Below, piece by piece: positions 1-64,000 of a DNA stretch of 64,000 bases; the stretch's first letter is position 1; each line of letters begins with the position of its first letter. Where the stretch lies: assembly GCA_029261965.1 (NCBI GenBank), contig JAJDAH010000343.1, forward strand, positions 1 to 64,000, given 5' to 3'. The DNA is from Polyangiaceae bacterium. Lineage in GTDB: Bacteria > Myxococcota_A > Polyangia > Polyangiales > Polyangiaceae. The position numbers and the translations under genes are program-made. The notes beneath the pieces are model-generated. The model ran no database searches, was not told the origin of the DNA, and saw only the letters and a list, made by a program, of their open reading frames with translations.

Positions 1-1725
1 GCTGAGTCCCGCGCACCGCGACTCGACCGTACATCTTGCGCACGCCGCGACCTTCACACGAGGCCCTGACGAAGAATCCGTCCGCTTGCTCGCCGCGGTG
101 CGGGTCATCGGCTCGGGGACCAAACAGAGCGGCAACTCGTCGAGAACGTCCTCGAGGTCGAGGCCGACACCGAGGCGCCGCGCCGACGACGACGCGGACA
201 CGATCCTCGGTGCGAGCTCGGCGTAGCGCACGCGAGTGCCGTCGAGAGAAGAGTGTTCCGAGGCGACCGCCAGTCGAAGCTCGATCCGTGCGCTAGGCCA
301 TCGGTTCGAAACGAGCTCGACGAGCGTCGAGAGGTCGGCAACGTTCTGCGTGCATACGACCGTCCTGACGACGACTTCGATGCTGGCTTCGCACAGATGG
401 TCCAGACCACGCACCGTTCTAGCGAAAGTGCCCGGCGCCCGCGTAATGCCATCCGAGATCTCTCTGGAGCTCCCATGCAGCGACACGACCGCGCGCCGCA
501 GTCCCGCCAGTTTCAATTGCTGAGCGTCCTCCAGCGATGCGATGCCAAGAGCGTTGGTTTCGAGCTGGGGACCCCTGCCAGCGCGCGCTAGGCCGATGTA
601 GGTTGCAAGCCCCGGGTGCAGAGTCGGCTCGCCGCCAGAAAAAACGACGGTCGCGCCGGCAGCCGCGGCCTCGTCGATTGCATCGCGAATCGCCTCGTCG
701 CTCGGCGGCGGCAGGAAAGTCGGCACGAAGCAAAAGTGGCAAGCTTGATCACAATGGAAGCTCAACCGAATGACATGGCGCGACTCACCGTCCGTGCGGA
801 CTTCTCGAGTAACTAGACTCCGCGCTGCGCGCTCCGACGTCTGCTCGACGGTGGGCACAGCCGGCAGCGAAGGGGTCGACCTGAGAGGGATGACGTCGTG
901 CGCACGCCGCGTCCTCACGTACTGCTCGGCCAACCCTGGGCAACGCTCCCGCGCGTCGCAAGCGTCGCACAGAGGCAGTCTCACGAAACCCTGTCGGTCG
1001 CCCCCACCCGAGTCGAGCTGATCGCGGCGTGAAGCTCGGCGATAGGACGGAAAGACGCACGGCGGAATCGGCTCGCCGTCATCGAGCCGGACGGGGATTT
1101 GCGCCAGGCGGGCGCGAGCCTCAAGCTCGAGCAGGCAGTCGACGGCTTCGGGGTATGCCACCAGCTCCTGGTGATCGCGGGCGTCGAGCGGCACGTTCGC
1201 GACGATCGCACGGACACCGTGTTCGGTGCCAAAAGTGGAAACCAACTCCTCCGGCAGCGAAGGAAGCAAGGAGATACTCGACCGGACGATCGGCGCCACG
1301 AGCTCCACCGCGACGCCGGCCCGCGCCAAGGCGCGCAAACCTGCGACGGTCCGACGGAACCCGCCAGGATCCCGCGTGCCCAGGTCAACGGCCGAGTGGA
1401 ACCCGGGCAGCTTCACACGCGCGACGTCGAGGCCGACGCGTCGAAGCTCCGTTGCGAACGAATCGTCGATGAGCGTGGCGTTGGTCTCGAGCGCGACACT
1501 CCGACTCCCAGACCGACTGGCCTTCGCCGCTTGCACGAGCTCCGGCAAGTGGTCGACGAGAGTCGGCTCGCCGCCAGTCAGCACCAGGAACTCAGCCTCG
1601 TCCGCCGCGGCTCTGATTCTTTGCTCCGCCGAGTGCGCGAGCTCCTCGTTGTCGTCGCGACACACCGTACAATACACGCAAGCTTGGTTGCAACGCCGGT
1701 TGATCACGATCTTCTGCAGCCGCAT
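1..1725 (-). CDS. Tandem radical SAM protein (3' end beyond window)
   Basis: The reading frame is open from an ATG at 1725 to the window edge (575 codons), so the C-terminus is missing. The first rSAM half has Cys12/16/19 (CX3CX2C, which ligates the SAM-binding 4Fe-4S cluster) and a GGEPTL strand. A CX2CX5C set (CDACDARERC) follows as a presumed auxiliary-cluster site. The second half has Cys325/329/332 and another GGEPTL, then the sequence ELPLC and a second CX2CX5C at the very edge. The same layout recurs in four other proteins of this locus. Such enzymes reductively cleave SAM to a 5'-deoxyadenosyl radical; the substrate is unknown. The start is supported by a promoter-like ACTAGAAT six bases upstream. 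It diverges from the gene at 1779. Confidence 0.85.
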   Translation of the reverse strand, partial: MRLQKIVINRRCNQACVYCTVCRDDNEELAHSAEQRIRAAADEAEFLVLTGGEPTLVDHLPELVQAAKASRSGSRSVALETNATLIDDSFATELRRVGLDVARVKLPGFHSAVDLGTRDPGGFRRTVAGLRALARAGVAVELVAPIVRSSISLLPSLPEELVSTFGTEHGVRAIVANVPLDARDHQELVAYPEAVDCLLELEARARLAQIPVRLDDGEPIPPCVFPSYRRASRRDQLDSGGGDRQGFVRLPLCDACDARERCPGLAEQYVRTRRAHDVIPLRSTPSLPAVPTVEQTSERAARSLVTREVRTDGESRHVIRLSFHCDQACHFCFVPTFLPPPSDEAIRDAIDEAAAAGATVVFSGGEPTLHPGLATYIGLARAGRGPQLETNALGIASLEDAQQLKLAGLRRAVVSLHGSSREISDGITRAPGTFARTVRGLDHLCEASIEVVVRTVVCTQNVADLSTLVELVSNRWPSARIELRLAVASEHSSLDGTRVRYAELAPRIVSASSSARRLGVGLDLEDVLDELPLCLVPEPMTRTAASKRTDSSSGPRVKVAACARCTVESRCAGLS

Positions 1726-1731
1726 CCACGC

Positions 1732-1739
1732 ATTCTAGT
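1732..1739 (-). promoter_or_regulatory. Putative -10 element of the tandem rSAM gene
   Basis: On the minus strand this reads ACTAGAAT and ends six bases before the ATG at 1725. It is the closest match here to a TANNNT -10 box and would give a leaderless transcript. No -35 box is evident. Confidence 0.35.
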
Positions 1740-1778
1740 CCAGTACTCGGGGCCGCGGATCCGTCGTCGAGTCCCGCG

Positions 1779-3089
1779 ATGTCGCGAATCTCGGGGCGGA
1801 CGAGCGACGCTCGGCGGGGCGTGTGCTTCAATGCGGTCGTGGCGGACAGCTCCAGCCCTCCCGGTGGCAACCGAGCGGCCATGACGGTGCACGGCGACGA
1901 GCTCGCCGACAGGCTGAGCCAGCCGCTCCACGCAGGATCGGTGATCACGGTAGACCCGCCCCCGGAATCGTGGGCGACGCTGAAACCCAAGTTGTTCGAC
2001 CGATTGCGTGAGGTCGGCCGGGGGCCGAACCCGCTCGTGCGCTTTCGCGGCTATCCGCTCTGCGGCATCGGAAGTCAGTGGCGAAACCTCGCCGTGGACA
2101 TCGTCGGCGACGAACGGCACCCGAAACAGTGCCAAGCTTGCAGCCTTGCCGCGCGGTGCAGCCCGCCTGCCCAATGGAGTCGGGAGTTGTCTCCCTACGG
2201 GCCAGCGGATCCCGTCGAGCTGTGGAGCCGTTGGTCCGCGCGTCTTGGGCGCGCGACGGGTCGGGCTGGAGAACCGGCGCTGGACGAGATGGTCGGCACC
2301 CTGGTCGATCGCTGCAGCGCGGTCTTGCCCAACAATCCATTCATTCTCGAACCGTCGGTGACGCTCGGCACCGAGCCAAGCGGTGACATTCGCCTGGTGA
2401 CTTTCCACGGACAGTTGCCGAGCGAAGCCGCCGCGGCCGAGGACGCAAGCCGGGGCTTAGTGCGACTCCTTTTGGAATTGCATGGAGTACTCGGTACCGC
2501 CGCCCCCGCGGGCCTGGATGAAGCGCTGACGCGCCCGATGCCATTCGCAATGCCCTTGGGGTTCGAGCACGCGCCCGGCGCCGAGCCAATCCTCAAGGCG
2601 TACGTTCGAGTGCCGGAGCACGCCCCCGAAGAGCGGGCGGCCATCGCCCTGAGCCTGCTTTCGGTGGGAGGGTTCTCCACAGACATCGACGCGATTCAGT
2701 GGGACGCGGTCGAGATGATCGGGATCGGGTCGAGCGGCGGAAAATTGTGCAGCGTCAAGGCTTACTGCCGAGCGCGTCCGAGCAAAGGAGCGTCCGAATG
2801 GGACCTTCCCGCTCTGGCGGAAGACGACCCGCTGGTGACGCTGTGCGGCGACCGCGCACTCGCGGTGATCGATCTCGGCTCGAGCCGCACCCGGCCACAC
2901 AAGTGGGACCTCCCCACGCGAAAGGAGCTCTTGAGCGGACCCGTCGTTTGCGACCGGCTCGCGACCTGGTCACCGCGGACCAACCTCGCCTCGGTCACCG
3001 AGCTTTTCGAGCACCGGGACTTTCGTGCCGACGTCGTGGCCATCGCCCTTCGCGGCGGTCGCATCACGCTTTACTGCGAGATTTCTTGA
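1779..3089 (+). CDS. Unknown protein with a detached rSAM-type auxiliary-cysteine module
   Basis: I cannot assign this 436-residue protein to a family. It has no CX3CX2C rSAM motif and no GGEP. However, residues 92-127 contain YPLC (Cys95) followed by Cys118, Cys121 and Cys127 in the spacing CX2CX5C. That is the pattern found after each rSAM half in the neighbouring enzymes, where PLC or PPC also precedes it. The stretch before Cys95 could be a leftover last alpha/beta unit of an rSAM barrel. The C-terminal 300 residues contain strand-like stretches such as ILKAYVRV, KLCSVKAYC and RITLYCEI, of unknown fold. It may be a partner or substrate-recognition protein carrying an Fe-S cluster. The start is uncertain; GTG at 1839 or ATG at 1881 are alternatives. 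Confidence 0.6.
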   Translation: MSRISGRTSDARRGVCFNAVVADSSSPPGGNRAAMTVHGDELADRLSQPLHAGSVITVDPPPESWATLKPKLFDRLREVGRGPNPLVRFRGYPLCGIGSQWRNLAVDIVGDERHPKQCQACSLAARCSPPAQWSRELSPYGPADPVELWSRWSARLGRATGRAGEPALDEMVGTLVDRCSAVLPNNPFILEPSVTLGTEPSGDIRLVTFHGQLPSEAAAAEDASRGLVRLLLELHGVLGTAAPAGLDEALTRPMPFAMPLGFEHAPGAEPILKAYVRVPEHAPEERAAIALSLLSVGGFSTDIDAIQWDAVEMIGIGSSGGKLCSVKAYCRARPSKGASEWDLPALAEDDPLVTLCGDRALAVIDLGSSRTRPHKWDLPTRKELLSGPVVCDRLATWSPRTNLASVTELFEHRDFRADVVAIALRGGRITLYCEIS

Positions 3090-3435
3090 TGGCGGTTGGG
3101 CGAAGCGAAACGCGGCGTCGAATTCTAGTCGTCCGGCACTGCTCCCGCGAGACGCCAAGAATGAGCCGTCAGCGGGCGAGTGTTCTGCCGTGAGCTGAGT
3201 CCGTCGAGGTCGTGCGAGATAGCACCGACGCCGCGGCCGCTCGAAATCGGTCGACGTCATCGCCGCGGTTCGTCGATCGCGCCTTTGTGTCGTTTCCTCG
3301 TGCGGAGGGATGCGACGGCGAACACACGAGCATCTCTTTGTCGTCGCGCCGGCTTCGCCGCGGAGAGTCGGCGCCGCGGCGACTCGTCTGCTGGAGCCCT
3401 GGCGATGATTCGTGGCCTCGTGGACGCCGGCTGAC
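3090..3435. other. Intergenic region between convergent genes
   Basis: This 346-bp gap separates two genes that end towards each other. I see no convincing reading frame, RNA gene or hairpin followed by a T-run in it. Confidence 0.5.
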
Positions 3436-4242
3436 TCAGCCGACTCGGAGAAAACCGTCGACAGGCGGCTCGAGCCAGTTGCTCGCGCGCCACTCGACAC
3501 CGGCGGGCGCGTACTGCGCAATCAACACGCGACGCGGACGGTCCGATTGGTTGACTTCGGACCCATGATAGAGCCGGCCGTCGTACAGGACGGCGCTTCC
3601 CGCTTCGAGCGGCACGGGCTCAGTGCATTTCGGCACTCGGTGATCGTCGAGCTGCTCTTCCTCCCAGTCTCCACCGGCCGGGCGCGCCAGCGTGCGCGTC
3701 GGCAGGCGATGGCTGCCCGGCGCCACGAACAAACAACCGTTCGAAGCGTCCGCGTCGTCCAGCGAGATCATGAGCGACGCCATGCGCTCCGGCTTCGGCT
3801 GCAGGTAGGTCGTATCCTGATGGGCCCCGAACTCGACACTGCCCCCGGGCTGCTTGCAGATGAACACGCTCGTCAAGAGCACGAGCGGCCCTTCGAGCCC
3901 CTGGTGTACCGCATCGAGCACCTTGGGGGACGAGAGCACCTCGCGCACACGCGACTCGACCAGGTGCACCGCGTGACCGACTCGCGCTGCTCGGCTCCAA
4001 CGTTGCTCGGGCGCCACCGCGGCGACCTCACCGAGGGACGGATCCCAAAAAACGGTAGCGCCCGTCGACGATGCCCGGAGCGCGGCGCCAAAGTCGTCCC
4101 CCACGGCGCCGACCGGGGCAGACGCGGCGAGGTCGCGCATCGCCTCGAGAAGAGTCTGCACGGTCGACGCTTCGAGCACTCCGGGCAGGCGGACGAAACC
4201 CTGCTCGGCAAACGTCGTCGACGCCGCCACGTCAGCCGCCAC
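3436..4242 (-). CDS. Phytanoyl-CoA dioxygenase (PhyH) family oxygenase
   Basis: A 268-residue Fe(II)/2-oxoglutarate oxygenase of the PhyH family. The metal-binding facial triad is visible as His141-x-Asp143 (GAHQD) and His226 (YHGSEVNQS), with Arg238 nearby to bind the 2OG carboxylate. GCLFVAPGSH is the typical PhyH strand before the distal His. Such enzymes hydroxylate small molecules or peptide-linked residues using O2. It is last in a minus-strand group after the genes at 5589 and 4232, and its first codons overlap the end of the rSAM gene at 4232, so the two are probably translationally coupled. A second PhyH protein lies at 16416. Confidence 0.85.
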   Translation of the reverse strand: MAADVAASTTFAEQGFVRLPGVLEASTVQTLLEAMRDLAASAPVGAVGDDFGAALRASSTGATVFWDPSLGEVAAVAPEQRWSRAARVGHAVHLVESRVREVLSSPKVLDAVHQGLEGPLVLLTSVFICKQPGGSVEFGAHQDTTYLQPKPERMASLMISLDDADASNGCLFVAPGSHRLPTRTLARPAGGDWEEEQLDDHRVPKCTEPVPLEAGSAVLYDGRLYHGSEVNQSDRPRRVLIAQYAPAGVEWRASNWLEPPVDGFLRVG

Positions 4243-5602
4243 GGTTGGCGGACTCGGGCAGCGAGCGACCGCCCGGGTCGTGAGTCTGCACCCGTTCGAC
4301 CACCGAATCCAAGACAGGGGTCACCAGTTGGCGGGCTTCAGCACTCATGCGTGCGTGCGAAATGTCGAAGCTCGGCGTTCGTGCGTAACAAGGTCGTGAT
4401 TCGTCTCTAGCCGTCAATGCCAAAAGCAGCTTGTAGGGGCCGCTCTCGAGCTGGACCCTCACCGCATCCGGCGCGATCCGCCCGTGGGTGAGCTTCCATC
4501 CGGAAATCTCCGACCCTAGAGCGAGGCCGATTTCCCGAAGCCAAGGCTCGAGACCTTCGGTCTCGCCGATCTCGGCGCTCTGAACGTCGCGCGGGACGAC
4601 CTCTTCCACGTCGGCTTCCGACGGCGTCGGATCGAACCGGCGACCTCCTCGGCTCGGGCGAAGCTCGGCCTGCTCCCACCCGAACTTGTCGACGTAGACG
4701 TGAGACAGCCCCGTGCACCGCGAATCCCCGTCATCGCAGATCCCGGAATAGAGGCAGTCGTACCGCGGGTCACGGTTCCAATAGTGTGAGTCGATCAGCG
4801 CCGTCGGTTGGGTGTTGTTCTGCCGATCTTCGAAGCGGCCGAGCAGGCAACGAGGATAGAACTTCACCACCGTTTCGATCTCGTGAGCTTCCGCCGCTTC
4901 GAGAGCCTCGATGAGGTGCGGGCGAGCCTCGGTGACACGAACCAGCATGCGCTCGGTTCCGTCTCCGGTCACCCGAGGCCAGATGTTCCAAAACTCCATC
5001 GCACGGGGGCCATGGGGCGCCACCAACGCGACGATTTTCGCCAAGTGACGATAGTTCGGCTGCGCGATGACCGTGTTGGTGACCAACGTCGCCGACGTCT
5101 CGGCAATCGCCGCGATCCCTTCGACGATCCTCCCGAACGAGCCCGGCCGGTCGGTGATCTCGTCACAGCTGGACGGATCGTGGCCGTGCAACGAGACGAA
5201 AAATTCGTCGACTCCAGCGTCGAGCAGAGTGCGCAAGTATCGACGGTCGCGCAGTCGCGTAGCGTTGGTTTGAATGCGAACATGCTCGATGCCGCCAAGA
5301 GTTCGGGCATGGGCAACGTACTCGAGCAGGTCTCGCTCCATCGTTGCCTCACCGCCGCTGAAGATGACGCGACGAATGCCCCGCATGGCCTCCGCGTCGG
5401 CGGAGAAGCGCTTGAACGAATCGAGATCGCAACCCTTGTCGACGTCGAGCACGTCTTCGACCATGCAGAAGGTGCACGCGAGATTGCAACGAAAGCCGAA
5501 TGCCACGAGCAGGCTGTCCGAAGCGTTGTAGGCATCCGGATAGAGGTTCGGCCGCAGCTTTCTGAGCTGCTCCGGCGGGCGCCGCAGCTCAGAAGGTTCC
5601 AT
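4232..5602 (-). CDS. Single-domain radical SAM protein
   Basis: With the ATG start at 5602 this is 456 residues; an in-frame GTG at 5611 is an alternative. The rSAM cluster ligands are Cys39, Cys43 and Cys46 (RCNLACTFC), and SGGEAT is the SAM-binding GGE strand. The C-terminal half has RCLLG and then a variant cysteine set (DCLYSGIC...RC) in the place of the auxiliary-cluster cysteines of the tandem proteins. Unlike those, it has only one rSAM barrel. It overlaps the end of the gene at 5589 upstream and the start of the PhyH gene downstream, so all three look like one operon. The reaction is unknown. Confidence 0.85.
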   Translation of the reverse strand: MEPSELRRPPEQLRKLRPNLYPDAYNASDSLLVAFGFRCNLACTFCMVEDVLDVDKGCDLDSFKRFSADAEAMRGIRRVIFSGGEATMERDLLEYVAHARTLGGIEHVRIQTNATRLRDRRYLRTLLDAGVDEFFVSLHGHDPSSCDEITDRPGSFGRIVEGIAAIAETSATLVTNTVIAQPNYRHLAKIVALVAPHGPRAMEFWNIWPRVTGDGTERMLVRVTEARPHLIEALEAAEAHEIETVVKFYPRCLLGRFEDRQNNTQPTALIDSHYWNRDPRYDCLYSGICDDGDSRCTGLSHVYVDKFGWEQAELRPSRGGRRFDPTPSEADVEEVVPRDVQSAEIGETEGLEPWLREIGLALGSEISGWKLTHGRIAPDAVRVQLESGPYKLLLALTARDESRPCYARTPSFDISHARMSAEARQLVTPVLDSVVERVQTHDPGGRSLPESANRGG

Positions 5603-6599
5603 AGAAGCCACTTTTCACCGTCTCGACGTCGTCGTGCACGCGCCGGAAATCGAAGCCCAAGTCCCAGTAGAGGTGGGCGAGCCGAACGAGATTCACGTCG
5701 ACCCAAGCTCGAAGCTCCTCGGGCCAATCGAAGCGCTCGAGGAAGAACTGCAACTGGCTCGTGTCCACTCGTGAAAAGTAAATCGCGTCCGCCTTTCGTT
5801 TGTGCGCGACGCAGATGTGGTGGGAACGAAAGAGCTGCGGAGGGATGAGCTTGGCGAGCTCCTCGTCGCGCGAGGGAGCATGCACGCACTCCTGCACGCG
5901 CTGGAGGATGATCTCGATGTGTTTTTTGGAATCGTGAAAAGTGTAGAAGTTCTCGAGCACGAGCTCGTCGCCTTCGACGGCGTAGCTCGTCCCGGATCCT
6001 TGGAGGTAGATGCGCGCGGCCGTCGGAGACTCGCCGCGCAGTTGGTCCGGGCGAAACTCCACGCTGAACATGTGCCAAGCAACCGGTCGGCCGAGCTCCG
6101 AGCGCAGCTCGACGACGGGCTTCAGCGTCGTGGCGAGCATTTCGATCGAGAGGTTCTCGGCTTGGTGTTGTCGCCGATAGAAGTAGAGCTCGACGCTCAT
6201 GCGTCGCTCGAGGGCGTGCCACTTCACGCCCCACACCGTCCGGTGCGGTCCGAGCCCCGCGCGAACCAGCTCTACGAGCCGGGCCCCCTCCGTCTCGACG
6301 CCGGCGAGCGCGAGGCATTGATAGAGCGCGTTCACCGACCGCAGTTGGCCCGCAGAAGGGCCAAGCGGCTCGTAGGGCAAGAGCGCGTAGTCGTGAAGCG
6401 GCTCGCCGGGCTCGACGAGCTCCTCGGGCAGCGACGACGGCGGCACGAAGGCCTTTTTCGGAGCTTCTCCGCCGTAGACACGAAGCCTCCTCTCGCCGCC
6501 AAGTAGGCGGTCCCGGCGCAGCTCGCGCGCCGACGCGAGCTCGCGCTCGAGCTCGGCCGGCTCGACGGCGCCACCATCCGGTCGCGCTTGCGCTGTCAC
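5589..6599 (-). CDS. Conserved-looking protein of unknown function
   Basis: A 336-residue soluble protein that I cannot assign. It is built of repeated helix-strand units whose strands end in aromatic-rich segments (MSVELYFY, ARIYLQGSG, KADAIYFSRV), suggesting a repeated alpha/beta or barrel fold. No catalytic motif is recognisable. A GTG at 6644 would extend it by 15 residues, but GCTAGGCT lies seven bases before the GTG at 6599, the same arrangement as at other genes here, so I chose 6599. It is first in the operon with the rSAM (4232) and PhyH (3436) genes and diverges from the TPR gene at 6700. Confidence 0.6.
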   Translation of the reverse strand: MTAQARPDGGAVEPAELERELASARELRRDRLLGGERRLRVYGGEAPKKAFVPPSSLPEELVEPGEPLHDYALLPYEPLGPSAGQLRSVNALYQCLALAGVETEGARLVELVRAGLGPHRTVWGVKWHALERRMSVELYFYRRQHQAENLSIEMLATTLKPVVELRSELGRPVAWHMFSVEFRPDQLRGESPTAARIYLQGSGTSYAVEGDELVLENFYTFHDSKKHIEIILQRVQECVHAPSRDEELAKLIPPQLFRSHHICVAHKRKADAIYFSRVDTSQLQFFLERFDWPEELRAWVDVNLVRLAHLYWDLGFDFRRVHDDVETVKSGFYGTF

Positions 6600-6606
6600 C
6601 GAGGTG

Positions 6607-6614
6607 AGCCTAGC
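6607..6614 (-). promoter_or_regulatory. Putative -10 element (GCTAGGCT) for the 5589-6599 operon
   Basis: On the minus strand GCTAGGCT ends seven bases before the GTG at 6599. It decides the start choice for that gene. Confidence 0.35.
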
Positions 6615-6682
6615 GCGGAAGGGCCCACCCCCCAAGCGCGACACAAAAACGCGGCGAACGCGTTCCGGCTCTTGGGTGCCGC

Positions 6683-6690
6683 GCTATCCT
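6683..6690 (+). promoter_or_regulatory. Putative -10 element (GCTATCCT) of the TPR gene
   Basis: GCTATCCT ends nine bases before the ATG at 6700 and faces away from the divergent element at 6607. Confidence 0.35.
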
Positions 6691-6699
6691 GACGCCGTC

Positions 6700-8697
6700 A
6701 TGTCGGACCCGGTAGCGAGCTCGCTCGAAGCGCTCTCCAACGCGCTTCGGCTCGCGAAAGACGGCGACACGTCGGCGGCCTTCGACGAAGTCGGCACCGC
6801 TCTACGGCTGCAACCCGATTCCACGTGGCTGATCATCCGCGCCAGCCAGCTCAAGCTCGTGCTCGGCGACTATGTCGGCGCGGCGAGCCTGCTCGACTAC
6901 CCGGCCGATCGCATCGGCGAGCTTGAGCCGCAACGAGAGCGCTGGAGGTTTCGTCTGCTCGCCAAGCTGTGGTGGCTGGGCGAGGCCAGGTCCGTCTGTC
7001 TGCGTGTGCTCGAACGCCCCAAGAACGCCGCATGGCATGCCGAGCTCGCTGAAATTCTGACGGCTCGGCGCGACTACGAAGGCGCACTCGAGCACGTCGA
7101 ATCGTTGCTGCAAGTCGCGGACACGGCCGCGGTCCGACTCGAAGCCGCCATGCTCGCCGCCTCGGTCGGTCGGGTCGAGAAGGGGTTGGAGCACGTTCTG
7201 CTCGGGCTCCAACGCGAGCCGTCGCCGTCAGCTCGTCTCGAAGCCGCACGGCGCCTCGTCGACTTGGGGGACTTCGAGCAGGCGCGGGCGCAGGCGGAGA
7301 TCCTCGTGGGTCTCTCCGAGCACGAGGGCGAGGCGCTGGCGTTGCAAGGGTCACTCCTGCTCTGGTCGGGGGAATCTGCCGCCGCGAGACGAATCGCCCT
7401 CGCCGGTACGGAGCGTCCCGCCGATTGCGCAGCGCTGCACAGACTGCTCGCCGCAACCGCACTCGTCGAACACGACCTCGATACCGCCGAGAAAGAAGCG
7501 AGCCACGCCATCGAGCTCGACGCTGACGACGCCGAGTCGCACTTCGTCCTGGGCCGCACCCTCCTCGAAAGGGGTGATGCCCGCGGCGCTCTCACGCACA
7601 TCGACCGGGGGCTCATGCTCGAGCAGGGGTTCTCGTTCGGCGGAAGACTCCTTCGGCTGCTCGCCTCCATCCAGGCGGGCGACCAACCGGTACGACTCAG
7701 CGGCTACGTGCTCGGCGAGGTCGCCCACGGACTGCGAGAAATCGACCCATCGGCGCCGGCGCCAGGTCTCGGGGCAACGGCGGCCGAAACGCAAACACGT
7801 CTTCACGACGCACTTTCGCGGCTCGGCGGCAACCTCTCGTCGACGCCGACGTTTCTCGAATCAGGATCGCTGCGGCGACTCTCGACGCGGACCTCGCCAC
7901 GCCACGCGTCGCGCAGGGCTCTCGAGCTCATCCGAGTGCTGCCCCCCGACGAGGTCGTCGCCCGGTTCGACGACGTCATGGCGCAATTTCCCGAATCCCC
8001 ACTCCCAATCTGTCACCGCGGCGAGCTCCACCTCTGGTTGGGTGACTACTCTCGGGCGCACGCCGATTTCGACGCGGCGCTGCGAATCGACGACGAGACA
8101 CGATTCGCGTGGATTGGTCTCGCCGCCGTGGCTTTGCTCGAAGCACGACCGCAGGAAGCACTCGAGATCGCGGCCCGCGGAGTCCGAGCGATGCATGACA
8201 CCGAAGGTCCCGCCCTGTTCGTGTACCGAGGCGCGGCGTATCGCGCCGTCGGCGATTTCGACCGCGCCGAGCTCGACATCGAGCGGGCACTCGAGCTCAA
8301 TCCGACTCGTTTGGCGGCACACCTGGAACGCGCGCTTTTGCACGCCGCTCGAAACCAGAACGAGTTGCTTCTCGATGTCTTCGAACGGATTCGTGTGCGA
8401 GCCCCGGCGATGGTGGCCTGCGCCGCGGCAGAGCTCGGTCTGGACACGAGCGCCGGCGTGACGCCCGAGGCGGCACGTCGCGTCGTCGATCATTGCCTTG
8501 TCATGCTTCGTGGCAATCGTTCTTCGACTTGCGTGACTTTTTTCACGGCGGCGGGGCAGCTACGCGCGGTCGCCCCGTACCCCTCGTCGGCCTCGCGGCT
8601 CTCCGAAGAGAATCCACACATCCTGCGCGACATCGAGCGGCAACTGAACGACGCGTTGGCGCGAGTGGGGAAATCCACGACTCGGCCCGCGGATTAG
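6700..8697 (+). CDS. TPR-repeat protein with C-terminal RGNRSS signature
   Basis: A 665-residue protein made almost wholly of tetratricopeptide-like helical repeats, for example around LWLGDYSRAHADFDAAL and YRAVGDFDRAELDIERALEL, which usually form protein-binding superhelices. The last 60 residues are not TPR. They contain LRGNRSS (603-609) followed by a Thr-Phe pair and a Gly-containing strand. The TPR protein at 28453 ends in a matching segment, and the two are collinear over about 200 C-terminal residues. No signal peptide or membrane segment is seen. The start is the ATG at 6700. The rSAM gene at 8713 follows 15 bases after the stop, so the pair probably works together, the TPR protein as scaffold or possibly as substrate. 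Confidence 0.75.
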   Translation: MSDPVASSLEALSNALRLAKDGDTSAAFDEVGTALRLQPDSTWLIIRASQLKLVLGDYVGAASLLDYPADRIGELEPQRERWRFRLLAKLWWLGEARSVCLRVLERPKNAAWHAELAEILTARRDYEGALEHVESLLQVADTAAVRLEAAMLAASVGRVEKGLEHVLLGLQREPSPSARLEAARRLVDLGDFEQARAQAEILVGLSEHEGEALALQGSLLLWSGESAAARRIALAGTERPADCAALHRLLAATALVEHDLDTAEKEASHAIELDADDAESHFVLGRTLLERGDARGALTHIDRGLMLEQGFSFGGRLLRLLASIQAGDQPVRLSGYVLGEVAHGLREIDPSAPAPGLGATAAETQTRLHDALSRLGGNLSSTPTFLESGSLRRLSTRTSPRHASRRALELIRVLPPDEVVARFDDVMAQFPESPLPICHRGELHLWLGDYSRAHADFDAALRIDDETRFAWIGLAAVALLEARPQEALEIAARGVRAMHDTEGPALFVYRGAAYRAVGDFDRAELDIERALELNPTRLAAHLERALLHAARNQNELLLDVFERIRVRAPAMVACAAAELGLDTSAGVTPEAARRVVDHCLVMLRGNRSSTCVTFFTAAGQLRAVAPYPSSASRLSEENPHILRDIERQLNDALARVGKSTTRPAD

Positions 8698-8698
8698 C

Positions 8699-8706
8699 GC
8701 TAGGCT
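8699..8706 (+). promoter_or_regulatory. Possible internal -10 element (GCTAGGCT)
   Basis: GCTAGGCT lies between the TPR stop codon and the GTG start at 8713, six bases before the latter. It may give the rSAM gene its own transcript. Confidence 0.3.
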
Positions 8707-8712
8707 TCTCGA

Positions 8713-10308
8713 GTGACCCGAGAAGCCGGAACGGCCACCGGCGCCCCCCAGCAAGCGACCTTCTTCCCTCTGCTCGCCTGCAACGCGCGCTGCCCTTTCT
8801 GCTCGACCCGGGTCTACACCGCCGACGGAGTAGTCTCGAACGACGACTTTCAAGACGGCACCACGCGCAAGCTGGACACCCACACCTACTCCTTCGAAGC
8901 AGCCTGTGCGGAGTACCGGCGGCTTCACGAGCGCGGCGTGGACAGCATCAACATCCAAGGCGGAGAGCCCACGTTGTTCCCGCGGCTCGACGAGCTCATC
9001 ACCTACGGGAAAAGCATCGGCATCCGCGAGCAGGTCATGGTCACGAACGGGCGTCGCCTGGCAGATCCGGAGGTGGCCACTCGATTGTTCGACGCCGGCC
9101 TCGACGCCATCGCGCTGAGCATCTTCGGTTCGAACCGCGACCTTCACGACACGTCGCTCGGTGCAGCGGGGTGCTTCGCGGACATGGTCAGTGCGGTCAG
9201 AAACCTCGTCGAGCTCGGCAGCCCAGAGGAGGGCCCTTCGCTCACTGGGCAGCTGCTTCTGCACAAGAAGAACTTCCACGATCTGCCCGACATGTTGCGC
9301 TTTTGGTACGGCAAGGGGATTCGTGTCTTCGGGATCCGCCTGCTGCGAGAGACCGCGAACACGGATCGCTCGGACGGTGACGATTGGTTCTTCGACCTCG
9401 AACGCCTGCGAGCGCCGCTCGTGCGCGCCCTCGACATCGCCCGCGCCAATCCCGATCTGCGTCTGGAGCTCGGCGAGCTGTTTCACTGCCTCATCGACCC
9501 GGAACACCTGCCCTGGGTGCTCGAGAGCGTCGCCGGGGAACAGCGACTCCACGTCGACCACCTCGTCGCCGGGCGCAACAAGTTGCGCGTGCTCAACTAC
9601 GCCGAGAGTCACCGGCCCAGCTCCACGGACGAGCGGCTCGGCGCGTGCGACCGATGCGACGTTCGCCAATCCTGCGTGAAGATCGAAGACCAATACCTCG
9701 CGCGTTTCACCGGCGAGCTCCGTCCCTTCAATCTCGAAGAAATGGTGTCGGGGCTACTCGATCGCAGCGCCGCCCATGGGCTGAACCGGCTGACCACCCT
9801 CTTGGGAAGACCGGAGCTGTTGCTCGACGCCCCGATCAGCGACAAGACGGCCCGTGCGTTCCTTCGTCGCCTGACGCGAGCGCTCGCCGCCGGAGGTTCG
9901 CCCGAGCTCGCCAGAACCCTCGTCGGTCGCCGAACCCGGGCCGAGGTCCAGAAGTTCGTCGCCAGATTCGACGTGCCGCCGGTCATGCGGCTCGTTCCGC
10001 TCGCCGAGCTCGACGCGGGGCCCGGACCGATCGACCCCTCGGGTGGACCGAGAGCGGTCCTCGAGCGGCTCACGAAACACGCCACCGGTCCAGCTGCGGA
10101 GAAGGCGCGCTTCCTCGGCTCCGCCGATCCACTCGGTGCCGAGCGGTGGCTCGTGCTCTTTGGTGGCGAGCTGCCGAGACCCGACGGCTCCGGCGTGCCC
10201 TACTGCGCCGCCGTGTACGACGACGGGTGCCTCGACAGCGACGTGATTCGCACCATGCTCGACGAGCTCACCCGTCCAGCCGACGATGGAGCGCGCTCTC
10301 GCCGGTAA
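8713..10308 (+). CDS. Radical SAM protein with long C-terminal extension
   Basis: A 531-residue protein starting at GTG 8713. Cys23, Cys27 and Cys30 (ACNARCPFC) form the rSAM cluster site, and QGGEPTLF is the SAM-binding strand. LFHCLIDPEHL and then a CX2CX5C set (CDRCDVRQSC, followed by FTGELRPF) match the auxiliary-cluster pattern of the tandem enzymes, but there is only one barrel. The last 190 residues are an extension of unknown function, ending in a strand-rich part (RWLVLFGGELPRP). It directly follows the TPR gene and converges on the gene at 10334. The reaction is unknown. Confidence 0.8.
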   Translation: MTREAGTATGAPQQATFFPLLACNARCPFCSTRVYTADGVVSNDDFQDGTTRKLDTHTYSFEAACAEYRRLHERGVDSINIQGGEPTLFPRLDELITYGKSIGIREQVMVTNGRRLADPEVATRLFDAGLDAIALSIFGSNRDLHDTSLGAAGCFADMVSAVRNLVELGSPEEGPSLTGQLLLHKKNFHDLPDMLRFWYGKGIRVFGIRLLRETANTDRSDGDDWFFDLERLRAPLVRALDIARANPDLRLELGELFHCLIDPEHLPWVLESVAGEQRLHVDHLVAGRNKLRVLNYAESHRPSSTDERLGACDRCDVRQSCVKIEDQYLARFTGELRPFNLEEMVSGLLDRSAAHGLNRLTTLLGRPELLLDAPISDKTARAFLRRLTRALAAGGSPELARTLVGRRTRAEVQKFVARFDVPPVMRLVPLAELDAGPGPIDPSGGPRAVLERLTKHATGPAAEKARFLGSADPLGAERWLVLFGGELPRPDGSGVPYCAAVYDDGCLDSDVIRTMLDELTRPADDGARSRR

Positions 10309-10333
10309 CCGCGCTCCGGCAATGACCGCGCGT

Positions 10334-11593
10334 TCAATCGATGCCGAGTCGTCTCTCGAGACGCTCGGAAAGCTCGACGATGCTCGAACGTTCCGCCAAC
10401 GATGCGGCAACGTCCGAAACGGTCTCGGCCCGCTGCCAAGCCGCTCGACAATGCAAGAACAGGTCGCTGTCATAGAAGTCCACGACCGACCGCAAGAGCC
10501 GCCGCGGCGCCTGGTCGGCCGCGCCCCCGAGGGCGTCCCGTGAACGTCGCGCGAGCCCGCGCAGTAGCGATCTCGACAGCAGATGGGTGCCGAGGGTGTG
10601 AACGCTCATGTCGTGGCCGAGCGTCGTGAAGTGCGCCAACCAGTTTCGCCGAGCGCTCCGGAGGCGGTGCACCCCGAGAAGCCGAAGCGGCCGCGTAGCT
10701 CGGTAGTACCACTCGGAGACGAGGTTGATCTCGAGCTCGCGTCGGAGACACGCCTCGAGCCACGGCGCGGTCACGAAGCGGCCGGCGAGATAGGTCACGA
10801 CGTGCGGCGAAAATCCGAGCCGGTCGAGGCCGAGCTGGCTGCGCGCCTGCCTGTAACTCGCCGGCAGCGGCACCGTGCGAACGACCCCCGTCTCGTCCCA
10901 ATCGAACCCCAGCGCGCGCAAGTAAGACCCGGTCGCGGGTTCCTGCTGCAGTCTCGGCGGCAACTGGAAAAACGAGTTGTCCTCCGGAAGGTCTCGACGA
11001 TCGAAGCTGGCACGCACGACTCCAGGGGCGCCCTCTCTCTCGGTCAGCGGGAGCGGGTGAGCAAAGTAACGCTCGTACTCGCGAAAGAATGTGCGCAGGC
11101 CGGGTTCCGCGGCGGGCTCGCCGCTCGGCACGGGCCGGACGGCCCCCCGTGGCTCGACGCCGTCACCGAGAGCGCGCGTGATCGGTGTAACGACCGCTGA
11201 GGCTCCGAAGAGCTCCGCCGCCCGCGCCTTCAATCTCTCGGCCAACTCTCGGGACAGCTCTTCGTCGCCCGGGCGGACGCGGTGCACGAGCAACACACCT
11301 CCACCTCGCGCGAGCGCCACCCGTGAGGCGTCGTCCTTCGACAGCTCGAGCCCGACGCGACGTCGATCCATGCTCGCCACGACTTCGATCCGGCGGCCGT
11401 CAGGCTCCTTCGTGATTCGCACCGATCGCAGAGCCCGCGCTGGAATCGCGACCAGATCGGCGATGGCACCGTGCAATTCGGCTACGCTTTCATCGCTGGC
11501 CACGGCCAGAGCGATCCGTTCGCTCGCACTCTCGGCATCTTCTTCCGCCCGTCGGCAAAGCTCATCGACGTCAAGGGGTTCGGGTCGTCGCAT
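10334..11593 (-). CDS. Protein of unknown function
   Basis: A 419-residue protein that I do not recognise. It is Arg- and Leu-rich, with a mixed alpha/beta N-terminal part (to about residue 120) and a helical C-terminal part holding many aromatic and His residues (EWYYRATRPLRLLGVHR, NWLAHFTTLGHDMSVH). There is no signal peptide, no cysteine cluster and no nucleotide-binding motif. Its ATG is 46 bases from the divergent rSAM-oxidoreductase fusion gene at 11640, with a palindrome between them, so the two may be co-regulated and functionally linked. Confidence 0.55.
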   Translation of the reverse strand: MRRPEPLDVDELCRRAEEDAESASERIALAVASDESVAELHGAIADLVAIPARALRSVRITKEPDGRRIEVVASMDRRRVGLELSKDDASRVALARGGGVLLVHRVRPGDEELSRELAERLKARAAELFGASAVVTPITRALGDGVEPRGAVRPVPSGEPAAEPGLRTFFREYERYFAHPLPLTEREGAPGVVRASFDRRDLPEDNSFFQLPPRLQQEPATGSYLRALGFDWDETGVVRTVPLPASYRQARSQLGLDRLGFSPHVVTYLAGRFVTAPWLEACLRRELEINLVSEWYYRATRPLRLLGVHRLRSARRNWLAHFTTLGHDMSVHTLGTHLLSRSLLRGLARRSRDALGGAADQAPRRLLRSVVDFYDSDLFLHCRAAWQRAETVSDVAASLAERSSIVELSERLERRLGID

Positions 11594-11600
11594 CGCTCGC

Positions 11601-11618
11601 TCGCTGCCTCGGCAGCGA
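11601..11618. promoter_or_regulatory. 18-bp palindrome between divergent genes (candidate operator)
   Basis: Eight-base arms TCGCTGCC and GGCAGCGA are separated by two bases. The site lies just downstream of the start at 11593 and upstream of the -10-like box at 11620, so a dimeric regulator bound here could control both genes. Confidence 0.35.
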
Positions 11619-11619
11619 T

Positions 11620-11627
11620 GCTACGAT
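11620..11627 (+). promoter_or_regulatory. Putative -10 element (GCTACGAT) of the fusion gene
   Basis: GCTACGAT ends twelve bases before the ATG at 11640 and adjoins the palindrome at 11601-11618. Confidence 0.35.
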
Positions 11628-11639
11628 ATCCCGAGACTC

Positions 11640-14567
11640 ATGAAGCGTCGCCCAGAGCGAACCGTGACCCTGTTCCTCGGCGGGCGTTGCGAGCTTTCCT
11701 GCCCCACTTGCGACTGCCGAGTCGACGGCTGGAGCGAAGAGTCCATCGACCGGGAGCTCGAAGGCGGCGGCGCCCGCGTGCTCGTCCGTGGCGTGCCCTG
11801 CTCGAGCCCCGCCCTCGAATCCGTCGTTCGAAAGGCGAAAGAGAGCGGTTTTTCGCAGGTCGTCGTGCGGACGAACGCGGTTTCGTTGGGCGACCCCGGT
11901 GCGGCAGAAAAGCTGCTCGAGCTCGGCGTCGACGGCGCGCTCGTCCCGCTTTTCTCGCATCGGAGCGACGTGCACGATCGCGTCGCCGGCAAACCCGAGT
12001 CACTCGTTCATGCGCTGCGCGGGCTCAGGGCGCTATCGGCAGTGGGTCTCGGCGCCGAGGTGGAAATTCCGCTTCTGCCTTCGAGGATCCAGCGCGCCGC
12101 CGACGTGGTGAAGCTCGCGCATCGCGCGGTCCCCAGTCTTCGCGCGGTGCGCTTCTACTTGCCCCGCTTCGACGTCCCGCTGGCCGTCGCTCCGCCTCCG
12201 TGGAGCGTCGGCGCACCACTGCTCGCCGAGGCCCTGCGACTCTGCCGCGAGCTCGGCATCGAAGCGTCCTTCGGGCGGGAGGATGGTGTGCCGCTGTGTG
12301 CGCTCGCTGATGTCCCGGAGCTCGGCGACGCGTACCGCTTGGACCCGCGACCTCGCTCCCAACCACCGCACGGCTGCAGCTACCCCGACGTGTGTCGGTC
12401 CTGTGCCGTCAAGCGCCAGTGCGCCGGCGTGACCGTTTCCTACAGCCGCGCTCACGGCGACACGGACATCCGGCCGTACCCGAAGCGACCGCCGACCCTC
12501 GGTCGGAAGCGGCCCAAAGAAAGCTGGACGCCCGAACGACGGCGCGCCGCGCGCACGGTGCGAAACGTCGTCTTTCGTCCGACCGTCAATTGCAACCAGG
12601 ACTGCCCCTTCTGCAGCGCCAACGAAACGTCGAACAACGTGTGGCCGGATGCGGACGACATGATCCGCCGCATCGCCCGCATCGCCCGCACGGGAGCGCG
12701 GCGCGTCTCCTTCAGCGGCGGCGAGCCGACGCTCAGTCGCCACCTGCCGAGCTACATCTCCGTCGCGCATCGTCTCGGCGTGAAAGAAATCGAGCTCGTC
12801 ACCAATGGCACGCTCTTGGACTCGCAGAAACGCGTCGCGCGGCTAGCGGAAGCGGGCCTCACGAACGCCTTCGTTTCGCTCCATGGGCACGACGACTCGC
12901 TCTCGCGGATGATGACCGCCAAGATCGGAGACTTCGACAAGACGGTGCGCGCCATCGAGCTGCTGCTCGCCGCCGGGGTGGAAACGGAGATCAATCACGT
13001 CATCAGCTCGCGGAACTACCGATACTTGACGCACTTCGTCGAGTTCGTGCGTGAGCGTTTCGGCGGACGAGCCGACATTTCTTTCGCGTTCATCACGCCG
13101 CAATTCAAAGCACTCGAGAACATGGACCTCGTGCCCAAGCTCTCCGACGTGCTGCCCCATGCCCGTGTGGCGATGCGCCGCGCTCTGGAAATCAGCCAAC
13201 CCTTCCACGTCGGGTCGCGTCAGGGCATTCCCCCGTGCCTCTTGGGAGAGTTTCAAGCCTGGTCGGATGTCTTGAAGGTCGGCTCCGAAGCCGGGGTGGA
13301 GGACGCGCAGCAGAAGATCCGCGCGCCCGGATGCGAAAAGTGCCGGTACACGAGCTACTGCACCGGACTCTGGCGCCCCTACGCGCTCCGGTACGGGCTC
13401 GACGAGCTCACGCCCATCGAGGGGCCAGCGTTCGACGAGGACGACGCGCGGCGGTTGCTCGGCAAAGCCTACCGAGGCTGGTTCGGCACGCCGCTTTCGT
13501 TCGAGCAAGCGCCGGATGAGCTACGGGACCGCAATCTGGAGAAAGAAGCTCTGGCGGTGCCCACGGCCGAGCCGCTCCGCCGTCTCCCGGTGGTCCAACT
13601 TCCCGATAGGACGCGACCCCTGAGGATCGCCATCGCGGGCACCGGTCGACGCGCGCGACACCTGGCGCGTGCAGCGCAGAACATCGAAGGTGTGTCGGTG
13701 GACGCCGTCGCCTCACCGCATGCCCCGGACATGGCGCCTCCGGAATTTGCCGGGTGCCCCACCTACCGAAGCCTCGTCGACGCCCTCGACGACATGCGGC
13801 CGGACGCCGTCGTCGTCGCGGCGGCGACCCACGTGCACCACGAGCTCGCACTCGCAGCGCTGGAACGCGGGATCCCGACGCTCGTCGAGAAACCCGTCGG
13901 ACGCTCGCCCGAAGAGGCGCTCTCGCTCGGCGAAGCCGCCGCCCGGCACGGCACCCTGGTGATGCCCGCGCACAACATCGCTTTTTCGCCGGGCATCGAG
14001 CACCTGTTCGGCCCCGACGTCGTCGGTGTGTCGTGGACTCAACGCATGACGACGGAGGGCTCGGGCACGCCGTTGACCTGGAGCCGGTCGTCGATGGGTG
14101 AGCTTTTCTACCACGTGATGGTGCTGCTCGAGCGCGCGTGCGGCTCGATTCGTGGCGTGGACTCGGTCCAGCTCCAAGGGTCGGGTCGCCCGCGACGACT
14201 CGAGTCGAGGCTCACCTGCGACCGCGGCAGCGCGATCGTTCAGTTGGACTTCGCGAGTCGTCGAGAAGAGTTGGCGATGGCCACTTGGGATGCGGCAGAG
14301 AACAAGACTCGATGGCGGCGGGCTGACCGGCGCGTCGAAGTACTGTCACCGAACGGTGAGCGTTTGCCGGTCGGCGACGGCGGTGACGCCGAACGCATGC
14401 TGGCGAGCTTCCGTGACGCCTTTCTCGGTCGGCAGCCACCTTTGGCGACCATGGCTCACGCGGCGACGGTCGCGCGAGGCGCCGCCATGCTCGCCGACGC
14501 GCTGATGGAGGCGTTGCCGAAGTCGGATAGACGTGAGCCGAAGCACGTGCGCTCTCCCGGCCTCTAG
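11640..14567 (+). CDS. Tandem radical SAM protein fused to a Gfo/Idh/MocA oxidoreductase
   Basis: A 975-residue three-part protein. The first rSAM half keeps Cys17/21/24 (RCELSCPTC), but RGVPC stands where the GGEP strand should be, so its SAM binding is doubtful. A CX2CX5C set (CRSCAVKRQC) follows. The second half has Cys318/322/325 (NCNQDCPFC), SGGEPT at 359-364 and CEKCRYTSYC. Residues about 660-975 form an NAD(P)-dependent Gfo/Idh/MocA domain: a Rossmann GxG (AGTGRRA, 666-672) and the signature EKPV at 750-753. That family oxidises or reduces sugar-like and other polyol substrates. The fusion suggests that the radical product, or a shared substrate, is also handled by hydride transfer. 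I know of no named enzyme with this layout. The frame extends upstream of 11640, but homology begins at this ATG. Confidence 0.85.
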   Translation: MKRRPERTVTLFLGGRCELSCPTCDCRVDGWSEESIDRELEGGGARVLVRGVPCSSPALESVVRKAKESGFSQVVVRTNAVSLGDPGAAEKLLELGVDGALVPLFSHRSDVHDRVAGKPESLVHALRGLRALSAVGLGAEVEIPLLPSRIQRAADVVKLAHRAVPSLRAVRFYLPRFDVPLAVAPPPWSVGAPLLAEALRLCRELGIEASFGREDGVPLCALADVPELGDAYRLDPRPRSQPPHGCSYPDVCRSCAVKRQCAGVTVSYSRAHGDTDIRPYPKRPPTLGRKRPKESWTPERRRAARTVRNVVFRPTVNCNQDCPFCSANETSNNVWPDADDMIRRIARIARTGARRVSFSGGEPTLSRHLPSYISVAHRLGVKEIELVTNGTLLDSQKRVARLAEAGLTNAFVSLHGHDDSLSRMMTAKIGDFDKTVRAIELLLAAGVETEINHVISSRNYRYLTHFVEFVRERFGGRADISFAFITPQFKALENMDLVPKLSDVLPHARVAMRRALEISQPFHVGSRQGIPPCLLGEFQAWSDVLKVGSEAGVEDAQQKIRAPGCEKCRYTSYCTGLWRPYALRYGLDELTPIEGPAFDEDDARRLLGKAYRGWFGTPLSFEQAPDELRDRNLEKEALAVPTAEPLRRLPVVQLPDRTRPLRIAIAGTGRRARHLARAAQNIEGVSVDAVASPHAPDMAPPEFAGCPTYRSLVDALDDMRPDAVVVAAATHVHHELALAALERGIPTLVEKPVGRSPEEALSLGEAAARHGTLVMPAHNIAFSPGIEHLFGPDVVGVSWTQRMTTEGSGTPLTWSRSSMGELFYHVMVLLERACGSIRGVDSVQLQGSGRPRRLESRLTCDRGSAIVQLDFASRREELAMATWDAAENKTRWRRADRRVEVLSPNGERLPVGDGGDAERMLASFRDAFLGRQPPLATMAHAATVARGAAMLADALMEALPKSDRREPKHVRSPGL

Positions 14568-14588
14568 GCGCCAGCAGGCGCCGCCACG

Positions 14589-16406
14589 TCAGGCGGTCGG
14601 CTCGGCCGACACCGGCCGCAGCTCGTCGGTACCGTGGAGCTCGGCGTAGCGTGTGCGGATCCCCCAGCACCGCGACTCGAGAGCGCAACGCTGACAGGCT
14701 TCGGGCTTGACGAATTCGCCGCCGTCATCGCCGGCCCCGACAGGAGCGAGCTCGAAGTATTCCGTGACCGGCCCGGGGATGAGGCACAGCGGCAGACCAC
14801 ACATCGACTGGAAACCGGTCAGCTCCACGCCGAGCTCGTCGGCGAGAGCAATGCCCTCGGCGATCTTCGGCAGCACGAGCGAATACCTGGGAATCAACCA
14901 GTCGTCCTGGGGCACGAGATCGGTGGACGGCGCCACGAAGGAGACGTTCTGCTGAGCCTTGGGCCATCTGTCGGCGACCATGCGAATCAAGTCAGGAAAC
15001 TCTTCGTAGTTCTTTTGGCAGAACACGAAGTTGAGCCGGATCCCGATGCTGCTTTTTTGAAGCTCGTCCAATCCTCGAATCGTCTGGTCGAAGGTGCCCG
15101 GAGAGTCGGTAACCTCGTCGGAGGTTCGCGCCGTCGCGCCGTGAAGCGACACGAAAGCGGTATCGACTCCGGCCGCTTCGAGCTCGGCGACCAGCTCCGG
15201 ATCGGCCAGCCCAACGGCGTTGGTCTGAAGCTCGATTTCCCTCGCTCCGGCAGCTTTGCCGAGCGCGACGTACTCCGGCAAGCGGGCGTTCAGAGTCGGC
15301 TCGCCTCCGGAGAGCGCCAGGTGAGCCTTCTCGCGACCGGCGGTTTCGATCGCTCGACGAATGCTTTCGTGCTCCGCCGGCGGCAAGTGCGTCGACACGA
15401 AGCAAAAATGACAGGCCTGGTTGCAGTGGAAGTTCACCCGTACCGTATGCATCGGCACGAGGGTTCCGTCAGTGTGGCGAGTCGTCTCTTTCGTCACGAG
15501 CTCCCGCTCGATCTGCGCCTTCACACTGTCGATGATGCTGAGGCGACGACGGATTCTCTCTTGCGCCACTGGGCGATAGGCGTGGCTCGGATGGGCGTCG
15601 AAGAGCGGTTTCGGGACTCCCGGGCAGCGCTCGGCCACCCGACACTCGCTGCACTCCGGGATCCGAACGTGCCCCGGACGCTCGGCCCCGCCCGGGGTGA
15701 GCGTGTAGAGGTGAGCAATCCGTACTGGGTTCGGGAAGGCGCACGGAGGAACGAACGCATTGCCGTCGAGGCGCACCGACAGCCCGACTTGGCGGGCGGC
15801 CCCGGCCAGCGCCTCGATCGCTCCGGCCGCCTCGGCCATCGACGCGAGCGCCTCGGGCACCGGCGACTCGACTTCCCAACGGATGAGTACCAGCTCGGGA
15901 CGTAGACCCGCATCGACCAAGCGACCCGGAAGCTCCGAAACGAGGCTGGCGTTCTTGGCCACCACCGACACCAAGAGCTCGAGCTCGATGCCGAGAGCAT
16001 CGAGCAGCCGCATCGCGGCCAGAGTCGCCTCGAACGCGCCGGGATCTTCGGTGATGGCATCGCAGCTCTCGCCCCAGGCGGGGAGCTTCACGCGGACGGC
16101 GGTCAGCTGCTCACGGCCGAGCGCTCGCGCCATGGGTGCGTCGATGACTGCCGCGTTCGTTTCGAGAACGACGAGACTCGCCCCCTGCCGGCGGGCGAGC
16201 GCCACGAGCGCGGAGAGATCTCGACGCAAGGTCGGCTCGCCCCCGGCGAGCACGATCTCCGTCGCGCCGGACTCGAGCGCCTCCGCGATGCGACGCGCCA
16301 CCGCCCGCGGAGCCACGAACGCCCTATCTTCGACGTCGCGCCGCGTGACGCAAAACGAGCAATGCTGGTTGCACGTTTGATTCGTTTGAACACGGGCGAC
16401 GCGCAT
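14589..16406 (-). CDS. Tandem radical SAM protein (paralogue of 34718)
   Basis: A 605-residue tandem enzyme with all motifs intact. Half one has Cys12/16/19 and GGEP at 55-58, then auxiliary cysteines 222, 252, 255 and 261. Half two has Cys328/332/335 and GGEP at 367-370, then auxiliary cysteines 536 or 541, 571, 574 and 580. It aligns without gaps to the protein at 34718 over at least the first 335 residues, most of them identical by eye. It is last in a minus-strand run behind an amidohydrolase (17252) and a PhyH oxygenase (16416), nine bases after the latter, which points to a shared pathway. It converges on the fusion gene at 11640. Confidence 0.9.
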   Translation of the reverse strand: MRVARVQTNQTCNQHCSFCVTRRDVEDRAFVAPRAVARRIAEALESGATEIVLAGGEPTLRRDLSALVALARRQGASLVVLETNAAVIDAPMARALGREQLTAVRVKLPAWGESCDAITEDPGAFEATLAAMRLLDALGIELELLVSVVAKNASLVSELPGRLVDAGLRPELVLIRWEVESPVPEALASMAEAAGAIEALAGAARQVGLSVRLDGNAFVPPCAFPNPVRIAHLYTLTPGGAERPGHVRIPECSECRVAERCPGVPKPLFDAHPSHAYRPVAQERIRRRLSIIDSVKAQIERELVTKETTRHTDGTLVPMHTVRVNFHCNQACHFCFVSTHLPPAEHESIRRAIETAGREKAHLALSGGEPTLNARLPEYVALGKAAGAREIELQTNAVGLADPELVAELEAAGVDTAFVSLHGATARTSDEVTDSPGTFDQTIRGLDELQKSSIGIRLNFVFCQKNYEEFPDLIRMVADRWPKAQQNVSFVAPSTDLVPQDDWLIPRYSLVLPKIAEGIALADELGVELTGFQSMCGLPLCLIPGPVTEYFELAPVGAGDDGGEFVKPEACQRCALESRCWGIRTRYAELHGTDELRPVSAEPTA

Positions 16407-16415
16407 CGTCGCTCC

Positions 16416-17255
16416 CTAATCGGCCCGATAGACGAGCGGCCAAGCATCCGAGACGGCTTCGTCCGCCGGGCCCAGATGCGGGGCAAAGGCCTCGAGCAGT
16501 CGCTTCCGCGACGAGTTGTCGGGCTGCGCGATGCGCGCGCCGTCGGCGAAGTAGTGAATGGCAATGACGTCTCGATGCTGCTCGGTCTCGTTCGGCCAAG
16601 CCGAGTGAATCGTGCATCCGTGGTGGGCGCTCACCGAGCCGACGGGTAGCGCTCCGCGCTCGGCGATGGGGTAGCCGCCATCGCGGATCGCCGCTTCGAA
16701 CTGTTCGTGATAGTCGGCGGAAATGTCGACGGGGCCGGGCACGACCCCGGCTCGATGAGAGCCCGACGCGAAGCGCAGTGTGCCCATCTGCTCGGTGACG
16801 TCGACCAGCGGGATCCACAGGGTGACCGATTCGGCGTCGTCGAACGGCATCGCGCTGTAGTCTTGGTGCCAAGGCGTGTAGTCGCAGCCCGCTTCCTTGA
16901 AAAGCTCGTCCTCGACGAATACGCGGGCGCCTTTCGCTCCCATGAGCTGCGCGGCGATGCTGCCGAACCGTCGAGCGTGGGTAAAACCGCCGACCGCCGG
17001 ATCCTCGAACGCGAGGTTGATGACCTGGACGAACGCACGATCGTAGGAGTCGCGCTGCTCGGCGGGTCTCGCGGGAGGGCGCCGGGCGTCGAAGGCATCT
17101 CGAATGATGGGGCGATAGTGCGAGACGGCGGCGTCGGAAAGCACGCCGTCGATCCGGACGTGACCGTCTTTTCGGTACTCGGCGAGCGTTTCGTCGCCCA
17201 CCTCGAACGCGCCTTCGAGCTCCGCAAGCACTTCGTCGGTCCCAGCGGCCGTCAC
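16416..17255 (-). CDS. Phytanoyl-CoA dioxygenase (PhyH) family oxygenase
   Basis: A 279-residue Fe(II)/2OG oxygenase. The facial triad is His130-x-Asp132 (PWHQD) and His217 (IHSAWPN), and Arg228 is the probable 2OG ligand. RFASGSHRAG is the usual PhyH strand. It differs clearly in sequence from the PhyH protein at 3436. Its start overlaps the amidohydrolase stop (ATGA), and the tandem rSAM gene follows nine bases later, so the three form one operon. Hydroxylation of the same substrate handled by the rSAM enzyme is a reasonable inference; the substrate is unknown. Confidence 0.85.
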   Translation of the reverse strand: MTAAGTDEVLAELEGAFEVGDETLAEYRKDGHVRIDGVLSDAAVSHYRPIIRDAFDARRPPARPAEQRDSYDRAFVQVINLAFEDPAVGGFTHARRFGSIAAQLMGAKGARVFVEDELFKEAGCDYTPWHQDYSAMPFDDAESVTLWIPLVDVTEQMGTLRFASGSHRAGVVPGPVDISADYHEQFEAAIRDGGYPIAERGALPVGSVSAHHGCTIHSAWPNETEQHRDVIAIHYFADGARIAQPDNSSRKRLLEAFAPHLGPADEAVSDAWPLVYRAD

Positions 17256-18358
17256 GCCGAGCCCTCCACCCGGCGACCGGCAAGCATCACGACCTCGGGA
17301 TTGGCGATGGCGGCGAGATCGGCGCGCGGGTCCGAACGCAAAAGCACGAAGTCCGCCGGCGCGCCCTCCTCCAGGCCCGGCTCACCGAGAAACCGCTTGG
17401 CGGTGGTCGAAGTGGCTCCGATGGCTCGTTCGACGCTCAGGCCGCACTCGACCATCGCCTGCATGTCGTCGAGCAGCCGAACTTCGGGAAACCAGTCGGT
17501 GCCGGCGAGCACCGGCACGCCTGCGTCGACCGCGCGCGGTAAGAGCTCCCTCAACCGCTCGCGGCTCGCCCGAATCCACTCGGCCTGCGCTCGGTCGCCG
17601 CGCTTCTCGGCGCCACTCAGCATCATGGGAGCGATGCCCAGGAGCGGCACCCACGCGATGGATCGCTTCGCCATCTCATCGAGCTCTGATTCTTTCAACC
17701 CCCAACCGTGCTCGATCGAATCCACACCTGCCGCTACGGCCGCCTGGGCACCCTCGGGACCGAACGCGTGAATCGCCACGCGCCCCCCGGCGGCGTGCAC
17801 CGCGTCGGCAGTCGCGCCGAGCACGTCTCGATCGTAGCTCAAGTGATCCGATCCGAACTCGGGCTCCCCGTCGTCGTCGGGCCAACCGGGCCAGTCGGCG
17901 AAGATCTTCACCCATTCTCCGCCCGCCTCGATTTGCGCGGCCGCGACCTCGGCCAACTGCTCTGGCGGCGTGGGGCTGAAGGGGTGCCGGTGCTCGAGAA
18001 TCAAACACGTGCCCGCCGCTTGCATGCGCGGCAAGCGATCGTCGGTGGGCAACGACACGGCGACGGGACTCGTGCCTCCCATCTCACGGATGAACGTCGT
18101 CCCGGCGCGTAGGTGCGCGCGACACCGTTCTTGCACTTGCTCCGGGCTCAACACTTCCCCGCCCGCTTCGTCGCTGAATCCGAGGTGGGTGTGCGAGTCG
18201 ACGAGCCCGGGCACGATGAATCCACCCGGCGGGGCGAGCTCGCGCGCGTCCGGCCGCGGCTCGAAGCTCAGCCGCCCTTCGCTCACCCAGAGATCGACTG
18301 GCTCGTCGCCTTCGGGCAGCAAAGTGGCGCGCAGGTGCCACGCCTCACCGTCGTTCAT
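17252..18358 (-). CDS. Amidohydrolase-superfamily metallohydrolase
   Basis: A 368-residue enzyme of the imidazolonepropionase-like branch of the amidohydrolase superfamily. The metal-binding HxH is in VDSHTHLG. Other ligands are the lysine in KIFADW, the histidines in AIHAFGPEG and SIEHGWG, and the aspartate in LAGTDWF. Such enzymes hydrolyse C-N bonds in cyclic amides, peptides or related compounds. The family cannot be narrowed from sequence alone. It is first in the operon with PhyH (16416) and tandem rSAM (14589), and TCTAGGAT lies nine bases upstream of its ATG. It could release or trim a modified product. Confidence 0.85.
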   Translation of the reverse strand: MNDGEAWHLRATLLPEGDEPVDLWVSEGRLSFEPRPDARELAPPGGFIVPGLVDSHTHLGFSDEAGGEVLSPEQVQERCRAHLRAGTTFIREMGGTSPVAVSLPTDDRLPRMQAAGTCLILEHRHPFSPTPPEQLAEVAAAQIEAGGEWVKIFADWPGWPDDDGEPEFGSDHLSYDRDVLGATADAVHAAGGRVAIHAFGPEGAQAAVAAGVDSIEHGWGLKESELDEMAKRSIAWVPLLGIAPMMLSGAEKRGDRAQAEWIRASRERLRELLPRAVDAGVPVLAGTDWFPEVRLLDDMQAMVECGLSVERAIGATSTTAKRFLGEPGLEEGAPADFVLLRSDPRADLAAIANPEVVMLAGRRVEGSA

Positions 18359-18367
18359 CGTTTCGCC

Positions 18368-18375
18368 ATCCTAGA
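18368..18375 (-). promoter_or_regulatory. Putative -10 element (TCTAGGAT) of the amidohydrolase operon
   Basis: On the minus strand TCTAGGAT ends nine bases before the ATG at 18358. Confidence 0.35.
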
Positions 18376-18410
18376 TCGCTCGATGGCTTCACGCACGCGG
18401 CAGTGGAGCT

Positions 18411-19217
18411 CTAAATGGGTGCTACGTCCAGCAATCGCGCCGTGCTCTCGTAGAGAGCCTGTGCGAGGGCTTGGTCCGTGGCGGCACCACCCACGGGTTC
18501 GCGACGTGTCAGGTCGAAGTAGGCGCCCGTCACCTGCGACAGCTCGGGCGAGGTAGCGAGGTGCACGATGGCAGCGCCCGCATCGCCGACCGGCGTCGAG
18601 CCGCGCGCCCCGTACCCCTCCGTCAAGAGTTTGGTCGAGACGACTCCGGGATGAAGCGCCGTGACGTCGACTCCGCGCGACGACAACCGGCGGGCCAGCT
18701 CGGCGCTGAAGAGCACGTTGCCGAGCTTGGCGCTGGCGTAGCTCCCCAGGCGGTCGAACGGGGTTTCGCGACCGCCGGGATCGGTGGCGTCGATGGCGCC
18801 GTGACGATGCACGTCCGACGCCACGTTCACGATGCGGCGCAGATTTTTCCCCGCCGGGCCCGCGAGAAGCGAGAGTGTGAACAGGTACGGCGCCAAATAG
18901 CCGACTTGCCGAGTCAGCTCGAATCCATCTTCGGTGCGGACCTCCTCGTTCATGAACACGCCGGCGTTGTTGACGAGAACGTCCGGGGTGTCCCCCGATT
19001 GCTCGAGCTCGCGCACGAGCTCGCGCACCTCGGCGAGCGACGCGAAATCTGCGCGCACCGGACGAAGCGCCGAGCCAGCCTCCCGAGCAAGCTCGGCGAG
19101 GCGCGCTTCGTTCCGACCGTGCGCGACGACACGATGCCCCGCGCCCAGCAGCTGCTTCACCGCTTCGCGACCGATACCGTCGGTCGCTCCGGTCAGTAGT
19201 ATCGTGAGATCTCCCAT
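18411..19217 (-). CDS. Short-chain dehydrogenase/reductase
   Basis: A 268-residue SDR. The N-terminal dinucleotide-binding motif is TGATDGIG, NNAG is present in VNNAGVF, and the catalytic pair is YxxxK in SYASAKLGN. The sequence resembles the retinol dehydrogenase/WW-domain-oxidoreductase-like SDR branch. The start is the ATG at 19217; an upstream in-frame extension has no SDR character. It precedes the amidohydrolase operon on the same strand by 52 bases and diverges from the Rieske gene. It could oxidise or reduce an alcohol/ketone made by the neighbouring oxygenases. Confidence 0.85.
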   Translation of the reverse strand: MGDLTILLTGATDGIGREAVKQLLGAGHRVVAHGRNEARLAELAREAGSALRPVRADFASLAEVRELVRELEQSGDTPDVLVNNAGVFMNEEVRTEDGFELTRQVGYLAPYLFTLSLLAGPAGKNLRRIVNVASDVHRHGAIDATDPGGRETPFDRLGSYASAKLGNVLFSAELARRLSSRGVDVTALHPGVVSTKLLTEGYGARGSTPVGDAGAAIVHLATSPELSQVTGAYFDLTRREPVGGAATDQALAQALYESTARLLDVAPI

Positions 19218-19307
19218 CGGTGGTCGTGAGGCGGCGCGTCTGACCCAACTTACCCGCCCACTCGGGCGTGTGCTACCGTGCTGGCACTCCCACGGACGTG
19301 CACTGAG

Positions 19308-20594
19308 ATGGTTGCCATTCGTTTCGGCGCTCCGGATCCCCCCGTAGAGGGCGCGCGCGACGTCGAGGTCCCGAAGGCCCGCTACACGTCGCGCGAATTC
19401 CTCGAGCTCGAGCGCGAGCATTTATGGCCCAAAGTGTGGCTGGTTGCCGGCTTCGCCTGCGACGTGCGTGCCCCTGGGGACTACTTCGTCTTCGAATTGG
19501 GGCACGAGTCCATTCTCGTCGTTCACGACGAAAAAGAAGGCATCGCAGCGTTCCACAACGTCTGCCAGCACCGCGGACACGCCCTGTGCGACCGCGGCCG
19601 AGGCCGGGCGGAATCGTTCGTGTGCCCGTACCACGGGTGGAAGTGGGGCCTCGACGGCTCACTCGTCAACGTGCCTACACGCACGCGATTCTTGCAGGGC
19701 CTTCCAGTCAGCCGCCGGCAGCTGCCGCGAGTAGCCACGCGGGTGTGGGCAGGCCTGGTGTGGGTTTGCCTCGAAGAGCCCCAGCAGTCGCTCGAGGACT
19801 ACCTCGGCCCGATCTTCGAGCACGTCACGCCGTACCAAGCCGAACACATGGAGATCAACGTCGACTGGACCGCGGACTGGGCGTGCAACTGGAAAACGGC
19901 CATCGACGGTTTCAACGAGACGTATCACGGTCCGGTCACCCATCCGGAGTTCGGCGAGTTCCTCGACACGCTCGATGCCGAGTTCCAGTTCGGCGATCGA
20001 CACAGCGTATTCATCATCGCCCACGGTGTACGACCGCCGCCGCACGACCAGGACCCCATTGGCGAGCCCATGGCGAGCCTACTGCGCCAAGCCGGGGTCG
20101 ATCCCGACCACATGAAAGGGAAACACGACGAGGTGCGGGCCATCGCTCAGAAGTGGGTCCGCGAGCAAGCCGAAGCGCTCGGCGCCGACCTCGGGGCCCT
20201 GAGCGACGAGCAACTCACCGACACGCATCACTTCTATGTGTTTCCCAACGTGCAAATCGACTTTCACGGCGCCAACGAGCTCACCGTCCAGCGCTTCCGC
20301 CCTCACCCGAGCGATCCCGACCGGTGCTATCTCGACGTCGTCGACCTCAAGCGACAGAAGAACGGCACCCGCGCGCCGCACGAAGACGTCCCGCTCGGTG
20401 CCGAGCAACTCGGCATCGTGTACGCCCAAGACATCGAGCGGCTGAGCCGAGTGCAGAAGGGCATGCACTCGCGTGGTTTTCAGAGCGCCCATCTGAGCGA
20501 GCTCGAGCGGCGCATTCATCACATGCACCTGGTCATCGACGAATTCGTGGGCGAAAACGCTCCACCGGAGCTCCGCGCGAGGCTCGTCCCATGA
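19308..20594 (+). CDS. Rieske non-heme iron oxygenase, large-subunit type
   Basis: A 428-residue aromatic-ring-hydroxylating-type oxygenase. The Rieske 2Fe-2S ligands are Cys86-x-His88 (CQHRGH) and Cys106-x2-His109 (CPYHGW). The mononuclear iron site includes His207 and His212 (ETYHGPVTH) in the C-terminal domain. These enzymes use electrons from a reductase for O2-dependent hydroxylation, demethylation or cyclisation; no reductase gene is seen nearby. The start is the ATG at 19308; the in-frame GTG at 19278 is an alternative. Its stop overlaps the start of the 2OG oxygenase (ATGA), and a tandem rSAM gene follows, giving a three-gene operon. Confidence 0.9.
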   Translation: MVAIRFGAPDPPVEGARDVEVPKARYTSREFLELEREHLWPKVWLVAGFACDVRAPGDYFVFELGHESILVVHDEKEGIAAFHNVCQHRGHALCDRGRGRAESFVCPYHGWKWGLDGSLVNVPTRTRFLQGLPVSRRQLPRVATRVWAGLVWVCLEEPQQSLEDYLGPIFEHVTPYQAEHMEINVDWTADWACNWKTAIDGFNETYHGPVTHPEFGEFLDTLDAEFQFGDRHSVFIIAHGVRPPPHDQDPIGEPMASLLRQAGVDPDHMKGKHDEVRAIAQKWVREQAEALGADLGALSDEQLTDTHHFYVFPNVQIDFHGANELTVQRFRPHPSDPDRCYLDVVDLKRQKNGTRAPHEDVPLGAEQLGIVYAQDIERLSRVQKGMHSRGFQSAHLSELERRIHHMHLVIDEFVGENAPPELRARLVP

Positions 20595-21409
20595 GCTTCT
20601 TCAAGCTCGAAGATCTGCGCTACGACGAGCTCGCCCCCGACGGCGACGACCTACAACGCTTCTACCGCGGCGAGCTCAACGGTCTCGTCATCCGTGGAGT
20701 CTTCGACCCCGCTGAGCTCGAACCCATCGCCGAGCGGCTCGACGACAACACGCCGGGGTTCGAAAAGACGCTCTTCCCCGAAGAATTCAAGGCGGGCTTC
20801 TTCGGGCTCGCGGTGGACATGAGCGAAGGCGATCTGAAGCGCTACGCCGAGAGCGCCGCGCGCTTTCGGCAAAACTGTCGAACACTGTTCGAAGGGGCGT
20901 CCGACTTCGAACGACGCACCTTCGAAATGCTCGGCAAGCTGAGCGGCGGTCGGCCGGTCGAGGTCCCCGAGTTCGACGACGGCGGCACCTACACCCCCGC
21001 CACCATTCGCTGGCTCCCACCCGGCGGCTACATCCGCACCCACTGCGGCAACGAATGCATGACCCGGCCCGGCTACAGCCACCTCAACCGGCTCATCGAC
21101 AACACCGATCAGCTCAGCTACTTCCTCACGATTCGGCCCGCCGACACGGGCGGCGAGCTCGTCGTCTACAGCCTCACCTTCGACGAGGTCGAGCCCAGCC
21201 AGTTCAGCTACGGCCACACGGATGTGGAGCCGTCGATCGAAAACTACGACTCGGTGACCATCAAACCCGACGCCGGAGACGTGATTCTCTTTGACGGTGG
21301 CCGGTACTTGCACCGAGTTTCACCGGTCGGCGGAGCACGAACTCGTTGGACAATCGGTGGATTCGTCGGGTTCTCCCAAGGGGGCGAGCGCAACTACGTG
21401 TGGAACTGA
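20591..21409 (+). CDS. Fe/2-oxoglutarate oxygenase-like protein with H-x-G (possible halogenase)
   Basis: A 272-residue cupin-fold Fe/2OG enzyme, paralogous to the one at 23507. The two align without gaps around the iron site. The paralogue has His158-Phe-Asp160, while this protein has His151-Cys-Gly153. The distal His241 (YLHRVSP) and Arg252 (TRWTIGGF) are kept. Loss of the carboxylate ligand is the hallmark of Fe/2OG halogenases such as SyrB2 (H-x-A) and WelO5 (H-x-G), where chloride takes its place. Glu155, two residues on, could be a substitute ligand instead. It is coupled to the Rieske gene and 26 bases ahead of the tandem rSAM gene at 21436. Confidence 0.75.
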   Translation: MSFFKLEDLRYDELAPDGDDLQRFYRGELNGLVIRGVFDPAELEPIAERLDDNTPGFEKTLFPEEFKAGFFGLAVDMSEGDLKRYAESAARFRQNCRTLFEGASDFERRTFEMLGKLSGGRPVEVPEFDDGGTYTPATIRWLPPGGYIRTHCGNECMTRPGYSHLNRLIDNTDQLSYFLTIRPADTGGELVVYSLTFDEVEPSQFSYGHTDVEPSIENYDSVTIKPDAGDVILFDGGRYLHRVSPVGGARTRWTIGGFVGFSQGGERNYVWN

Positions 21410-21435
21410 TATTCTGGTTCGTGGCTCCCTGACCC

Positions 21436-23361
21436 ATGCGCGACGGCACCCTCACTTTCCACGACGATCGCATCGGCTTGCGATTCGCGGTGCCGAGCTC
21501 GTCCGAGCCGGCGACCCGCGCGGCGCTCCTCGCCGAGCTCGACCGGTACGATCCCGAAGAGACCGTGAGGATCACCTTCTCGGGCGGCTCACCGCTCGAG
21601 CACCCCGAGTTCGACAACCTCGTCCAAGAATGTCGCCGCCGGGACTTCGAAAGACTCGCGCTCACCACCGACGGCGCCCCACTCGCCGAAGACGGCGTGC
21701 TCGACCGCCTGCAGGCCGACGGGTTCGAGCACGTGCAGATCGTGTGCGGCGGGATCCGCGAGCCCGTCTATGACCGCATGATACGAAAGGCGGGAACCTT
21801 CAAGCGCGCGATGCAGGGCATCCACAATGCCCTCAGGAGCGATCTGCGCGCCTACGTCGTCGTGCCCGTCGCCCGCGCCAACCGTCGCGACATCGAGCCG
21901 CTCCTCGATTGGCTGCTGGCGCAACCGGCGCCGCCGACGGGTTTTCTGCTCGACGTTCCCGAGGCTGGCCGCATCCACTCCGGTCTCTACCCGCTCTTGC
22001 TGCCGCACCGGCAGATCGCCCAGATCGCCGAGCGTGTGTTCACCACCGCGCACAACAACCGGGTCGAGTACGGCTTCGTCAGCAAGCGCAGCCTCTCTGC
22101 CTGTGCGGGCTCCGGCGTGCTGGACCGCTTCGGCACCGTGTTCCACGATCGGGTCACCTTCTTCCGCACCCGCGACGAGAAGGTGGAGCGCATCGCGGCG
22201 TGCGACGATTGCTCGCTCGAGAATTCCTGCGCCGGCATCGAGCCCGCGCACCTCGCCGCGTTCGGCACGCAAGATCTCCGGCCGGTGCCGCTCGACGTGT
22301 CGATGGCGTGGAAGCTCCGCACGCTCAACCGGCTCGACCACGTCGACTTCAAAAACGTCTCCCCCTTCAAGACCGACAGCGCCCGGCAGCAGCGCACGCT
22401 CTTGCGCATCAACGGCCACTGCAACATGAGCTGCGCCTTCTGCTTCGTCGACCGCACGGTGGCGGACTTCGACGCCGAACAGCTCGAAGGCGACATCCAC
22501 GAATTTCGCAAGAGCGGGGGCGAGCACCTGGTGCTGTCCGGCGGAGAACCGACCCTGCACCCCGATCTGGCCAGGCTCATCGCCCACGGCAAGAAGCTCG
22601 GCTTCCGCACGATCGAGATCCAGACCAATGGCGTCAAAACAGCCGACCCCGAGTACGCAAAGAGCCTCGTCGACGCGGGCCTCAACAAGGTCACCGTGTC
22701 ACTCCACAGCGTGGACGCCGAGCACTCGGACAAGATCACGCGGCTGCCGAAGGCGTTCGGCAAATCAATCCAGTCGATCCACAACTTTCGCCCGCTCGGC
22801 GTCGTGACGCAGATCGCGCACGTCATCACCAAGAGCAACTATCAAGAGCTCCCGAAGACATTTCGCTTCTTCTCCGAAACGTTCCCGGAGAAAGGCGGTC
22901 ACTTGAGCGTGTGCGTCGCCATCGCCCAAGGCATCAGCGACTTGGTCTACACCTGGGTCGTCCCGAGCTTCACCGAGATCAAGCCTTTCGTGAAAGAGGC
23001 CCTCGACCACGCCCAGGCCCACGGCATCGGCTTCGGCGGCATGATTGGCCAGGGCGGCTACCCCCCCTGCATGCTCGACGGCGAGCTCAAGTACTACGAA
23101 GGCGTCTACGACCGCGTCTACCTGAGCGACGACTTCGACGACCAGTTCTACAAGGCCGAGAGGTGCGCCGAGTGCAGCTTCACCTCGCGATGCATCGGCG
23201 TCAGAAAAGCCTACGTCGAAGCCTACGGCGACGAAGAGCTCCGCCCCTTCCAAGCCGACGTCTCCAAAGTCGCCCCTTTGGCCGAGCTCGCGCGGCCCGG
23301 CCAACGCCTCGTCCAGCTCCGGGCCAAAGAAACGGCCGCACCGTCAGTCCCCCGCCCTTGA
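21436..23361 (+). CDS. Tandem radical SAM protein with degenerate N-terminal half
   Basis: A 641-residue protein with the length and layout of the tandem enzymes, but the first half has no cysteines at all where CX3CX2C should be. It keeps a GGSP version of the SAM-binding strand (FSGGSPLEH) and an intact auxiliary set (CDDCSLENSC). The second half is complete: Cys329/333/336 (HCNMSCAFC), SGGEPTLH and CAECSFTSRC. The N-terminal half therefore cannot cleave SAM in the usual way and may bind substrate, a partner or only an auxiliary cluster. It is third in the operon with the Rieske and Fe/2OG genes. Confidence 0.85.
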   Translation: MRDGTLTFHDDRIGLRFAVPSSSEPATRAALLAELDRYDPEETVRITFSGGSPLEHPEFDNLVQECRRRDFERLALTTDGAPLAEDGVLDRLQADGFEHVQIVCGGIREPVYDRMIRKAGTFKRAMQGIHNALRSDLRAYVVVPVARANRRDIEPLLDWLLAQPAPPTGFLLDVPEAGRIHSGLYPLLLPHRQIAQIAERVFTTAHNNRVEYGFVSKRSLSACAGSGVLDRFGTVFHDRVTFFRTRDEKVERIAACDDCSLENSCAGIEPAHLAAFGTQDLRPVPLDVSMAWKLRTLNRLDHVDFKNVSPFKTDSARQQRTLLRINGHCNMSCAFCFVDRTVADFDAEQLEGDIHEFRKSGGEHLVLSGGEPTLHPDLARLIAHGKKLGFRTIEIQTNGVKTADPEYAKSLVDAGLNKVTVSLHSVDAEHSDKITRLPKAFGKSIQSIHNFRPLGVVTQIAHVITKSNYQELPKTFRFFSETFPEKGGHLSVCVAIAQGISDLVYTWVVPSFTEIKPFVKEALDHAQAHGIGFGGMIGQGGYPPCMLDGELKYYEGVYDRVYLSDDFDDQFYKAERCAECSFTSRCIGVRKAYVEAYGDEELRPFQADVSKVAPLAELARPGQRLVQLRAKETAAPSVPRP

Positions 23362-23489
23362 TGCGCCGCCGGGGATAGCCTCGTAGTGCACCACGAGGGA
23401 TCGCACGGCGTTCTTCCTGTGGTGGCCCAGGGGGGCCGCGTGGCGGGATCGGCGCGGAGATTCGGAGTCGAGCCTTCGACGCCTATAGG

Positions 23490-23497
23490 GCTATAGT
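23490..23497 (+). promoter_or_regulatory. Putative -10 element (GCTATAGT)
   Basis: GCTATAGT ends nine bases before the ATG at 23507; the preceding bases also contain CCTATAGG. Confidence 0.35.
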
Positions 23498-23506
23498 TCG
23501 AGCGTC

Positions 23507-24346
23507 ATGCGACTCGAACGACGGGGCACGCCGACTCAACATGGCGGCGCGCCCGGCTTCATCAGCGTCGACGCGAACAGCAACGCGATCGATGGCATTC
23601 GCTCGATCTACGATCGGGAAATCGTCGGGATTCTTCTTCCTGGCGCCTACGACAAGAGCGATACGTCGGCGATTTCTGCTCGGCTCGACTCGCCAACTGT
23701 CGACGCCGCTCAACCGCATGATCGAGCCACCGAGTATCACGTCGGAAAACTACTGCAGTGGTCGCGCCTCGGGGACGAGTACTTTCACGCCGCGCGGCGC
23801 TTTGACGAGACTTGCGAACGGCTCTTCGAAGGATGTCCATCATATGCCCAGGTCGTCGAGGGCGCGTTGGCGAAGTTTTCCTCGGGTCTTCCGGTCAGGG
23901 TCGCCGTTTCTGCGACCGGCCAATCCTACTCGCGGTCCACGATTCGGTTGATGGGTGAAGCGGCATCGCTCCCTTTGCACTTCGACAAACAACAACTCCC
24001 ATTCGAGGGCTACGAAGAACTACGATCGCGCATCGATCTGACGACGATACTCAGCTTCTTCATCCTATTGCGCCTCCCGGAGAAAGGCGGCGACCTGGTG
24101 GTCTACGAACGGGAGTGGACCTCCGCAGACAACCGGTTCGACGAAATGGATTGGTCCTCCCTGAAGCGAGCGGCGCGTGACCTCCCGCATGCGGCGGTCG
24201 TCATGCAAGAGGGGGACTTGGTAATATTCGACGCGGGGAGGCGCCTCCACGAGGTCACCCCCGTGGAAGGTCGTCGCTCCCGCTACACAATCGGCGGGTT
24301 TGCTGCTTTCGCAAGAAACGGGTCCGCATTGGTCTACTGGGCGTGA
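23507..24346 (+). CDS. Fe/2-oxoglutarate oxygenase with intact H-x-D
   Basis: A 279-residue Fe/2OG oxygenase. His158-Phe-Asp160 and His248 (RLHEVTP) are the iron ligands, and Arg259 is the probable 2OG ligand. GGDLVVYEREW matches GGELVVYSLTF of the paralogue at 20591. It lacks membrane or signal sequences. The methyltransferase at 24350 begins three bases after its stop, so hydroxylation followed by methylation is plausible. By eye its codon third positions are less GC-rich than those of the operon just upstream, which may mean a different history for 23.5-26.4 kb. Confidence 0.85.
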   Translation: MRLERRGTPTQHGGAPGFISVDANSNAIDGIRSIYDREIVGILLPGAYDKSDTSAISARLDSPTVDAAQPHDRATEYHVGKLLQWSRLGDEYFHAARRFDETCERLFEGCPSYAQVVEGALAKFSSGLPVRVAVSATGQSYSRSTIRLMGEAASLPLHFDKQQLPFEGYEELRSRIDLTTILSFFILLRLPEKGGDLVVYEREWTSADNRFDEMDWSSLKRAARDLPHAAVVMQEGDLVIFDAGRRLHEVTPVEGRRSRYTIGGFAAFARNGSALVYWA

Positions 24347-24349
24347 ACG

Positions 24350-25189
24350 ATGGACCCACGACTCGAGCTCTACAGCGACAACGTGAAGAATCAGCTCCGG
24401 CGTCTACCAGTTCGGTCACGAAAAGAACTCTACATGCACTTCGGTCACTGGGAGGACGCGAGCGTCGCGCAGGTCGCAGACTTCGTTTCTGCCCAGGAGC
24501 GACTCAATCATGAACTCCTCCAACTCGCCGGCCTCAGCTCGTCTGCGCGTTTGCTCGATGTGGGCTGCGGCTTCGGAGGGACGCTCGCTGCCATCAACGA
24601 GAAGTTCACGGACGTGGACATGATCGGCTTGAACCTCGATCCACGACAGATTGAGCTGGCTCGACGCGCCGTCGAGCCCGTCGGGAACAATCGCTTGGAA
24701 TGGGTCGTTGGAGACGCGACGAATCTGCCGTTTCCCGACGATCGATTCGACTTCGTTCTGGCTGTCGAAAGCATCATCCATTTCTCGCGTCGACGCTTCT
24801 TGTGCGAGGCCGCCCGGGTGTTGCGGCCTGGGGGCCGCTTGGTTGTCTCCGACTTCGTACCGACGGAACGACTACAGGAACTGGCAAATACTGATTCACT
24901 TCCCGTGCCTCGAGCTCAAGTCGAAGAACTCTTCGCCTCGTGGTCCGACTTCTGGGGCACCGATGCGAACTACGATGCGCTGGCTGAGGCCGCCGGGCTG
25001 ACACTCGAACAACGCATAGATGCGACGTCGTGCATGAAGCCGAGTCTTGCCGCGATATTGGGGGATCGCGTCAACTCGGACCCTCGAGATACGGGACTCG
25101 ACCTCGAGACTAGGTCCATGCTCATTCTTCAGTGGGCGTATGTCGCAGGGGCGATCCGCATGGAGTACCTGGCGTTCGCGCGCACTTAA
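24350..25189 (+). CDS. SAM-dependent class I methyltransferase
   Basis: A 279-residue methyltransferase with a UbiE/sterol-methyltransferase-like core. Motif I is LLDVGCGFGG (about residues 65-74), the acidic end of strand 2 is GLNLDP, DATNLPFPDDRFDFV carries motifs II/III, and LRPGGRLVVSDF follows. It transfers a methyl group from SAM to O, N or C of a small molecule. It is cotranscribed with the Fe/2OG oxygenase three bases upstream and converges on the glycosyltransferase gene at 25250. The methyl acceptor is unknown. Confidence 0.9.
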   Translation: MDPRLELYSDNVKNQLRRLPVRSRKELYMHFGHWEDASVAQVADFVSAQERLNHELLQLAGLSSSARLLDVGCGFGGTLAAINEKFTDVDMIGLNLDPRQIELARRAVEPVGNNRLEWVVGDATNLPFPDDRFDFVLAVESIIHFSRRRFLCEAARVLRPGGRLVVSDFVPTERLQELANTDSLPVPRAQVEELFASWSDFWGTDANYDALAEAAGLTLEQRIDATSCMKPSLAAILGDRVNSDPRDTGLDLETRSMLILQWAYVAGAIRMEYLAFART

Positions 25190-25249
25190 TCAGCGTACCG
25201 TAGGAACTTCGAACACTTCCGAAGAACCACTAGTCCCAGTCGGTCGCGT

Positions 25250-26392
25250 CTAGCTCGTAACTAGCCGCAGCATCGAGAGAACTCCGTGCGTCGATTCACG
25301 TCTCCTGCGACGATCGACTTCCAGTCCTTCACTCCGTAGCTTTGACCGAACATCGTCATCCTCCCAGAGCCAACGAATCGCAGTCGCCAGCGCACGAGGA
25401 TCTGAAGGCGGCACGACCCGAGCATCGGAACCGTTGCAGACATAGTCCCTCACCCCGGGCACGTCTGACGCGACTACGGGAACCCCCAGCGCATGCGCGA
25501 CAGAAACGCTCGTGTGTCCCCCGTCGCCGTCGCCGGGGCGCAGACAGACTACACAGATCCTCGAGCGCCGAACGGCAGCGATAAAGTCCTCCAACGGGAC
25601 AGCCGGAACTTGGCGAAAAGGCAAGGGGGTAGCGAAGCCCAGTTCCTTCCAGTGTCGCTCGAGCACATGTCTTGGCTCGCCGAGTGAGACGAAAGGCAGA
25701 TCTGGTAGTAGCGCGGCGGCAGCGAGCCATGTTGCCGGATCACGACGTCCGGTCCCCGGGACGAGCACGCAATCTCTGGGTACCTCTGGCGCAAGGTGGT
25801 CATCTCCGCACGGGGCTACGTTCAGGCGTTCCTCTGCGTCGGGCAACATCATGCTGTAGACGCATCCCGAAGCGTCAAGCCGATGAACGACCTCCGCTGG
25901 CACGCCAGCTGCGGCCAATGCTCTTGCCTGAACGTCACTGGCTGCAATCCACGCGACTCGACGTGAACCCACGAACTCGTCCCAGGGGTCGCCACCCGTC
26001 TCCCGCGAAAGCGACTCGCGTACTACGCGGACTTGCAATAGCCCATGGACTTCGAGCGAAATGATCGCCGGCCGATTGAGTCCTCGGCGCGCACAAGCCC
26101 AATGCAACAACAGCGCCTCGGGTGATTCGCAGCACACGATGTCGAATGAGGCCGCCAAGTCAACCAGGGCGTCGGCCTCGGTGGTGTTGATCTCCACATG
26201 GCGAACGCTGTCTAGTTCATCCTTTGGTAGTGGAATCAAGCCACTTAGTCGTGACGGTACCAGCTCGCACCAGAACTCGTGCCAGCGTACCGCGCACTCC
26301 TGGCGGCGAGCGGGGGCGCCGCCGACCACTAGCACTCGTTTGTATCGCTGTGCGGGGGAGGATGACACGAACCAACCCGCATTGAACCACAA
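25250..26392 (-). CDS. Glycosyltransferase (GT-B, group 1/GT4-like)
   Basis: Up to 380 residues. The C-terminal Rossmann half has the group-1 pattern: VLVPGTGRRDPATWL, then GGHTSVSVAHALGVPVVASDVPGVRDYV with the donor-binding segment, and DPRALATAIRWL. The N-terminal half is divergent. The longest frame begins with a weak TTG codon at 26392; a GTG at 26335 is a likely alternative. It would attach a sugar to an unknown acceptor. It lies on the same strand as the B12-rSAM gene at 26523, 130 bases downstream of it, and converges on the methyltransferase. Confidence 0.75.
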   Translation of the reverse strand: MWFNAGWFVSSSPAQRYKRVLVVGGAPARRQECAVRWHEFWCELVPSRLSGLIPLPKDELDSVRHVEINTTEADALVDLAASFDIVCCESPEALLLHWACARRGLNRPAIISLEVHGLLQVRVVRESLSRETGGDPWDEFVGSRRVAWIAASDVQARALAAAGVPAEVVHRLDASGCVYSMMLPDAEERLNVAPCGDDHLAPEVPRDCVLVPGTGRRDPATWLAAAALLPDLPFVSLGEPRHVLERHWKELGFATPLPFRQVPAVPLEDFIAAVRRSRICVVCLRPGDGDGGHTSVSVAHALGVPVVASDVPGVRDYVCNGSDARVVPPSDPRALATAIRWLWEDDDVRSKLRSEGLEVDRRRRRESTHGVLSMLRLVTS

Positions 26393-26522
26393 TTACTCGC
26401 TTCAGCGCATTGCAGAGGACGCCGCGGTGGGCCTGCGGTCGCCGTCAACAGCGAGATCCGCTAGTACTGCTGGGCAAGGCAACGCCAAGTTGTTCGCCAA
26501 GCTCCAACGGCTGAGCGACGGC

Positions 26523-28187
26523 TCAACCCGGCAACACTGGGAGAGACGTGTGGGAGGAGACCCCCAGGATCTGCGCCGCGATCGGTGCGATGGCGGCGCT
26601 CGCCGAGCGGAGATGCGCCTCGGGGCGACCTGTTTCGGTAATCCGGTAGCTGAACCCCAGAGCGCCAACACGGCAGAAAGCTCTGGTCGACGGCGCGCTA
26701 CGCTGAACTTCGAGTGTGATGGCTCCGCTGCTCGAGTCCACGACGATCAACAGCGTTCCGTCGACGACGCTTGCGTCCCGTACGGTCCACGCACCCCCGG
26801 TGGATTCCCACGTAGCTTTCGACAAAATGGAGCGGCTTTCGGCATCGATGCTCTCCGCACGCCGCCGCGCCGTGGCCCGCTCATCAGCGACTGGAAGGGT
26901 CCAAAAACCAGGTCCGTGAACCCCTCCTGCGGAGCTCGTTTCCTCGTCCAGCCACTCTGCTGCGGAACGGATCGCCGATTCGCTCCACCCGGTGCACTCG
27001 ATCATTTTCAGACTCATCGGGTCGTAGCGCATCGAAATCTCGGCGGGCGCGCGGGTCATCAAGGCATCGGGCAACACCAGGCAGTGGAAGATACGGACGT
27101 CCGTGCCCAGGTCGCGTACGCGCTGCACGGTGTGCCGGAAGGCTTCCGGTTTGTCGCCGGGCAGACCCATGATGAGCTCGACCGTGAGCTTCGAGAACCG
27201 TTTGAGCGACTCGATGACCCGCAGGAACCGGCGCTCGTCGAAGGCTCGGCGCATTCCGCGGAGGGCTTCCTTGTCGAGCGACTGAAGGCCAACTCCGATC
27301 TGCGCCTCCTTCACGCTTTCGAGCAACTCGATGTGCTTGTCGTCGAGATGTGACGGGTAGACCTCGCACATGAGCGTGGCGTTCTCGAAGTAGCCGACTT
27401 GCTTTTCTGCAGCCTGCAGGTTTCGGAATGCTCGAGGATTGAGGTTGAGCGCGGCGTCCACGATGTGGGCGCCCCAGACCCCCTTGTCCTTAATGGCGGA
27501 AAGCTCAGCGACCAGCGAGTCCGTCGAACGAATCCGTGTCGACGGGCCCCCGTCCCCCCACTGGCAGAACGCACAGGCAAGCGGACACCCCTGAAAGGTT
27601 TGCAGGTGCGCAGTCGCTTCGCTACTGACGAGCCCGAGCTGCAATGGAGACGGTAGGTCGTCGAGGTCGTCTTCGAGCGTTGGGGGGCCTGTCTCGACCC
27701 ACCCGTCGCCGTTGGGAAGCCCCAACCCACTCAAGGCCTTCAGTTCGTCGCGATCTCGCTTCTCGAGGCCCACGATGGTGCGGAACAGCGTCTCGCCGTC
27801 ACCCAGCACGAGGGCATCTACCGACGTGTCGAGGTCACGGAAGGGTGCGTGCGAGAGCATCGCGGGTCGAGCCGAGGGGCCACCGAAGATGACGGTACGC
27901 TCCGGCTTCGATGCTTTTAGCCTCCTCGCCAGCTCCGCGAACGTCGGCAGCGACCAAACGTACGTGGAAACGCCGACGACATCCGGGTCGATAGACTCGA
28001 CGCGTTCGACGAACTCGTCGACATCGGGCTCGTGCGACTCCACGAAATGAACGTCGAGGTCATCGAGCCCCGAGGCCAGCAGGGATGCCTGCACGCGTCG
28101 AGCGCCGAAGTTGAAAGGTCTATAGTTTCCCTCTCCGCTCCACGGGTCGATACACACGAGCGCTACTCTTCGCCCCGCCATTGGCAT
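26523..28187 (-). CDS. B12-binding domain radical SAM protein
   Basis: A 554-residue protein with an N-terminal cobalamin-binding Rossmann domain (VVGVSTYVWS, VIFGGPSA) and an rSAM domain with Cys201/205/208 (CPLACAFC). Class B rSAM enzymes of this type often methylate unactivated carbon or phosphorus or rearrange rings. The usual DxHxxG cobalamin-ligand motif is not evident, so cobalamin may bind base-off without a His or the domain may be altered. An upstream frame extends to 28340, but GCTACCCT lies seven bases before the ATG at 28187 and the family homology begins there. It is divergent from the TPR gene at 28453 and on the same strand as the glycosyltransferase. Confidence 0.85.
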   Translation of the reverse strand: MPMAGRRVALVCIDPWSGEGNYRPFNFGARRVQASLLASGLDDLDVHFVESHEPDVDEFVERVESIDPDVVGVSTYVWSLPTFAELARRLKASKPERTVIFGGPSARPAMLSHAPFRDLDTSVDALVLGDGETLFRTIVGLEKRDRDELKALSGLGLPNGDGWVETGPPTLEDDLDDLPSPLQLGLVSSEATAHLQTFQGCPLACAFCQWGDGGPSTRIRSTDSLVAELSAIKDKGVWGAHIVDAALNLNPRAFRNLQAAEKQVGYFENATLMCEVYPSHLDDKHIELLESVKEAQIGVGLQSLDKEALRGMRRAFDERRFLRVIESLKRFSKLTVELIMGLPGDKPEAFRHTVQRVRDLGTDVRIFHCLVLPDALMTRAPAEISMRYDPMSLKMIECTGWSESAIRSAAEWLDEETSSAGGVHGPGFWTLPVADERATARRRAESIDAESRSILSKATWESTGGAWTVRDASVVDGTLLIVVDSSSGAITLEVQRSAPSTRAFCRVGALGFSYRITETGRPEAHLRSASAAIAPIAAQILGVSSHTSLPVLPG

Positions 28188-28194
28188 GGTCACC

Positions 28195-28202
28195 AGGGTA
28201 GC
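28195..28202 (-). promoter_or_regulatory. Putative -10 element (GCTACCCT) of the B12-rSAM gene
   Basis: On the minus strand GCTACCCT ends seven bases before the ATG at 28187 and supports that start over the longer frame. Confidence 0.35.
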
Positions 28203-28452
28203 ACGTAGTTCGACGTCTGGCGCGGAGGGTATCCGGAGTCGACCTTCGCCAACGGCTAGCTCGCGCGGCTCGTCAACTGCCTGGAAGAAGTTCCAACGAC
28301 TGGTGCAGCAGAGTCCTGCGCCGGCAGGCGAAGCGCCCACGACTATGTCTGCTTTTTCGTTTCTCGGTGTCTAGCCAGCAACTCCGCGAGAACGCTGCTA
28401 GAGTTCGTGCCTCCAAAAGGGAGTACGGGACGCAACCGGCGGTGCGGCGATC

Positions 28453-30768
28453 GTGGCATCTGTTGAGACCATCCGGCTGACTTGTCCGCGTTTGGATCCA
28501 CCAGCGTGGATGCTCGTGTGGCCGACGACGATGATCCCACACGCCATTCGAGCAACGCCAGAGGCGGTTCTCTTCACGTATCAGCGCCCCGACGACACGT
28601 TCGCCGAGGTTGCGGTATCCGCGAACGAACACAACCCCCGATCCCGACTCCGACTCCGAGGAGTCGCGAACGACCTTCCCGACGAGGTTCTGGCGGAGCG
28701 CCTGCATCGTTCGCTCGCGCATCACCTGAGAGCTTCCGAGCCACAGGCGTCTACCTGGGTGGCGAAGGCTACGCGCCTAGCACGAAGTATCGCCGATACT
28801 GAGCTTCCGAGACCCGAGACATTGCGACGCGCCGTGACACGGATCGATGCGGAACCCGAGGGCAAGCATGATGCGCATCGCGACGACGGCGATGAACCGA
28901 TGCCTGCGGATCTCTTGTCGGCCGTTTTCCTCGGCGCGCTTTCTCGAAACGACTTTGCAACCGCGCTGGCCGTCGGCGACGAGTTTCGGTCGCTCGCAGG
29001 GTCTTCTGCCGTCCATCCGCTCGTGCACGCCATCTACGCCGCGATACGAGGTCTTGCTGAGGAAGCCATCGGGCACGCAGAGTCTTTCGCTGCCGCTACG
29101 GTGGTTTCCTCTGACCACCGGTTGGCAGCGTTACTGCTCAGCGCCCTGGACCAACGTTCGGCATCGTGTCGGCACTCGATGATCACGGCAAGCCGCGAGG
29201 GGCGCGTCGAGGACTACATTGCACTGATGGACGCGGCACGATCAGCGCGCGACGCTGAGGCCATGCTCCTGGCCGCCGAGCAACTCTTCTCGTCACCGTG
29301 GCCGAAGCGTCCCCCGGCAAGCGAGATCATCGAGGGCCTCCTCGACCTCGGCCTCTTCACCGAAGCCGAGCGAAGACTTCGCTCGGCTGTGGAATTACCG
29401 ACACCGGACCCGGAGGCAGTTTGCCTCCTCTCGGAACTCTCGTTGTGGAAAGGCGAGGTCTCGGAAGCGCGACAGTTGGCTGTACGCGCCAATCTAGGCA
29501 CCGACGATCAGGGAGCCCGCCTGCACACAATTCTTGGTGTTTGCGCGTGGACCCGAGGGGACGCGGGCGAGGCGCGAGAAGCATGGGAAACTGCGCTCGA
29601 CCTCGACGACCTATTTGGATCCGCGCGGCTATGGCGCGCACAAGCGCTCCTTCGAGAACGAAACTTCAAAGCGGCTTTGCAGGACGCGCAAGCGAAGACG
29701 CTCTCCGCACATCCAATCGGGGACATCCTAGCCGCCCTGGCGAACATGGGCCTGAATAGGGACTGGCAACGCAAGCCCGTGAAACCCTCGCTCTCGGGTC
29801 TGATGGAACTTCCGGATGCAGCGAATTTCGTTCCCGTTCTGCGCGTCCTATTCCCCGGAGGGGAGTGGCAAGAGACGCTCTACGCCGGTGGCGACCCCAC
29901 GGCCGTCCTGACGGATGCCCTTGCGCGATTCGGCTTGAACCGTTCAAGGCTCACAACCGTCACATCATCCACAGGAATCGAGCGGGTACACGTCGTCACG
30001 CCGCGTATCGAAACAGCAACGCTACAGCTCGACTTGGCGGTCGCTCCATTCGAAACGGTGTACGCGGAGCTCGAAAGGCGCCGAACCGAGCTGGGGTGCA
30101 TGTACGCCGACACCTATGGTGCGGAGCTCCTCTTGTGGAAAGGCGAGTACGAACAGGCGTCGACCCGATTCGAATCCGTATGGCAGCGCACCCACACGCG
30201 CTGGGGCTACGTCGGTGCAGGCGCAGCACAATCGCTACTCGGAGACTACGAGCGGGCCCTAGAGTATTGGAGGGAGGGACTCGAGCTGTACGGAGCCTAC
30301 CTCGATACCGAGGCAACCTACGCGTATCGTGGCGACGTGCACTACGCGATGGGGCGCTTGGACCTGGCTGCGGCAGACCTCGAGCAAGCAACTCGAGCCA
30401 CCCCAACGCGGCTGGGTGCGTGGGTCAGCCTGACACTCGTCAAACTGGACCAGGAAAGACCAAAAGACGCGATCGCTGCCTTCTCCGAAGTGCGACGGCT
30501 CCACCCGACGTTGGTGTGGGAAGCGTGCCGAGAAGCGGGCCTCAGCCCGACGCTCGACGTGCCGATGTCCGATCTGCGTGCCGTAGTCGAGAAGGGGCGC
30601 GAGCTACTGCGCGGAAACCGCAGCTCGAAGGTCTATACGTTCTCGACGAGCGACGGCAGATTTCATGCGGTGCGCGCCAACTATGCGCGCAGATGGAGCG
30701 GCCTCGCGAGCCAGGCTCTCGGTCTCTCGCTGGACGTCCTCGCCGGATGTATCGCTCGAAGCAACTGA
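28453..30768 (+). CDS. TPR-repeat protein with C-terminal RGNRSS signature
   Basis: A 771-residue protein starting at GTG. After a non-repeat N-terminal part (about 140 residues) it is built of TPR-like helical pairs. The final 52 residues include LRGNRSS at 719-725 and then KVYTFSTSDGRFHAV, the counterpart of the tail of the TPR protein at 6700. The shared order of repeats (for example LWKGEYEQAS against LWLGDYSRAH) shows common descent over about 200 residues. No signal peptide or membrane span is seen. It stands alone between a divergent B12-rSAM gene and a convergent membrane-protein gene. A GCTAGAGT box at 28397 is about 48 bases upstream. It may be a scaffold or target for the modification enzymes. 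Confidence 0.7.
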   Translation: MASVETIRLTCPRLDPPAWMLVWPTTMIPHAIRATPEAVLFTYQRPDDTFAEVAVSANEHNPRSRLRLRGVANDLPDEVLAERLHRSLAHHLRASEPQASTWVAKATRLARSIADTELPRPETLRRAVTRIDAEPEGKHDAHRDDGDEPMPADLLSAVFLGALSRNDFATALAVGDEFRSLAGSSAVHPLVHAIYAAIRGLAEEAIGHAESFAAATVVSSDHRLAALLLSALDQRSASCRHSMITASREGRVEDYIALMDAARSARDAEAMLLAAEQLFSSPWPKRPPASEIIEGLLDLGLFTEAERRLRSAVELPTPDPEAVCLLSELSLWKGEVSEARQLAVRANLGTDDQGARLHTILGVCAWTRGDAGEAREAWETALDLDDLFGSARLWRAQALLRERNFKAALQDAQAKTLSAHPIGDILAALANMGLNRDWQRKPVKPSLSGLMELPDAANFVPVLRVLFPGGEWQETLYAGGDPTAVLTDALARFGLNRSRLTTVTSSTGIERVHVVTPRIETATLQLDLAVAPFETVYAELERRRTELGCMYADTYGAELLLWKGEYEQASTRFESVWQRTHTRWGYVGAGAAQSLLGDYERALEYWREGLELYGAYLDTEATYAYRGDVHYAMGRLDLAAADLEQATRATPTRLGAWVSLTLVKLDQERPKDAIAAFSEVRRLHPTLVWEACREAGLSPTLDVPMSDLRAVVEKGRELLRGNRSSKVYTFSTSDGRFHAVRANYARRWSGLASQALGLSLDVLAGCIARSN

Positions 30769-30789
30769 CCGTTGGCGGTTGCAGAGGAC

Positions 30790-32580
30790 CTATCTGCACG
30801 CGTCAGCGACGTCGGTAGCCGCCTCGTCAATACAGGCCGGGGCCAAACTTGGCTCGCCCGTCTCGGTAGTCACGAGAACCTGAGGCGGCCACACCGCATC
30901 GCTCGCCCCCGAGCGGCTGTCGGCCACGAGTCGGAGCGTACCCGCGCTCGCGGGCGCGAGGCGGGCTGCCGTCTTTGCCGGAGCCGCGCCCGCGGCAGAG
31001 GTCGGCCTGCAGAGATGCCAGCGAACGTCCGCTTCCGAGTCGCTCAGGACGAACAGCCGCCGCGCATCGCCCACGGGAACGGAAAACGGAACCTCGAACC
31101 AGATCTCGTCGAACGGGCCGTCGGAGAGAAACTCGCGACCACCGGGGACCGCCGGATGGCCGCGATGGGCGTACCACGCGTCGCTCGAGACCCGTCTCGA
31201 CGTACTGAGGCAGCGCAACGGCTCCCCGGCTCGGACCGCGCACAGCCTGATGTTGCTCCAATCGAGGATTGCCCCACTCTCCCGCAAGCTCAGCTCGCCA
31301 GACGACGTGCGCGACACGAACAATGAAGTGCCGGACCGGTCGTTCCCAAGCTCCTTGGGGAGGAATATCCCCACCGCGGATACAAAGGAGCGCCCGCTCG
31401 GTGCCGTCAGTCGCTGCGAGAGTGCGCCGTAGCCCCATCCGCGTTCAGCAGCGAGCCGAGCGAAGGCAGCCACCTCGCCGTATCGCCACGGCGGAGCGGG
31501 ACAGCTCAGGCCGAAGCTAGCGATCCGCGAGATCCCTGTGGCCGCAGTGGCCACGCCGGCCACGACAATCGCGCTCACCGAGACGACGCCCCGCAGCCGG
31601 AGGAATGCTCCCTCGGGGACGCGCGCGAGCACCACGGCCATCGTGATGGCCCAGAGGGGTACCGCGGGCGCCACGTATCGGGGAGCGACTCCGTGCCCGG
31701 TGATGAGCGACGCGCCGAACAGTTCTGCGGCGACGAGCAGTGAAGCCAGCAACAAGGCGACACGGACTCGCTCATCGGGCTCGAGCTCCGTAATGCGTTT
31801 CCTCGCCAACGCGGCAACCACGGCGACCCCGGCAGCGGCACCAACGATCCCCCACAGGTGACCTGTGGTTAGAGCCAGAGCCGCATTGCGCGACCACGTC
31901 GCATGCGAGGCCGGAAACGTCGCCAACACGGCGCCGGCGAACGCGGCTGCGACGTGTATTGCCTTCGTTCGCGCACCGAGCACCCCGACGGCGACGACGA
32001 CGGGAAGGAGCGCCACGGAGGACAGGTGAAAGTCGAGGGCCAAGCCGAAGCTCACGCCCATCAGCGTCCACCAACGGAGGCCACCGTCTCGCACTACCTG
32101 AGTGGCCGCGAGCACTAGCATCGACGCCGGCAGCGGAAGCGCCGACACGTTCCAGACCATCGGCACCTGCGAAGAAATCGCCGTGGCAGCGACGAACGGA
32201 ACGCCGAGCGCCAGCGACGGCGGCTGTCCGGTGATCCGACGCACGGTGTGGACGAACAACGCGGCAGCTCCAGCGTGGAGTGCGACGACGATGCCGTTCG
32301 CGATCGCGGCGGCGTTGTCGCTCGCGAGCAGAAGCGCCAACCCGCGCTGAAACAGCGTACCGAGAAAATAGCCGTTGAAACTCGCCTGCGGTCCGAGCGA
32401 GCACTCCGCCACTTCGCGGCAGTCTCGGGCGATGAGCAGAAACTTCGTCAGGTCCAGATGGACGGGGACCCGGACACCGCACGCCAGTAAGAGCACGAGT
32501 GCGACGACCGCAAGCCGAAGCTCGACAGAAACTCGCGATATCAGCGATCGAGTCATCGGTCGGGCGAGTTCTTTTGGCAC
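30790..32580 (-). CDS. Polytopic membrane protein, GT-C-like (paralogue of 32775)
   Basis: A 596-residue protein with a first hydrophobic helix, a loop containing DCREVAEC, about ten further membrane helices up to residue 370, and a soluble C-terminal region of about 210 residues that probably lies outside the cytoplasm. The layout resembles GT-C glycosyltransferases (ArnT/PMT-like), whose catalytic Asp lies in the first outer loop; the DC-x4-EC motif is shared with the paralogue at 32775. It would transfer a lipid-linked sugar, but that is an inference from topology. The start is GTG at 32580; ATG at 32556 is an alternative. It is divergent from its paralogue. Confidence 0.65.
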   Translation of the reverse strand: MPKELARPMTRSLISRVSVELRLAVVALVLLLACGVRVPVHLDLTKFLLIARDCREVAECSLGPQASFNGYFLGTLFQRGLALLLASDNAAAIANGIVVALHAGAAALFVHTVRRITGQPPSLALGVPFVAATAISSQVPMVWNVSALPLPASMLVLAATQVVRDGGLRWWTLMGVSFGLALDFHLSSVALLPVVVAVGVLGARTKAIHVAAAFAGAVLATFPASHATWSRNAALALTTGHLWGIVGAAAGVAVVAALARKRITELEPDERVRVALLLASLLVAAELFGASLITGHGVAPRYVAPAVPLWAITMAVVLARVPEGAFLRLRGVVSVSAIVVAGVATAATGISRIASFGLSCPAPPWRYGEVAAFARLAAERGWGYGALSQRLTAPSGRSFVSAVGIFLPKELGNDRSGTSLFVSRTSSGELSLRESGAILDWSNIRLCAVRAGEPLRCLSTSRRVSSDAWYAHRGHPAVPGGREFLSDGPFDEIWFEVPFSVPVGDARRLFVLSDSEADVRWHLCRPTSAAGAAPAKTAARLAPASAGTLRLVADSRSGASDAVWPPQVLVTTETGEPSLAPACIDEAATDVADACR

Positions 32581-32774
32581 AGTTGTTCGGCGTCCGATAA
32601 ATACTGCAAGAACGACGTTGCCATCGCCTCGACCTCATCAAACCCGGCCTCCAACTGATCTTCAAGACGCACCGCTAAAGGCAGGCTCTGCCCGTCGCGC
32701 GTTCGCGTCTCATGCGCTCCACAGCGGCGTTCGATCTCGGAACGACAGGGCACTTGGTAGAGGATAGAGAGAGA

Positions 32775-34619
32775 ATGTCACCGATGCTCGGCAGAGTGCA
32801 TTCGTATCGCTACGCAATCTGCGCCCTCGCCGCGTTCGCTTTTCTTTTCGCTTTGGGTCGCGAGCCGCCGATGCACCCAGCGACCTCTCGCGACGTCTTG
32901 CTCGTTCAGGACTGCCTAGCAGGACTGGAGTGCCCGACGCACGGACCGATCACTTCATTGCGAGGAATGTTTCATGGCGCGCTTTGGCCGAGATGGGTCG
33001 GCCTGTGCTTGCGTCTGGGGCTGGAGCTTCAGACTCAGCATCTGCTCTCACTCGCGCTGCACGCCGCTGCCGTCGTCGTCGTGTTCCGCGTAGCCGAGCA
33101 AGAATTGCCACCAGCACGGTCGTGGCTCGCGGCAAGTTTCGTTCTCCTCATGATGATCCCCGCCGTCGAGCATCCGGTCTACTGGAACGTGAGCTTGCTG
33201 CCGTTGCCACAGGTCGCGTTGGTGGCGGCGCTGCTGCAGCTGGTTCGCAGCGGGCAAGCCCGGTGGGCTCTGGGCGCGGGCTTGGCCGCAGCAATCTGTG
33301 ACGAGCTGCACGTGTCGTATGTCGCGCTGTTACCGTCCGTTCTTGCCATCGCGCTGCTCGGAGCAAAGCGCCCCTGGCTGGCCGTCCTCCTCATCGCAGG
33401 CGTGCATGGCGCGCTGAGCTGGATGCTCTCGGCGCACGCCTGGCGCGTGAACATTTCGGCGGTCCATGCCCGGGGCATTCTAGTGCCGGGAGTGATCGGT
33501 GCGCTCATCCTCGTCCCGGCGAGTCTCTACCTACGCGCCGGATGGGATCGCATCGCCCTCGTTCAGCGAAAGCTCCTGACACTGCTCGTGCTCGCGGTCC
33601 CCGTCGCTCTGGTGAACGTCGTCGGCTACGCGCTCGTCTACCAGAGCTTTGCACCACGCTACTGGGCACCTGCGTTCGTCCCCCTCGCGCTCCTCGCGAG
33701 TTGGGCGGCCGCTCGCTTCACTGCTCGACCCGCGCTTCGTTGGCTGCCCGTGCTGCCCGTTTGCTTCGGAGCGCTCCACGCCATCGCCGGGTCTGTCGCG
33801 TGGTTGCGCTCGCCGATTCTGCCCAGGCCGAGCTTGTCCGACGTCGCGAGTCTGGCTGGCGCGCTCTCCGATCACTCCCACCTGGACCTCGTCCGGCGAC
33901 TGCGCGGCCCCGTCAGCGAACGCCTGATTCTAGGTCTTGCGCCGTTTAGCCATCGGCCACTCGCTCCAAGCTTGCAGGCATCACGTGATGTCCGCGTGCT
34001 GCTCGCCGCCGGACCAGCACGACCTCCGCCCCCAGGGTGGACGAGCATCGACCTGAGCGACCGCAGGGTGGCGCTGGTTGGAATGATCGACCCATGGCTC
34101 GACCTCGGGCGGGCGCGCGTCTGCGCCGGGCCCGACCCCGAGTGCATTCAACTCAGTCCGGCGGACTGGGAGGCCGCACTCGGAGATCGCCGTCGCCACC
34201 GTGACCTTGCCTACCCGGCGTTGCCAGGGGTCCGCGAGCTGGTTCAGCGGGTGGCTCGGCGCCACGGTCGGATCTCCGTCCGGTGGGAGGTTCCGATCAC
34301 CCCCACCGAGGGGACGCGAGAACGCTTTGTCGAGGTCACGGAAATCTTGCAGACGCCTTGGCGAGTGGAACGCGTGGACGACATCGACGCTTTCCCGGCG
34401 CCGCCCGCCAGAAGGGTGCAACTGCGCGCCAGAGCTGGTCAGGCGGGTCGCATCGTGCTCGAGGTCAGTGACCAAGACAGCGAAAGCGTGAAACGGGGGC
34501 TCCCTCCTGCTTTCATCGAGACCTCGCCAGACGAGCTTGGCATCCGTTCGCTACTCGACGAACGGCCATGGCCCATCCAACTCGCCTGTCGGCGAGGCTG
34601 GATTTCCGACTGCAATTAG
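32775..34619 (+). CDS. Polytopic membrane protein, GT-C-like (paralogue of 30790)
   Basis: A 614-residue protein with the same plan as its divergent neighbour: one hydrophobic helix (YAICALAAFAFLFAL), an outer loop with DCLAGLEC, many membrane helices to about residue 360, and a soluble C-terminal domain. Shared segments in that domain include RVCAGPDPEC here against RLCAVRAGEP there, and a YPALPG/HPAVPG motif. A GT-C-type sugar transferase function is inferred from topology only. The ATG at 32775 was chosen for its purine-rich GGATAGAGAGAGA leader; a frame from 32712 also exists. The close tandem rSAM gene at 34718 follows about 100 bases later. Confidence 0.65.
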   Translation: MSPMLGRVHSYRYAICALAAFAFLFALGREPPMHPATSRDVLLVQDCLAGLECPTHGPITSLRGMFHGALWPRWVGLCLRLGLELQTQHLLSLALHAAAVVVVFRVAEQELPPARSWLAASFVLLMMIPAVEHPVYWNVSLLPLPQVALVAALLQLVRSGQARWALGAGLAAAICDELHVSYVALLPSVLAIALLGAKRPWLAVLLIAGVHGALSWMLSAHAWRVNISAVHARGILVPGVIGALILVPASLYLRAGWDRIALVQRKLLTLLVLAVPVALVNVVGYALVYQSFAPRYWAPAFVPLALLASWAAARFTARPALRWLPVLPVCFGALHAIAGSVAWLRSPILPRPSLSDVASLAGALSDHSHLDLVRRLRGPVSERLILGLAPFSHRPLAPSLQASRDVRVLLAAGPARPPPPGWTSIDLSDRRVALVGMIDPWLDLGRARVCAGPDPECIQLSPADWEAALGDRRRHRDLAYPALPGVRELVQRVARRHGRISVRWEVPITPTEGTRERFVEVTEILQTPWRVERVDDIDAFPAPPARRVQLRARAGQAGRIVLEVSDQDSESVKRGLPPAFIETSPDELGIRSLLDERPWPIQLACRRGWISDCN

Positions 34620-34696
34620 GAGGAGGTCCCAGGGGCGGGCTCTCTGCGTACCGACACAGCGCCTGGGGCACACGGTGGCTCGCCGGCTCAGGAGCG

Positions 34697-34704
34697 GCTA
34701 GCCT
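34697..34704 (+). promoter_or_regulatory. Putative -10 element (GCTAGCCT) of the tandem rSAM gene
   Basis: GCTAGCCT ends thirteen bases before the ATG at 34718. Confidence 0.35.
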
Positions 34705-34717
34705 GTCCTCGACTTGC

Positions 34718-36562
34718 ATGCGTGTCGCTCGCGTCCTCACCAATCAGACCTGCAACCAGAATTGCAATTTTTGTGGTGCGCGTCGCGAAGTCGAAGATCC
34801 CGAATTCGCGGCCACGCGCGCAGTTGCAGATCGCATGGTCGAAGCACTCGAGTCGGGCGCGACCGAATTGGTGCTCTCTGGTGGTGAGCCGACGCTGCGG
34901 CAGGATCTTTCCGGGCTTGTCGCGTACGCTCGTCGACGAGGCGCCAAGCGCGTGGTTCTCGAGACCAACGCAGCTCAGATCGATACCAGTCTGGCTCGCG
35001 TTCTAGCACGTGAGGGGCTCGACGTAGCGAGGGTCAAGCTGCCAGCCTGGGGCGAGCAATGCGACGTCATCACCGAAGACCCGGGCGGCTGCGAGAACAC
35101 CATAGCGGCCATCCGGACCTTGTTGCACTACGGCGTCGAGGTCCACGTGTTGGTACCCATCGTCCGTGGCAACACGAAAAGAGTAGGGGAGCTTCCCGAG
35201 CGACTCGTCGCCGCTGGCTTCTCGAGCACGCAAATCCTGGTCCGCTGGTTCGTCGAGTCTCCCGACGAGCACGCACTCGCGCCGCTATCAGAAGCAACAA
35301 CGGCCATCGAGGCCCTGGCCGACGCTGGCCGCAAGGTCGGGCTGCCAGTCCGGCTCGACGGCGACTCTTTCGTGCCACCGTGCGCGTTTCCGAACGCCAT
35401 TCGTCTGGCACAGCTGTACACGCTCACTCCCGGCGGAGCGAACCGCGCGGGGTACGAGCGCATCGAACAATGCAACGAGTGTCGCGTGCGCGACCGTTGT
35501 CCCGGCGTGCCCAAGGCACTTCTCGATTCGAACCCGGACTACGCTTACCGCCCGGTGAAGGAAGAACGCGTCCGCCGCCGGCTGAGCATCATCGAGTCGG
35601 TGGAATCGCAGATCACGCGCGAGCTGGTCACTACGGAAACCTGCCGTCGGTCCGATGGCAGTGCGGTACCCATGCACACGGTTCGAGTGAACTTTCACTG
35701 CAACCAGTCATGCCATTTCTGCTTTGTTTCCACCCATCTTCCGCCCGCTCGAGAGCAAGACATCCGCAGTGCCATCGAGGCGGCGGGTCGACAACGGGCG
35801 ATCCTTGCACTGAGTGGCGGTGAACCGACACTCAACGCCAACCTCTCCGAGTACGTGCGACTCGCCAAGAGCGCCGGAGTGAGAGAAGTGGAGCTGCAGA
35901 CGAACGCCACGCGTCTAGCCGATTCGAAGCTCGTAGCAGAGCTAGAGGCCGCCGGCGTGGACGTCGCGTTCGTCTCGCTCCACGGGGCCACTGCGCCAGT
36001 CTCCGACGACCTCACTGGCGCCCCCGGGACCTACGAGCAAACGGTGCTCGGTCTGGACGAGCTTCAGCGCAGTAGCATCCGGCTGCGCCTCAACTTCGTG
36101 TTCTGCCAAAAGAACTACACAGAGTTTCCAGCCCTCATCCGCATGGTGGCCGAGCGCTGGCCGAAAGCCCTCCAGAGCGTCTCCTTCGTCGCACCCTCGA
36201 CGGACCTCGTGCCTCGGGATGCTTGGCTGATACCGCGCTACGCTGACGTCATGCCGCTAATCCAGGAGGGCGCTGCGCTTGCGGACCAACTCGGAGTCGA
36301 GCTCACTGGCTTCGAGTCGATGTGCGGGTTGCCCCTCTGCCTGATCCCTGGATCGCTCGCGCCCTACTTCGACCTCGTCGAAGTCGCCGAGGGCGCGGAC
36401 GGGGGCGAGTTCATCAAGCCCGATGCGTGCCGACGCTGCAAGCTCGAGCCGAATTGTTGGGGGATTCGCACGCGGTACGCCGAGCTCTACGGTACGGACG
36501 AGCTCCGACCGGTAACGGACGAGCCGGACACTAGAGCGCTGGGGCATCAAGAGAGGACTTGA
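34718..36562 (+). CDS. Tandem radical SAM protein (paralogue of 14589)
   Basis: A 614-residue tandem enzyme with Cys12/16/19 and GGEP 55-58 in half one, auxiliary cysteines 222, 252, 255 and 261, Cys328/332/335 in half two, and a final CRRCKLEPNC. All spacings up to residue 335 equal those of the protein at 14589, and the final YAELYGTDELRPV is nearly identical there. It therefore probably catalyses the same kind of reaction on a related substrate. An in-frame extension to 34568 lacks homology, so the ATG at 34718 was chosen. It is the last gene of the rSAM locus before the tRNA. Confidence 0.9.
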   Translation: MRVARVLTNQTCNQNCNFCGARREVEDPEFAATRAVADRMVEALESGATELVLSGGEPTLRQDLSGLVAYARRRGAKRVVLETNAAQIDTSLARVLAREGLDVARVKLPAWGEQCDVITEDPGGCENTIAAIRTLLHYGVEVHVLVPIVRGNTKRVGELPERLVAAGFSSTQILVRWFVESPDEHALAPLSEATTAIEALADAGRKVGLPVRLDGDSFVPPCAFPNAIRLAQLYTLTPGGANRAGYERIEQCNECRVRDRCPGVPKALLDSNPDYAYRPVKEERVRRRLSIIESVESQITRELVTTETCRRSDGSAVPMHTVRVNFHCNQSCHFCFVSTHLPPAREQDIRSAIEAAGRQRAILALSGGEPTLNANLSEYVRLAKSAGVREVELQTNATRLADSKLVAELEAAGVDVAFVSLHGATAPVSDDLTGAPGTYEQTVLGLDELQRSSIRLRLNFVFCQKNYTEFPALIRMVAERWPKALQSVSFVAPSTDLVPRDAWLIPRYADVMPLIQEGAALADQLGVELTGFESMCGLPLCLIPGSLAPYFDLVEVAEGADGGEFIKPDACRRCKLEPNCWGIRTRYAELYGTDELRPVTDEPDTRALGHQERT

Positions 36563-36611
36563 AGCCAACCGACGACGCCAAGGCCCCCGGGGCCGCCGGC
36601 GGCCAGTGTTG

Positions 36612-36695
36612 TGCACGAGGAGGGACTTGAACCCCCACTCCCTTTCGGGAACCGGAACCTAAATCCGGCGCGTCTGCCAGTTCCGCCACTCGTGC
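36612..36695 (-). tRNA. tRNA-Leu, anticodon TAG
   Basis: An 84-nt class II tRNA. The acceptor arms GCACGAG and CTCGTGC pair. The anticodon loop TTTAGGT, closed by CCGGA and TCCGG, gives TAG (36659-36661). The long variable arm of a leucine or serine tRNA is present, and GTTCAAGTC is the T-loop region. The discriminator base is A and CCA is not encoded. It lies on the strand opposite to the preceding rSAM gene and marks the edge of the accessory locus. Confidence 0.95.
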
Positions 36696-37172
36696 GCGGG
36701 GGGCAATCCTGGCAAAAAGCCGGCTCTGGCGCACACGGGAGCCTTTCCACGCGGAAATCCCGGTAAGAATGCGCTTTGCTCGACCGGGACGACGCGCGGC
36801 GGGGGATGTGCGGCCGTCCCGGCCGGGGTCCGCGACTTTTGGACCCGAACCGGATTCGTTGGGAGGGGGGCGAAAAGAACCCGGCCCGCTAAAGACTTAC
36901 GAGCGTCAGCACCTGCGAGTTACAGGGAATACGAGTGGCTGGCTCGATCGGCCTACGCGGCAACGGCGAAAAAGGTTGCGGGCTGCGCGCCCCAGGTGGT
37001 GATGCGACAGGGAGGTCTTTTCACCAGGGGCGGGGCCCACGCCTTCGGGCCCGGTCGGGGTAGATTGGGAGGGGCGATCCGACCCGCACCTTGGGCTACG
37101 GGGATCCGACGCCCAGGTTTCACGGCGGCGACGGTTTTTTTTCGCCGGCGGGTACGCGGGCGATTTTGGGGA
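36696..37172. other. Intergenic region beside the tRNA
   Basis: About 480 bp of G-rich sequence between the tRNA 5' end and the stop of the LysM gene. It should hold the tRNA promoter. A run of eight or nine T near 37134 has no stable hairpin before it. I see no credible gene. Confidence 0.5.
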
Positions 37173-38366
37173 CTATTTGCCCTTCTTCTTGTAGCCGCGC
37201 GGCGACCGCCACCTAGGCCGAATGTGCACCTTGAGCACGTCCTTCATCAGGCCGAGGTGCGCACAATGATCCATCTTGTCGTTGCCGGCGTAGCCCCGCA
37301 CGTGGAAGTGGCCACGGGTGTACCGGGATATCAGGTCGAGCCCCATCGGGTCCGACCCTCGCGGTCGGGTGCGCCGGGGTTTCCCCCCCAGCTTCCAGAT
37401 CAACCAGTTCGCCGTTTCCGTAGTGGACGCGTAGCCATGCGGAATGATCGAAGAATGGCTCACGAACATGAATTTGCGGCCCCGGCGCGCCTCGCGGGCG
37501 TAGTCGAGAAACGGCTTCATTTGGGCCTCGTTCAACGTCTTTCCCGAATAGCCCGAGTGCAGCCCGTCGAGCAGCACGACGGTGTCCACTTTGCTGCGAC
37601 CGAGCGGCTGCGACAGGATTTGCCCGACGGCCCCGTAGCCCGCGCTCCACGCGCTCACCCCGACCTTGCGCACCCGTGCGCTCTTCTTGCCGGTCTTTTC
37701 AGCCACCGCCTTTTCGACGCTCGCCAGCAGCTTCTTGAACGTGTCTGGAGAGCCGAACGCGCTCGCATAGGGGCCGGAGCCCAGGCCGAGATCGATGCCG
37801 ACCAGCACCGGCCCGCGCATGACCTTGACCCACTCTTTTCGCATCGCCTCGTGGCCATGAAAGTGCAGCATGACGTCGAAGCTGCCTCGGCGGGTCACGC
37901 CTCCCCGCTGTGGCACGATCATCTGTCCGAGTGAGGGCGCGCGGCTCCAGCGGTCGTAGACGCCGAACCCCGGATCTTTCGTCAGGCACGGGTTCACGCC
38001 GCCACGATTCTTCGAGGATTTTTGCGTCTGCGTGTTCGAGTCGGGCTTGGCGGTCACCCAGTCGTTGGGCCCAGCCTTCTTGCTTTCCTTCTTGCCGCGT
38101 TGGGCGTTCTTCTCTTTGCCCGGTTTCGGCTTCGAGTTTCCGTTGGGTATCTCGATCTTCTGACCGGGAAAGATCGGCTTTCCCCGGCGGATCCCGTTCT
38201 TCGCCCGGAGCGCGGTGATGGTCACGTGGTAGCGACGGGCGATGTGGCTGAGCGTTTCTCCCTTCTTGACCTCATGGACCTGTGCCTTGGCGGCGGCCGG
38301 GGCGGCCAAGGCGGCCATCACCACCAGGCAGGCGAGCAGGGTCAAAAGAAGCCGGCGACAGGTCAT
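37173..38366 (-). CDS. Secreted LysM protein with alpha/beta-hydrolase-like domain
   Basis: With the ATG at 38366 it is 397 residues. Residues 1-27 are a signal peptide (LLLTLLACLVVMAALAAPAAA). A LysM domain follows (VKKGETLSHIARRYHV to FPGQKIEIP), which binds peptidoglycan or chitin-like glycans. After a Lys/Pro/Ser-rich linker comes an alpha/beta-hydrolase-like domain with the nucleophile elbow SAWSAGYG, a later acidic residue in VLLDGLHSG and a possible catalytic His in DHCAHLG. It is probably periplasmic and cell-wall bound. The substrate is unknown. It diverges from the FGE lipoprotein gene; the frame runs further upstream, but the signal peptide fixes the start. Confidence 0.8.
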   Translation of the reverse strand: MTCRRLLLTLLACLVVMAALAAPAAAKAQVHEVKKGETLSHIARRYHVTITALRAKNGIRRGKPIFPGQKIEIPNGNSKPKPGKEKNAQRGKKESKKAGPNDWVTAKPDSNTQTQKSSKNRGGVNPCLTKDPGFGVYDRWSRAPSLGQMIVPQRGGVTRRGSFDVMLHFHGHEAMRKEWVKVMRGPVLVGIDLGLGSGPYASAFGSPDTFKKLLASVEKAVAEKTGKKSARVRKVGVSAWSAGYGAVGQILSQPLGRSKVDTVVLLDGLHSGYSGKTLNEAQMKPFLDYAREARRGRKFMFVSHSSIIPHGYASTTETANWLIWKLGGKPRRTRPRGSDPMGLDLISRYTRGHFHVRGYAGNDKMDHCAHLGLMKDVLKVHIRPRWRSPRGYKKKGK

Positions 38367-38576
38367 CCGAGGGACCAAAGTGCAGCGACCGGGCCAATCT
38401 TTCAACTTCGTGGCGCCCAGGCGGGCCCCAAGGGCCGCAAGTGCTTGAAAAAGCTGCGTGAGCCCGGATTCGAGAGCGAGGCGCGCGCCTGCCGCGCACC
38501 GCGCTTCGAGCGTCATCCCGCTGACGTTCGATTCATCCGGCTTGACCCCATCCGCCCTGCGTCCACATATCACCGC

Positions 38577-39455
38577 GTGACCCACATTCGACGAATCGCG
38601 GCCGTGAGCCTGCTCGGCGTGGCCGCCCTCGCCTGCGGAGGCCCACCCAAGGAGCCGGAGCGCCCTACCCTGGCGAACGCCAAAGTGCCGGAGTCCTCCA
38701 CGCCAACCGACGACGTGCGCACCGAAAACGACGAAGACGAAGAAGCGTCCAACTGCCCGGCAGACATGTCGCAGATCCCCGCCGGCAAACTATGGCTCGG
38801 CTCGCCGGACGGCAAAGGCGAAAAGGACGAGCACCCACAGTTGCAGATCGAAATGGATGAGTTCTGCCTGGACAAGATCGAGGCCACGGTCGGCGCCTAC
38901 AAGTCGTGTGTCGAAAACGGCCTCTGCGAGGGGCCGCCGGACACCGTCGCCCTCGAGAAAATGCTCGACAAGGGTGCGCGCGAAAAGAGGAGCGCTCAGT
39001 GCACCGCGCGCAAGACCGAGGACGCCAACGACTACCCTCTCAACTGCGTGAGCCACGAAGAGGCGGTGGCCTTCTGCAAGTGGAAGGGGCGCCGGTTACC
39101 GACCGAAAACGAGCTCGAGTACGTGGCGACCGCAGGCGAGGACAAGCTGAAGTACCCGTGGGGAGACGACCCTCCCAACGCGAACGTCGTGTGCTGGAGC
39201 CAGAAGGACGGCCCTTGCAAGGTGCAGACGAAACAGCCCGCGTCGTTCGAGATCTACGACTTGGTCGGGAACCTCAGCGAGTGGACGTCCACCCCCTACG
39301 GCCCCTATGGCACCACGCCGAGCGGCGAAATTTATGCTGTCCGAGGGGCTAGCTGGAAGACCACGAAAGCCGAAGACGCGCGGGGCAAGCGGCGGTTCAA
39401 GCGGGAATTTCAGGTGAGGGACACCGATCTGGGCTTTCGCTGCGCCAAAGACTGA
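38577..39455 (+). CDS. Lipoprotein with FGE-sulfatase (SUMF1-like) domain
   Basis: A 292-residue lipoprotein starting at GTG with lipobox AALAC. After an acidic linker comes a formylglycine-generating-enzyme-type fold: IPAGKLWLGSPDG, EFCLDKIEATVGAYKSCVE, NCVSHEEAVAFCKWKGRRLPTENE, YPWGDDPP, LVGNLSEWTS and RGASW. In myxobacteria such extracellular domains are often binding or structural modules rather than true sulfatase-activating enzymes, and I do not see the catalytic Cys pair clearly. Several other cysteines probably form disulfides. The K+ channel gene follows 45 bases later. Confidence 0.85.
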   Translation: MTHIRRIAAVSLLGVAALACGGPPKEPERPTLANAKVPESSTPTDDVRTENDEDEEASNCPADMSQIPAGKLWLGSPDGKGEKDEHPQLQIEMDEFCLDKIEATVGAYKSCVENGLCEGPPDTVALEKMLDKGAREKRSAQCTARKTEDANDYPLNCVSHEEAVAFCKWKGRRLPTENELEYVATAGEDKLKYPWGDDPPNANVVCWSQKDGPCKVQTKQPASFEIYDLVGNLSEWTSTPYGPYGTTPSGEIYAVRGASWKTTKAEDARGKRRFKREFQVRDTDLGFRCAKD

Positions 39456-39500
39456 CCGCTCCGTCCTCAAGGATCGGGTTTTGGGGCCGATCACGAAGAC

Positions 39501-40421
39501 GTGGACGCTTCATTCGACGTCTCCATTCGCTACGCCGAGCCCCCGCCGGGGCGCGTGAGCGAGGTGCCGCCCGAACGGACCCGGGTACGCGAGCGGGCTT
39601 GGCAAATCGTGCAGGTCTGCGCGCCCGGCGATCGAGCGAGCCGGATTTTCGATGTCTCGATCATGCTGCTCATCGCGCTCAACGTGCTCGCGGTCATCAT
39701 CGAAACCGTGCCGTGGGTGTCGCGCAACTGGGGGCCCTATCTCTTCGCCTTCGAGGTGGCCTCGGTGGTCGTCTTCTGCGGCGAGTACGTCGTTCGTTTG
39801 TGGGCCTGCGTGGAGGACGAACGCTACGCCCGGCCGATTCTGGGCCGCCTCCGCTACATGTTCTCAGGCATGGCGCTCATCGATCTCTTGGCGATCGCTC
39901 CGTTCTTCGTCCCCATGTTCATCACGGTCGACCTCCGCATCGCGCGCATCCTCCGGCTGTTCCGTCTGCTTCGTCTCCTCAAGCTCGCCCGCTACAGCGA
40001 GTCCATGCAGCTTTTGACCCGCGTGCTGAGCTCCCGGCGCGAGGAGCTCATGATCGTGCTCATCGCCGAGGTCGTGTTGATCCTGATGGTCGCTCCGGTG
40101 ATGTACTTCATCGAGCACGAAGCCCAGCCCGAAGTGTTCTCGAGCATTCCCGCCTCCATGTGGTGGGCCGTCGTCACGCTGACCACCGTCGGGTACGGCG
40201 ACATTTCTCCGGTCACCGGCCTCGGCAAAGTCTGCGCCGGCATCCTGGCGTTCCTCGGCATCGCGCTCTTCGCGTTGCCCGCCGGCATCGTCGCGTCCGG
40301 GTTCACCGAGAATGTCCGCACCAAGCGCCACATGAAAGCCAAGTGCTTCCATTGCGGTCGGCACGCCGACGACGTCGTCTCGAACGCGAACACGGTACCC
40401 GCACCACCCAGTCAGCACTGA
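39501..40421 (+). CDS. Voltage-gated potassium channel (ion transporter family)
   Basis: A 306-residue six-helix channel. S1 to S3 span residues about 50-140. S4 is an Arg ladder (DLRIARILRLFRLLRLLKLAR). The pore helix is followed by the selectivity filter TTVGYGD before S6. It forms a tetrameric inner-membrane K+ channel opened by depolarisation. The C-terminus carries CFHCGRHADD, half of a zinc-ribbon-like motif, which is unusual and could tetramerise the channel through metal. The start is GTG at 39501. Confidence 0.9.
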   Translation: MDASFDVSIRYAEPPPGRVSEVPPERTRVRERAWQIVQVCAPGDRASRIFDVSIMLLIALNVLAVIIETVPWVSRNWGPYLFAFEVASVVVFCGEYVVRLWACVEDERYARPILGRLRYMFSGMALIDLLAIAPFFVPMFITVDLRIARILRLFRLLRLLKLARYSESMQLLTRVLSSRREELMIVLIAEVVLILMVAPVMYFIEHEAQPEVFSSIPASMWWAVVTLTTVGYGDISPVTGLGKVCAGILAFLGIALFALPAGIVASGFTENVRTKRHMKAKCFHCGRHADDVVSNANTVPAPPSQH

Positions 40422-40597
40422 CGCGACGGGTCGGCGGCAAGCGGTTCGGAGCGGCGTCGAGCGGTTCGGGGCGCGACGCGCGACGCGCATGCCCACCAAA
40501 ATGAGCGAGATCGTCATATTTCGGCCGGCATGCTCGACCATGCCTCCGAAAATGTTGCGATCCACGACATTTCGCAGGGCATGGTTCGGACGGAGCG

Positions 40598-41164
40598 ATG
40601 CGAGCGCGACGGAGAAGCACGACGAGCCGCCGACCGACGTGGAGCCTCGTTGCTACGTTCGCGCTCGCCGCATGCGCCGGCAATGCGAACCCTGACGCGA
40701 CAACACCGCCCGGCCCGAGCACGCCGTCACCGCCGCCAACCTCACCGGCACCCGTCCCCGACACCGCGGACGCCCAGATCCCCGACACCGCGGACGCCCA
40801 AGCTCCCGCCGTCCGTTCCAACCGAGCTTGCGCCGAGGTCACGATCGGGCTCGATCTCCGCGCCCTGCCCACGGGCACCACCACCCAAGACATCACCCGC
40901 TACACGCGCGCCCGCGCCGACGAGCTCCGCAACATGGCCGGTCCGAGCGCCGCGCCCCTCATCTACATCGCAGAAGGCGTCAGCACGTTTCGCGCCGAGC
41001 TTTTCGCCGACACGGAACGAGACGCCATCGCCACCTGCCGCGACGTCAGCTGGCGCTTTATTCCGACCGTGCCTGGTCACCCACTCAGTCGTGAGCCCGG
41101 CGGAAGCATCATGTCGCCTTGTCGACCATGCGCTCGAACCATCGACGCCGGGGCCACCGATTGA
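40598..41164 (+). CDS. Lipoprotein of unknown function
   Basis: A 188-residue protein with a signal peptide ending in the lipobox LAACAG. A Pro/Thr/Asp linker follows, containing two copies of PDTADAQ. The mature C-terminal 100 residues have two or more cysteines but no recognisable family. It is probably anchored in the inner or outer membrane, facing the periplasm. It precedes the polysaccharide deacetylase gene on the same strand; cotranscription is possible. Confidence 0.6.
   Translation: MRARRRSTTSRRPTWSLVATFALAACAGNANPDATTPPGPSTPSPPPTSPAPVPDTADAQIPDTADAQAPAVRSNRACAEVTIGLDLRALPTGTTTQDITRYTRARADELRNMAGPSAAPLIYIAEGVSTFRAELFADTERDAIATCRDVSWRFIPTVPGHPLSREPGGSIMSPCRPCARTIDAGATD
40756..40800 (+). 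repeat. Two copies of a 24-bp tandem repeat inside the lipoprotein linker
   Basis: CCCCGACACCGCGGACGCCC begins at 40756 and again at 40780 and encodes PDTADAQ twice. Slippage could change the copy number without shifting frame. Confidence 0.8.
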
Positions 41165-41190
41165 TTTGGCGTATGGGTGAAATCGTTCCC

Positions 41191-42153
41191 ATGAACCAAC
41201 TCGCCAGCGATACGCCGCGGACGAGCTCGGCGGTGAGGGCCCTCTTGGTGGGCATTCTGTTGGTGGGTTGCAGCGATGGCTCTCGGAGCGAGTCCCCGGC
41301 GCGTGACGCAGGATCCGACGGCACAGCAGCGCTTCATCCCATCAGCGTCGTGCTCACCTTCGACGACGGTCCGGTAGACGCGCACGTTGTCCGCTCCGAC
41401 GTGCCCGCCCGACTCACGAGCGAGCTACTCTCACCGCTCGACTCGATCCTCGCGACCCTGGCGGCCCGCGGGGCGCTCGGAATCTTCTATCTGGAAGGCC
41501 CGGGCACGGAACGAGCGGCTGGCTCCACCAAGGCTCTCCACGAGACCGGCGTCAGCCGGATCCTCGACGGCGGTCACCGGATCGGTTTCCACGCCTTCGA
41601 CCACAGCCCGGCTCTCTGGCTCGGACCGACGACTGCGCCGGCGGACGTCGTCGCGGACATGAACCGAATCGAATCCTTCGTGGTCGAGCTCGTCGGACCA
41701 AACCGAGCGACGCCGATTTTTCGGCCTCCTTACGGTGGCCTCGGCGCCGCTGGCGATGCGGCATTCGACGAAGCCGCATCGCGAGGTTGGACCGGCCATG
41801 GCTTCGACATCGACGCGGTCGATTGGACGCTGAACGCCACGGCAGATCCCACCCTCGTCAACCAGCTCCCCGTCGGTTGTGACGGCGCGCGACTCGACTA
41901 CGCCCTGCGCCGGCTTTGGCTGGGCGCGGCACGAACCGCCGATCGCGAGGCCATCGATGTGTTGTTTCACGTGAATGGGTTTACCGGTCACCACCTCGAG
42001 CGCATGCTTCAGGAGTTGGAAGGCGCGTTGGCCGACGACGGCCGCCGCGCGGTCTTCGAAGTTCCGAACAGCTACCTCGAGGGGAGCAACCACTTCGCGG
42101 ATGCCTCGCTTCTAGAAGACTTGGGCACCACGGGCACATGCCCAACCCCGTGA
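41191..42153 (+). CDS. Lipoprotein polysaccharide deacetylase (NodB domain)
   Basis: About 320 residues with lipobox LLVGC after a short hydrophobic helix. The NodB carbohydrate-esterase-4 motifs are LTFDDGP (catalytic and metal-binding Asp), HAFDH (the metal-binding H-x3-H) and RPPYGG. It would remove acetyl groups from peptidoglycan or another N-acetylated glycan in the periplasm. The ATG at 41191 gives the best signal peptide; ATG at 41173 is also possible. Its 3' end overlaps the next gene by 16 bases, which suggests coupled translation. Confidence 0.8.
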   Translation: MNQLASDTPRTSSAVRALLVGILLVGCSDGSRSESPARDAGSDGTAALHPISVVLTFDDGPVDAHVVRSDVPARLTSELLSPLDSILATLAARGALGIFYLEGPGTERAAGSTKALHETGVSRILDGGHRIGFHAFDHSPALWLGPTTAPADVVADMNRIESFVVELVGPNRATPIFRPPYGGLGAAGDAAFDEAASRGWTGHGFDIDAVDWTLNATADPTLVNQLPVGCDGARLDYALRRLWLGAARTADREAIDVLFHVNGFTGHHLERMLQELEGALADDGRRAVFEVPNSYLEGSNHFADASLLEDLGTTGTCPTP

Positions 42154-43340
42154 ATGCGGCTAGAATTCGAAGCGCCATCACACGTCGATGGACCGCTTGG
42201 GTGGGGACTGTGCTTGCCCTGGCACTCCCTGGCTGTCAGGACAAAAGCCGAACCTCCAAGAACCACGCCGAGACAGGCGCGATCATCGTCCGAGTCGTCA
42301 GTGCATCCGCCGGCGTCAAGCTTCGACCTCCAGCCACGGTCACGCTGGATCCAGGTCGGAAATCCCAAAAATGGGAAGCCACGCCGGCAGCAGCGACGGA
42401 CCCGAGGCAGTACCAAATCGCCGAACCGCCGCGCCATCCTCCAGTGCTGCACTTCGAGGGATTGCGCTTCGGCGACTACAAGGTGGGCATCAAGGGCGAA
42501 TTCCTCAGTCAGGCAACACCGGTCCAGCTGACCGACCGCAAAGTTGTCATCGACCTGCGGCTGCTCGCGATCTCGCCATTCGTGGATGCGGCGGTCCACG
42601 AGCGAGAAAGCAATGAGCCGTCGAGCCCGCAACCACGCATGATCGTGGATCTATCGAAGCCGTCGGAGATCGAGATCCGGTGGAGGGCGCGCGACCTCAT
42701 CCAGTCCGTGACTCGCCTGAAGCGGGACGCGGCCAGTCTCAAGAACCAAGCCGCGAAGGAGTGGAGCCAGCACGGTCTATACAAGTTGCCCCACGACCAC
42801 AAACGCGACGAAGCAGTCATTCTCATCGGCGAGAGAGCGAAGCTCGACGACGTCGCCGCGATGGCAACGGCGGTCCACGAGATTTCACGGTCGGTCAAAG
42901 GCGTGAGCGGCGAAGAGCAGGTCCCCGTATTCCTCATTCGAGTGAGCCGCGCCGCGGAGAGCGTCCGAAAAAAGTCCGGCATCGATGCGATGAAGCTACC
43001 CTCACCAAAGGGCAAAGCGCCCAAATGGTCGTTGGGGCTCCTCGAACGCTCGGGCGAAATCGACGGCAAAGCGCTCCAGAAAGCCACCGAGGGCCTGGCG
43101 GATCGATTCGCACGCTGCACCGCCAAGGGCCTCTCCAAAGATCCCGCACTCGAAGGCGACGTGCGCGTGCGCTACCAGATCGGTGTCGACGGAGTCGCTG
43201 TGCACCAACTCAGCGCCGGGTCCGACATCGAAAACCGCGACACCGAGGAGTGCCTCGTCGATTCACTGCAATGGCTAGAGCCTCCGACACCCGACGTGGG
43301 GCCAGTCACCGTGATCCAGACGATCACCGTAGGTCGCTGA
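42138..43340 (+). CDS. Lipoprotein with AgmX/PglI-type C-terminal domain
   Basis: A 400-residue lipoprotein with lipobox ALPGC. The middle part is unassigned and partly Lys-rich and helical. The last 90 residues (RFARCTAKGLSKDP, GDVRVRYQIGVDG, TEECLVDSLQWLEPP) match the C-terminal domain of the myxobacterial gliding-related AgmX/PglI proteins, a TonB-C-like fold with two conserved cysteines. A role in envelope or motility complexes is possible but not shown. It overlaps the deacetylase gene upstream and converges on the TPR gene at 43347. Confidence 0.7.
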   Translation: MPNPVNAARIRSAITRRWTAWVGTVLALALPGCQDKSRTSKNHAETGAIIVRVVSASAGVKLRPPATVTLDPGRKSQKWEATPAAATDPRQYQIAEPPRHPPVLHFEGLRFGDYKVGIKGEFLSQATPVQLTDRKVVIDLRLLAISPFVDAAVHERESNEPSSPQPRMIVDLSKPSEIEIRWRARDLIQSVTRLKRDAASLKNQAAKEWSQHGLYKLPHDHKRDEAVILIGERAKLDDVAAMATAVHEISRSVKGVSGEEQVPVFLIRVSRAAESVRKKSGIDAMKLPSPKGKAPKWSLGLLERSGEIDGKALQKATEGLADRFARCTAKGLSKDPALEGDVRVRYQIGVDGVAVHQLSAGSDIENRDTEECLVDSLQWLEPPTPDVGPVTVIQTITVGR

Positions 43341-43346
43341 CGAGCG

Positions 43347-44279
43347 TCAGAAGTCGTCGCCGAGCTTGACCTGCTCGATCTCCTTGTCGACAGCTCGGCG
43401 GAACATGCCGGGCCCTATCCACGTGTACGCGCAGACGGCGAGCCACGCGTAGCGGATGATGTCCGCAGTCATGGGGTGCGACTCGGCTTCGGCGTAGAGC
43501 GTTCCGAGTCGGTACACGACGAAGGCTCCGAGCAGCACCGCGATCGCCCGACCGTCGGCGAGCTCCCCCATCCACGTGTTGAATCGCCACCAGACGCCGA
43601 GAAGCGGATTGGTCCTCGCCTTGATGGACGCCATCAAGAAGAGTGCGCTCTGATCCGAGGCGTTGTTCTTGAGCGCCCAGATCGCGTGCTCGCGCGCGTC
43701 TTGCACGTCGCCTTGCCGCAGTCGCAGCGATCCCATCAAGACGAGCGCGTCGGCGTTCTCCGGCTCGCTTTCGAGCGCTTCCCGCGCCAGGCGCTCCGCA
43801 TCTGCCGCGCGCCCCACGGCGAGGTAGTGCTCGCCCATGGCCGCCAAGTGGTCGGCGTCTTCGGGATCGAGCTCGAGCGCCTTTTCGAGGAGCTCGCGCT
43901 GCCGGTCACGCTTCTTTTGCAGGCCGTGCAGGTTCGCCAGAGCGAGGTACGCCGCGGAGTTTTCGGGTTCGAGATCGATCGCTGCCAAGAGCTCTCTCTC
44001 GGCCTCGGCAAAGCGGCGGCTTCCGACGAGCGCCCAACCGAGCGCGCGATGGGGGAGCGCGCTTTCGGGCTCGAGCGCGACGGCGAGCTCCGCCTCGTGA
44101 AGGGCGGCGTGCACGCGCTTCATGTCGAACAGCACCAGGCTCAACATGGCGTGAGCACCGCCGTGTTCCGGATCGACTCCCAGCGCACGTTTCAGCGACT
44201 CCACCGCGCCACCGTGGTCCCCGTAGGAAAGGCGCGCTTGGGCGTCCTCGAGATGGCGATGGAACGCGTACGTTTCCAC
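43347..44279 (-). CDS. TPR protein with C-terminal membrane segment
   Basis: A 310-residue protein starting at GTG. Six or so TPR units fill residues 10-200 (for example AVALEPESALPHRALGWALVGSRRF). Then come a hydrophobic helix around residue 240 (AIAVLLGAFVVYRLG) and a second near 275 (AWLAVCAYTWIGPGMF). It is probably an inner-membrane protein with a cytoplasmic TPR domain. It is third in an operon with the AAA+ ATPase (44752) and a small membrane protein (44284), with only four bases between it and the latter. Confidence 0.75.
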   Translation of the reverse strand: METYAFHRHLEDAQARLSYGDHGGAVESLKRALGVDPEHGGAHAMLSLVLFDMKRVHAALHEAELAVALEPESALPHRALGWALVGSRRFAEAERELLAAIDLEPENSAAYLALANLHGLQKKRDRQRELLEKALELDPEDADHLAAMGEHYLAVGRAADAERLAREALESEPENADALVLMGSLRLRQGDVQDAREHAIWALKNNASDQSALFLMASIKARTNPLLGVWWRFNTWMGELADGRAIAVLLGAFVVYRLGTLYAEAESHPMTADIIRYAWLAVCAYTWIGPGMFRRAVDKEIEQVKLGDDF

Positions 44280-44283
44280 GGTC

Positions 44284-44751
44284 TCAGCTCAGCACCAGTT
44301 GCCAGAACGGGCTGAGCGGCGTCAGCAGGTAGGCCTCGCCCAGCATGGCGGCGATGACGAGCAACATGCCGTTCCGCACCGGGCCGCCAAAGTACTCGTA
44401 GAGCTGAAAGCTCCGGGCTTGGGTGACGAACAGCCAGTAGCTCACCCCGAGCTTCCAAACGACCAACACGATAGCGGCGTACTGGAAGCTCTCGCTGTCC
44501 AATACCCCTTGCTCGATGAGAGCAAAGCCCCCGAGGGTGAGGGCAATCGCGCCTCCCAGGCCGACTGCCGCCGTGATGATCTCCCTCACTTTGGTCGCGC
44601 TACCGATCGCCAGCGAGTTGACGACGAACCACGGCAACGCGAGCCACGGGCCACCGAGCATGACGCCGAGCAACGGCCAGAACGGGTTCACGCTGAGCTT
44701 CGACAGCGTGCCCGGCGAGGGCTCGTCGAGGATGCGATACGCGCCGTCCAC
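44284..44751 (-). CDS. Small polytopic membrane protein
   Basis: A 155-residue protein with four predicted membrane helices (including FWPLLGVMLGGPWLALPWF and TAAVGLGGAIALTLGGFALI). It has no known family motif. It starts at GTG immediately after the stop codon of the AAA+ gene and is followed by the TPR membrane protein, so the three are almost certainly cotranscribed and may form a membrane complex. Confidence 0.65.
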   Translation of the reverse strand: MDGAYRILDEPSPGTLSKLSVNPFWPLLGVMLGGPWLALPWFVVNSLAIGSATKVREIITAAVGLGGAIALTLGGFALIEQGVLDSESFQYAAIVLVVWKLGVSYWLFVTQARSFQLYEYFGGPVRNGMLLVIAAMLGEAYLLTPLSPFWQLVLS

Positions 44752-46113
44752 TCAGGTCTTCCCGTGCTTCTTCAAGAAGGCGAGGACCTCGTCGTACTGG
44801 CCCGCCTCGTTCGCGTAGCGCGCGTAGTTTCTCGCCGTGGTCAGCCACTCTTGCGTGGTGGGTTTGACCTGCTCGAGCGCCCGTTTGAGATGCTCGGCGT
44901 TGATGGGTGTTTCATCTCCCGAATCGAGCGACTCCTCGATGGCCTCGTCGCTCGCCGTCTCGACGACATTGTCGAGATCCGCCCCCGAGAACCCCGAAGT
45001 CTTTTGGGCGATCGTGTCGAGCCGCAGCTTGCCGCTCGTGGGCCGCTCGTCGAGCTTCCTCTTCAAGATCTCTTCGCGGCCCTCTCGGTCTGGTGGCGGG
45101 ACGAACAGCACACGATCGAATCGACCTGCTCGACGAAACGCCGAATCCACCGCCCACGGAACGTTGGTTGCCCCGAGGATCAAGACTCCGCTGTTGTTCT
45201 GCGTGAAACCATCCATCTCACTCAGAAACTGACTGACGAGCTTGGATGACGTGCTCTCTCGTGTGTATTGCCGCTTTCCAGCCAACGCTTCGAGCTCGTC
45301 AAAAAACAGTATCGCCGGCGCAGAGCTCCGCGCCTTGTCGAACAGCGCATGGAGCTTTCGCTCGCTTTCGCCGATGTACATGTCGAGCACGTCGGCAATG
45401 GCCACGTTGAAGAACTCGGCACGGCACTCGCCCGCGGTGGCCCGCGCGAGCAGCGTCTTGCCGCAGCCTGGCGGACCGTAGAGCAGGATCCCTCCCCCAG
45501 CGCGCTTCTTGAATCGCTGAAAGAGTGACGGTTTCTTGAACGGAAGGATGATCTTCCGCGTGATCTGCTTCTTCACTTCTTCGAGGCCACCCACATCCTC
45601 GAAGGTCACCTTCTCCGTCTCCGGAACCAAGAGACGCGTGATCTCGGTCGCGTCGGTGTCATCGTTCGAAATGACGCGCAACTTGGGCCCGCCCTTGGCG
45701 TCGAGCTCGCGAACCTTGGCCTTGAGGAGCGACTCGAGCTCGAGGTCTTGGAGCGTCGGGTTCTTCTCCACGGCAGCGGCGTATTGCTGTGCCGCCTCTT
45801 CGCGACGATCGAGGCGCGTTAGAATTCGAGCGCGCAGGAGGCTGTTCTCCGCCTCATCCCCAGTCGCCGCCGCGTCCCCAGTCGCCGCCTCGAGCGCGCG
45901 CGCGAGCTCCCCCGCCTCGAGCCATACCCGCGCTACCAGGCGCCCCTCTTCCGTTCCGACTACGCCATCGAGCTCGGCTCCCTCGACGATTTGGCGCGCC
46001 TGCGCGACGTCGCCTTTGTCGAGCAGCGCCGTCAGCAACACCCCGAGCAGCTTCATGTTGTCCGGCGACGCTGAAAAAGCGGCCCTGAGCGACTCGAGAG
46101 TTTGCTCGTCCAC
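44752..46113 (-). CDS. AAA+ ATPase with helical-repeat N-terminus
   Basis: A 453-residue protein. Residues 1-130 are TPR-like helical pairs. The AAA+ domain has Walker A GPPGCGKT (213-220), Walker B ILFFDE (268-273), the sensor-1 region LILGATNVP and the arginine-finger region RRAGRFDRVLFVPP. The core resembles Cdc48/Vps4/FtsH-type classical AAA ATPases, but no protease domain is present. It probably remodels protein complexes in the cytoplasm, perhaps of the two membrane proteins encoded downstream. It starts at GTG behind a strong ribosome site (GAGGAGGATAG). Confidence 0.85.
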   Translation of the reverse strand: MDEQTLESLRAAFSASPDNMKLLGVLLTALLDKGDVAQARQIVEGAELDGVVGTEEGRLVARVWLEAGELARALEAATGDAAATGDEAENSLLRARILTRLDRREEAAQQYAAAVEKNPTLQDLELESLLKAKVRELDAKGGPKLRVISNDDTDATEITRLLVPETEKVTFEDVGGLEEVKKQITRKIILPFKKPSLFQRFKKRAGGGILLYGPPGCGKTLLARATAGECRAEFFNVAIADVLDMYIGESERKLHALFDKARSSAPAILFFDELEALAGKRQYTRESTSSKLVSQFLSEMDGFTQNNSGVLILGATNVPWAVDSAFRRAGRFDRVLFVPPPDREGREEILKRKLDERPTSGKLRLDTIAQKTSGFSGADLDNVVETASDEAIEESLDSGDETPINAEHLKRALEQVKPTTQEWLTTARNYARYANEAGQYDEVLAFLKKHGKT

Positions 46114-46267
46114 CTATCCTCCTCGAAACAATACCGCCAGAAAGCGCGGGTGAACACCGCTGTCCAGATCGACACGGCCGAGGCGGTCACCCAGGGGAGC
46201 CATGGAAGCTCTGGGCGGTGTCCGGCGTAGGACCTGAAGAAGACACGCCGAGACGAGACCGCGGCCA

Positions 46268-46843
46268 ATGAAAACCAACCCGAAACCCTCGCCAATCAAA
46301 CCCCTCATGGCCCTGTTCGCACTCGCGGCGGTCGCGTGCGGCGGAAACAGCGCCCCTCCAGACGCACCACCGGCACCCGACTCCCAGCGCCTGAGCGGCA
46401 ACGTGGACGTCCGCCCTTACACCGCCCACGTCGCGTACGCGACACGCCGAGAGGACAACGGTGAAATCGACATCAAGGCCTACGATCGCCCGACCACGCG
46501 CAGTGCTGGCTGTCTCACCGGCGAGCAGGGTCTTGTCGATACGCAACGCACGGTGCTCGTGCAAATGCCATGGCCCGTCCAACCGGACAGCATCTGGTCC
46601 ACGATCCCCAGCGCGGCGATCAAAAACAGCGCCGGTGTGCATTTCATGGTGCGCCGCGGGCTGGGCGGCACGGGTACCCGCGCGTCTGGACTCGTCCGAG
46701 TGGTGGAGGTGTCTGACACCGGCGGCGTCCTACACATCGACGCGGCGACACCAAACAAGGTCGGTGGAGTCCACGGAACCGTGAGCGGCTTGCTCCCGTT
46801 CACGATCTGTGGTGACGATGATCCCCGAACACTCCGTCGTTGA
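46268..46843 (+). CDS. Small lipoprotein of unknown function
   Basis: A 191-residue protein with a signal peptide and lipobox AAVACGG, then a short Pro/Ala linker. The mature part is strand-rich with two further cysteines (GCLTGE, TICGDD) and no recognisable family. It is probably a periplasmic or outer-membrane lipoprotein. It stands alone between the divergent AAA+ operon and the convergent beta-barrel gene. Confidence 0.6.
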   Translation: MKTNPKPSPIKPLMALFALAAVACGGNSAPPDAPPAPDSQRLSGNVDVRPYTAHVAYATRREDNGEIDIKAYDRPTTRSAGCLTGEQGLVDTQRTVLVQMPWPVQPDSIWSTIPSAAIKNSAGVHFMVRRGLGGTGTRASGLVRVVEVSDTGGVLHIDAATPNKVGGVHGTVSGLLPFTICGDDDPRTLRR

Positions 46844-46862
46844 ATGCCATCTCTGGGGAGCA

Positions 46863-47747
46863 TCAGAACGCCATGCCGAACCCAATGTGCACGCCCCACA
46901 TTCCGCCATCGTCGAACGAATTGGGCTCGTCGAGCAGGATCGTGGCTCGAGCCATGACGAACGGGGAGTCCCAAAAGACGCGCAGGTAGGGCTCGATGCC
47001 AACTCTCGTGTCATCGAGGGCGCCGCCGCCCGTGGCGATGACAACCACCGGCAAGCGCGCGCCGATAAGAGCGAGCTCGCCGATCCTGGCGCCGGCGCCC
47101 GGCGCGAATTGCATGAACAGCTCCGCGTCCCCACGGTCCCCGGTCGGTACCCAAAACGAAGCACCGGCATCCAAACCCAAGAAGAGTTGGCCAACGTCGT
47201 GCTCGAACCGCTGGGCCGCTACGACCGGGACCGCGTCGACCGCCCAGTACCAAGCCTCCTGCCCCGCGCGCACGACGTAGCTCGCCGCAAGAGCAGCGGA
47301 TTGGCCGAGATCGTCCGCCCGGGCAATCGGTGCGGCGACCCCACCGCCGAGTCGGTACCGAAATCCGGATGTGGTGTGCACGTAGCTTGCCGCCAAGAAG
47401 AGGTTGCCAACCACGAAGCTCGAGTCCTCCTCGGCGGGCGTGCGGACTTTGGCCCAGACGAGGGGAAGATCGGCTTGGAGCTCGAGAGCGTCGGTCGCCA
47501 TCCAGGCGCCGCCGACGACCCGCGACAGCAAGTTCACCCGATGGTCGTGGAACATCGACAACTCGGTCCACACGCGAGCGTCTGGGGGGTTTTGGGGATC
47601 CATGCCCAGCCCAGCGCCGGTCGGCCCCGACGCGCTCGTCCAAGGGCGCACCACCGAAGACGATGCCGTATTGCCCGCCACCGCGGTGGATGGGCAAAGC
47701 ACCACCGCCATGCCGACGGCCAAGGCGAGCTCGAGTCGTTTTTCCAC
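46863..47747 (-). CDS. Putative outer-membrane beta-barrel protein
   Basis: With the GTG start at 47747 this is 294 residues with a clean signal peptide (LELALAVGMAVVLCPSTAVAG). The mature part is alternating, aromatic-rich, strand-forming sequence and ends in FGMAF; a C-terminal Phe is typical of barrel proteins recognised by BamA. The ATG at 47798 would add 17 charged residues and overlap the divergent kinase gene. No specific porin family is recognised. Confidence 0.65.
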   Translation of the reverse strand: MEKRLELALAVGMAVVLCPSTAVAGNTASSSVVRPWTSASGPTGAGLGMDPQNPPDARVWTELSMFHDHRVNLLSRVVGGAWMATDALELQADLPLVWAKVRTPAEEDSSFVVGNLFLAASYVHTTSGFRYRLGGGVAAPIARADDLGQSAALAASYVVRAGQEAWYWAVDAVPVVAAQRFEHDVGQLFLGLDAGASFWVPTGDRGDAELFMQFAPGAGARIGELALIGARLPVVVIATGGGALDDTRVGIEPYLRVFWDSPFVMARATILLDEPNSFDDGGMWGVHIGFGMAF

Positions 47748-47758
47748 GCGTCGCCGCG

Positions 47759-49561
47759 ATGGACGGTACCGGCGTTGGCACGCGGGCGAAAGTCGCATCC
47801 GACGCCGGAGCAGCGTTATCCTTTCCTGTCTTGTCAGGTGCCCCTGAAAGCGGATCTTCGACTCCCGAGAGCCGCTCGCCACTGGCGAGTTCGACCGAGG
47901 AGGAAGCCACCGTCATCGGAGATGTCGCGCCACCCGAAACAGCGGCGCAGCGCACGGTGAATTCGGCCGCCATTAACCAGAGCATGCTCACTGCTCACAC
48001 CCAGGCTTCTCGCGAAGCGCGTGACCGCGAGCAGATCGACGTGCGGCGTCGCGGGCTGAACGCGGTGGTGCTGGTCTCCATCGGCGGCATCGCGATGCTC
48101 CTGCTTGGCGTCCAGCGAGGTCCGACCTTCTACCCCCTCGTGGGCGCGCTCGCCTTTCTCACGCTTGCAGCGCTGTGGACCCAACGGAGGATCCGCACAG
48201 GAAGGATTGCGACGAGCGGTGACGGAATGGCCGTTGCCGCGGCGCTGGTTTGCCTGGCGGCCGTCGCTCACGTGGGGGTGACGTCTTGGGCGACGATGTT
48301 GCTCTTGATGCTCGTCTATTTCTCAGCGGGATTGGACGCGCGGTTTCAGGCCAACTTGGTCCTCTTCGTCGTGGGCGTCGGGTTCGTCGCACTCGTGGTC
48401 GTCGTCTACTCCGGAGTCCTGCCGATGAACGCGGCGATCATCGCGCCGCTCCACGGCAAGCCTCGCGGGATAGTCGTCAACGGCACCGCGATCGGCCTCG
48501 GCCTCCTCGTGGCCTACTACCTCGCCTGGCAATCGCGGAAAGTGACCCGCGAAGCGATGGACGGGCTGCAAAAGGCTCGCTTGGCCGTCGACCAGCGAGA
48601 AGCACAACTCGAGGAGGCTCAGTTCGAGGTCGACCAGGCTCGCGAGGCCGGCAAGCTCGGAAGGTTTTCAGGCCAATCCATCGGTGGCTTCGGCCTCTCC
48701 GAAGTGCTCGGCCGAGGTGGCATGGGTGAAGTCTATCGGGCGCGCCGCAACCAAGACGACGATGACGTCGCGATCAAGGTTCTCCACGCGCATCTGCAAG
48801 GCGACGAGGCACATCTCGAACGCTTCTGGCGCGAAGCACGGGTATCGAGCTCACTACAATCGTCCCACATCGCCAAAATCTTGGAGACGGGTCGCGCTGA
48901 CGACGGCTCACCATTTCTAGCGATGGAGCTCTTGAGCGGCGACGACCTCGCCAAGTTGCTGCGAGACACCGGCCGGATCCCCCTCGAGCGCGTGCTCGGC
49001 ATCGTCGACGACGTCGCCGCCGCGCTCAGCGTCGCCCACGCCGCGGGAATAGTGCATCGCGACCTCAAGCCGCAGAACGTGCTCGCCTCCGACCCGAGTC
49101 GACAACATTGGAAAGTAGTCGACTTCGGAGTGTCGAAGATCATGACGGCCGAGACGACGATCGCCGCTGGCTCCTTCGTCGGGACACCTTCTTACGTCTC
49201 ACCGGAGCAAGCACGAAGCGGCGATATCGATCATCGGGCGGACGTTTTTTCCCTGGCCGTGCTGACCTATCGGGCCATTACCGGACGACCGGCTTTTCGG
49301 GGTCACGACGCAAGCACGGCACTGTGGGCGATCATGTACAAACAGCCGGAACGCCCGAGTGATCTCGTGACCGTACACGAAGACGTCGACCTCGTGCTCG
49401 CGCTCGGCCTCGCCAAAAGGGCGGAAGATCGCCTCGACTCCGCGAGCCTGCTCGGCGAAATGTTGCGCCGCGCCGCCTCGGGCAAGCTCAGCGATTCAGA
49501 GCGCGCGCGGGCGAGGCACCTCGTCGAGCAACGGCCATGGGGCGAAGAGCACGTCGTCTAG
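47759..49561 (+). CDS. Transmembrane Ser/Thr protein kinase
   Basis: About 600 residues. Residues 1-95 are soluble, followed by about six membrane helices (95-250) and a short coiled coil (QREAQLEEAQFEVDQAREAG). A Hanks-type kinase domain then runs from residue about 310: glycine loop LGRGGMGEV, catalytic-Lys strand VAIKVLH, HRDLKPQNV, DFGVSK in place of DFG, and GTPSYVSPEQ. The kinase is C-terminal to the membrane part, the reverse of the usual PASTA-kinase order. It is probably a cytoplasmic-facing signalling kinase; the signal is unknown. The exact start is uncertain. Confidence 0.85.
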   Translation: MDGTGVGTRAKVASDAGAALSFPVLSGAPESGSSTPESRSPLASSTEEEATVIGDVAPPETAAQRTVNSAAINQSMLTAHTQASREARDREQIDVRRRGLNAVVLVSIGGIAMLLLGVQRGPTFYPLVGALAFLTLAALWTQRRIRTGRIATSGDGMAVAAALVCLAAVAHVGVTSWATMLLLMLVYFSAGLDARFQANLVLFVVGVGFVALVVVVYSGVLPMNAAIIAPLHGKPRGIVVNGTAIGLGLLVAYYLAWQSRKVTREAMDGLQKARLAVDQREAQLEEAQFEVDQAREAGKLGRFSGQSIGGFGLSEVLGRGGMGEVYRARRNQDDDDVAIKVLHAHLQGDEAHLERFWREARVSSSLQSSHIAKILETGRADDGSPFLAMELLSGDDLAKLLRDTGRIPLERVLGIVDDVAAALSVAHAAGIVHRDLKPQNVLASDPSRQHWKVVDFGVSKIMTAETTIAAGSFVGTPSYVSPEQARSGDIDHRADVFSLAVLTYRAITGRPAFRGHDASTALWAIMYKQPERPSDLVTVHEDVDLVLALGLAKRAEDRLDSASLLGEMLRRAASGKLSDSERARARHLVEQRPWGEEHVV

Positions 49562-49656
49562 CAGGCCTGGTCTCACGGTGGATTTCCCCGCGCACCCACC
49601 GCGGCGACTGACACAGCGTGTCTCGCGAGTACTTGTGGGCTCGCGCGAGAGGCTCG

Positions 49657-49664
49657 GCTACGCT
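49657..49664 (+). promoter_or_regulatory. Putative -10 element (GCTACGCT) of ilvD
   Basis: GCTACGCT ends ten bases before the ATG at 49675 and supports that start over an in-frame upstream one at 49618. Confidence 0.35.
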
Positions 49665-49674
49665 CCCGGGCTCC

Positions 49675-51363
49675 ATGGCACCTCAGGACTCCGACCCCCG
49701 CGCACGTAGCCGTATCCTTCTCGACGGGCCCTCGCGCGCCGCTGCCCGATCGATGCTGCACGGCATCGGTTTCAGCGACGCCGATCTGCAGAAACCTCTC
49801 GTGGGCGTGGCCAGCTGCTGGACCGAGACGATGCCGTGCAACTACGGCCACCGTCGCTTGGCAGAGCTGGTAAAAGAAGGGATCCGAGAGGCCGGAGGGA
49901 CTCCGATGGAGTTCAACACCATCAGCGTCAGCGATGGTGTTTCGATGGGCACGAGCGCAATGAAAGCTTCGCTCGTCAGCCGCGAGGTAATCGCGGACTC
50001 CATCGAGCTCATGGGGCACGGCTGCCTGTTCGACGCGATGGTGGGCATCGTCGGTTGCGACAAGACGATCCCCGGCTCGGCGATGGGCCTGCTCCGACTC
50101 GACCTACCTTCGCTCCTCTTCTACGGGGGCTCGATCGCGCCGGGGAAGTTCAAAGACGTGGATGTGACGATCCAAGAAGTCTTCGAGGCCGTCGGAAAAC
50201 ATTCGGCAGGCGAAATGAATGACGCCGATCTGAGCGAGATCACGCACCAGGCTTGCCCGGGCGCGGGCGCCTGTGGGGGTCAGTTCACGGCGAACACCAT
50301 GGCGTTGGCGATGGAGTTCTTCGGGCTCGCGGCCATGGGAACGGGAAGCGTACCCGCGACGGATCCGCGGAAAGAGGACGTGGCCCGGGGAGTGGGCCGA
50401 CGCGTGATGGAGCTCGTTCGCGACGGGCTACGACCGAGCGACTTCATCACTCGGTTTTCGTTCGACAACGCGATCGCATCGGTAGCCGCCACCGGCGGCT
50501 CGACGAACGGCGTATTGCACTTCTTGGCCCTCGCCCGGGAGCTGGGCATCGAGCTCGACATCGACGACTTCGACCGCATCAGTAAGAAGACGCCAATCGT
50601 CGCCGATCTGAAACCCGGCGGACAGTACACGGCGGTGGACTTGGACGCCGCCGGCGGCGCCAATCTCGTGGCGAAGCGCCTCTTGGAAGGCGGACTCATC
50701 CATGAAAACGCGGCAACCGTCAGCGGCCGGACTCTCGGAGAAGAAGCGAAGCGCGGCGTAGAAACGTCCGGGCAGAAGGTCGTGTCGACGGCGAAAGAGC
50801 CGTTCAAGAAAACCGGCGGGCTCGTGATCCTCCGCGGCTCACTCGCGCCGGACGGCGCGGTCGTGAAAATGGCCGGACACGAACGAGCCCGACATCGAGG
50901 GCCGGCGAGGGTCTTCGAATGCGAAGAAGACGCGTTCGCAGCCGTCGACGCACGCAAGATCAAGAAGGGCGACGTCATCGTCATCCGCCACGAGGGACCG
51001 CGCGGCGGCCCCGGCATGCGCGAAATGCTCGGGGTGACCGCGGCCGTCGTCGGCCAGGGCTTCGGCGAAGACGTGGCGCTCGTTACAGACGGTCGGTTCA
51101 GCGGCGCGACTCGAGGACTCATGATCGGCCACGTCGCCCCCGAAGCCGTGGCGAAAGGCCCGATCGCCGCGCTTCGCGACGGCGACGTAGTCACCATCGA
51201 CTGTGACGAGGGTCGGCTCGACGTGGAGCTCAGCCCAGAGGAGATCGAAAAGAGGCTCGCGGCTTACACGCCGCCGAAACCGCAGTTCGAGCGCGGGGTA
51301 TTCGCGAAGTATGCCGCTCTCGTCTCGTCCGCCTCCGAGGGCGCCATCACTCGACCGAAGTAG
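49675..51363 (+). CDS. ilvD: Dihydroxy-acid dehydratase
   Basis: A 562-residue enzyme of normal family length. It dehydrates 2,3-dihydroxy-isovalerate and 2,3-dihydroxy-3-methylvalerate to 2-oxo acids in valine and isoleucine synthesis, in the cytoplasm. Fe-S ligand cysteines lie in [18 protein letters not shown] and [15 protein letters not shown], and the C-terminal signature is [11 protein letters not shown]. The quinone oxidoreductase gene starts five bases after its stop. An in-frame start at 49618 adds residues without homology. Confidence 0.95.
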
Positions 51364-51368
51364 GACCC

Positions 51369-52346
51369 ATGCCAAAACGCATCGAAGTCAAAGCACACGG
51401 CGGCCCCGAGAACATGCAATGGGTCGACAACGAGCCACTCGAGCCGGGTTCGGGCGAGGTGCTGCTCGAGCAGACGGCGGTTGGGGTCAACTACATCGAC
51501 GTCTATCACCGCTCCGGCATCTATCCCACGAGCGAACCTCCGTTCGCCCTGGGGATGGAGGGGGCGGGCATCGTGAAAAAGCTCGGGCCCGGAGTCGACG
51601 CGTTCGAAATCGGTGACCGGGTCGCCTATGCCGCCGGCCCGCTCGGTTCCTACTCGCAGGCGCGAACGGTACCTGCGGTGCGGCTGGTCAAGATCCCCGA
51701 GGGCATCGAGAACGTGACGGCGGCCGCGATGATGCTCAAGGGGTTGACCGCACACTATCTCTTGCGGCGGACCTACCGGGTCGAGGCCGGCGACACCGTG
51801 CTCGTGCACGCCGCAGCCGGCGGCGTGGGGCTCATCCTCTGCCAGTGGGCAAAGCACCTCGGGGCAACCGTGATCGGCACGGTGGGAAGCGAAGCTAAAG
51901 CTGCGCTGGCTCGCGAGAACGGCTGCGACCACCCCATTCTCTACAAAACCGAGTCGGTCGCAAAGCGTGTGCGCGAGGTCACGAACGGAGATGGCGTTCC
52001 CGTCGTTTACGACTCGGTGGGCAAGGACACGTTCGACGCTTCCCTCGACTGCTTGGCACCGCTCGGCATGCTCGTCATCTACGGGCAATCCTCCGGCATG
52101 GTCCCGCCGGTCGACGTGAGCCAGCTCGGCTTCCGCGGCTCGCTGTTCCTCACGCGCCCCTCACTCATGCACTATACGGCCACACGAAAGGACTTGCTGC
52201 GCGCCGCGGACGAGCTCTTCGACGTCGTACAAAAAAGGTTCGTCGAGATCCGCGTCGGTCAGACCTACGAACTCGAAAACGCCGCAGACGCGCATCGAGA
52301 TCTCGAGGCGCGAAAAACTACCGGCTCGACGGTCCTGATTCCATGA
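51369..52346 (+). CDS. Quinone oxidoreductase (zinc-free MDR family)
   Basis: A 325-residue protein of the Qor/zeta-crystallin branch of medium-chain dehydrogenases. GVNYIDVYHRSGIYP is the family's N-terminal signature. The NADPH-binding fold is VLVHAAAGGVGL, and the zinc-binding cysteines of alcohol dehydrogenases are absent. It reduces quinones with NADPH in the cytoplasm. It follows ilvD by five bases and is probably cotranscribed, though I know of no functional link. Confidence 0.92.
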   Translation: MPKRIEVKAHGGPENMQWVDNEPLEPGSGEVLLEQTAVGVNYIDVYHRSGIYPTSEPPFALGMEGAGIVKKLGPGVDAFEIGDRVAYAAGPLGSYSQARTVPAVRLVKIPEGIENVTAAAMMLKGLTAHYLLRRTYRVEAGDTVLVHAAAGGVGLILCQWAKHLGATVIGTVGSEAKAALARENGCDHPILYKTESVAKRVREVTNGDGVPVVYDSVGKDTFDASLDCLAPLGMLVIYGQSSGMVPPVDVSQLGFRGSLFLTRPSLMHYTATRKDLLRAADELFDVVQKRFVEIRVGQTYELENAADAHRDLEARKTTGSTVLIP

Positions 52347-52362
52347 CGGTTCGGTAGCCTGG

Positions 52363-53799
52363 TCACTTCGCCGAAGACTCTTTTTTTCGACGAGCAACGA
52401 GCCAATCTCGGCAATCCTCACCTGGTCCGAGGGGGGCCGTGAACGCCACGGAATACTCGAGACAGGTCTCGTAGGCCGTCACCGCGTAACGCGCATCCAT
52501 CTCCACGACTTCGCTCACCCTCGATCGAAAGAGCTCGACGAGCTCGGGGTGCGATTGGATGCTTTTCGGCGTTGGCGTCGCTTCGAGACTGGCGAGCAAT
52601 CCTGCCCACATTTCACCGGTGCTCGCCGCCGCGCGCACGACCCATCGAGGGGGCGCGACCGGCTCGAGGCCCACGATCAACAAGTACTCTCCAGTCGCAG
52701 CTTCGATGCGGCGCTTCCGAGCTTTTGCCCACACCGCCCAGCGCTCTTCGATGAAACGGCTCAGCTTCTCGGCGTCGGCTGGTCCGCGATAGCTCGGAAG
52801 GGTCAAGACCCGGAGCTTCGCGCGCTCGCGGTCAGCAAAGTAGAAAACGGCTTCGCCGACGGCGTCGAGAGCGCGCTGCATGCGCCGCTTGGCGTTGTCG
52901 GCATTCGCGGCCTCGCCGAAAAGCTGCTCAGTCGCTTTTTTGGGGTCCTTCCAAAGCGTGCGCGCGGCGTCGTATTCGCGCCTAGCCTGTACGTCCCGTT
53001 TCATCCGCGCGAAGGCGCGCCCGCGAAGAGCGTGGGCTCCTACGCGAGTGTGAAGCCAAGCCGTCTTCTGGAAAGCGGCGGTATTAGAAATCCGCTCGAG
53101 CGCGTCCTTCCATTCACCGCGACGAACATGATGCTCGGCTACAATCACCGCGAGCTCGAGAGCCGAAGCATTCTTGCCCCACCTCCCCTCCCAGTAGTCG
53201 ACGTCTTTCAACGCGTGCTCGACGTCTCCCGCGAGAAACCAGAAACGAATGACCTCGAAGTGGAGCGCAATCGCGCTCTTCGGGTCGGTTTGCGCTCGTT
53301 CGAGATCGAGCAACGTCTTCGTGATGGCAGAAATCTGCGCCTGGGATTTTTCGACGACCGGCCGCTCGCCGTGCTCAACGAGATGCTCGAAAACCGCCAA
53401 CGCTTCATCGCGAGCGCCCGCTCCAGCGAGCGCTCGGCCAAGCTCGAAGTACAGCTCGGCAATGGCGACCGGCGTGTGGTTTCGCGTGTTCGAGCACGCC
53501 CCGAGCGCGGTCCGATACGCCGCCGCCGTGCGCGCATAGCGGTCACGTCGAGTGGCCTCGCGGGCCGCCAGCGCCTTCTCCGCCTGGGCCCGGGCGAGCT
53601 GGAGCCAGCCCCGGCAGTCCTCGGGCTCGGGTAGGGGTTCGAGCGGTGGGGCTGGATCCTCCCCGACCACGCTTGCACCGGCCCGAGCCCCGTTCCGCTC
53701 CGGGTAGCTCGGCAAAGCCGGCGCCTCGGGCACCGTCGCCGGCGCGCAGCCAAGAGCTCCGCCGAGGGCTAGGAGCAAGACGTACCGACGAGTCCCCAT
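52363..53799 (-). CDS. Lipoprotein with helical repeats
   Basis: A 478-residue protein with lipobox GALGC. The mature part is largely helical with TPR-like pairs (YFELGRALAGAGARDEALAVFEHL, WLHTRVGAHALRGRAFARMKRD). Its last 200 residues are unassigned. It is likely a periplasmic scaffold or assembly protein of the outer-membrane lipoprotein kind common in myxobacteria. It converges on the quinone oxidoreductase gene. Confidence 0.7.
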   Translation of the reverse strand: MGTRRYVLLLALGGALGCAPATVPEAPALPSYPERNGARAGASVVGEDPAPPLEPLPEPEDCRGWLQLARAQAEKALAAREATRRDRYARTAAAYRTALGACSNTRNHTPVAIAELYFELGRALAGAGARDEALAVFEHLVEHGERPVVEKSQAQISAITKTLLDLERAQTDPKSAIALHFEVIRFWFLAGDVEHALKDVDYWEGRWGKNASALELAVIVAEHHVRRGEWKDALERISNTAAFQKTAWLHTRVGAHALRGRAFARMKRDVQARREYDAARTLWKDPKKATEQLFGEAANADNAKRRMQRALDAVGEAVFYFADRERAKLRVLTLPSYRGPADAEKLSRFIEERWAVWAKARKRRIEAATGEYLLIVGLEPVAPPRWVVRAAASTGEMWAGLLASLEATPTPKSIQSHPELVELFRSRVSEVVEMDARYAVTAYETCLEYSVAFTAPLGPGEDCRDWLVARRKKESSAK

Positions 53800-53811
53800 G
53801 AGAGCGGCGCG

Positions 53812-53819
53812 AGTCTAGC
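53812..53819 (-). promoter_or_regulatory. Putative -10 element (GCTAGACT)
   Basis: On the minus strand GCTAGACT ends twelve bases before the ATG at 53799. Confidence 0.3.
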
Positions 53820-53844
53820 AGGGACCACTCCCGGACCGCGGCGA

Positions 53845-54630
53845 CTACTCGACGTGGACGCTCAATGCGCTGGCACCTATCGAAGGGCGTCGGCTCGCCT
53901 TGGGCAAGAGTCGAGCGTAGACGGTCTGACAGATCTCTGGGCCGCGGCGCTCGAGCACCGGCTCCTCGTTTTCGTCCACGAAGTAGAAGCGGTCAAAAAC
54001 ACGACCCGCGATGGTGCGTACCTCGGAGCGAACGATCTGTAGGTGCAGCTGAAAAAGAACGTCGGTGAGCGCAAAGAGCAAACCGGGGCGGTCGAGAGTC
54101 TCGACGTCGAGAGCGACGAGTTCACCGCTCGGACCAGGGACGACCCGCACGTGAGTGCGGCCGAAACTCACGGCGTCGGAACCCGTCGACACGTGCTCGA
54201 CCAGCGTTCGTCGATCGAACGTGCCGTCCATCAACACGACGAGCGCGCTGCGAAGGCCCGCCACGTCCGAGGGCGCCATCCAAACGTTGTCGTCGGACTC
54301 GCCGGCGGAGCGCACCCAAATGAGGTCGACCGCTTCGACGCCTTCGGAGGTCGCGCGATTGTAGGCTTCGGCGGCAATGACGTCGAGGCGACTGACGACG
54401 CAGGCGGCAGCCACCGTCGACATGAAGCCCGGCTCATCGTCCGCGACGATGCAAATCGCCATGCCCTCACGATTGGAACGAAACGTGTCGACCCGCACTC
54501 GCATGCCCTCGCGTCGATCACTCACACGAGCGTGAGCAACGACGGCTTCGGCGTCGTACTTTCGGCGGTACTGAACCGGCATGCTGGCGGCGAACGTCCC
54601 GACGAATTCGACGAAGGCGGGCTTCTTCAT
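53845..54630 (-). CDS. ACT-domain repeat protein (GlnD C-terminus-like)
   Basis: A 261-residue protein with two ACT domains, one around residues 55-120 (AICIVADDEPGFMSTVAAAC) and one around 160-235 (ALDVETLDRPGLLFALTDVL). The sequence resembles the C-terminal ACT pair of GlnD, but the nucleotidyltransferase and HD domains are absent. Such stand-alone proteins usually bind amino acids (often glutamine) and act as regulators. It is likely cytoplasmic. It is not coupled to its neighbours. Confidence 0.8.
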   Translation of the reverse strand: MKKPAFVEFVGTFAASMPVQYRRKYDAEAVVAHARVSDRREGMRVRVDTFRSNREGMAICIVADDEPGFMSTVAAACVVSRLDVIAAEAYNRATSEGVEAVDLIWVRSAGESDDNVWMAPSDVAGLRSALVVLMDGTFDRRTLVEHVSTGSDAVSFGRTHVRVVPGPSGELVALDVETLDRPGLLFALTDVLFQLHLQIVRSEVRTIAGRVFDRFYFVDENEEPVLERRGPEICQTVYARLLPKASRRPSIGASALSVHVE

Positions 54631-54734
54631 GCCCGAATCATGGGGGGTCCCGCGTGAAGGCCGCGTTACACCGATGTTTCACCCACTTTTCGGCAACGCC
54701 GGAACCAGGCAAAAAACGCTGAGTCCAGTGTTCC

Positions 54735-55823
54735 TCAGGCGCGCGGCTCCTGCATGACGCTGCAGTGAATCGCGCCCCCGCCGGCGACCAGATCTCTGCA
54801 ATGCACACCCACGACTTTCCGCCGTGGAAAGAGCTCCGCAAGCATGCCGAGGGCTATGCGGTCGGTAGGATCGTCGAACGTCGGAACCAGCACCGCACCG
54901 TTGGCGATGTAGAAGTTGGCGTAGGTCGCGGGCAAGAGCATTCCCCGATGCCTGACCGGCTGGGGCATCGGGAGGGGCACGACCTCGATTCTCTTGCCTC
55001 GCGCGTCGCGCGCGCCCTCGAGACGTTCTCTGTTCTCCGCCAACGCGCGATGATTCGCAGCCCGTCGATCCGACTCTTGCGCGAGCACGACGCGACCCGG
55101 GGCGACGAACCGAGCAATGGCATCGATGTGACCGAAGGTGTCATCACCTCCTATTCCCTCGCCGAGCCACAGTAGACGCTTCACGCCGAGGTACTCGGAG
55201 AACAGACGCTCGATGGCCTCGCGGGCGACTCCCGGGTTTCGTCGATATCTGTCCCCGAGCAAACACTGCTCCGTGGCGAGCGCGGTGCCCCGCCCATCAA
55301 CGTCGATCGCTCCGCCCTCGAGCACGACACGCGCCGACTTGCCGCCAATGCGGGCCGTGGGCCGCCAGTGTCTCGAAAACCTGCGCGCTACGAGTTGGCC
55401 CGCGCGTTCATCACGACCGAACGGCTTGAAGCGAGCCCAACCGTTGAAGCGCCACTTGACCGCTGCCACTTCGTCCGCCCGAACGACGAACGTCGGCAAG
55501 AAATCCCGAGCCCAGGTTCGGTCGGTCGCGCAGCGGACGAAATCGACCTGCCCGAGCTCGACGCCCACCTGCTCGAATACCGATCGGGCTTTTTTCTCAG
55601 ACCTTGCGCCGCTCACCAGAACTCGTGCTGGCTCGACGAGCGCCACCTGGCGCACGATCTCGGCGAGCACCCACGGGACGAGCGCGGCCTTGCCCGGCCA
55701 ATCGCGCGGACGGTCCGGCCACGCGAGCCAGGTCGCGGCGTGAGGTTCCCACTCGGCGGGCAGGCGGAAGCCGAGGTCTTTCGGTTTCTCTGCGGGGCGC
55801 CGCGGGGGCGAGAGGGGACTCAT
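54735..55823 (-). CDS. aguA: Agmatine deiminase
   Basis: A 362-residue member of the peptidyl-arginine-deiminase-like family. It hydrolyses agmatine to N-carbamoylputrescine and ammonia. The N-terminal PAEWEPHAATWLAWP, the GEGIGGDDTFGHIDA segment with the catalytic His, and the C-terminal GGGAIHCSVMQEP with the catalytic Cys are all present. Its start overlaps the stop of the amidase gene (ATGA), so both steps from agmatine to putrescine are encoded together. Confidence 0.92.
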   Translation of the reverse strand: MSPLSPPRRPAEKPKDLGFRLPAEWEPHAATWLAWPDRPRDWPGKAALVPWVLAEIVRQVALVEPARVLVSGARSEKKARSVFEQVGVELGQVDFVRCATDRTWARDFLPTFVVRADEVAAVKWRFNGWARFKPFGRDERAGQLVARRFSRHWRPTARIGGKSARVVLEGGAIDVDGRGTALATEQCLLGDRYRRNPGVAREAIERLFSEYLGVKRLLWLGEGIGGDDTFGHIDAIARFVAPGRVVLAQESDRRAANHRALAENRERLEGARDARGKRIEVVPLPMPQPVRHRGMLLPATYANFYIANGAVLVPTFDDPTDRIALGMLAELFPRRKVVGVHCRDLVAGGGAIHCSVMQEPRA

Positions 55824-56704
55824 TTCCCTTCGTCGAGCAACCGCGCGGTGATGCCGCCATAGGCGTCGATGCGACGATCACGGAGAAACGGCCATTCTCG
55901 GCGCACGTCCTCGAGTCGCCCGAGGTCGCACTCGACTATCAACATTTCTTCGTCCTCGCCGGCTTCCGCGATCACCTCGCCGAAGGGATCACAAACGAAG
56001 GAGTGGCCCCAAAACTCGATGCCATCCTCGCCCTCTGTTCCCACACGATTCGTCGCAACGACGAACACTCCGTTGGCGATCGCGTGGCCTCGCTGCACCG
56101 TGCGCCACGCGTCGAGTTGTTTCATGCCGTGCGCGGCTTTCTCCGAGGGCAGCCACCCGATCGCGGTCGGGTAAACGAGCACCTCCGCGCCGGCGAGCGC
56201 CGACAGCCTCGCCGCCTCCGGGTACCACTGGTCCCAACAGATGAGCGGTCCGACGGCGGCCTTCGGCGTCGGTACCGATACGAAACCGAGGTCTCCCGGC
56301 GTGAAATAGAACTTCTCGTAGTACTGGGGGTCGTCCGGAATGTGCATCTTGCGGTACCGACCCGCGATTTCACCGTCGGGACCGAAGACCACCGCCGTGT
56401 TGTGGTAGACGCCCGCCCCTCGCCGTTCGAACACCGACGCGACGACGGACACCGCGGCCCCCTTCGCGGCGTTGGCGATCAATTCCGTCGTTGGGCCGGG
56501 GATTGGCTCGGCGAGATCGAACTTCTCGGCGTCTTCTGTCTGGCAAAAATATCGCGTCGCGAAGAGCTCTTGAAGGCAAACGAGCTCTGCTCCGCGTTTC
56601 GCGGCTTCGCGGATGCCGAGGACCGCGGCTTCGACGTTCGCCGCGCGATTGTCAGAGCACGCCGCCTGGATCAGACCGACGGTCACGAGTCGTTCGGTGG
56701 CCAT
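55820..56704 (-). CDS. aguB: N-carbamoylputrescine amidase
   Basis: A 294-residue nitrilase-family enzyme that hydrolyses N-carbamoylputrescine to putrescine, CO2 and ammonia. The catalytic triad is visible: Glu in CLQELFATRYF, Lys in GRYRKMHIPDD and Cys in LICWDQWYPEAAR. The segment YEKFYFTPGD is typical of the AguB branch. It begins directly after the stop of the glycosyltransferase gene and overlaps aguA, so the three are one transcript. Confidence 0.92.
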   Translation of the reverse strand: MATERLVTVGLIQAACSDNRAANVEAAVLGIREAAKRGAELVCLQELFATRYFCQTEDAEKFDLAEPIPGPTTELIANAAKGAAVSVVASVFERRGAGVYHNTAVVFGPDGEIAGRYRKMHIPDDPQYYEKFYFTPGDLGFVSVPTPKAAVGPLICWDQWYPEAARLSALAGAEVLVYPTAIGWLPSEKAAHGMKQLDAWRTVQRGHAIANGVFVVATNRVGTEGEDGIEFWGHSFVCDPFGEVIAEAGEDEEMLIVECDLGRLEDVRREWPFLRDRRIDAYGGITARLLDEGK

Positions 56705-57661
56705 CTATGGGCCTCGACGCCCTCGCCAACCGGAGTCGCGGCTCAGGTAGTTGCCCAGGTACCCGCGCAGGCAACCTGCGATCGTGCCCGCCGCGAGTAG
56801 CGTCTGACCAGCGGCCAAAGCAAGTTGCTTCTCTCTCGGCGCCGAGGCGTCCGGCTCGAGGATGAGCGCAAGCCGATCGGAAACTCGCTGGGCAGCTCCG
56901 GCGTGACTCGGCGAATGATGAAACACGCACTGGCCGAAACCCCGTCCAACTCGGTGCGCTTTGGCCAGCAAGTCGCCGAGCCGCCGCCGCGCCGGATGAC
57001 ACACGACGGCTCCGGGCTCGAATTCTATCGGGAGCCCCGCCGCCGTCGCCCTCGCCCCGAGCTCCTGATCACCGCCGGATACTAGCCTTTCGTCGAACAA
57101 ACCGACGCTCTCGAAGACGCTCCGCCTGACGAACAGATTCGCCGTGGCACCGAAGGATTCTCTGACGAACCTCTCCTGCAGAAGGAATCGGCTCGCGTCG
57201 AGCTCTTCGGCGAACGTGGGCCGCGCCGTCGATACGATGGTGATGCGCCCCGCGACTCGCTGGCTCCTCTCCGAGGCACGAAGCCCCTGCTCGAGCCAAC
57301 GCGGCTCGGGCACGCAGTCTGCGTCGGTGAACGCCAGGACCTGCCCGGAGGCCGACTCGATGCCGACATTGCGCGCAGCATAGGAGCCGCCGCGCCGGCC
57401 GACGGACAGAACGCGACACGAGTCCGGCAGGTGCTCTCGCAGCCAGTCGGCGCCACCGTCGCTGGACCTGTCATCGACGAACAGCAGCTCCGCAGCTTGC
57501 TTCGAGGTCTGAGCCTCGAGCGCCGCCAAGAGCCTCGGCAGCCGCGACCGGGCATTCCGGAACGGCACGACCACGCTGACAGCCACCTCCGGGCGCACTT
57601 CGGCACGGACCGCCCGGAGGGGCTCTCGAACCGGCGCGGGCCCAGGAGCTACTGCAAACAT
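56705..57661 (-). CDS. Family 2 glycosyltransferase
   Basis: A 318-residue GT2 (GT-A fold) protein. VSVVVPFRNARSRLP is the N-terminal strand, VDDRSSDGGADWL holds an Asp of the donor site, and LAFTDADCVPEP carries the DxD-like metal site. SGGDQELGARA is the usual acceptor-side motif. A hydrophobic C-terminal stretch (LALAAGQTLLAAGTIAGCLRG) may anchor it in the membrane. It is first in the operon with the two putrescine genes, although its role fits better with the glycan genes to the right. Confidence 0.85.
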   Translation of the reverse strand: MFAVAPGPAPVREPLRAVRAEVRPEVAVSVVVPFRNARSRLPRLLAALEAQTSKQAAELLFVDDRSSDGGADWLREHLPDSCRVLSVGRRGGSYAARNVGIESASGQVLAFTDADCVPEPRWLEQGLRASERSQRVAGRITIVSTARPTFAEELDASRFLLQERFVRESFGATANLFVRRSVFESVGLFDERLVSGGDQELGARATAAGLPIEFEPGAVVCHPARRRLGDLLAKAHRVGRGFGQCVFHHSPSHAGAAQRVSDRLALILEPDASAPREKQLALAAGQTLLAAGTIAGCLRGYLGNYLSRDSGWRGRRGP

Positions 57662-57751
57662 GGCTTAGCGAAGCTCGGGTAGCGCAAGCCCCCGACTCAG
57701 TCAACGAGACCGAGAGCTTTGGGGGCCACTGCTGTTAGAAAGGGGGCGCCC

Positions 57752-59146
57752 GTGGTCTTCACGTCCCCCGCGTTCGTCTTCGCGTTTCTGCCGCTGCTCC
57801 TGCTGCTGTACTACGCGCTGCACCCGCGGCTGAGGAACCCCTGCCTCTTGGTGTTCAGCTACGCCTTCTACGCCTGGTGGCGGGTGGACTTCGTGCTGCT
57901 CTTGATGGCGTCCACCCTGGTCGACTACGTCGCTGGCCGCGCGATCTACGCCACGGACCGACGGGTTTTGAAGAAGATCTGGCTCACCGTTTCCATCGTC
58001 TTCAACCTCGGGCTGCTCGGCTACTTCAAGTACTTCAACTTCGGCATCGAATCTCTGAACACGACTCTGACGGCGATGGGTGCGAGCAACGTCGCCTGGA
58101 CCAACGTCGTTCTACCCGTGGGCATCTCGTTCATCACGTTCCAGACGATGTCCTACAGCATCGACGTCTACCGCGGCCGGGTCGAGCCGGAGCGCAATGT
58201 CGTCGCCTTCGGCACGTACGTTTCGATGTTCCCGCAGCTGGTCGCCGGGCCCATCGTTCGCTACCGCGAGGTGCGCGACGCCCTCCGCGACCGCGTGCTG
58301 AACGCAGACAAATTCTCGAAGGGCGTGCTCATCTTCTTGGTCGGTTTCAACAAGAAGGTACTGCTCGCCAACAACTTCGGACTCGCGGCGGACGAAGCCT
58401 TCAATCACGGTCCCGGAGGCGTGCTCGGCGCGTGGCTCGGCCTACTCGCGTACACTTTTCAAATCTACTTCGACTTCTCGGGCTACTCGGACATGGCCGT
58501 TGGCCTCGGGCGCATGCTCGGTTTCGAGTTTCCTCGTAACTTCGACGGGCCCTACCGCTCGGCGAGCATCACCGAGTTCTGGCGCCGCTGGCACATCACC
58601 CTGTCGAATTGGATCCGTGACTATCTCTACATTTCGCTGGGCGGAAATCGGGGCACCGTCGCGAAGACGTATCGAAACCTCGCCGTGGCGATGCTGCTCT
58701 GTGGCCTCTGGCACGGGGCGAACTGGACGTTCATTGCGTGGGGTGCATTCCACGGTGGATTGCTCATTCTCGAGCGCCTCAACGACCGTCAGCCGTACTA
58801 CAGCAAGTTGCCGAAGGTGGCCCGGGTGCTCTGTACCTGGCTCCTGGTCATGATCGGCTGGGCAATTTTCCGCAGTCCGGACATCGGAAGCTTCGGGGAG
58901 TTTTTCGTGACGCTGTTCGACGTGCGGAACATGGGTCTTGCCCACGACGCATATTGGCTCGTGCAACCGTCGTTCTGGATCATCACTCTGGTGGCTTTCG
59001 CGATCGTATTTCGCGGGACGGATTCGTTCGAGCTCGCCGAGCGACGCAACCTCTTCGTCACTCTGACTCAGGTCCTGCTGTTCGTCCTGGCGATCGGCGA
59101 GCTCTTGAGTCAAGGATTCAACCCGTTCCTCTACTTCCAGTTCTGA
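57752..59146 (+). CDS. MBOAT family O-acyltransferase (DltB/AlgI-like)
   Basis: A 464-residue protein with about ten membrane helices. It has the MBOAT signatures YPGPIV-like AGPIVRYRE, DFSGYSDMAVGLGRMLGF, FWRRWHITLSNWIRDYLYI and the catalytic-His region LCGLWHGANWTFIAWG. It moves acyl groups, usually acetyl, across the membrane to extracellular polysaccharide, together with a periplasmic partner. The start is the GTG at 57752, behind AAAGGGGG; an in-frame ATG at 57719 is less likely. The AlgX/AlgJ-like partner gene follows one base after its stop. Confidence 0.92.
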   Translation: MVFTSPAFVFAFLPLLLLLYYALHPRLRNPCLLVFSYAFYAWWRVDFVLLLMASTLVDYVAGRAIYATDRRVLKKIWLTVSIVFNLGLLGYFKYFNFGIESLNTTLTAMGASNVAWTNVVLPVGISFITFQTMSYSIDVYRGRVEPERNVVAFGTYVSMFPQLVAGPIVRYREVRDALRDRVLNADKFSKGVLIFLVGFNKKVLLANNFGLAADEAFNHGPGGVLGAWLGLLAYTFQIYFDFSGYSDMAVGLGRMLGFEFPRNFDGPYRSASITEFWRRWHITLSNWIRDYLYISLGGNRGTVAKTYRNLAVAMLLCGLWHGANWTFIAWGAFHGGLLILERLNDRQPYYSKLPKVARVLCTWLLVMIGWAIFRSPDIGSFGEFFVTLFDVRNMGLAHDAYWLVQPSFWIITLVAFAIVFRGTDSFELAERRNLFVTLTQVLLFVLAIGELLSQGFNPFLYFQF

Positions 59147-59147
59147 C

Positions 59148-60308
59148 ATGTCGACGAGCTCAACGAAAAAGCCTTGGTCGAAGCTGCCGATCGTCCTTTT
59201 CCTAGGCCTCATCGCCCTTCCAGTTCCCGTCGACCGGTACTTGGCGAAGGAAAAAGTCCCGCTTCCAGGCCGCGCGCCATTCCGCGAGAGCAAGGTCGTG
59301 GACAAGGATTTCCTCGATGGAAAAGCCGCGGACAAGTTGGAAAAGAACGCGCTGAACGAGTCCCACGTTGGCCGCTGGCTCACCGCTCGCCACAACGAAA
59401 TCGTCTACGCCACGCTCCGGCGAACACCCCCTTCGAGTTGGGTGGGCAGCGAAAGGTGGCTGTTCATTCCCGAGCGCGTGCGCGAATTCCCCGAGGCGCA
59501 TTGGAACGACCTCGTCGAGCACGGGGCCGACACGATCGGCATGGTCAACTCCAAGGTCGAAGAAAACGGCGCGCGGCTCGTAGTCGCCTTGGTGCCAGAC
59601 CGGTCGCGCATCTACCCGGACAAGGCCTACCGGCGGGGTCAGATGCCGCCGGGCAAAGCCGCGTTCCTAGAAAAGATGACGGCGGCGCTCGAGAAGCGCG
59701 GAGTCGCCGTCGTGAACCTCACCGACGCGCTGCGCGAAGCTCGCGAACGCCGCGGCGGCGTGTTCTATCCCGACGACCACCACTGGACCGCCGTCGGCGC
59801 CCAAGCCGCGGTGCAAGCCCTCGTGTCGAACCTCGACGAGCGCCACAGCTCGCTCCTCGTCGCCAAGGAGAAGTCCCCGCGCTATCAGGAAATTTGGGCG
59901 ATGCAGAGCGAGAGCGAGCACTCGCTCACGCGCCGACTCGGCTTCCGACCGAAAGGAAAGCTCGAACGCCGATTCTACGGCCGAGGAGCAACGGTGAAAC
60001 ACACCGGCCGTGACGCCCGAGGATTTCCACAGTCGTGCGCCACCTATTGGAGCACGAGCTACGGTCGATTCGGGTCACCCCGGTTTTTTGCCAACGAAGC
60101 GAAGTGCCCGGTGCGGATTCTTTATCGCGATGGCGCGGGCTCGGGTCGAATCCCCCTCGAGGACATTGGCCGACTCGCGAAGACCCCACACCTGGGCGGG
60201 CGGCACCTCGTCGTTTGGGAAATCCCCGAGTATCACATGGTCGAGCCACCACCGAAGATGGCCACGGCGTTCACATTCCTAGCGGCGAGGCTTGAAAAAA
60301 AGCGCTGA
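59148..60308 (+). CDS. AlgX/AlgJ-like acetyltransferase partner protein
   Basis: A 386-residue protein with an N-terminal hydrophobic helix (LPIVLFLGLIALPVPVDRYL), which acts as an anchor or signal. The SGNH-hydrolase-like fold is supported by LVVALVPDRSRIYPD and the catalytic DHHWTAVG (Asp-x-His). The usual Ser of block I (GDS) is not obvious. Such proteins receive the acetyl group from the MBOAT partner and place it on exopolysaccharide. It is cotranscribed with the MBOAT gene. Confidence 0.85.
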   Translation: MSTSSTKKPWSKLPIVLFLGLIALPVPVDRYLAKEKVPLPGRAPFRESKVVDKDFLDGKAADKLEKNALNESHVGRWLTARHNEIVYATLRRTPPSSWVGSERWLFIPERVREFPEAHWNDLVEHGADTIGMVNSKVEENGARLVVALVPDRSRIYPDKAYRRGQMPPGKAAFLEKMTAALEKRGVAVVNLTDALREARERRGGVFYPDDHHWTAVGAQAAVQALVSNLDERHSSLLVAKEKSPRYQEIWAMQSESEHSLTRRLGFRPKGKLERRFYGRGATVKHTGRDARGFPQSCATYWSTSYGRFGSPRFFANEAKCPVRILYRDGAGSGRIPLEDIGRLAKTPHLGGRHLVVWEIPEYHMVEPPPKMATAFTFLAARLEKKR

Positions 60309-60917
60309 GCCGGACCGCACGCTTACTTCTGCATCGCGGTCACCGTCGGCCGCTGGCGCTGACGCTGGCGGTGGAGTGTCGAGTCGAGGCAACTCCGTTC
60401 GGGGCTTCGCCGGCGCCACACCGCCGAGAGCCAGCGTGTGCACCTCGGGCTCTTCCAATCCTGCCGCATCGCGAAGCTCGCGCGCACGGGCGCAACCCAC
60501 GAGACTCGCAAAGCGTTTGCAGCTGGCATCGAAATAGTCGACGCCCAGTGCGGCGTGCTCCCGCGAAAGCGTCTTCTGGTAGCTGACGTAGAGCGCGGTC
60601 CCGGTGTCGTCACAAAAGGCTCGTTTCTCGTCGATGTCGCGCTCGGTCTCCACGTCGGCGACGGTGCAGATGGGCAGCATCGCGCGACTCGTCCGCTCGT
60701 CCGGCTGAGCCACGTCGAAGAGATCGCGCAGCTGATTGCATGCCGTCGGGTCGTCGTGGGCGCATCGCACGGCGATGTCCTCCACCTCCGCCGTCATCGC
60801 CGGAGCCGATGGCTGGGCAGTGACGGCTTGGGGCGTCGCCTGGCACCCAAAAGAGAACAATGCACAGAAACTGAGCGCGGGGAGCGGAGGGTGAGCCATC
60901 AGAAACTTCCTTTTCAT
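60279..60917 (-). CDS. Cysteine-containing lipoprotein
   Basis: A 212-residue protein with signal peptide and lipobox FSFGC, using the ATG at 60917. The mature part contains six or more cysteines in pairs (VRCAHDDPTACNQL, FCDDTG, ASCKRFASLVGC), a SEL1/TPR-like spacing typical of myxobacterial Cys-rich lipoproteins. It is probably exported and disulfide-bonded. Its 3' end overlaps the end of the AlgX-like gene by 30 bases on the other strand. Confidence 0.65.
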   Translation of the reverse strand: MKRKFLMAHPPLPALSFCALFSFGCQATPQAVTAQPSAPAMTAEVEDIAVRCAHDDPTACNQLRDLFDVAQPDERTSRAMLPICTVADVETERDIDEKRAFCDDTGTALYVSYQKTLSREHAALGVDYFDASCKRFASLVGCARARELRDAAGLEEPEVHTLALGGVAPAKPRTELPRLDTPPPASAPAADGDRDAEVSVRSGSALFFKPRR

Positions 60918-61060
60918 GGTCGATCCAACGGAAGAACGGCAGGGTCGAACCCGACCGAGCAACTTCGATATCGACTTTCGAATTTTGCCGGAGGCCGTTC
61001 CAATCGGCCAAGTTCGCCCGAAAACGTGCCGGGTTGCGTGCCCGAGGGGGGCCCAGGCGG

Positions 61061-61068
61061 GCTAAGCT
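61061..61068 (+). promoter_or_regulatory. Putative -10 element (GCTAAGCT)
   Basis: GCTAAGCT ends seven bases before the GTG at 61076 and supports that start. Confidence 0.35.
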
Positions 61069-61075
61069 CCGCCGC

Positions 61076-62155
61076 GTGAGCGAGGAGCAGCCGCAGCCGA
61101 GCTGGCTCCATCGTCATCGCTTCAAGCTCGTCGCGTCGTTGATGGTCGGCGGACTCTTCGTCTGGCTCCTGAATCTGGGCGGCCTGCCCATCGTTCCGTC
61201 GGCGGAGTCTTTCCAGGGCATGAAGTGGTGGACACTGCCTACCTACGTGGGCATCTGGTCGCTCGTGCACTTCGTGCGGGCGGCGCGCTGGTCCTACTTG
61301 CTGGCTCCAGTACGACGCGTACCGCTCCGGCAAGTGCTCTCGGCGTCGTTCATCGGGTTCGCCGCGGTAATTCTGTTGCCATTTCGAACTGGTGAGGTCG
61401 TACGCCCCGTGTTGATCCACCGCTCGGGAGCGCTCTCTGGGTGGACCGCCGCAGGCACGGTTGGCGCAGAGCGTGTCATCGACGGTCTCTTCTTGAGCGT
61501 GATGCTCTTTTGCGGGCTGACGCTGTCGACGCCGATCGACCCATTGCCCAACCACGTCGGAGATCTCGAGATTTCCGTCGCATGGGTGCCGCGGGGGGCT
61601 TACTTCGCTCTCTGCGTGTTTTTTGCAGCGTTCGTCATGATGGCGCTGTTCTACTGGCGCCGCGACTTCGCGCGGCGCGTCGTTCGCGCGGTCGTCGGTA
61701 TCGTTTCCAAAAAAGCGGCGGACTGGATCTCGGAGAGGGTGGAGAAAATCGTCGCCGGACTCGGCTTTCTCCCTAGGCTTCGTTACACCGGACCGTTTCT
61801 GGTGGGGACGACCCTCTACTGGATGGGCACTGGCGCTGGGTTGTGGCTTTTGGCGTGGGGCGCCGGCTTCGAGACGATGGCATTCAGCCAGGCCTGCGTA
61901 GTGGTCGGTGTCACGGGTCTCGGCATCCTCGTTCCGAACGCGCCCGGGTTCATGGGCGCCTACCAGATGGGCGTGTACGCTGGACTTTTGCTGTACTTCC
62001 CGACGGAACAGGTGAGCGGACCAGGCGCGGGTTTCGTTTTCCTTCTCTACTGGACGCAGCTCGGCATCATCGTGGCCGCAGCCGCACTCATGATGGTCCT
62101 GGAGCGGACGACCGTACGTGAGAGTCTTTTCGTGGACGAATCGGGAATCGCATGA
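61076..62155 (+). CDS. Lysylphosphatidylglycerol synthase TM-region-like membrane protein
   Basis: A 359-residue protein with eight or so membrane helices and no soluble domain. It carries the signatures of the LPG_synthase_TM family (UPF0104): RTGEVVRPVLIHR, GTVGAERVIDG and VPNAPGFMGAYQMG. Members are flippase- or transferase-like proteins acting on lipids or lipid-linked glycans. Here it sits among glycan genes. The start is GTG at 61076; a frame from 61034 also exists. Its stop overlaps the next start (ATGA). Confidence 0.88.
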   Translation: MSEEQPQPSWLHRHRFKLVASLMVGGLFVWLLNLGGLPIVPSAESFQGMKWWTLPTYVGIWSLVHFVRAARWSYLLAPVRRVPLRQVLSASFIGFAAVILLPFRTGEVVRPVLIHRSGALSGWTAAGTVGAERVIDGLFLSVMLFCGLTLSTPIDPLPNHVGDLEISVAWVPRGAYFALCVFFAAFVMMALFYWRRDFARRVVRAVVGIVSKKAADWISERVEKIVAGLGFLPRLRYTGPFLVGTTLYWMGTGAGLWLLAWGAGFETMAFSQACVVVGVTGLGILVPNAPGFMGAYQMGVYAGLLLYFPTEQVSGPGAGFVFLLYWTQLGIIVAAAALMMVLERTTVRESLFVDESGIA

Positions 62156-62787
62156 GTACCTCTTGGCGCCGAGCGTCGGACAATGCTCGGCCGACGAGAA
62201 GCAGCCTCAGCTTCGTCATCGCGATCGCATGGCTGTCGGGTTGCCGCTCGGCGACGGGCTCGGACGGCGCGGAATCAGGTTCCGGCGACGCCGCGAGACC
62301 CGACTCCGCTACGTATGCAGACGCCGCCGCAGACGGCGCTCCCGACGATGCAACGAATGACACCGGCCAGTTGAGCGATTCGTCAGTGACGGTCGACGCA
62401 CGAACGGACGCCCCGACGGCCGATGCCACCGCATCAGATGCCCCGGCCGAGACGGCGACTGCGGATGCCGCCTACGACAGCCCCACCGAAGGGGCAGCGT
62501 CCGACGCGCCCGTCGACGTCGTCGACGACTCACCGGCGGAGGCGTCGGACGGTGCGCCGACCGCTTGCGAGACGTACTGCGACTGCCTCGACCGAACGTG
62601 CTCGACCCATTCGGACTACACGTATTCCGGGTACTCGGAGTGCCTCACGGCGTGCGCGACCTTCTCACCCGCCCAGTTGGGCTGCTGGGCGGTGTTCTGT
62701 CGCCAGGCGGAAGTCACGGTCGATCCCTTCGATCGGGAACACGCCTGCAGCCACGCCATCGGTGTCTTCGATCTCGACGAATGCTGA
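62152..62787 (+). CDS. Ala/Asp-rich lipoprotein with Cys-rich C-terminus
   Basis: A 211-residue protein with a signal peptide and lipobox LSGCRS. Residues 35-135 are a low-complexity Ala/Asp/Thr/Ser linker. The last 70 residues contain eight cysteines (CETYCDCLDRTC, CLTACATF, CWAVFC, HACSH), a small disulfide-knot domain of the kind seen in many myxobacterial surface lipoproteins. It is coupled to the membrane protein gene upstream. Confidence 0.75.
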   Translation: MSTSWRRASDNARPTRSSLSFVIAIAWLSGCRSATGSDGAESGSGDAARPDSATYADAAADGAPDDATNDTGQLSDSSVTVDARTDAPTADATASDAPAETATADAAYDSPTEGAASDAPVDVVDDSPAEASDGAPTACETYCDCLDRTCSTHSDYTYSGYSECLTACATFSPAQLGCWAVFCRQAEVTVDPFDREHACSHAIGVFDLDEC

Positions 62788-62941
62788 TGGGCACCTGTTC
62801 GCAGTGGAGCGAACTGCGCGGATCGTTCGAATGGACCGCGTGTTGGCCGGTGACTGGTCGCGAACGCGTCGAAACGACGCGGTAATCGCACTTTCGGAAT
62901 TGCGCGACCGTCTTCGCCGCCGCCTCGACACGGATTGAGAC

Positions 62942-64000
62942 TCAGGCCTCACTCTGTCGGGCGTCGCGCCTCGACAGCCAGTGACACAAGCAAAAACTGC
63001 TCAGAAGAATCAGCACCTCGGAAGCCACCGCCGTCCCGGCGGCAGCTCGCCACGAATGGAGCGGAATGAAGTGGTAGTTGACGGTGACGGCGAACACGGC
63101 GACCAGCGCCTCGGCGATGCTGCGGGCGCGCTGAAAACCTCCTCCGGTGAGAGTCTGGAGCAACATGTAGGATGCGCCTTGAACGACCGGGATCGGTGCA
63201 ATCCACCTCAGCACGTCGACGGAGCTCGCGTAGCTTTCCCCAAGAAGCAGCGGCAAGAGCGGCGCGGCGATGTAGATACCGATTGCCACGAGGCCGCTGT
63301 AGAGCAGCGATATGGGCAACAGCTTGACCGCAAACCCGTAGGAGCCTCGCAAGCCGGTCGCACCCGTGCGGAAGAAGCGAGCGTACGTCGCATCTATCAA
63401 TGCGAGCACGGGCACCATCAGCACGCTGACGATTCGATAAGCTGCTTTGTAGACTCCCGCGGCTTCTCGGGACACCAGCCGGAGAAGCAGGATCTTGTCG
63501 GCGTCGGTGTAGATCACCTTGGTGGACTCGCTGAGAGAGAAGAAAAAACCCTCGCTCAATTGGCGAAACGCGCTCGCCCACGCAAATCGTGGCCGGCCGA
63601 GCACGACGAGCGTGTACCCGAGCGCGACGACGCTCGGGATCACCATGGCCACAAAGTACCAGTAAGCCCAGACATCCACCGAAGCCGTCTCGCTCGTGAG
63701 CTTGAAGCCCCCGATGGCCAGCAAGAGCGCCGGGCCAGGTGCCGCCTTGACTACGGCGGTGATGCTCAGGCGATCGACCGCTTGAAAGGTTCGTCGCACG
63801 AGCAGTTGCAGGCGATAGAAGATGAGCTCGGCGCAAGCAATGAGCAGCGTCAGCTGCCAAGACACCTTTCCGGCGAACATCCACTCGTTGATCAGAACGG
63901 CAATTAGGGTGAAGACGGTTCCCGTCGTCAGCGTGATGATGAGGGCGTCGCCGAGAGCTGGCGCATACTCGTCGCGGTCGCGAGAAACGCGCCGCGCTAG
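62942..64000 (-). CDS. Wzx-type polysaccharide flippase (5' end beyond window)
   Basis: The frame is open from the window edge to a stop at 62942 (352 residues present). It has eight or more membrane helices with an inner pair FFFSLSESTKVIYTDADKILL and AAGVYKAAYRIVSVL, typical of polysaccharide-biosynthesis flippases of the MATE/MOP fold (Wzx). It would move lipid-linked oligosaccharide units across the inner membrane. The N-terminal helices lie outside the window. A start at 63880 is possible, but the sequence before it (LADALIITLTTGTVFTL with changes) is also hydrophobic and in frame, so the gene probably begins further out. Confidence 0.85.
   Translation of the reverse strand, partial: LARRVSRDRDEYAPALGDALIITLTTGTVFTLIAVLINEWMFAGKVSWQLTLLIACAELIFYRLQLLVRRTFQAVDRLSITAVVKAAPGPALLLAIGGFKLTSETASVDVWAYWYFVAMVIPSVVALGYTLVVLGRPRFAWASAFRQLSEGFFFSLSESTKVIYTDADKILLLRLVSREAAGVYKAAYRIVSVLMVPVLALIDATYARFFRTGATGLRGSYGFAVKLLPISLLYSGLVAIGIYIAAPLLPLLLGESYASSVDVLRWIAPIPVVQGASYMLLQTLTGGGFQRARSIAEALVAVFAVTVNYHFIPLHSWRAAAGTAVASEVLILLSSFCLCHWLSRRDARQSEA

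Follow-up and report, generated by a model that had tools for sequence, protein, structure and literature searches.

An island of radical SAM (rSAM) enzymes, oxygenases and ABBA-fold proteins occupies positions 1-36562 of the window, the 64,000-nucleotide stretch of Polyangiaceae DNA analysed here, and is on balance probably the dispersed, trans-encoded tailoring arm of a His-Xaa-Ser (HXS) RiPP pathway of the HxsA4 type. Functional coupling between the families of the island and HXS is well supported, while the substrate and the chemistry of the putative tailoring steps are what we infer from the enzyme families present.

Gene content of the island

The eight rSAM genes and twelve CX3CX2C motifs that an earlier note had read from the sequence are both borne out, the former by Pfam profile matches to PF04055 and the latter by a count per gene of 2+1+1+2+2+1+1+2 = 12 in coordinate order. 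Five proteins of the window have two rSAM domains each. Both motifs are intact in tSAM1 (1-1725, minus strand; 38% identity to tSAM2), tSAM2 (14589-16406, minus strand), tSAM4 (34718-36562, plus strand; 70% identical to tSAM2) and a tandem rSAM fused to a GFO/IDH/MocA dehydrogenase domain (about 11640-14567, plus strand; two PF04055 matches and PF01408), as they are in nearly all of the relatives examined; the first domain of tSAM3 (21436-23361, plus strand) is without the motif. The two PF04055 matches of tSAM1 belong to a gene cut by the contig end, as the window begins at base 1 of contig C272 (77,883 bases). The other three are rSAM_4232 (4232-5602, minus strand), which has one auxiliary-cluster motif and a clade support of 100/100, a single-domain enzyme (8713-10308, plus strand; E 1.7e-19) and a B12-binding rSAM of the methyltransferase type (26523-28340, minus strand; PF02310 and PF04055), for which the best NCBIfam model, KedN5, falls below its cut-off. 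As 14 of the 63 rSAM matches in the genome lie on the window's contig, this density is not a product of chance.

For the seven twitch-type genes among the eight, the best model is HxsC4, at 55-145 bits against a cut-off of 500. No rSAM of the window reaches the cut-off for HxsB or HxsC (best 145 of 500), and for want of an HxsC-type maturase above that level the island was not counted among the core loci of HXS. An origin of the two-domain enzymes as a duplicated HxsC4 is not supported: across genomes the N-terminal and C-terminal halves form two separate clades apart from HxsC4, in a tree with an unresolved backbone. A profile search with rSAM_4232 returned ten loci only.

Two ABBA-fold proteins and a halogenase motif had been overlooked in the earlier note. 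The predicted ABBA prenyltransferase fold of U2 (5589-6599, minus strand) is solidly based on an AlphaFold model (pLDDT 88.6), with AmbP1 as the best Foldseek match (E 2.6e-6) and ABBA prenyltransferases without exception in the 50 best VIA rows of the structure comparison. U1 (1881-3089, plus strand), which has an N-terminal PxC...CxxCxxxxxC motif, may share this fold: its model is weak (pLDDT 57), ABBA prenyltransferases head the list of PDB matches (CymD, Z 14.7) and its LExS...KxY...KxY pattern is also found in neighbours of U2 in other genomes. Neither protein has a match in Pfam up to E 5 or in NCBIfam up to E 1. Sequence searches of the PDB, run with U2 itself and with profiles of U1 and U2, produced no sensible match, and structure comparison alone was successful. 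Profile-profile comparison detected no sequence-level relation of U2 to U1 or to the neighbouring families c4, c8 and c12; c4 is weakly similar to c12 and U1.

The oxygenases, amidohydrolase, SDR and methyltransferase named in the earlier note are all present as Pfam matches. PhyH1, a Fe/2OG dioxygenase (3436-4242, minus strand; PF05721, E 1.3e-33), is the third gene of the U2 operon, and PhyH2 (16416-17255, minus strand; PF05721) is conserved in genomes G158 and G294. It is followed by the amidohydrolase (17252-18358, minus strand), with a 378-bit counterpart in G158 and a Xaa-Pro dipeptidase model, below cut-off, as its closest NCBIfam relative; an SDR oxidoreductase (18411-19421, minus strand; PF00106, E 6e-27); and a Rieske oxygenase alpha subunit (19308-20594, plus strand; PF00355 and PF00848), of which G158 has a 570-bit homologue. 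Two Fe/2OG enzymes on the plus strand, WelO5a (20591-21409; E 4e-76) and WelO5b (23507-24346; E 5e-50), match PF22814 with 256.5 and 171 bits where the cut-off is 27. In alignment to WelO5 structures, the HCG of WelO5a falls on the HVG of WelO5, which is the halogenase-type replacement of HxD/E by HxG, and this HxG is kept in three more proteins from two other genomes. The paralogue WelO5b has the hydroxylase-type HFD in place of HxG in the same alignment. The SAM methyltransferase (24350-25189, plus strand) matches PF08241. U3 (10334-11593, minus strand) was assigned to no family; in two other genomes its relatives lie next to tandem rSAM genes.

Two TPR proteins identified by Pfam, TPR1 (6676-8697) and TPR2 (28510-30768), both on the plus strand, do have the common tail previously noted: each contains two copies of a GNRSS...F...G.LR module, one internal and the other C-terminal.

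Recurrence of the island families and linkage to HXS genes

Among 379 sampled Myxococcota genomes, U2 is present in 33 and the two-domain rSAM family in 43. The earlier note had proposed that a failure of these genes to co-occur elsewhere would count against a common system; the comparison was made, and the parts recur together in many genomes. In 27 U2 neighbourhoods examined, rSAM_4232 is close to U2 in 26 and a B12-rSAM is nearby in 11. Ten U2 genomes encode WelO5-family proteins, and in all ten at least one such gene is no more than 18 kb from U2. Relatives of the GFO/IDH/MocA-fused tandem rSAM lie near U2 at two further loci, L054 and L064.

This recurrence bears on two alternative explanations. 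It is improbable that several unrelated operons with no common product have merely been brought together; the mixed strands would fit such an assembly, as would several genes between 25 and 36 kb (the glycosyltransferase and membrane proteins) that are not found around U2 elsewhere, but eight of the island's families (U2, rSAM_4232, PhyH, Rieske, WelO5, amidohydrolase, B12-rSAM and two-domain rSAM) keep recurring around U2 in genomes from other families. Modification of a surface glycan or glycolipid, with the rSAM, PhyH, SDR, glycosyltransferase and membrane proteins acting on sugars and the TPR proteins as helpers, is very improbable. It could draw on a GT1 glycosyltransferase (25250-26335), a membrane protein with a weak PMT_2 match (30790-32496), next to which lies another without a credible family match (32784-34619), and the GFO/IDH/MocA domain fused to one rSAM. 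However, these glycosyl genes are absent from the families common to other U2 neighbourhoods, what is conserved at the core is the pairing of an ABBA protein and an rSAM enzyme, and no sugar-nucleotide pathway is seen.

The same families track HXS. HxsB exceeds its cut-off in 33/33 genomes with U2, compared with 125/379 overall (Fisher 5e-18, genomes treated as independent), and in 42 of the 43 with a two-domain rSAM (Fisher 8e-22, on the same assumption of independence); the sole exception is a 58% complete genome in which HxsA4 is present. Within the window's own family the association persists, with p values of 5e-4 for U2 and 4e-5 for the two-domain rSAM, genomes again being counted as independent. 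As HxsB is an imperfect marker, a lone HxsB being found in some genomes, the window's included, HxsD and HxsA4 were checked as well; both have matches in all 33 U2 genomes. Such co-occurrence can also reflect shared ancestry or genome size.

Physical linkage is seen in several other genomes, among them G178 with a single operon and G251 with a short run. In G178 (locus L055), a same-strand run of eight genes, with ends that overlap or nearly touch, opens in the window's order of U2, rSAM_4232 and PhyH and continues as a complete HXS operon of HxsD, an HxsD-like gene, HxsB, HxsA4 and HxsC4, the precursor being of the form (Gly-Ser-His)n-Trp. At L101, WelO5, U2, rSAM_4232, Rieske and HxsD-HxsB-HxsA4 lie within about 9 kb; HXS is 8 kb from U2 in G341, and two-domain rSAM genes lie near HXS at L136 and L137. 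A GNRSS-TPR homologue is directly upstream of HxsD-HxsB at L091, and three further genomes have one at a distance of up to about 14 kb from HXS. As their relatives adjoin HXS core genes in this way, the TPR proteins are more likely to have a scaffold or recognition role than to be substrates.

U2 and the HXS core genes are on separate contigs in most of the genomes that have U2. This is also the case in the window's genome, where the island is unlinked to the HXS genes and the evidence of linkage comes from other genomes only: HxsB (TIGR03978; 557 bits, cut-off 370) is at C110:9222-10622, HxsD (TIGR03976; 55.7 bits, cut-off 50) at C420:37689-37949 and an HxsA4 precursor of the same (Gly-Ser-His)n-Trp type as in G178, ending in ...QHCSHG(SHG)nSW (97.9 bits, cut-off 55), at C455:12056-12298. 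The previous statement that no precursor peptide is present thus holds for the window, in the gaps of which a search for precursor-like ORFs found none, but not for the genome; the island has no HxsA, HxsB or HxsD. Similarly, the suggestion of a new biosynthetic or protein-modification system stands in that a real, co-inherited system is supported, but its independence of any described system is not: its genes track the HXS system and are operonic with it in some genomes. The C-terminal Trp of HxsA4 was considered as evidence for the ABBA proteins and rejected as such when taken on its own, being equally conserved in genomes without U2.

Proposed tailoring steps and the small-molecule alternative

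If the island does tailor an HxsA4-type peptide, HxsB/HxsC-type and two-domain rSAM enzymes would act along the GSH repeats, and the ABBA pair would prenylate an aromatic or imidazole side chain, on either the invariant Trp at the C-terminus of HxsA4 or its His residues. The PhyH, Rieske and WelO5 enzymes would hydroxylate or chlorinate, with addition of chlorine being probable, the B12-rSAM would C-methylate, the amidohydrolase would trim or release the product, and the TPR proteins would provide scaffold or recognition parts. A variant, which we regard as a long shot, has HxsA4 serving as a ribosomal carrier: the C-terminal Trp on its (Gly-Ser-His)n handle would be prenylated, oxidised, chlorinated and cut off by the amidohydrolase, giving small molecules of the prenyl-indole type.

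The main alternative, though unlikely, is that the product is not bound to a peptide but is a free alkaloid, prenylated, oxidised and halogenated. It would derive from an amino acid, for instance tryptophan, its scaffold would be formed by rSAM_4232, and HXS would be a separate pathway of the same bacteria. The folds of the ABBA proteins are closest to indole prenyltransferases (AmbP1, CymD), and they are found with a WelO5 halogenase and a Rieske protein, a set that hapalindole-type clusters resemble in kind. Furthermore, U2 occurs in G158 together with Rieske, WelO5a, amidohydrolase and PhyH2 and with no HXS genes beside them, and U2 is carried by two genomes that are probably those of Sandaracinus amylolyticus and S. 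defensii. According to PMC9306752, indiacen A and indiacen B, which are prenyl indoles, are products of both species, and PMC4660955 gives indiacen B a chlorinated isoprene. A free small molecule would not explain why HxsA4 is part of an eight-gene operon in G178, why there is linkage in G251 or why all 33 U2 genomes are nested within those with HXS; moreover, the probable S. amylolyticus genome has no WelO5-family protein, yet the species makes chlorinated indiacen B.

HXS peptides occur in a third of the sampled Myxococcota, and tying them to an ABBA fold, a WelO5-type halogenase, a B12-rSAM and two-domain rSAM enzymes gives concrete mass shifts to seek. G178, probably the complete genome of a culturable Sandaracinus, offers a single operon to examine. 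Should the enzymes act on the peptide, prenylation, aliphatic halogenation and rSAM peptide chemistry would be brought together in one pathway.

Comparison with known systems

HXS peptides were defined in silico (Haft and Basu, as cited in PMC9062424), and the literature searched gave no chemical product for them. The system of the HxsA4/HxsB/HxsC4/HxsD type (TIGR03976-03979, NF038313, NF038332) is in every sampled U2 genome, but the island adds ABBA, WelO5, Rieske, PhyH and B12-rSAM proteins to it, and its own rSAM enzymes are far under the HxsC cut-offs. The indiacens of Sandaracinus have prenyl and chlorine chemistry in common with the proposed steps; the portions of the literature searched do not give the genes responsible for them. 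Compared with the known ABBA prenyltransferases (AmbP1, CymD and FgaPT2, and PagF and LimF of the cyanobactins), U2 is alike in predicted fold and conserved Lys/Tyr pattern, as U1 may be on its weak model, but has about 10% sequence identity to them and an rSAM enzyme as its constant partner. Finally, the carrier-independent halogenase WelO5 shares the HxG with WelO5a, and ABBA and Rieske proteins are nearby in both cases, whereas WelO5a is from Myxococcota and is accompanied by rSAM partners and a hydroxylase-type paralogue.

Gene content and recurrence of the island

Gene calling and hmmscan bear out the gene list that the earlier note had drawn up for window positions 1-36562. The eight radical SAM (rSAM) genes of this island, the first truncated by the contig end, contain twelve intact CX3CX2C motifs, with two rSAM domains in five of the eight. 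The source genome (Myxococcota) comprises 9.59 Mb in 480 contigs, the window being the start of contig C272, and downstream of a tRNA-Leu at 36611 the content appears ordinary (LysM, FGE-sulfatase, ion channel). Further rSAM-dense stretches are present in this genome on contigs C420, C268, C221 and C475, that on C420 including a 1090-residue rSAM protein with two motifs.

In the tree of the two-domain rSAM family, the N-halves of different genomes group in one supported clade and the C-halves in another, which implies that the fusion is old and that neither half has been lost; nearly all relatives examined still have CX3CX2C in each half. A search of the freely accessible literature turned up nothing relevant on tandem or two-domain rSAM proteins. 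Relatives of the tandem rSAM gene with a GFO/IDH/MocA domain (11640-14567) adjoin two-domain rSAM genes in other genomes (loci L054, L064, L141, L146 and L147).

Co-occurrence of the island genes elsewhere, which the earlier note had expected of a single system, is likewise observed. Among 379 genomes sampled across the phylum, 33 carry U2 (5589-6599), and these span several classes and families; the adjoining rSAM gene (rSAM_4232, 4232-5602) accompanies U2 in 26 of the 27 neighbourhoods examined. Around U2, genes for PhyH-type, Rieske, WelO5, B12-rSAM and two-domain rSAM proteins recur in varying sets; U2 genomes encode 23 WelO5-family proteins, 17 of them no more than 18 kb from U2, and each of the ten genomes concerned has at least one within that distance. 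A distant genome, G158, has in common with the window the Rieske protein (570 bits), amidohydrolase (378), WelO5a (245) and PhyH2 (206). This U2-centred recurrence implies that the genes belong together. The U2-rSAM_4232 pair is tandemly duplicated in three genomes (L057, L059-L060, L120), with one rSAM copy lacking CX3CX2C, as if an inactive partner.

ABBA-fold and WelO5-type proteins

The earlier note missed the identities of the ABBA-fold protein U2, of U1 (1881-3089), putatively of the same fold, and of a WelO5 homologue. U2 has no sequence match in Pfam, NCBIfam or PDB, but its structure model (pLDDT 88.6, built with 23 relatives) best matches the indole prenyltransferase AmbP1 in PDB (Foldseek, E 2.6e-6); with a second aligner, the best 50 matches listed are all ABBA prenyltransferases (top match Z 12.7, 4.0 A over 244 residues). 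The U1 model is weak (pLDDT 57), but the matches that the second aligner lists for it are again ABBA enzymes (CymD, Z 14.7, 4.0 A over 256 residues). LExS, KxY and KxY positions are common to U1 and U2-adjoining proteins of other genomes. N-terminal to its ABBA-type domain, U1, which has no rSAM domain, carries a PxC...CxxCxxxxxC stretch (approximately residues 57-100) resembling the auxiliary-cluster tail of adjoining rSAM enzymes. Many U2 clusters additionally encode a protein unrelated to U2 in sequence, in which an ABBA-like KxY pattern is present (families c4, c8 and c12; L051, L065, L063, L067, L058, L043-L044, L031-L036), suggesting a conserved two-protein arrangement.

The Fe/2OG enzyme WelO5a (20591-21409) is homologous to WelO5, with HCG at the position of its HVG; HCGNE is also present in one protein of G158 and two of G357, whereas WelO5b (23507-24346) has HFD. 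As a common fold or motif does not entail activity, prenylation by the ABBA-fold proteins and chlorination by a WelO5-type enzyme can only be inferred, from the models and the motif respectively.

Linkage to His-Xaa-Ser systems

A link to the His-Xaa-Ser (HXS) peptide system is seen in G178, where U2, rSAM_4232 and PhyH, in the window's order, are followed on the same strand by HxsD, an HxsD-like gene, HxsB, the precursor gene HxsA4 and HxsC4, gene ends overlapping or lying no more than approximately 45 bases apart; this HxsA4 ends in CSHGSHG...GSW. In G251, WelO5, U2, rSAM_4232 and Rieske genes all lie within approximately 9 kb of HxsA4. HxsB exceeds the cut-off in all 33 U2 genomes, as against 125 of 379 overall, and HxsD and HxsA4 matches are likewise present in all 33. 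Of 43 two-domain rSAM genomes, 42 have HxsB, and the other, 58% complete, has HxsA4. Fisher tests, which take as independent genomes that are in fact not so, give 5e-18 for U2 and 8e-22 for two-domain rSAM with HxsB over 379 genomes, and 5e-4 and 4e-5 in the window's own family alone.

Furthermore, a protein of the GNRSS-TPR family (window members 6676-8697 and 28510-30768) is encoded immediately upstream of HxsD-HxsB in G169 and no more than approximately 14 kb from HXS genes in G116, G150 and G188; four genomes from the same taxonomic family that lack HXS encode none. Both window members, and those of L091 and L065, have two GN(R)SS...F...G.LR modules, internal and C-terminal. A further rSAM family, c3, bridges U2 neighbourhoods and HXS: 8 of the 27 U2 neighbourhoods contain a member, G357 has one immediately upstream of HxsD, and the window's own genome has one 7 kb away from HxsA4.

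In that genome, HxsA4 (C455:12056-12298, ending ...LPSFSRSARGMLSKSEDAVIEKARDNCDEVPAPGDADGTFPAQHCSHG(SHG)nSW), the HxsD and HxsD-like genes (C420, adjoining an rSAM and a methyltransferase) and HxsB (C110, without other HXS genes) are scattered. Similar scattering in G052, and partly in G116, both of the window's family, means that the island would fit HXS organisation here as a trans-encoded arm. In U2-positive and U2-negative genomes alike (L055, L084-L094, L101-L113, L136, L138), HxsA4 precursors consist of (Gly-Ser-His)n arrays, near-perfect and variable in length, that terminate in an invariant Trp (SW or QW); at L138 (G364:C26), two tandem HxsA4 genes adjoin HxsD genes and an rSAM of approximately 600 residues.

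Proposed modification and known systems

The sole paper on HXS maturation found in the freely accessible literature, PMC9062424, refers to the in-silico definition of Haft and Basu and cites no HXS product. Most likely, successive GSH repeats would be modified by HxsB/HxsC-type and two-domain rSAM enzymes, and either Trp or His prenylated by the ABBA proteins; oxidation or chlorination would fall to the PhyH, Rieske and WelO5 enzymes, methylation to the B12-rSAM, and trimming to the amidohydrolase, whose closest model is that of a dipeptidase. The established parts of this scheme are genomic coupling, folds and motifs only. The main rival is that the island makes a free, prenyl-indole-like metabolite: indiacens are reported from both Sandaracinus species (PMC9306752), indiacen B carrying a chlorinated isoprene (PMC4660955), and U2 is carried by two genomes, putatively S. 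amylolyticus and S. defensii. The putative S. amylolyticus genome, however, has no WelO5 protein, and a free metabolite would make the G178 operon with HxsA4 an accident.
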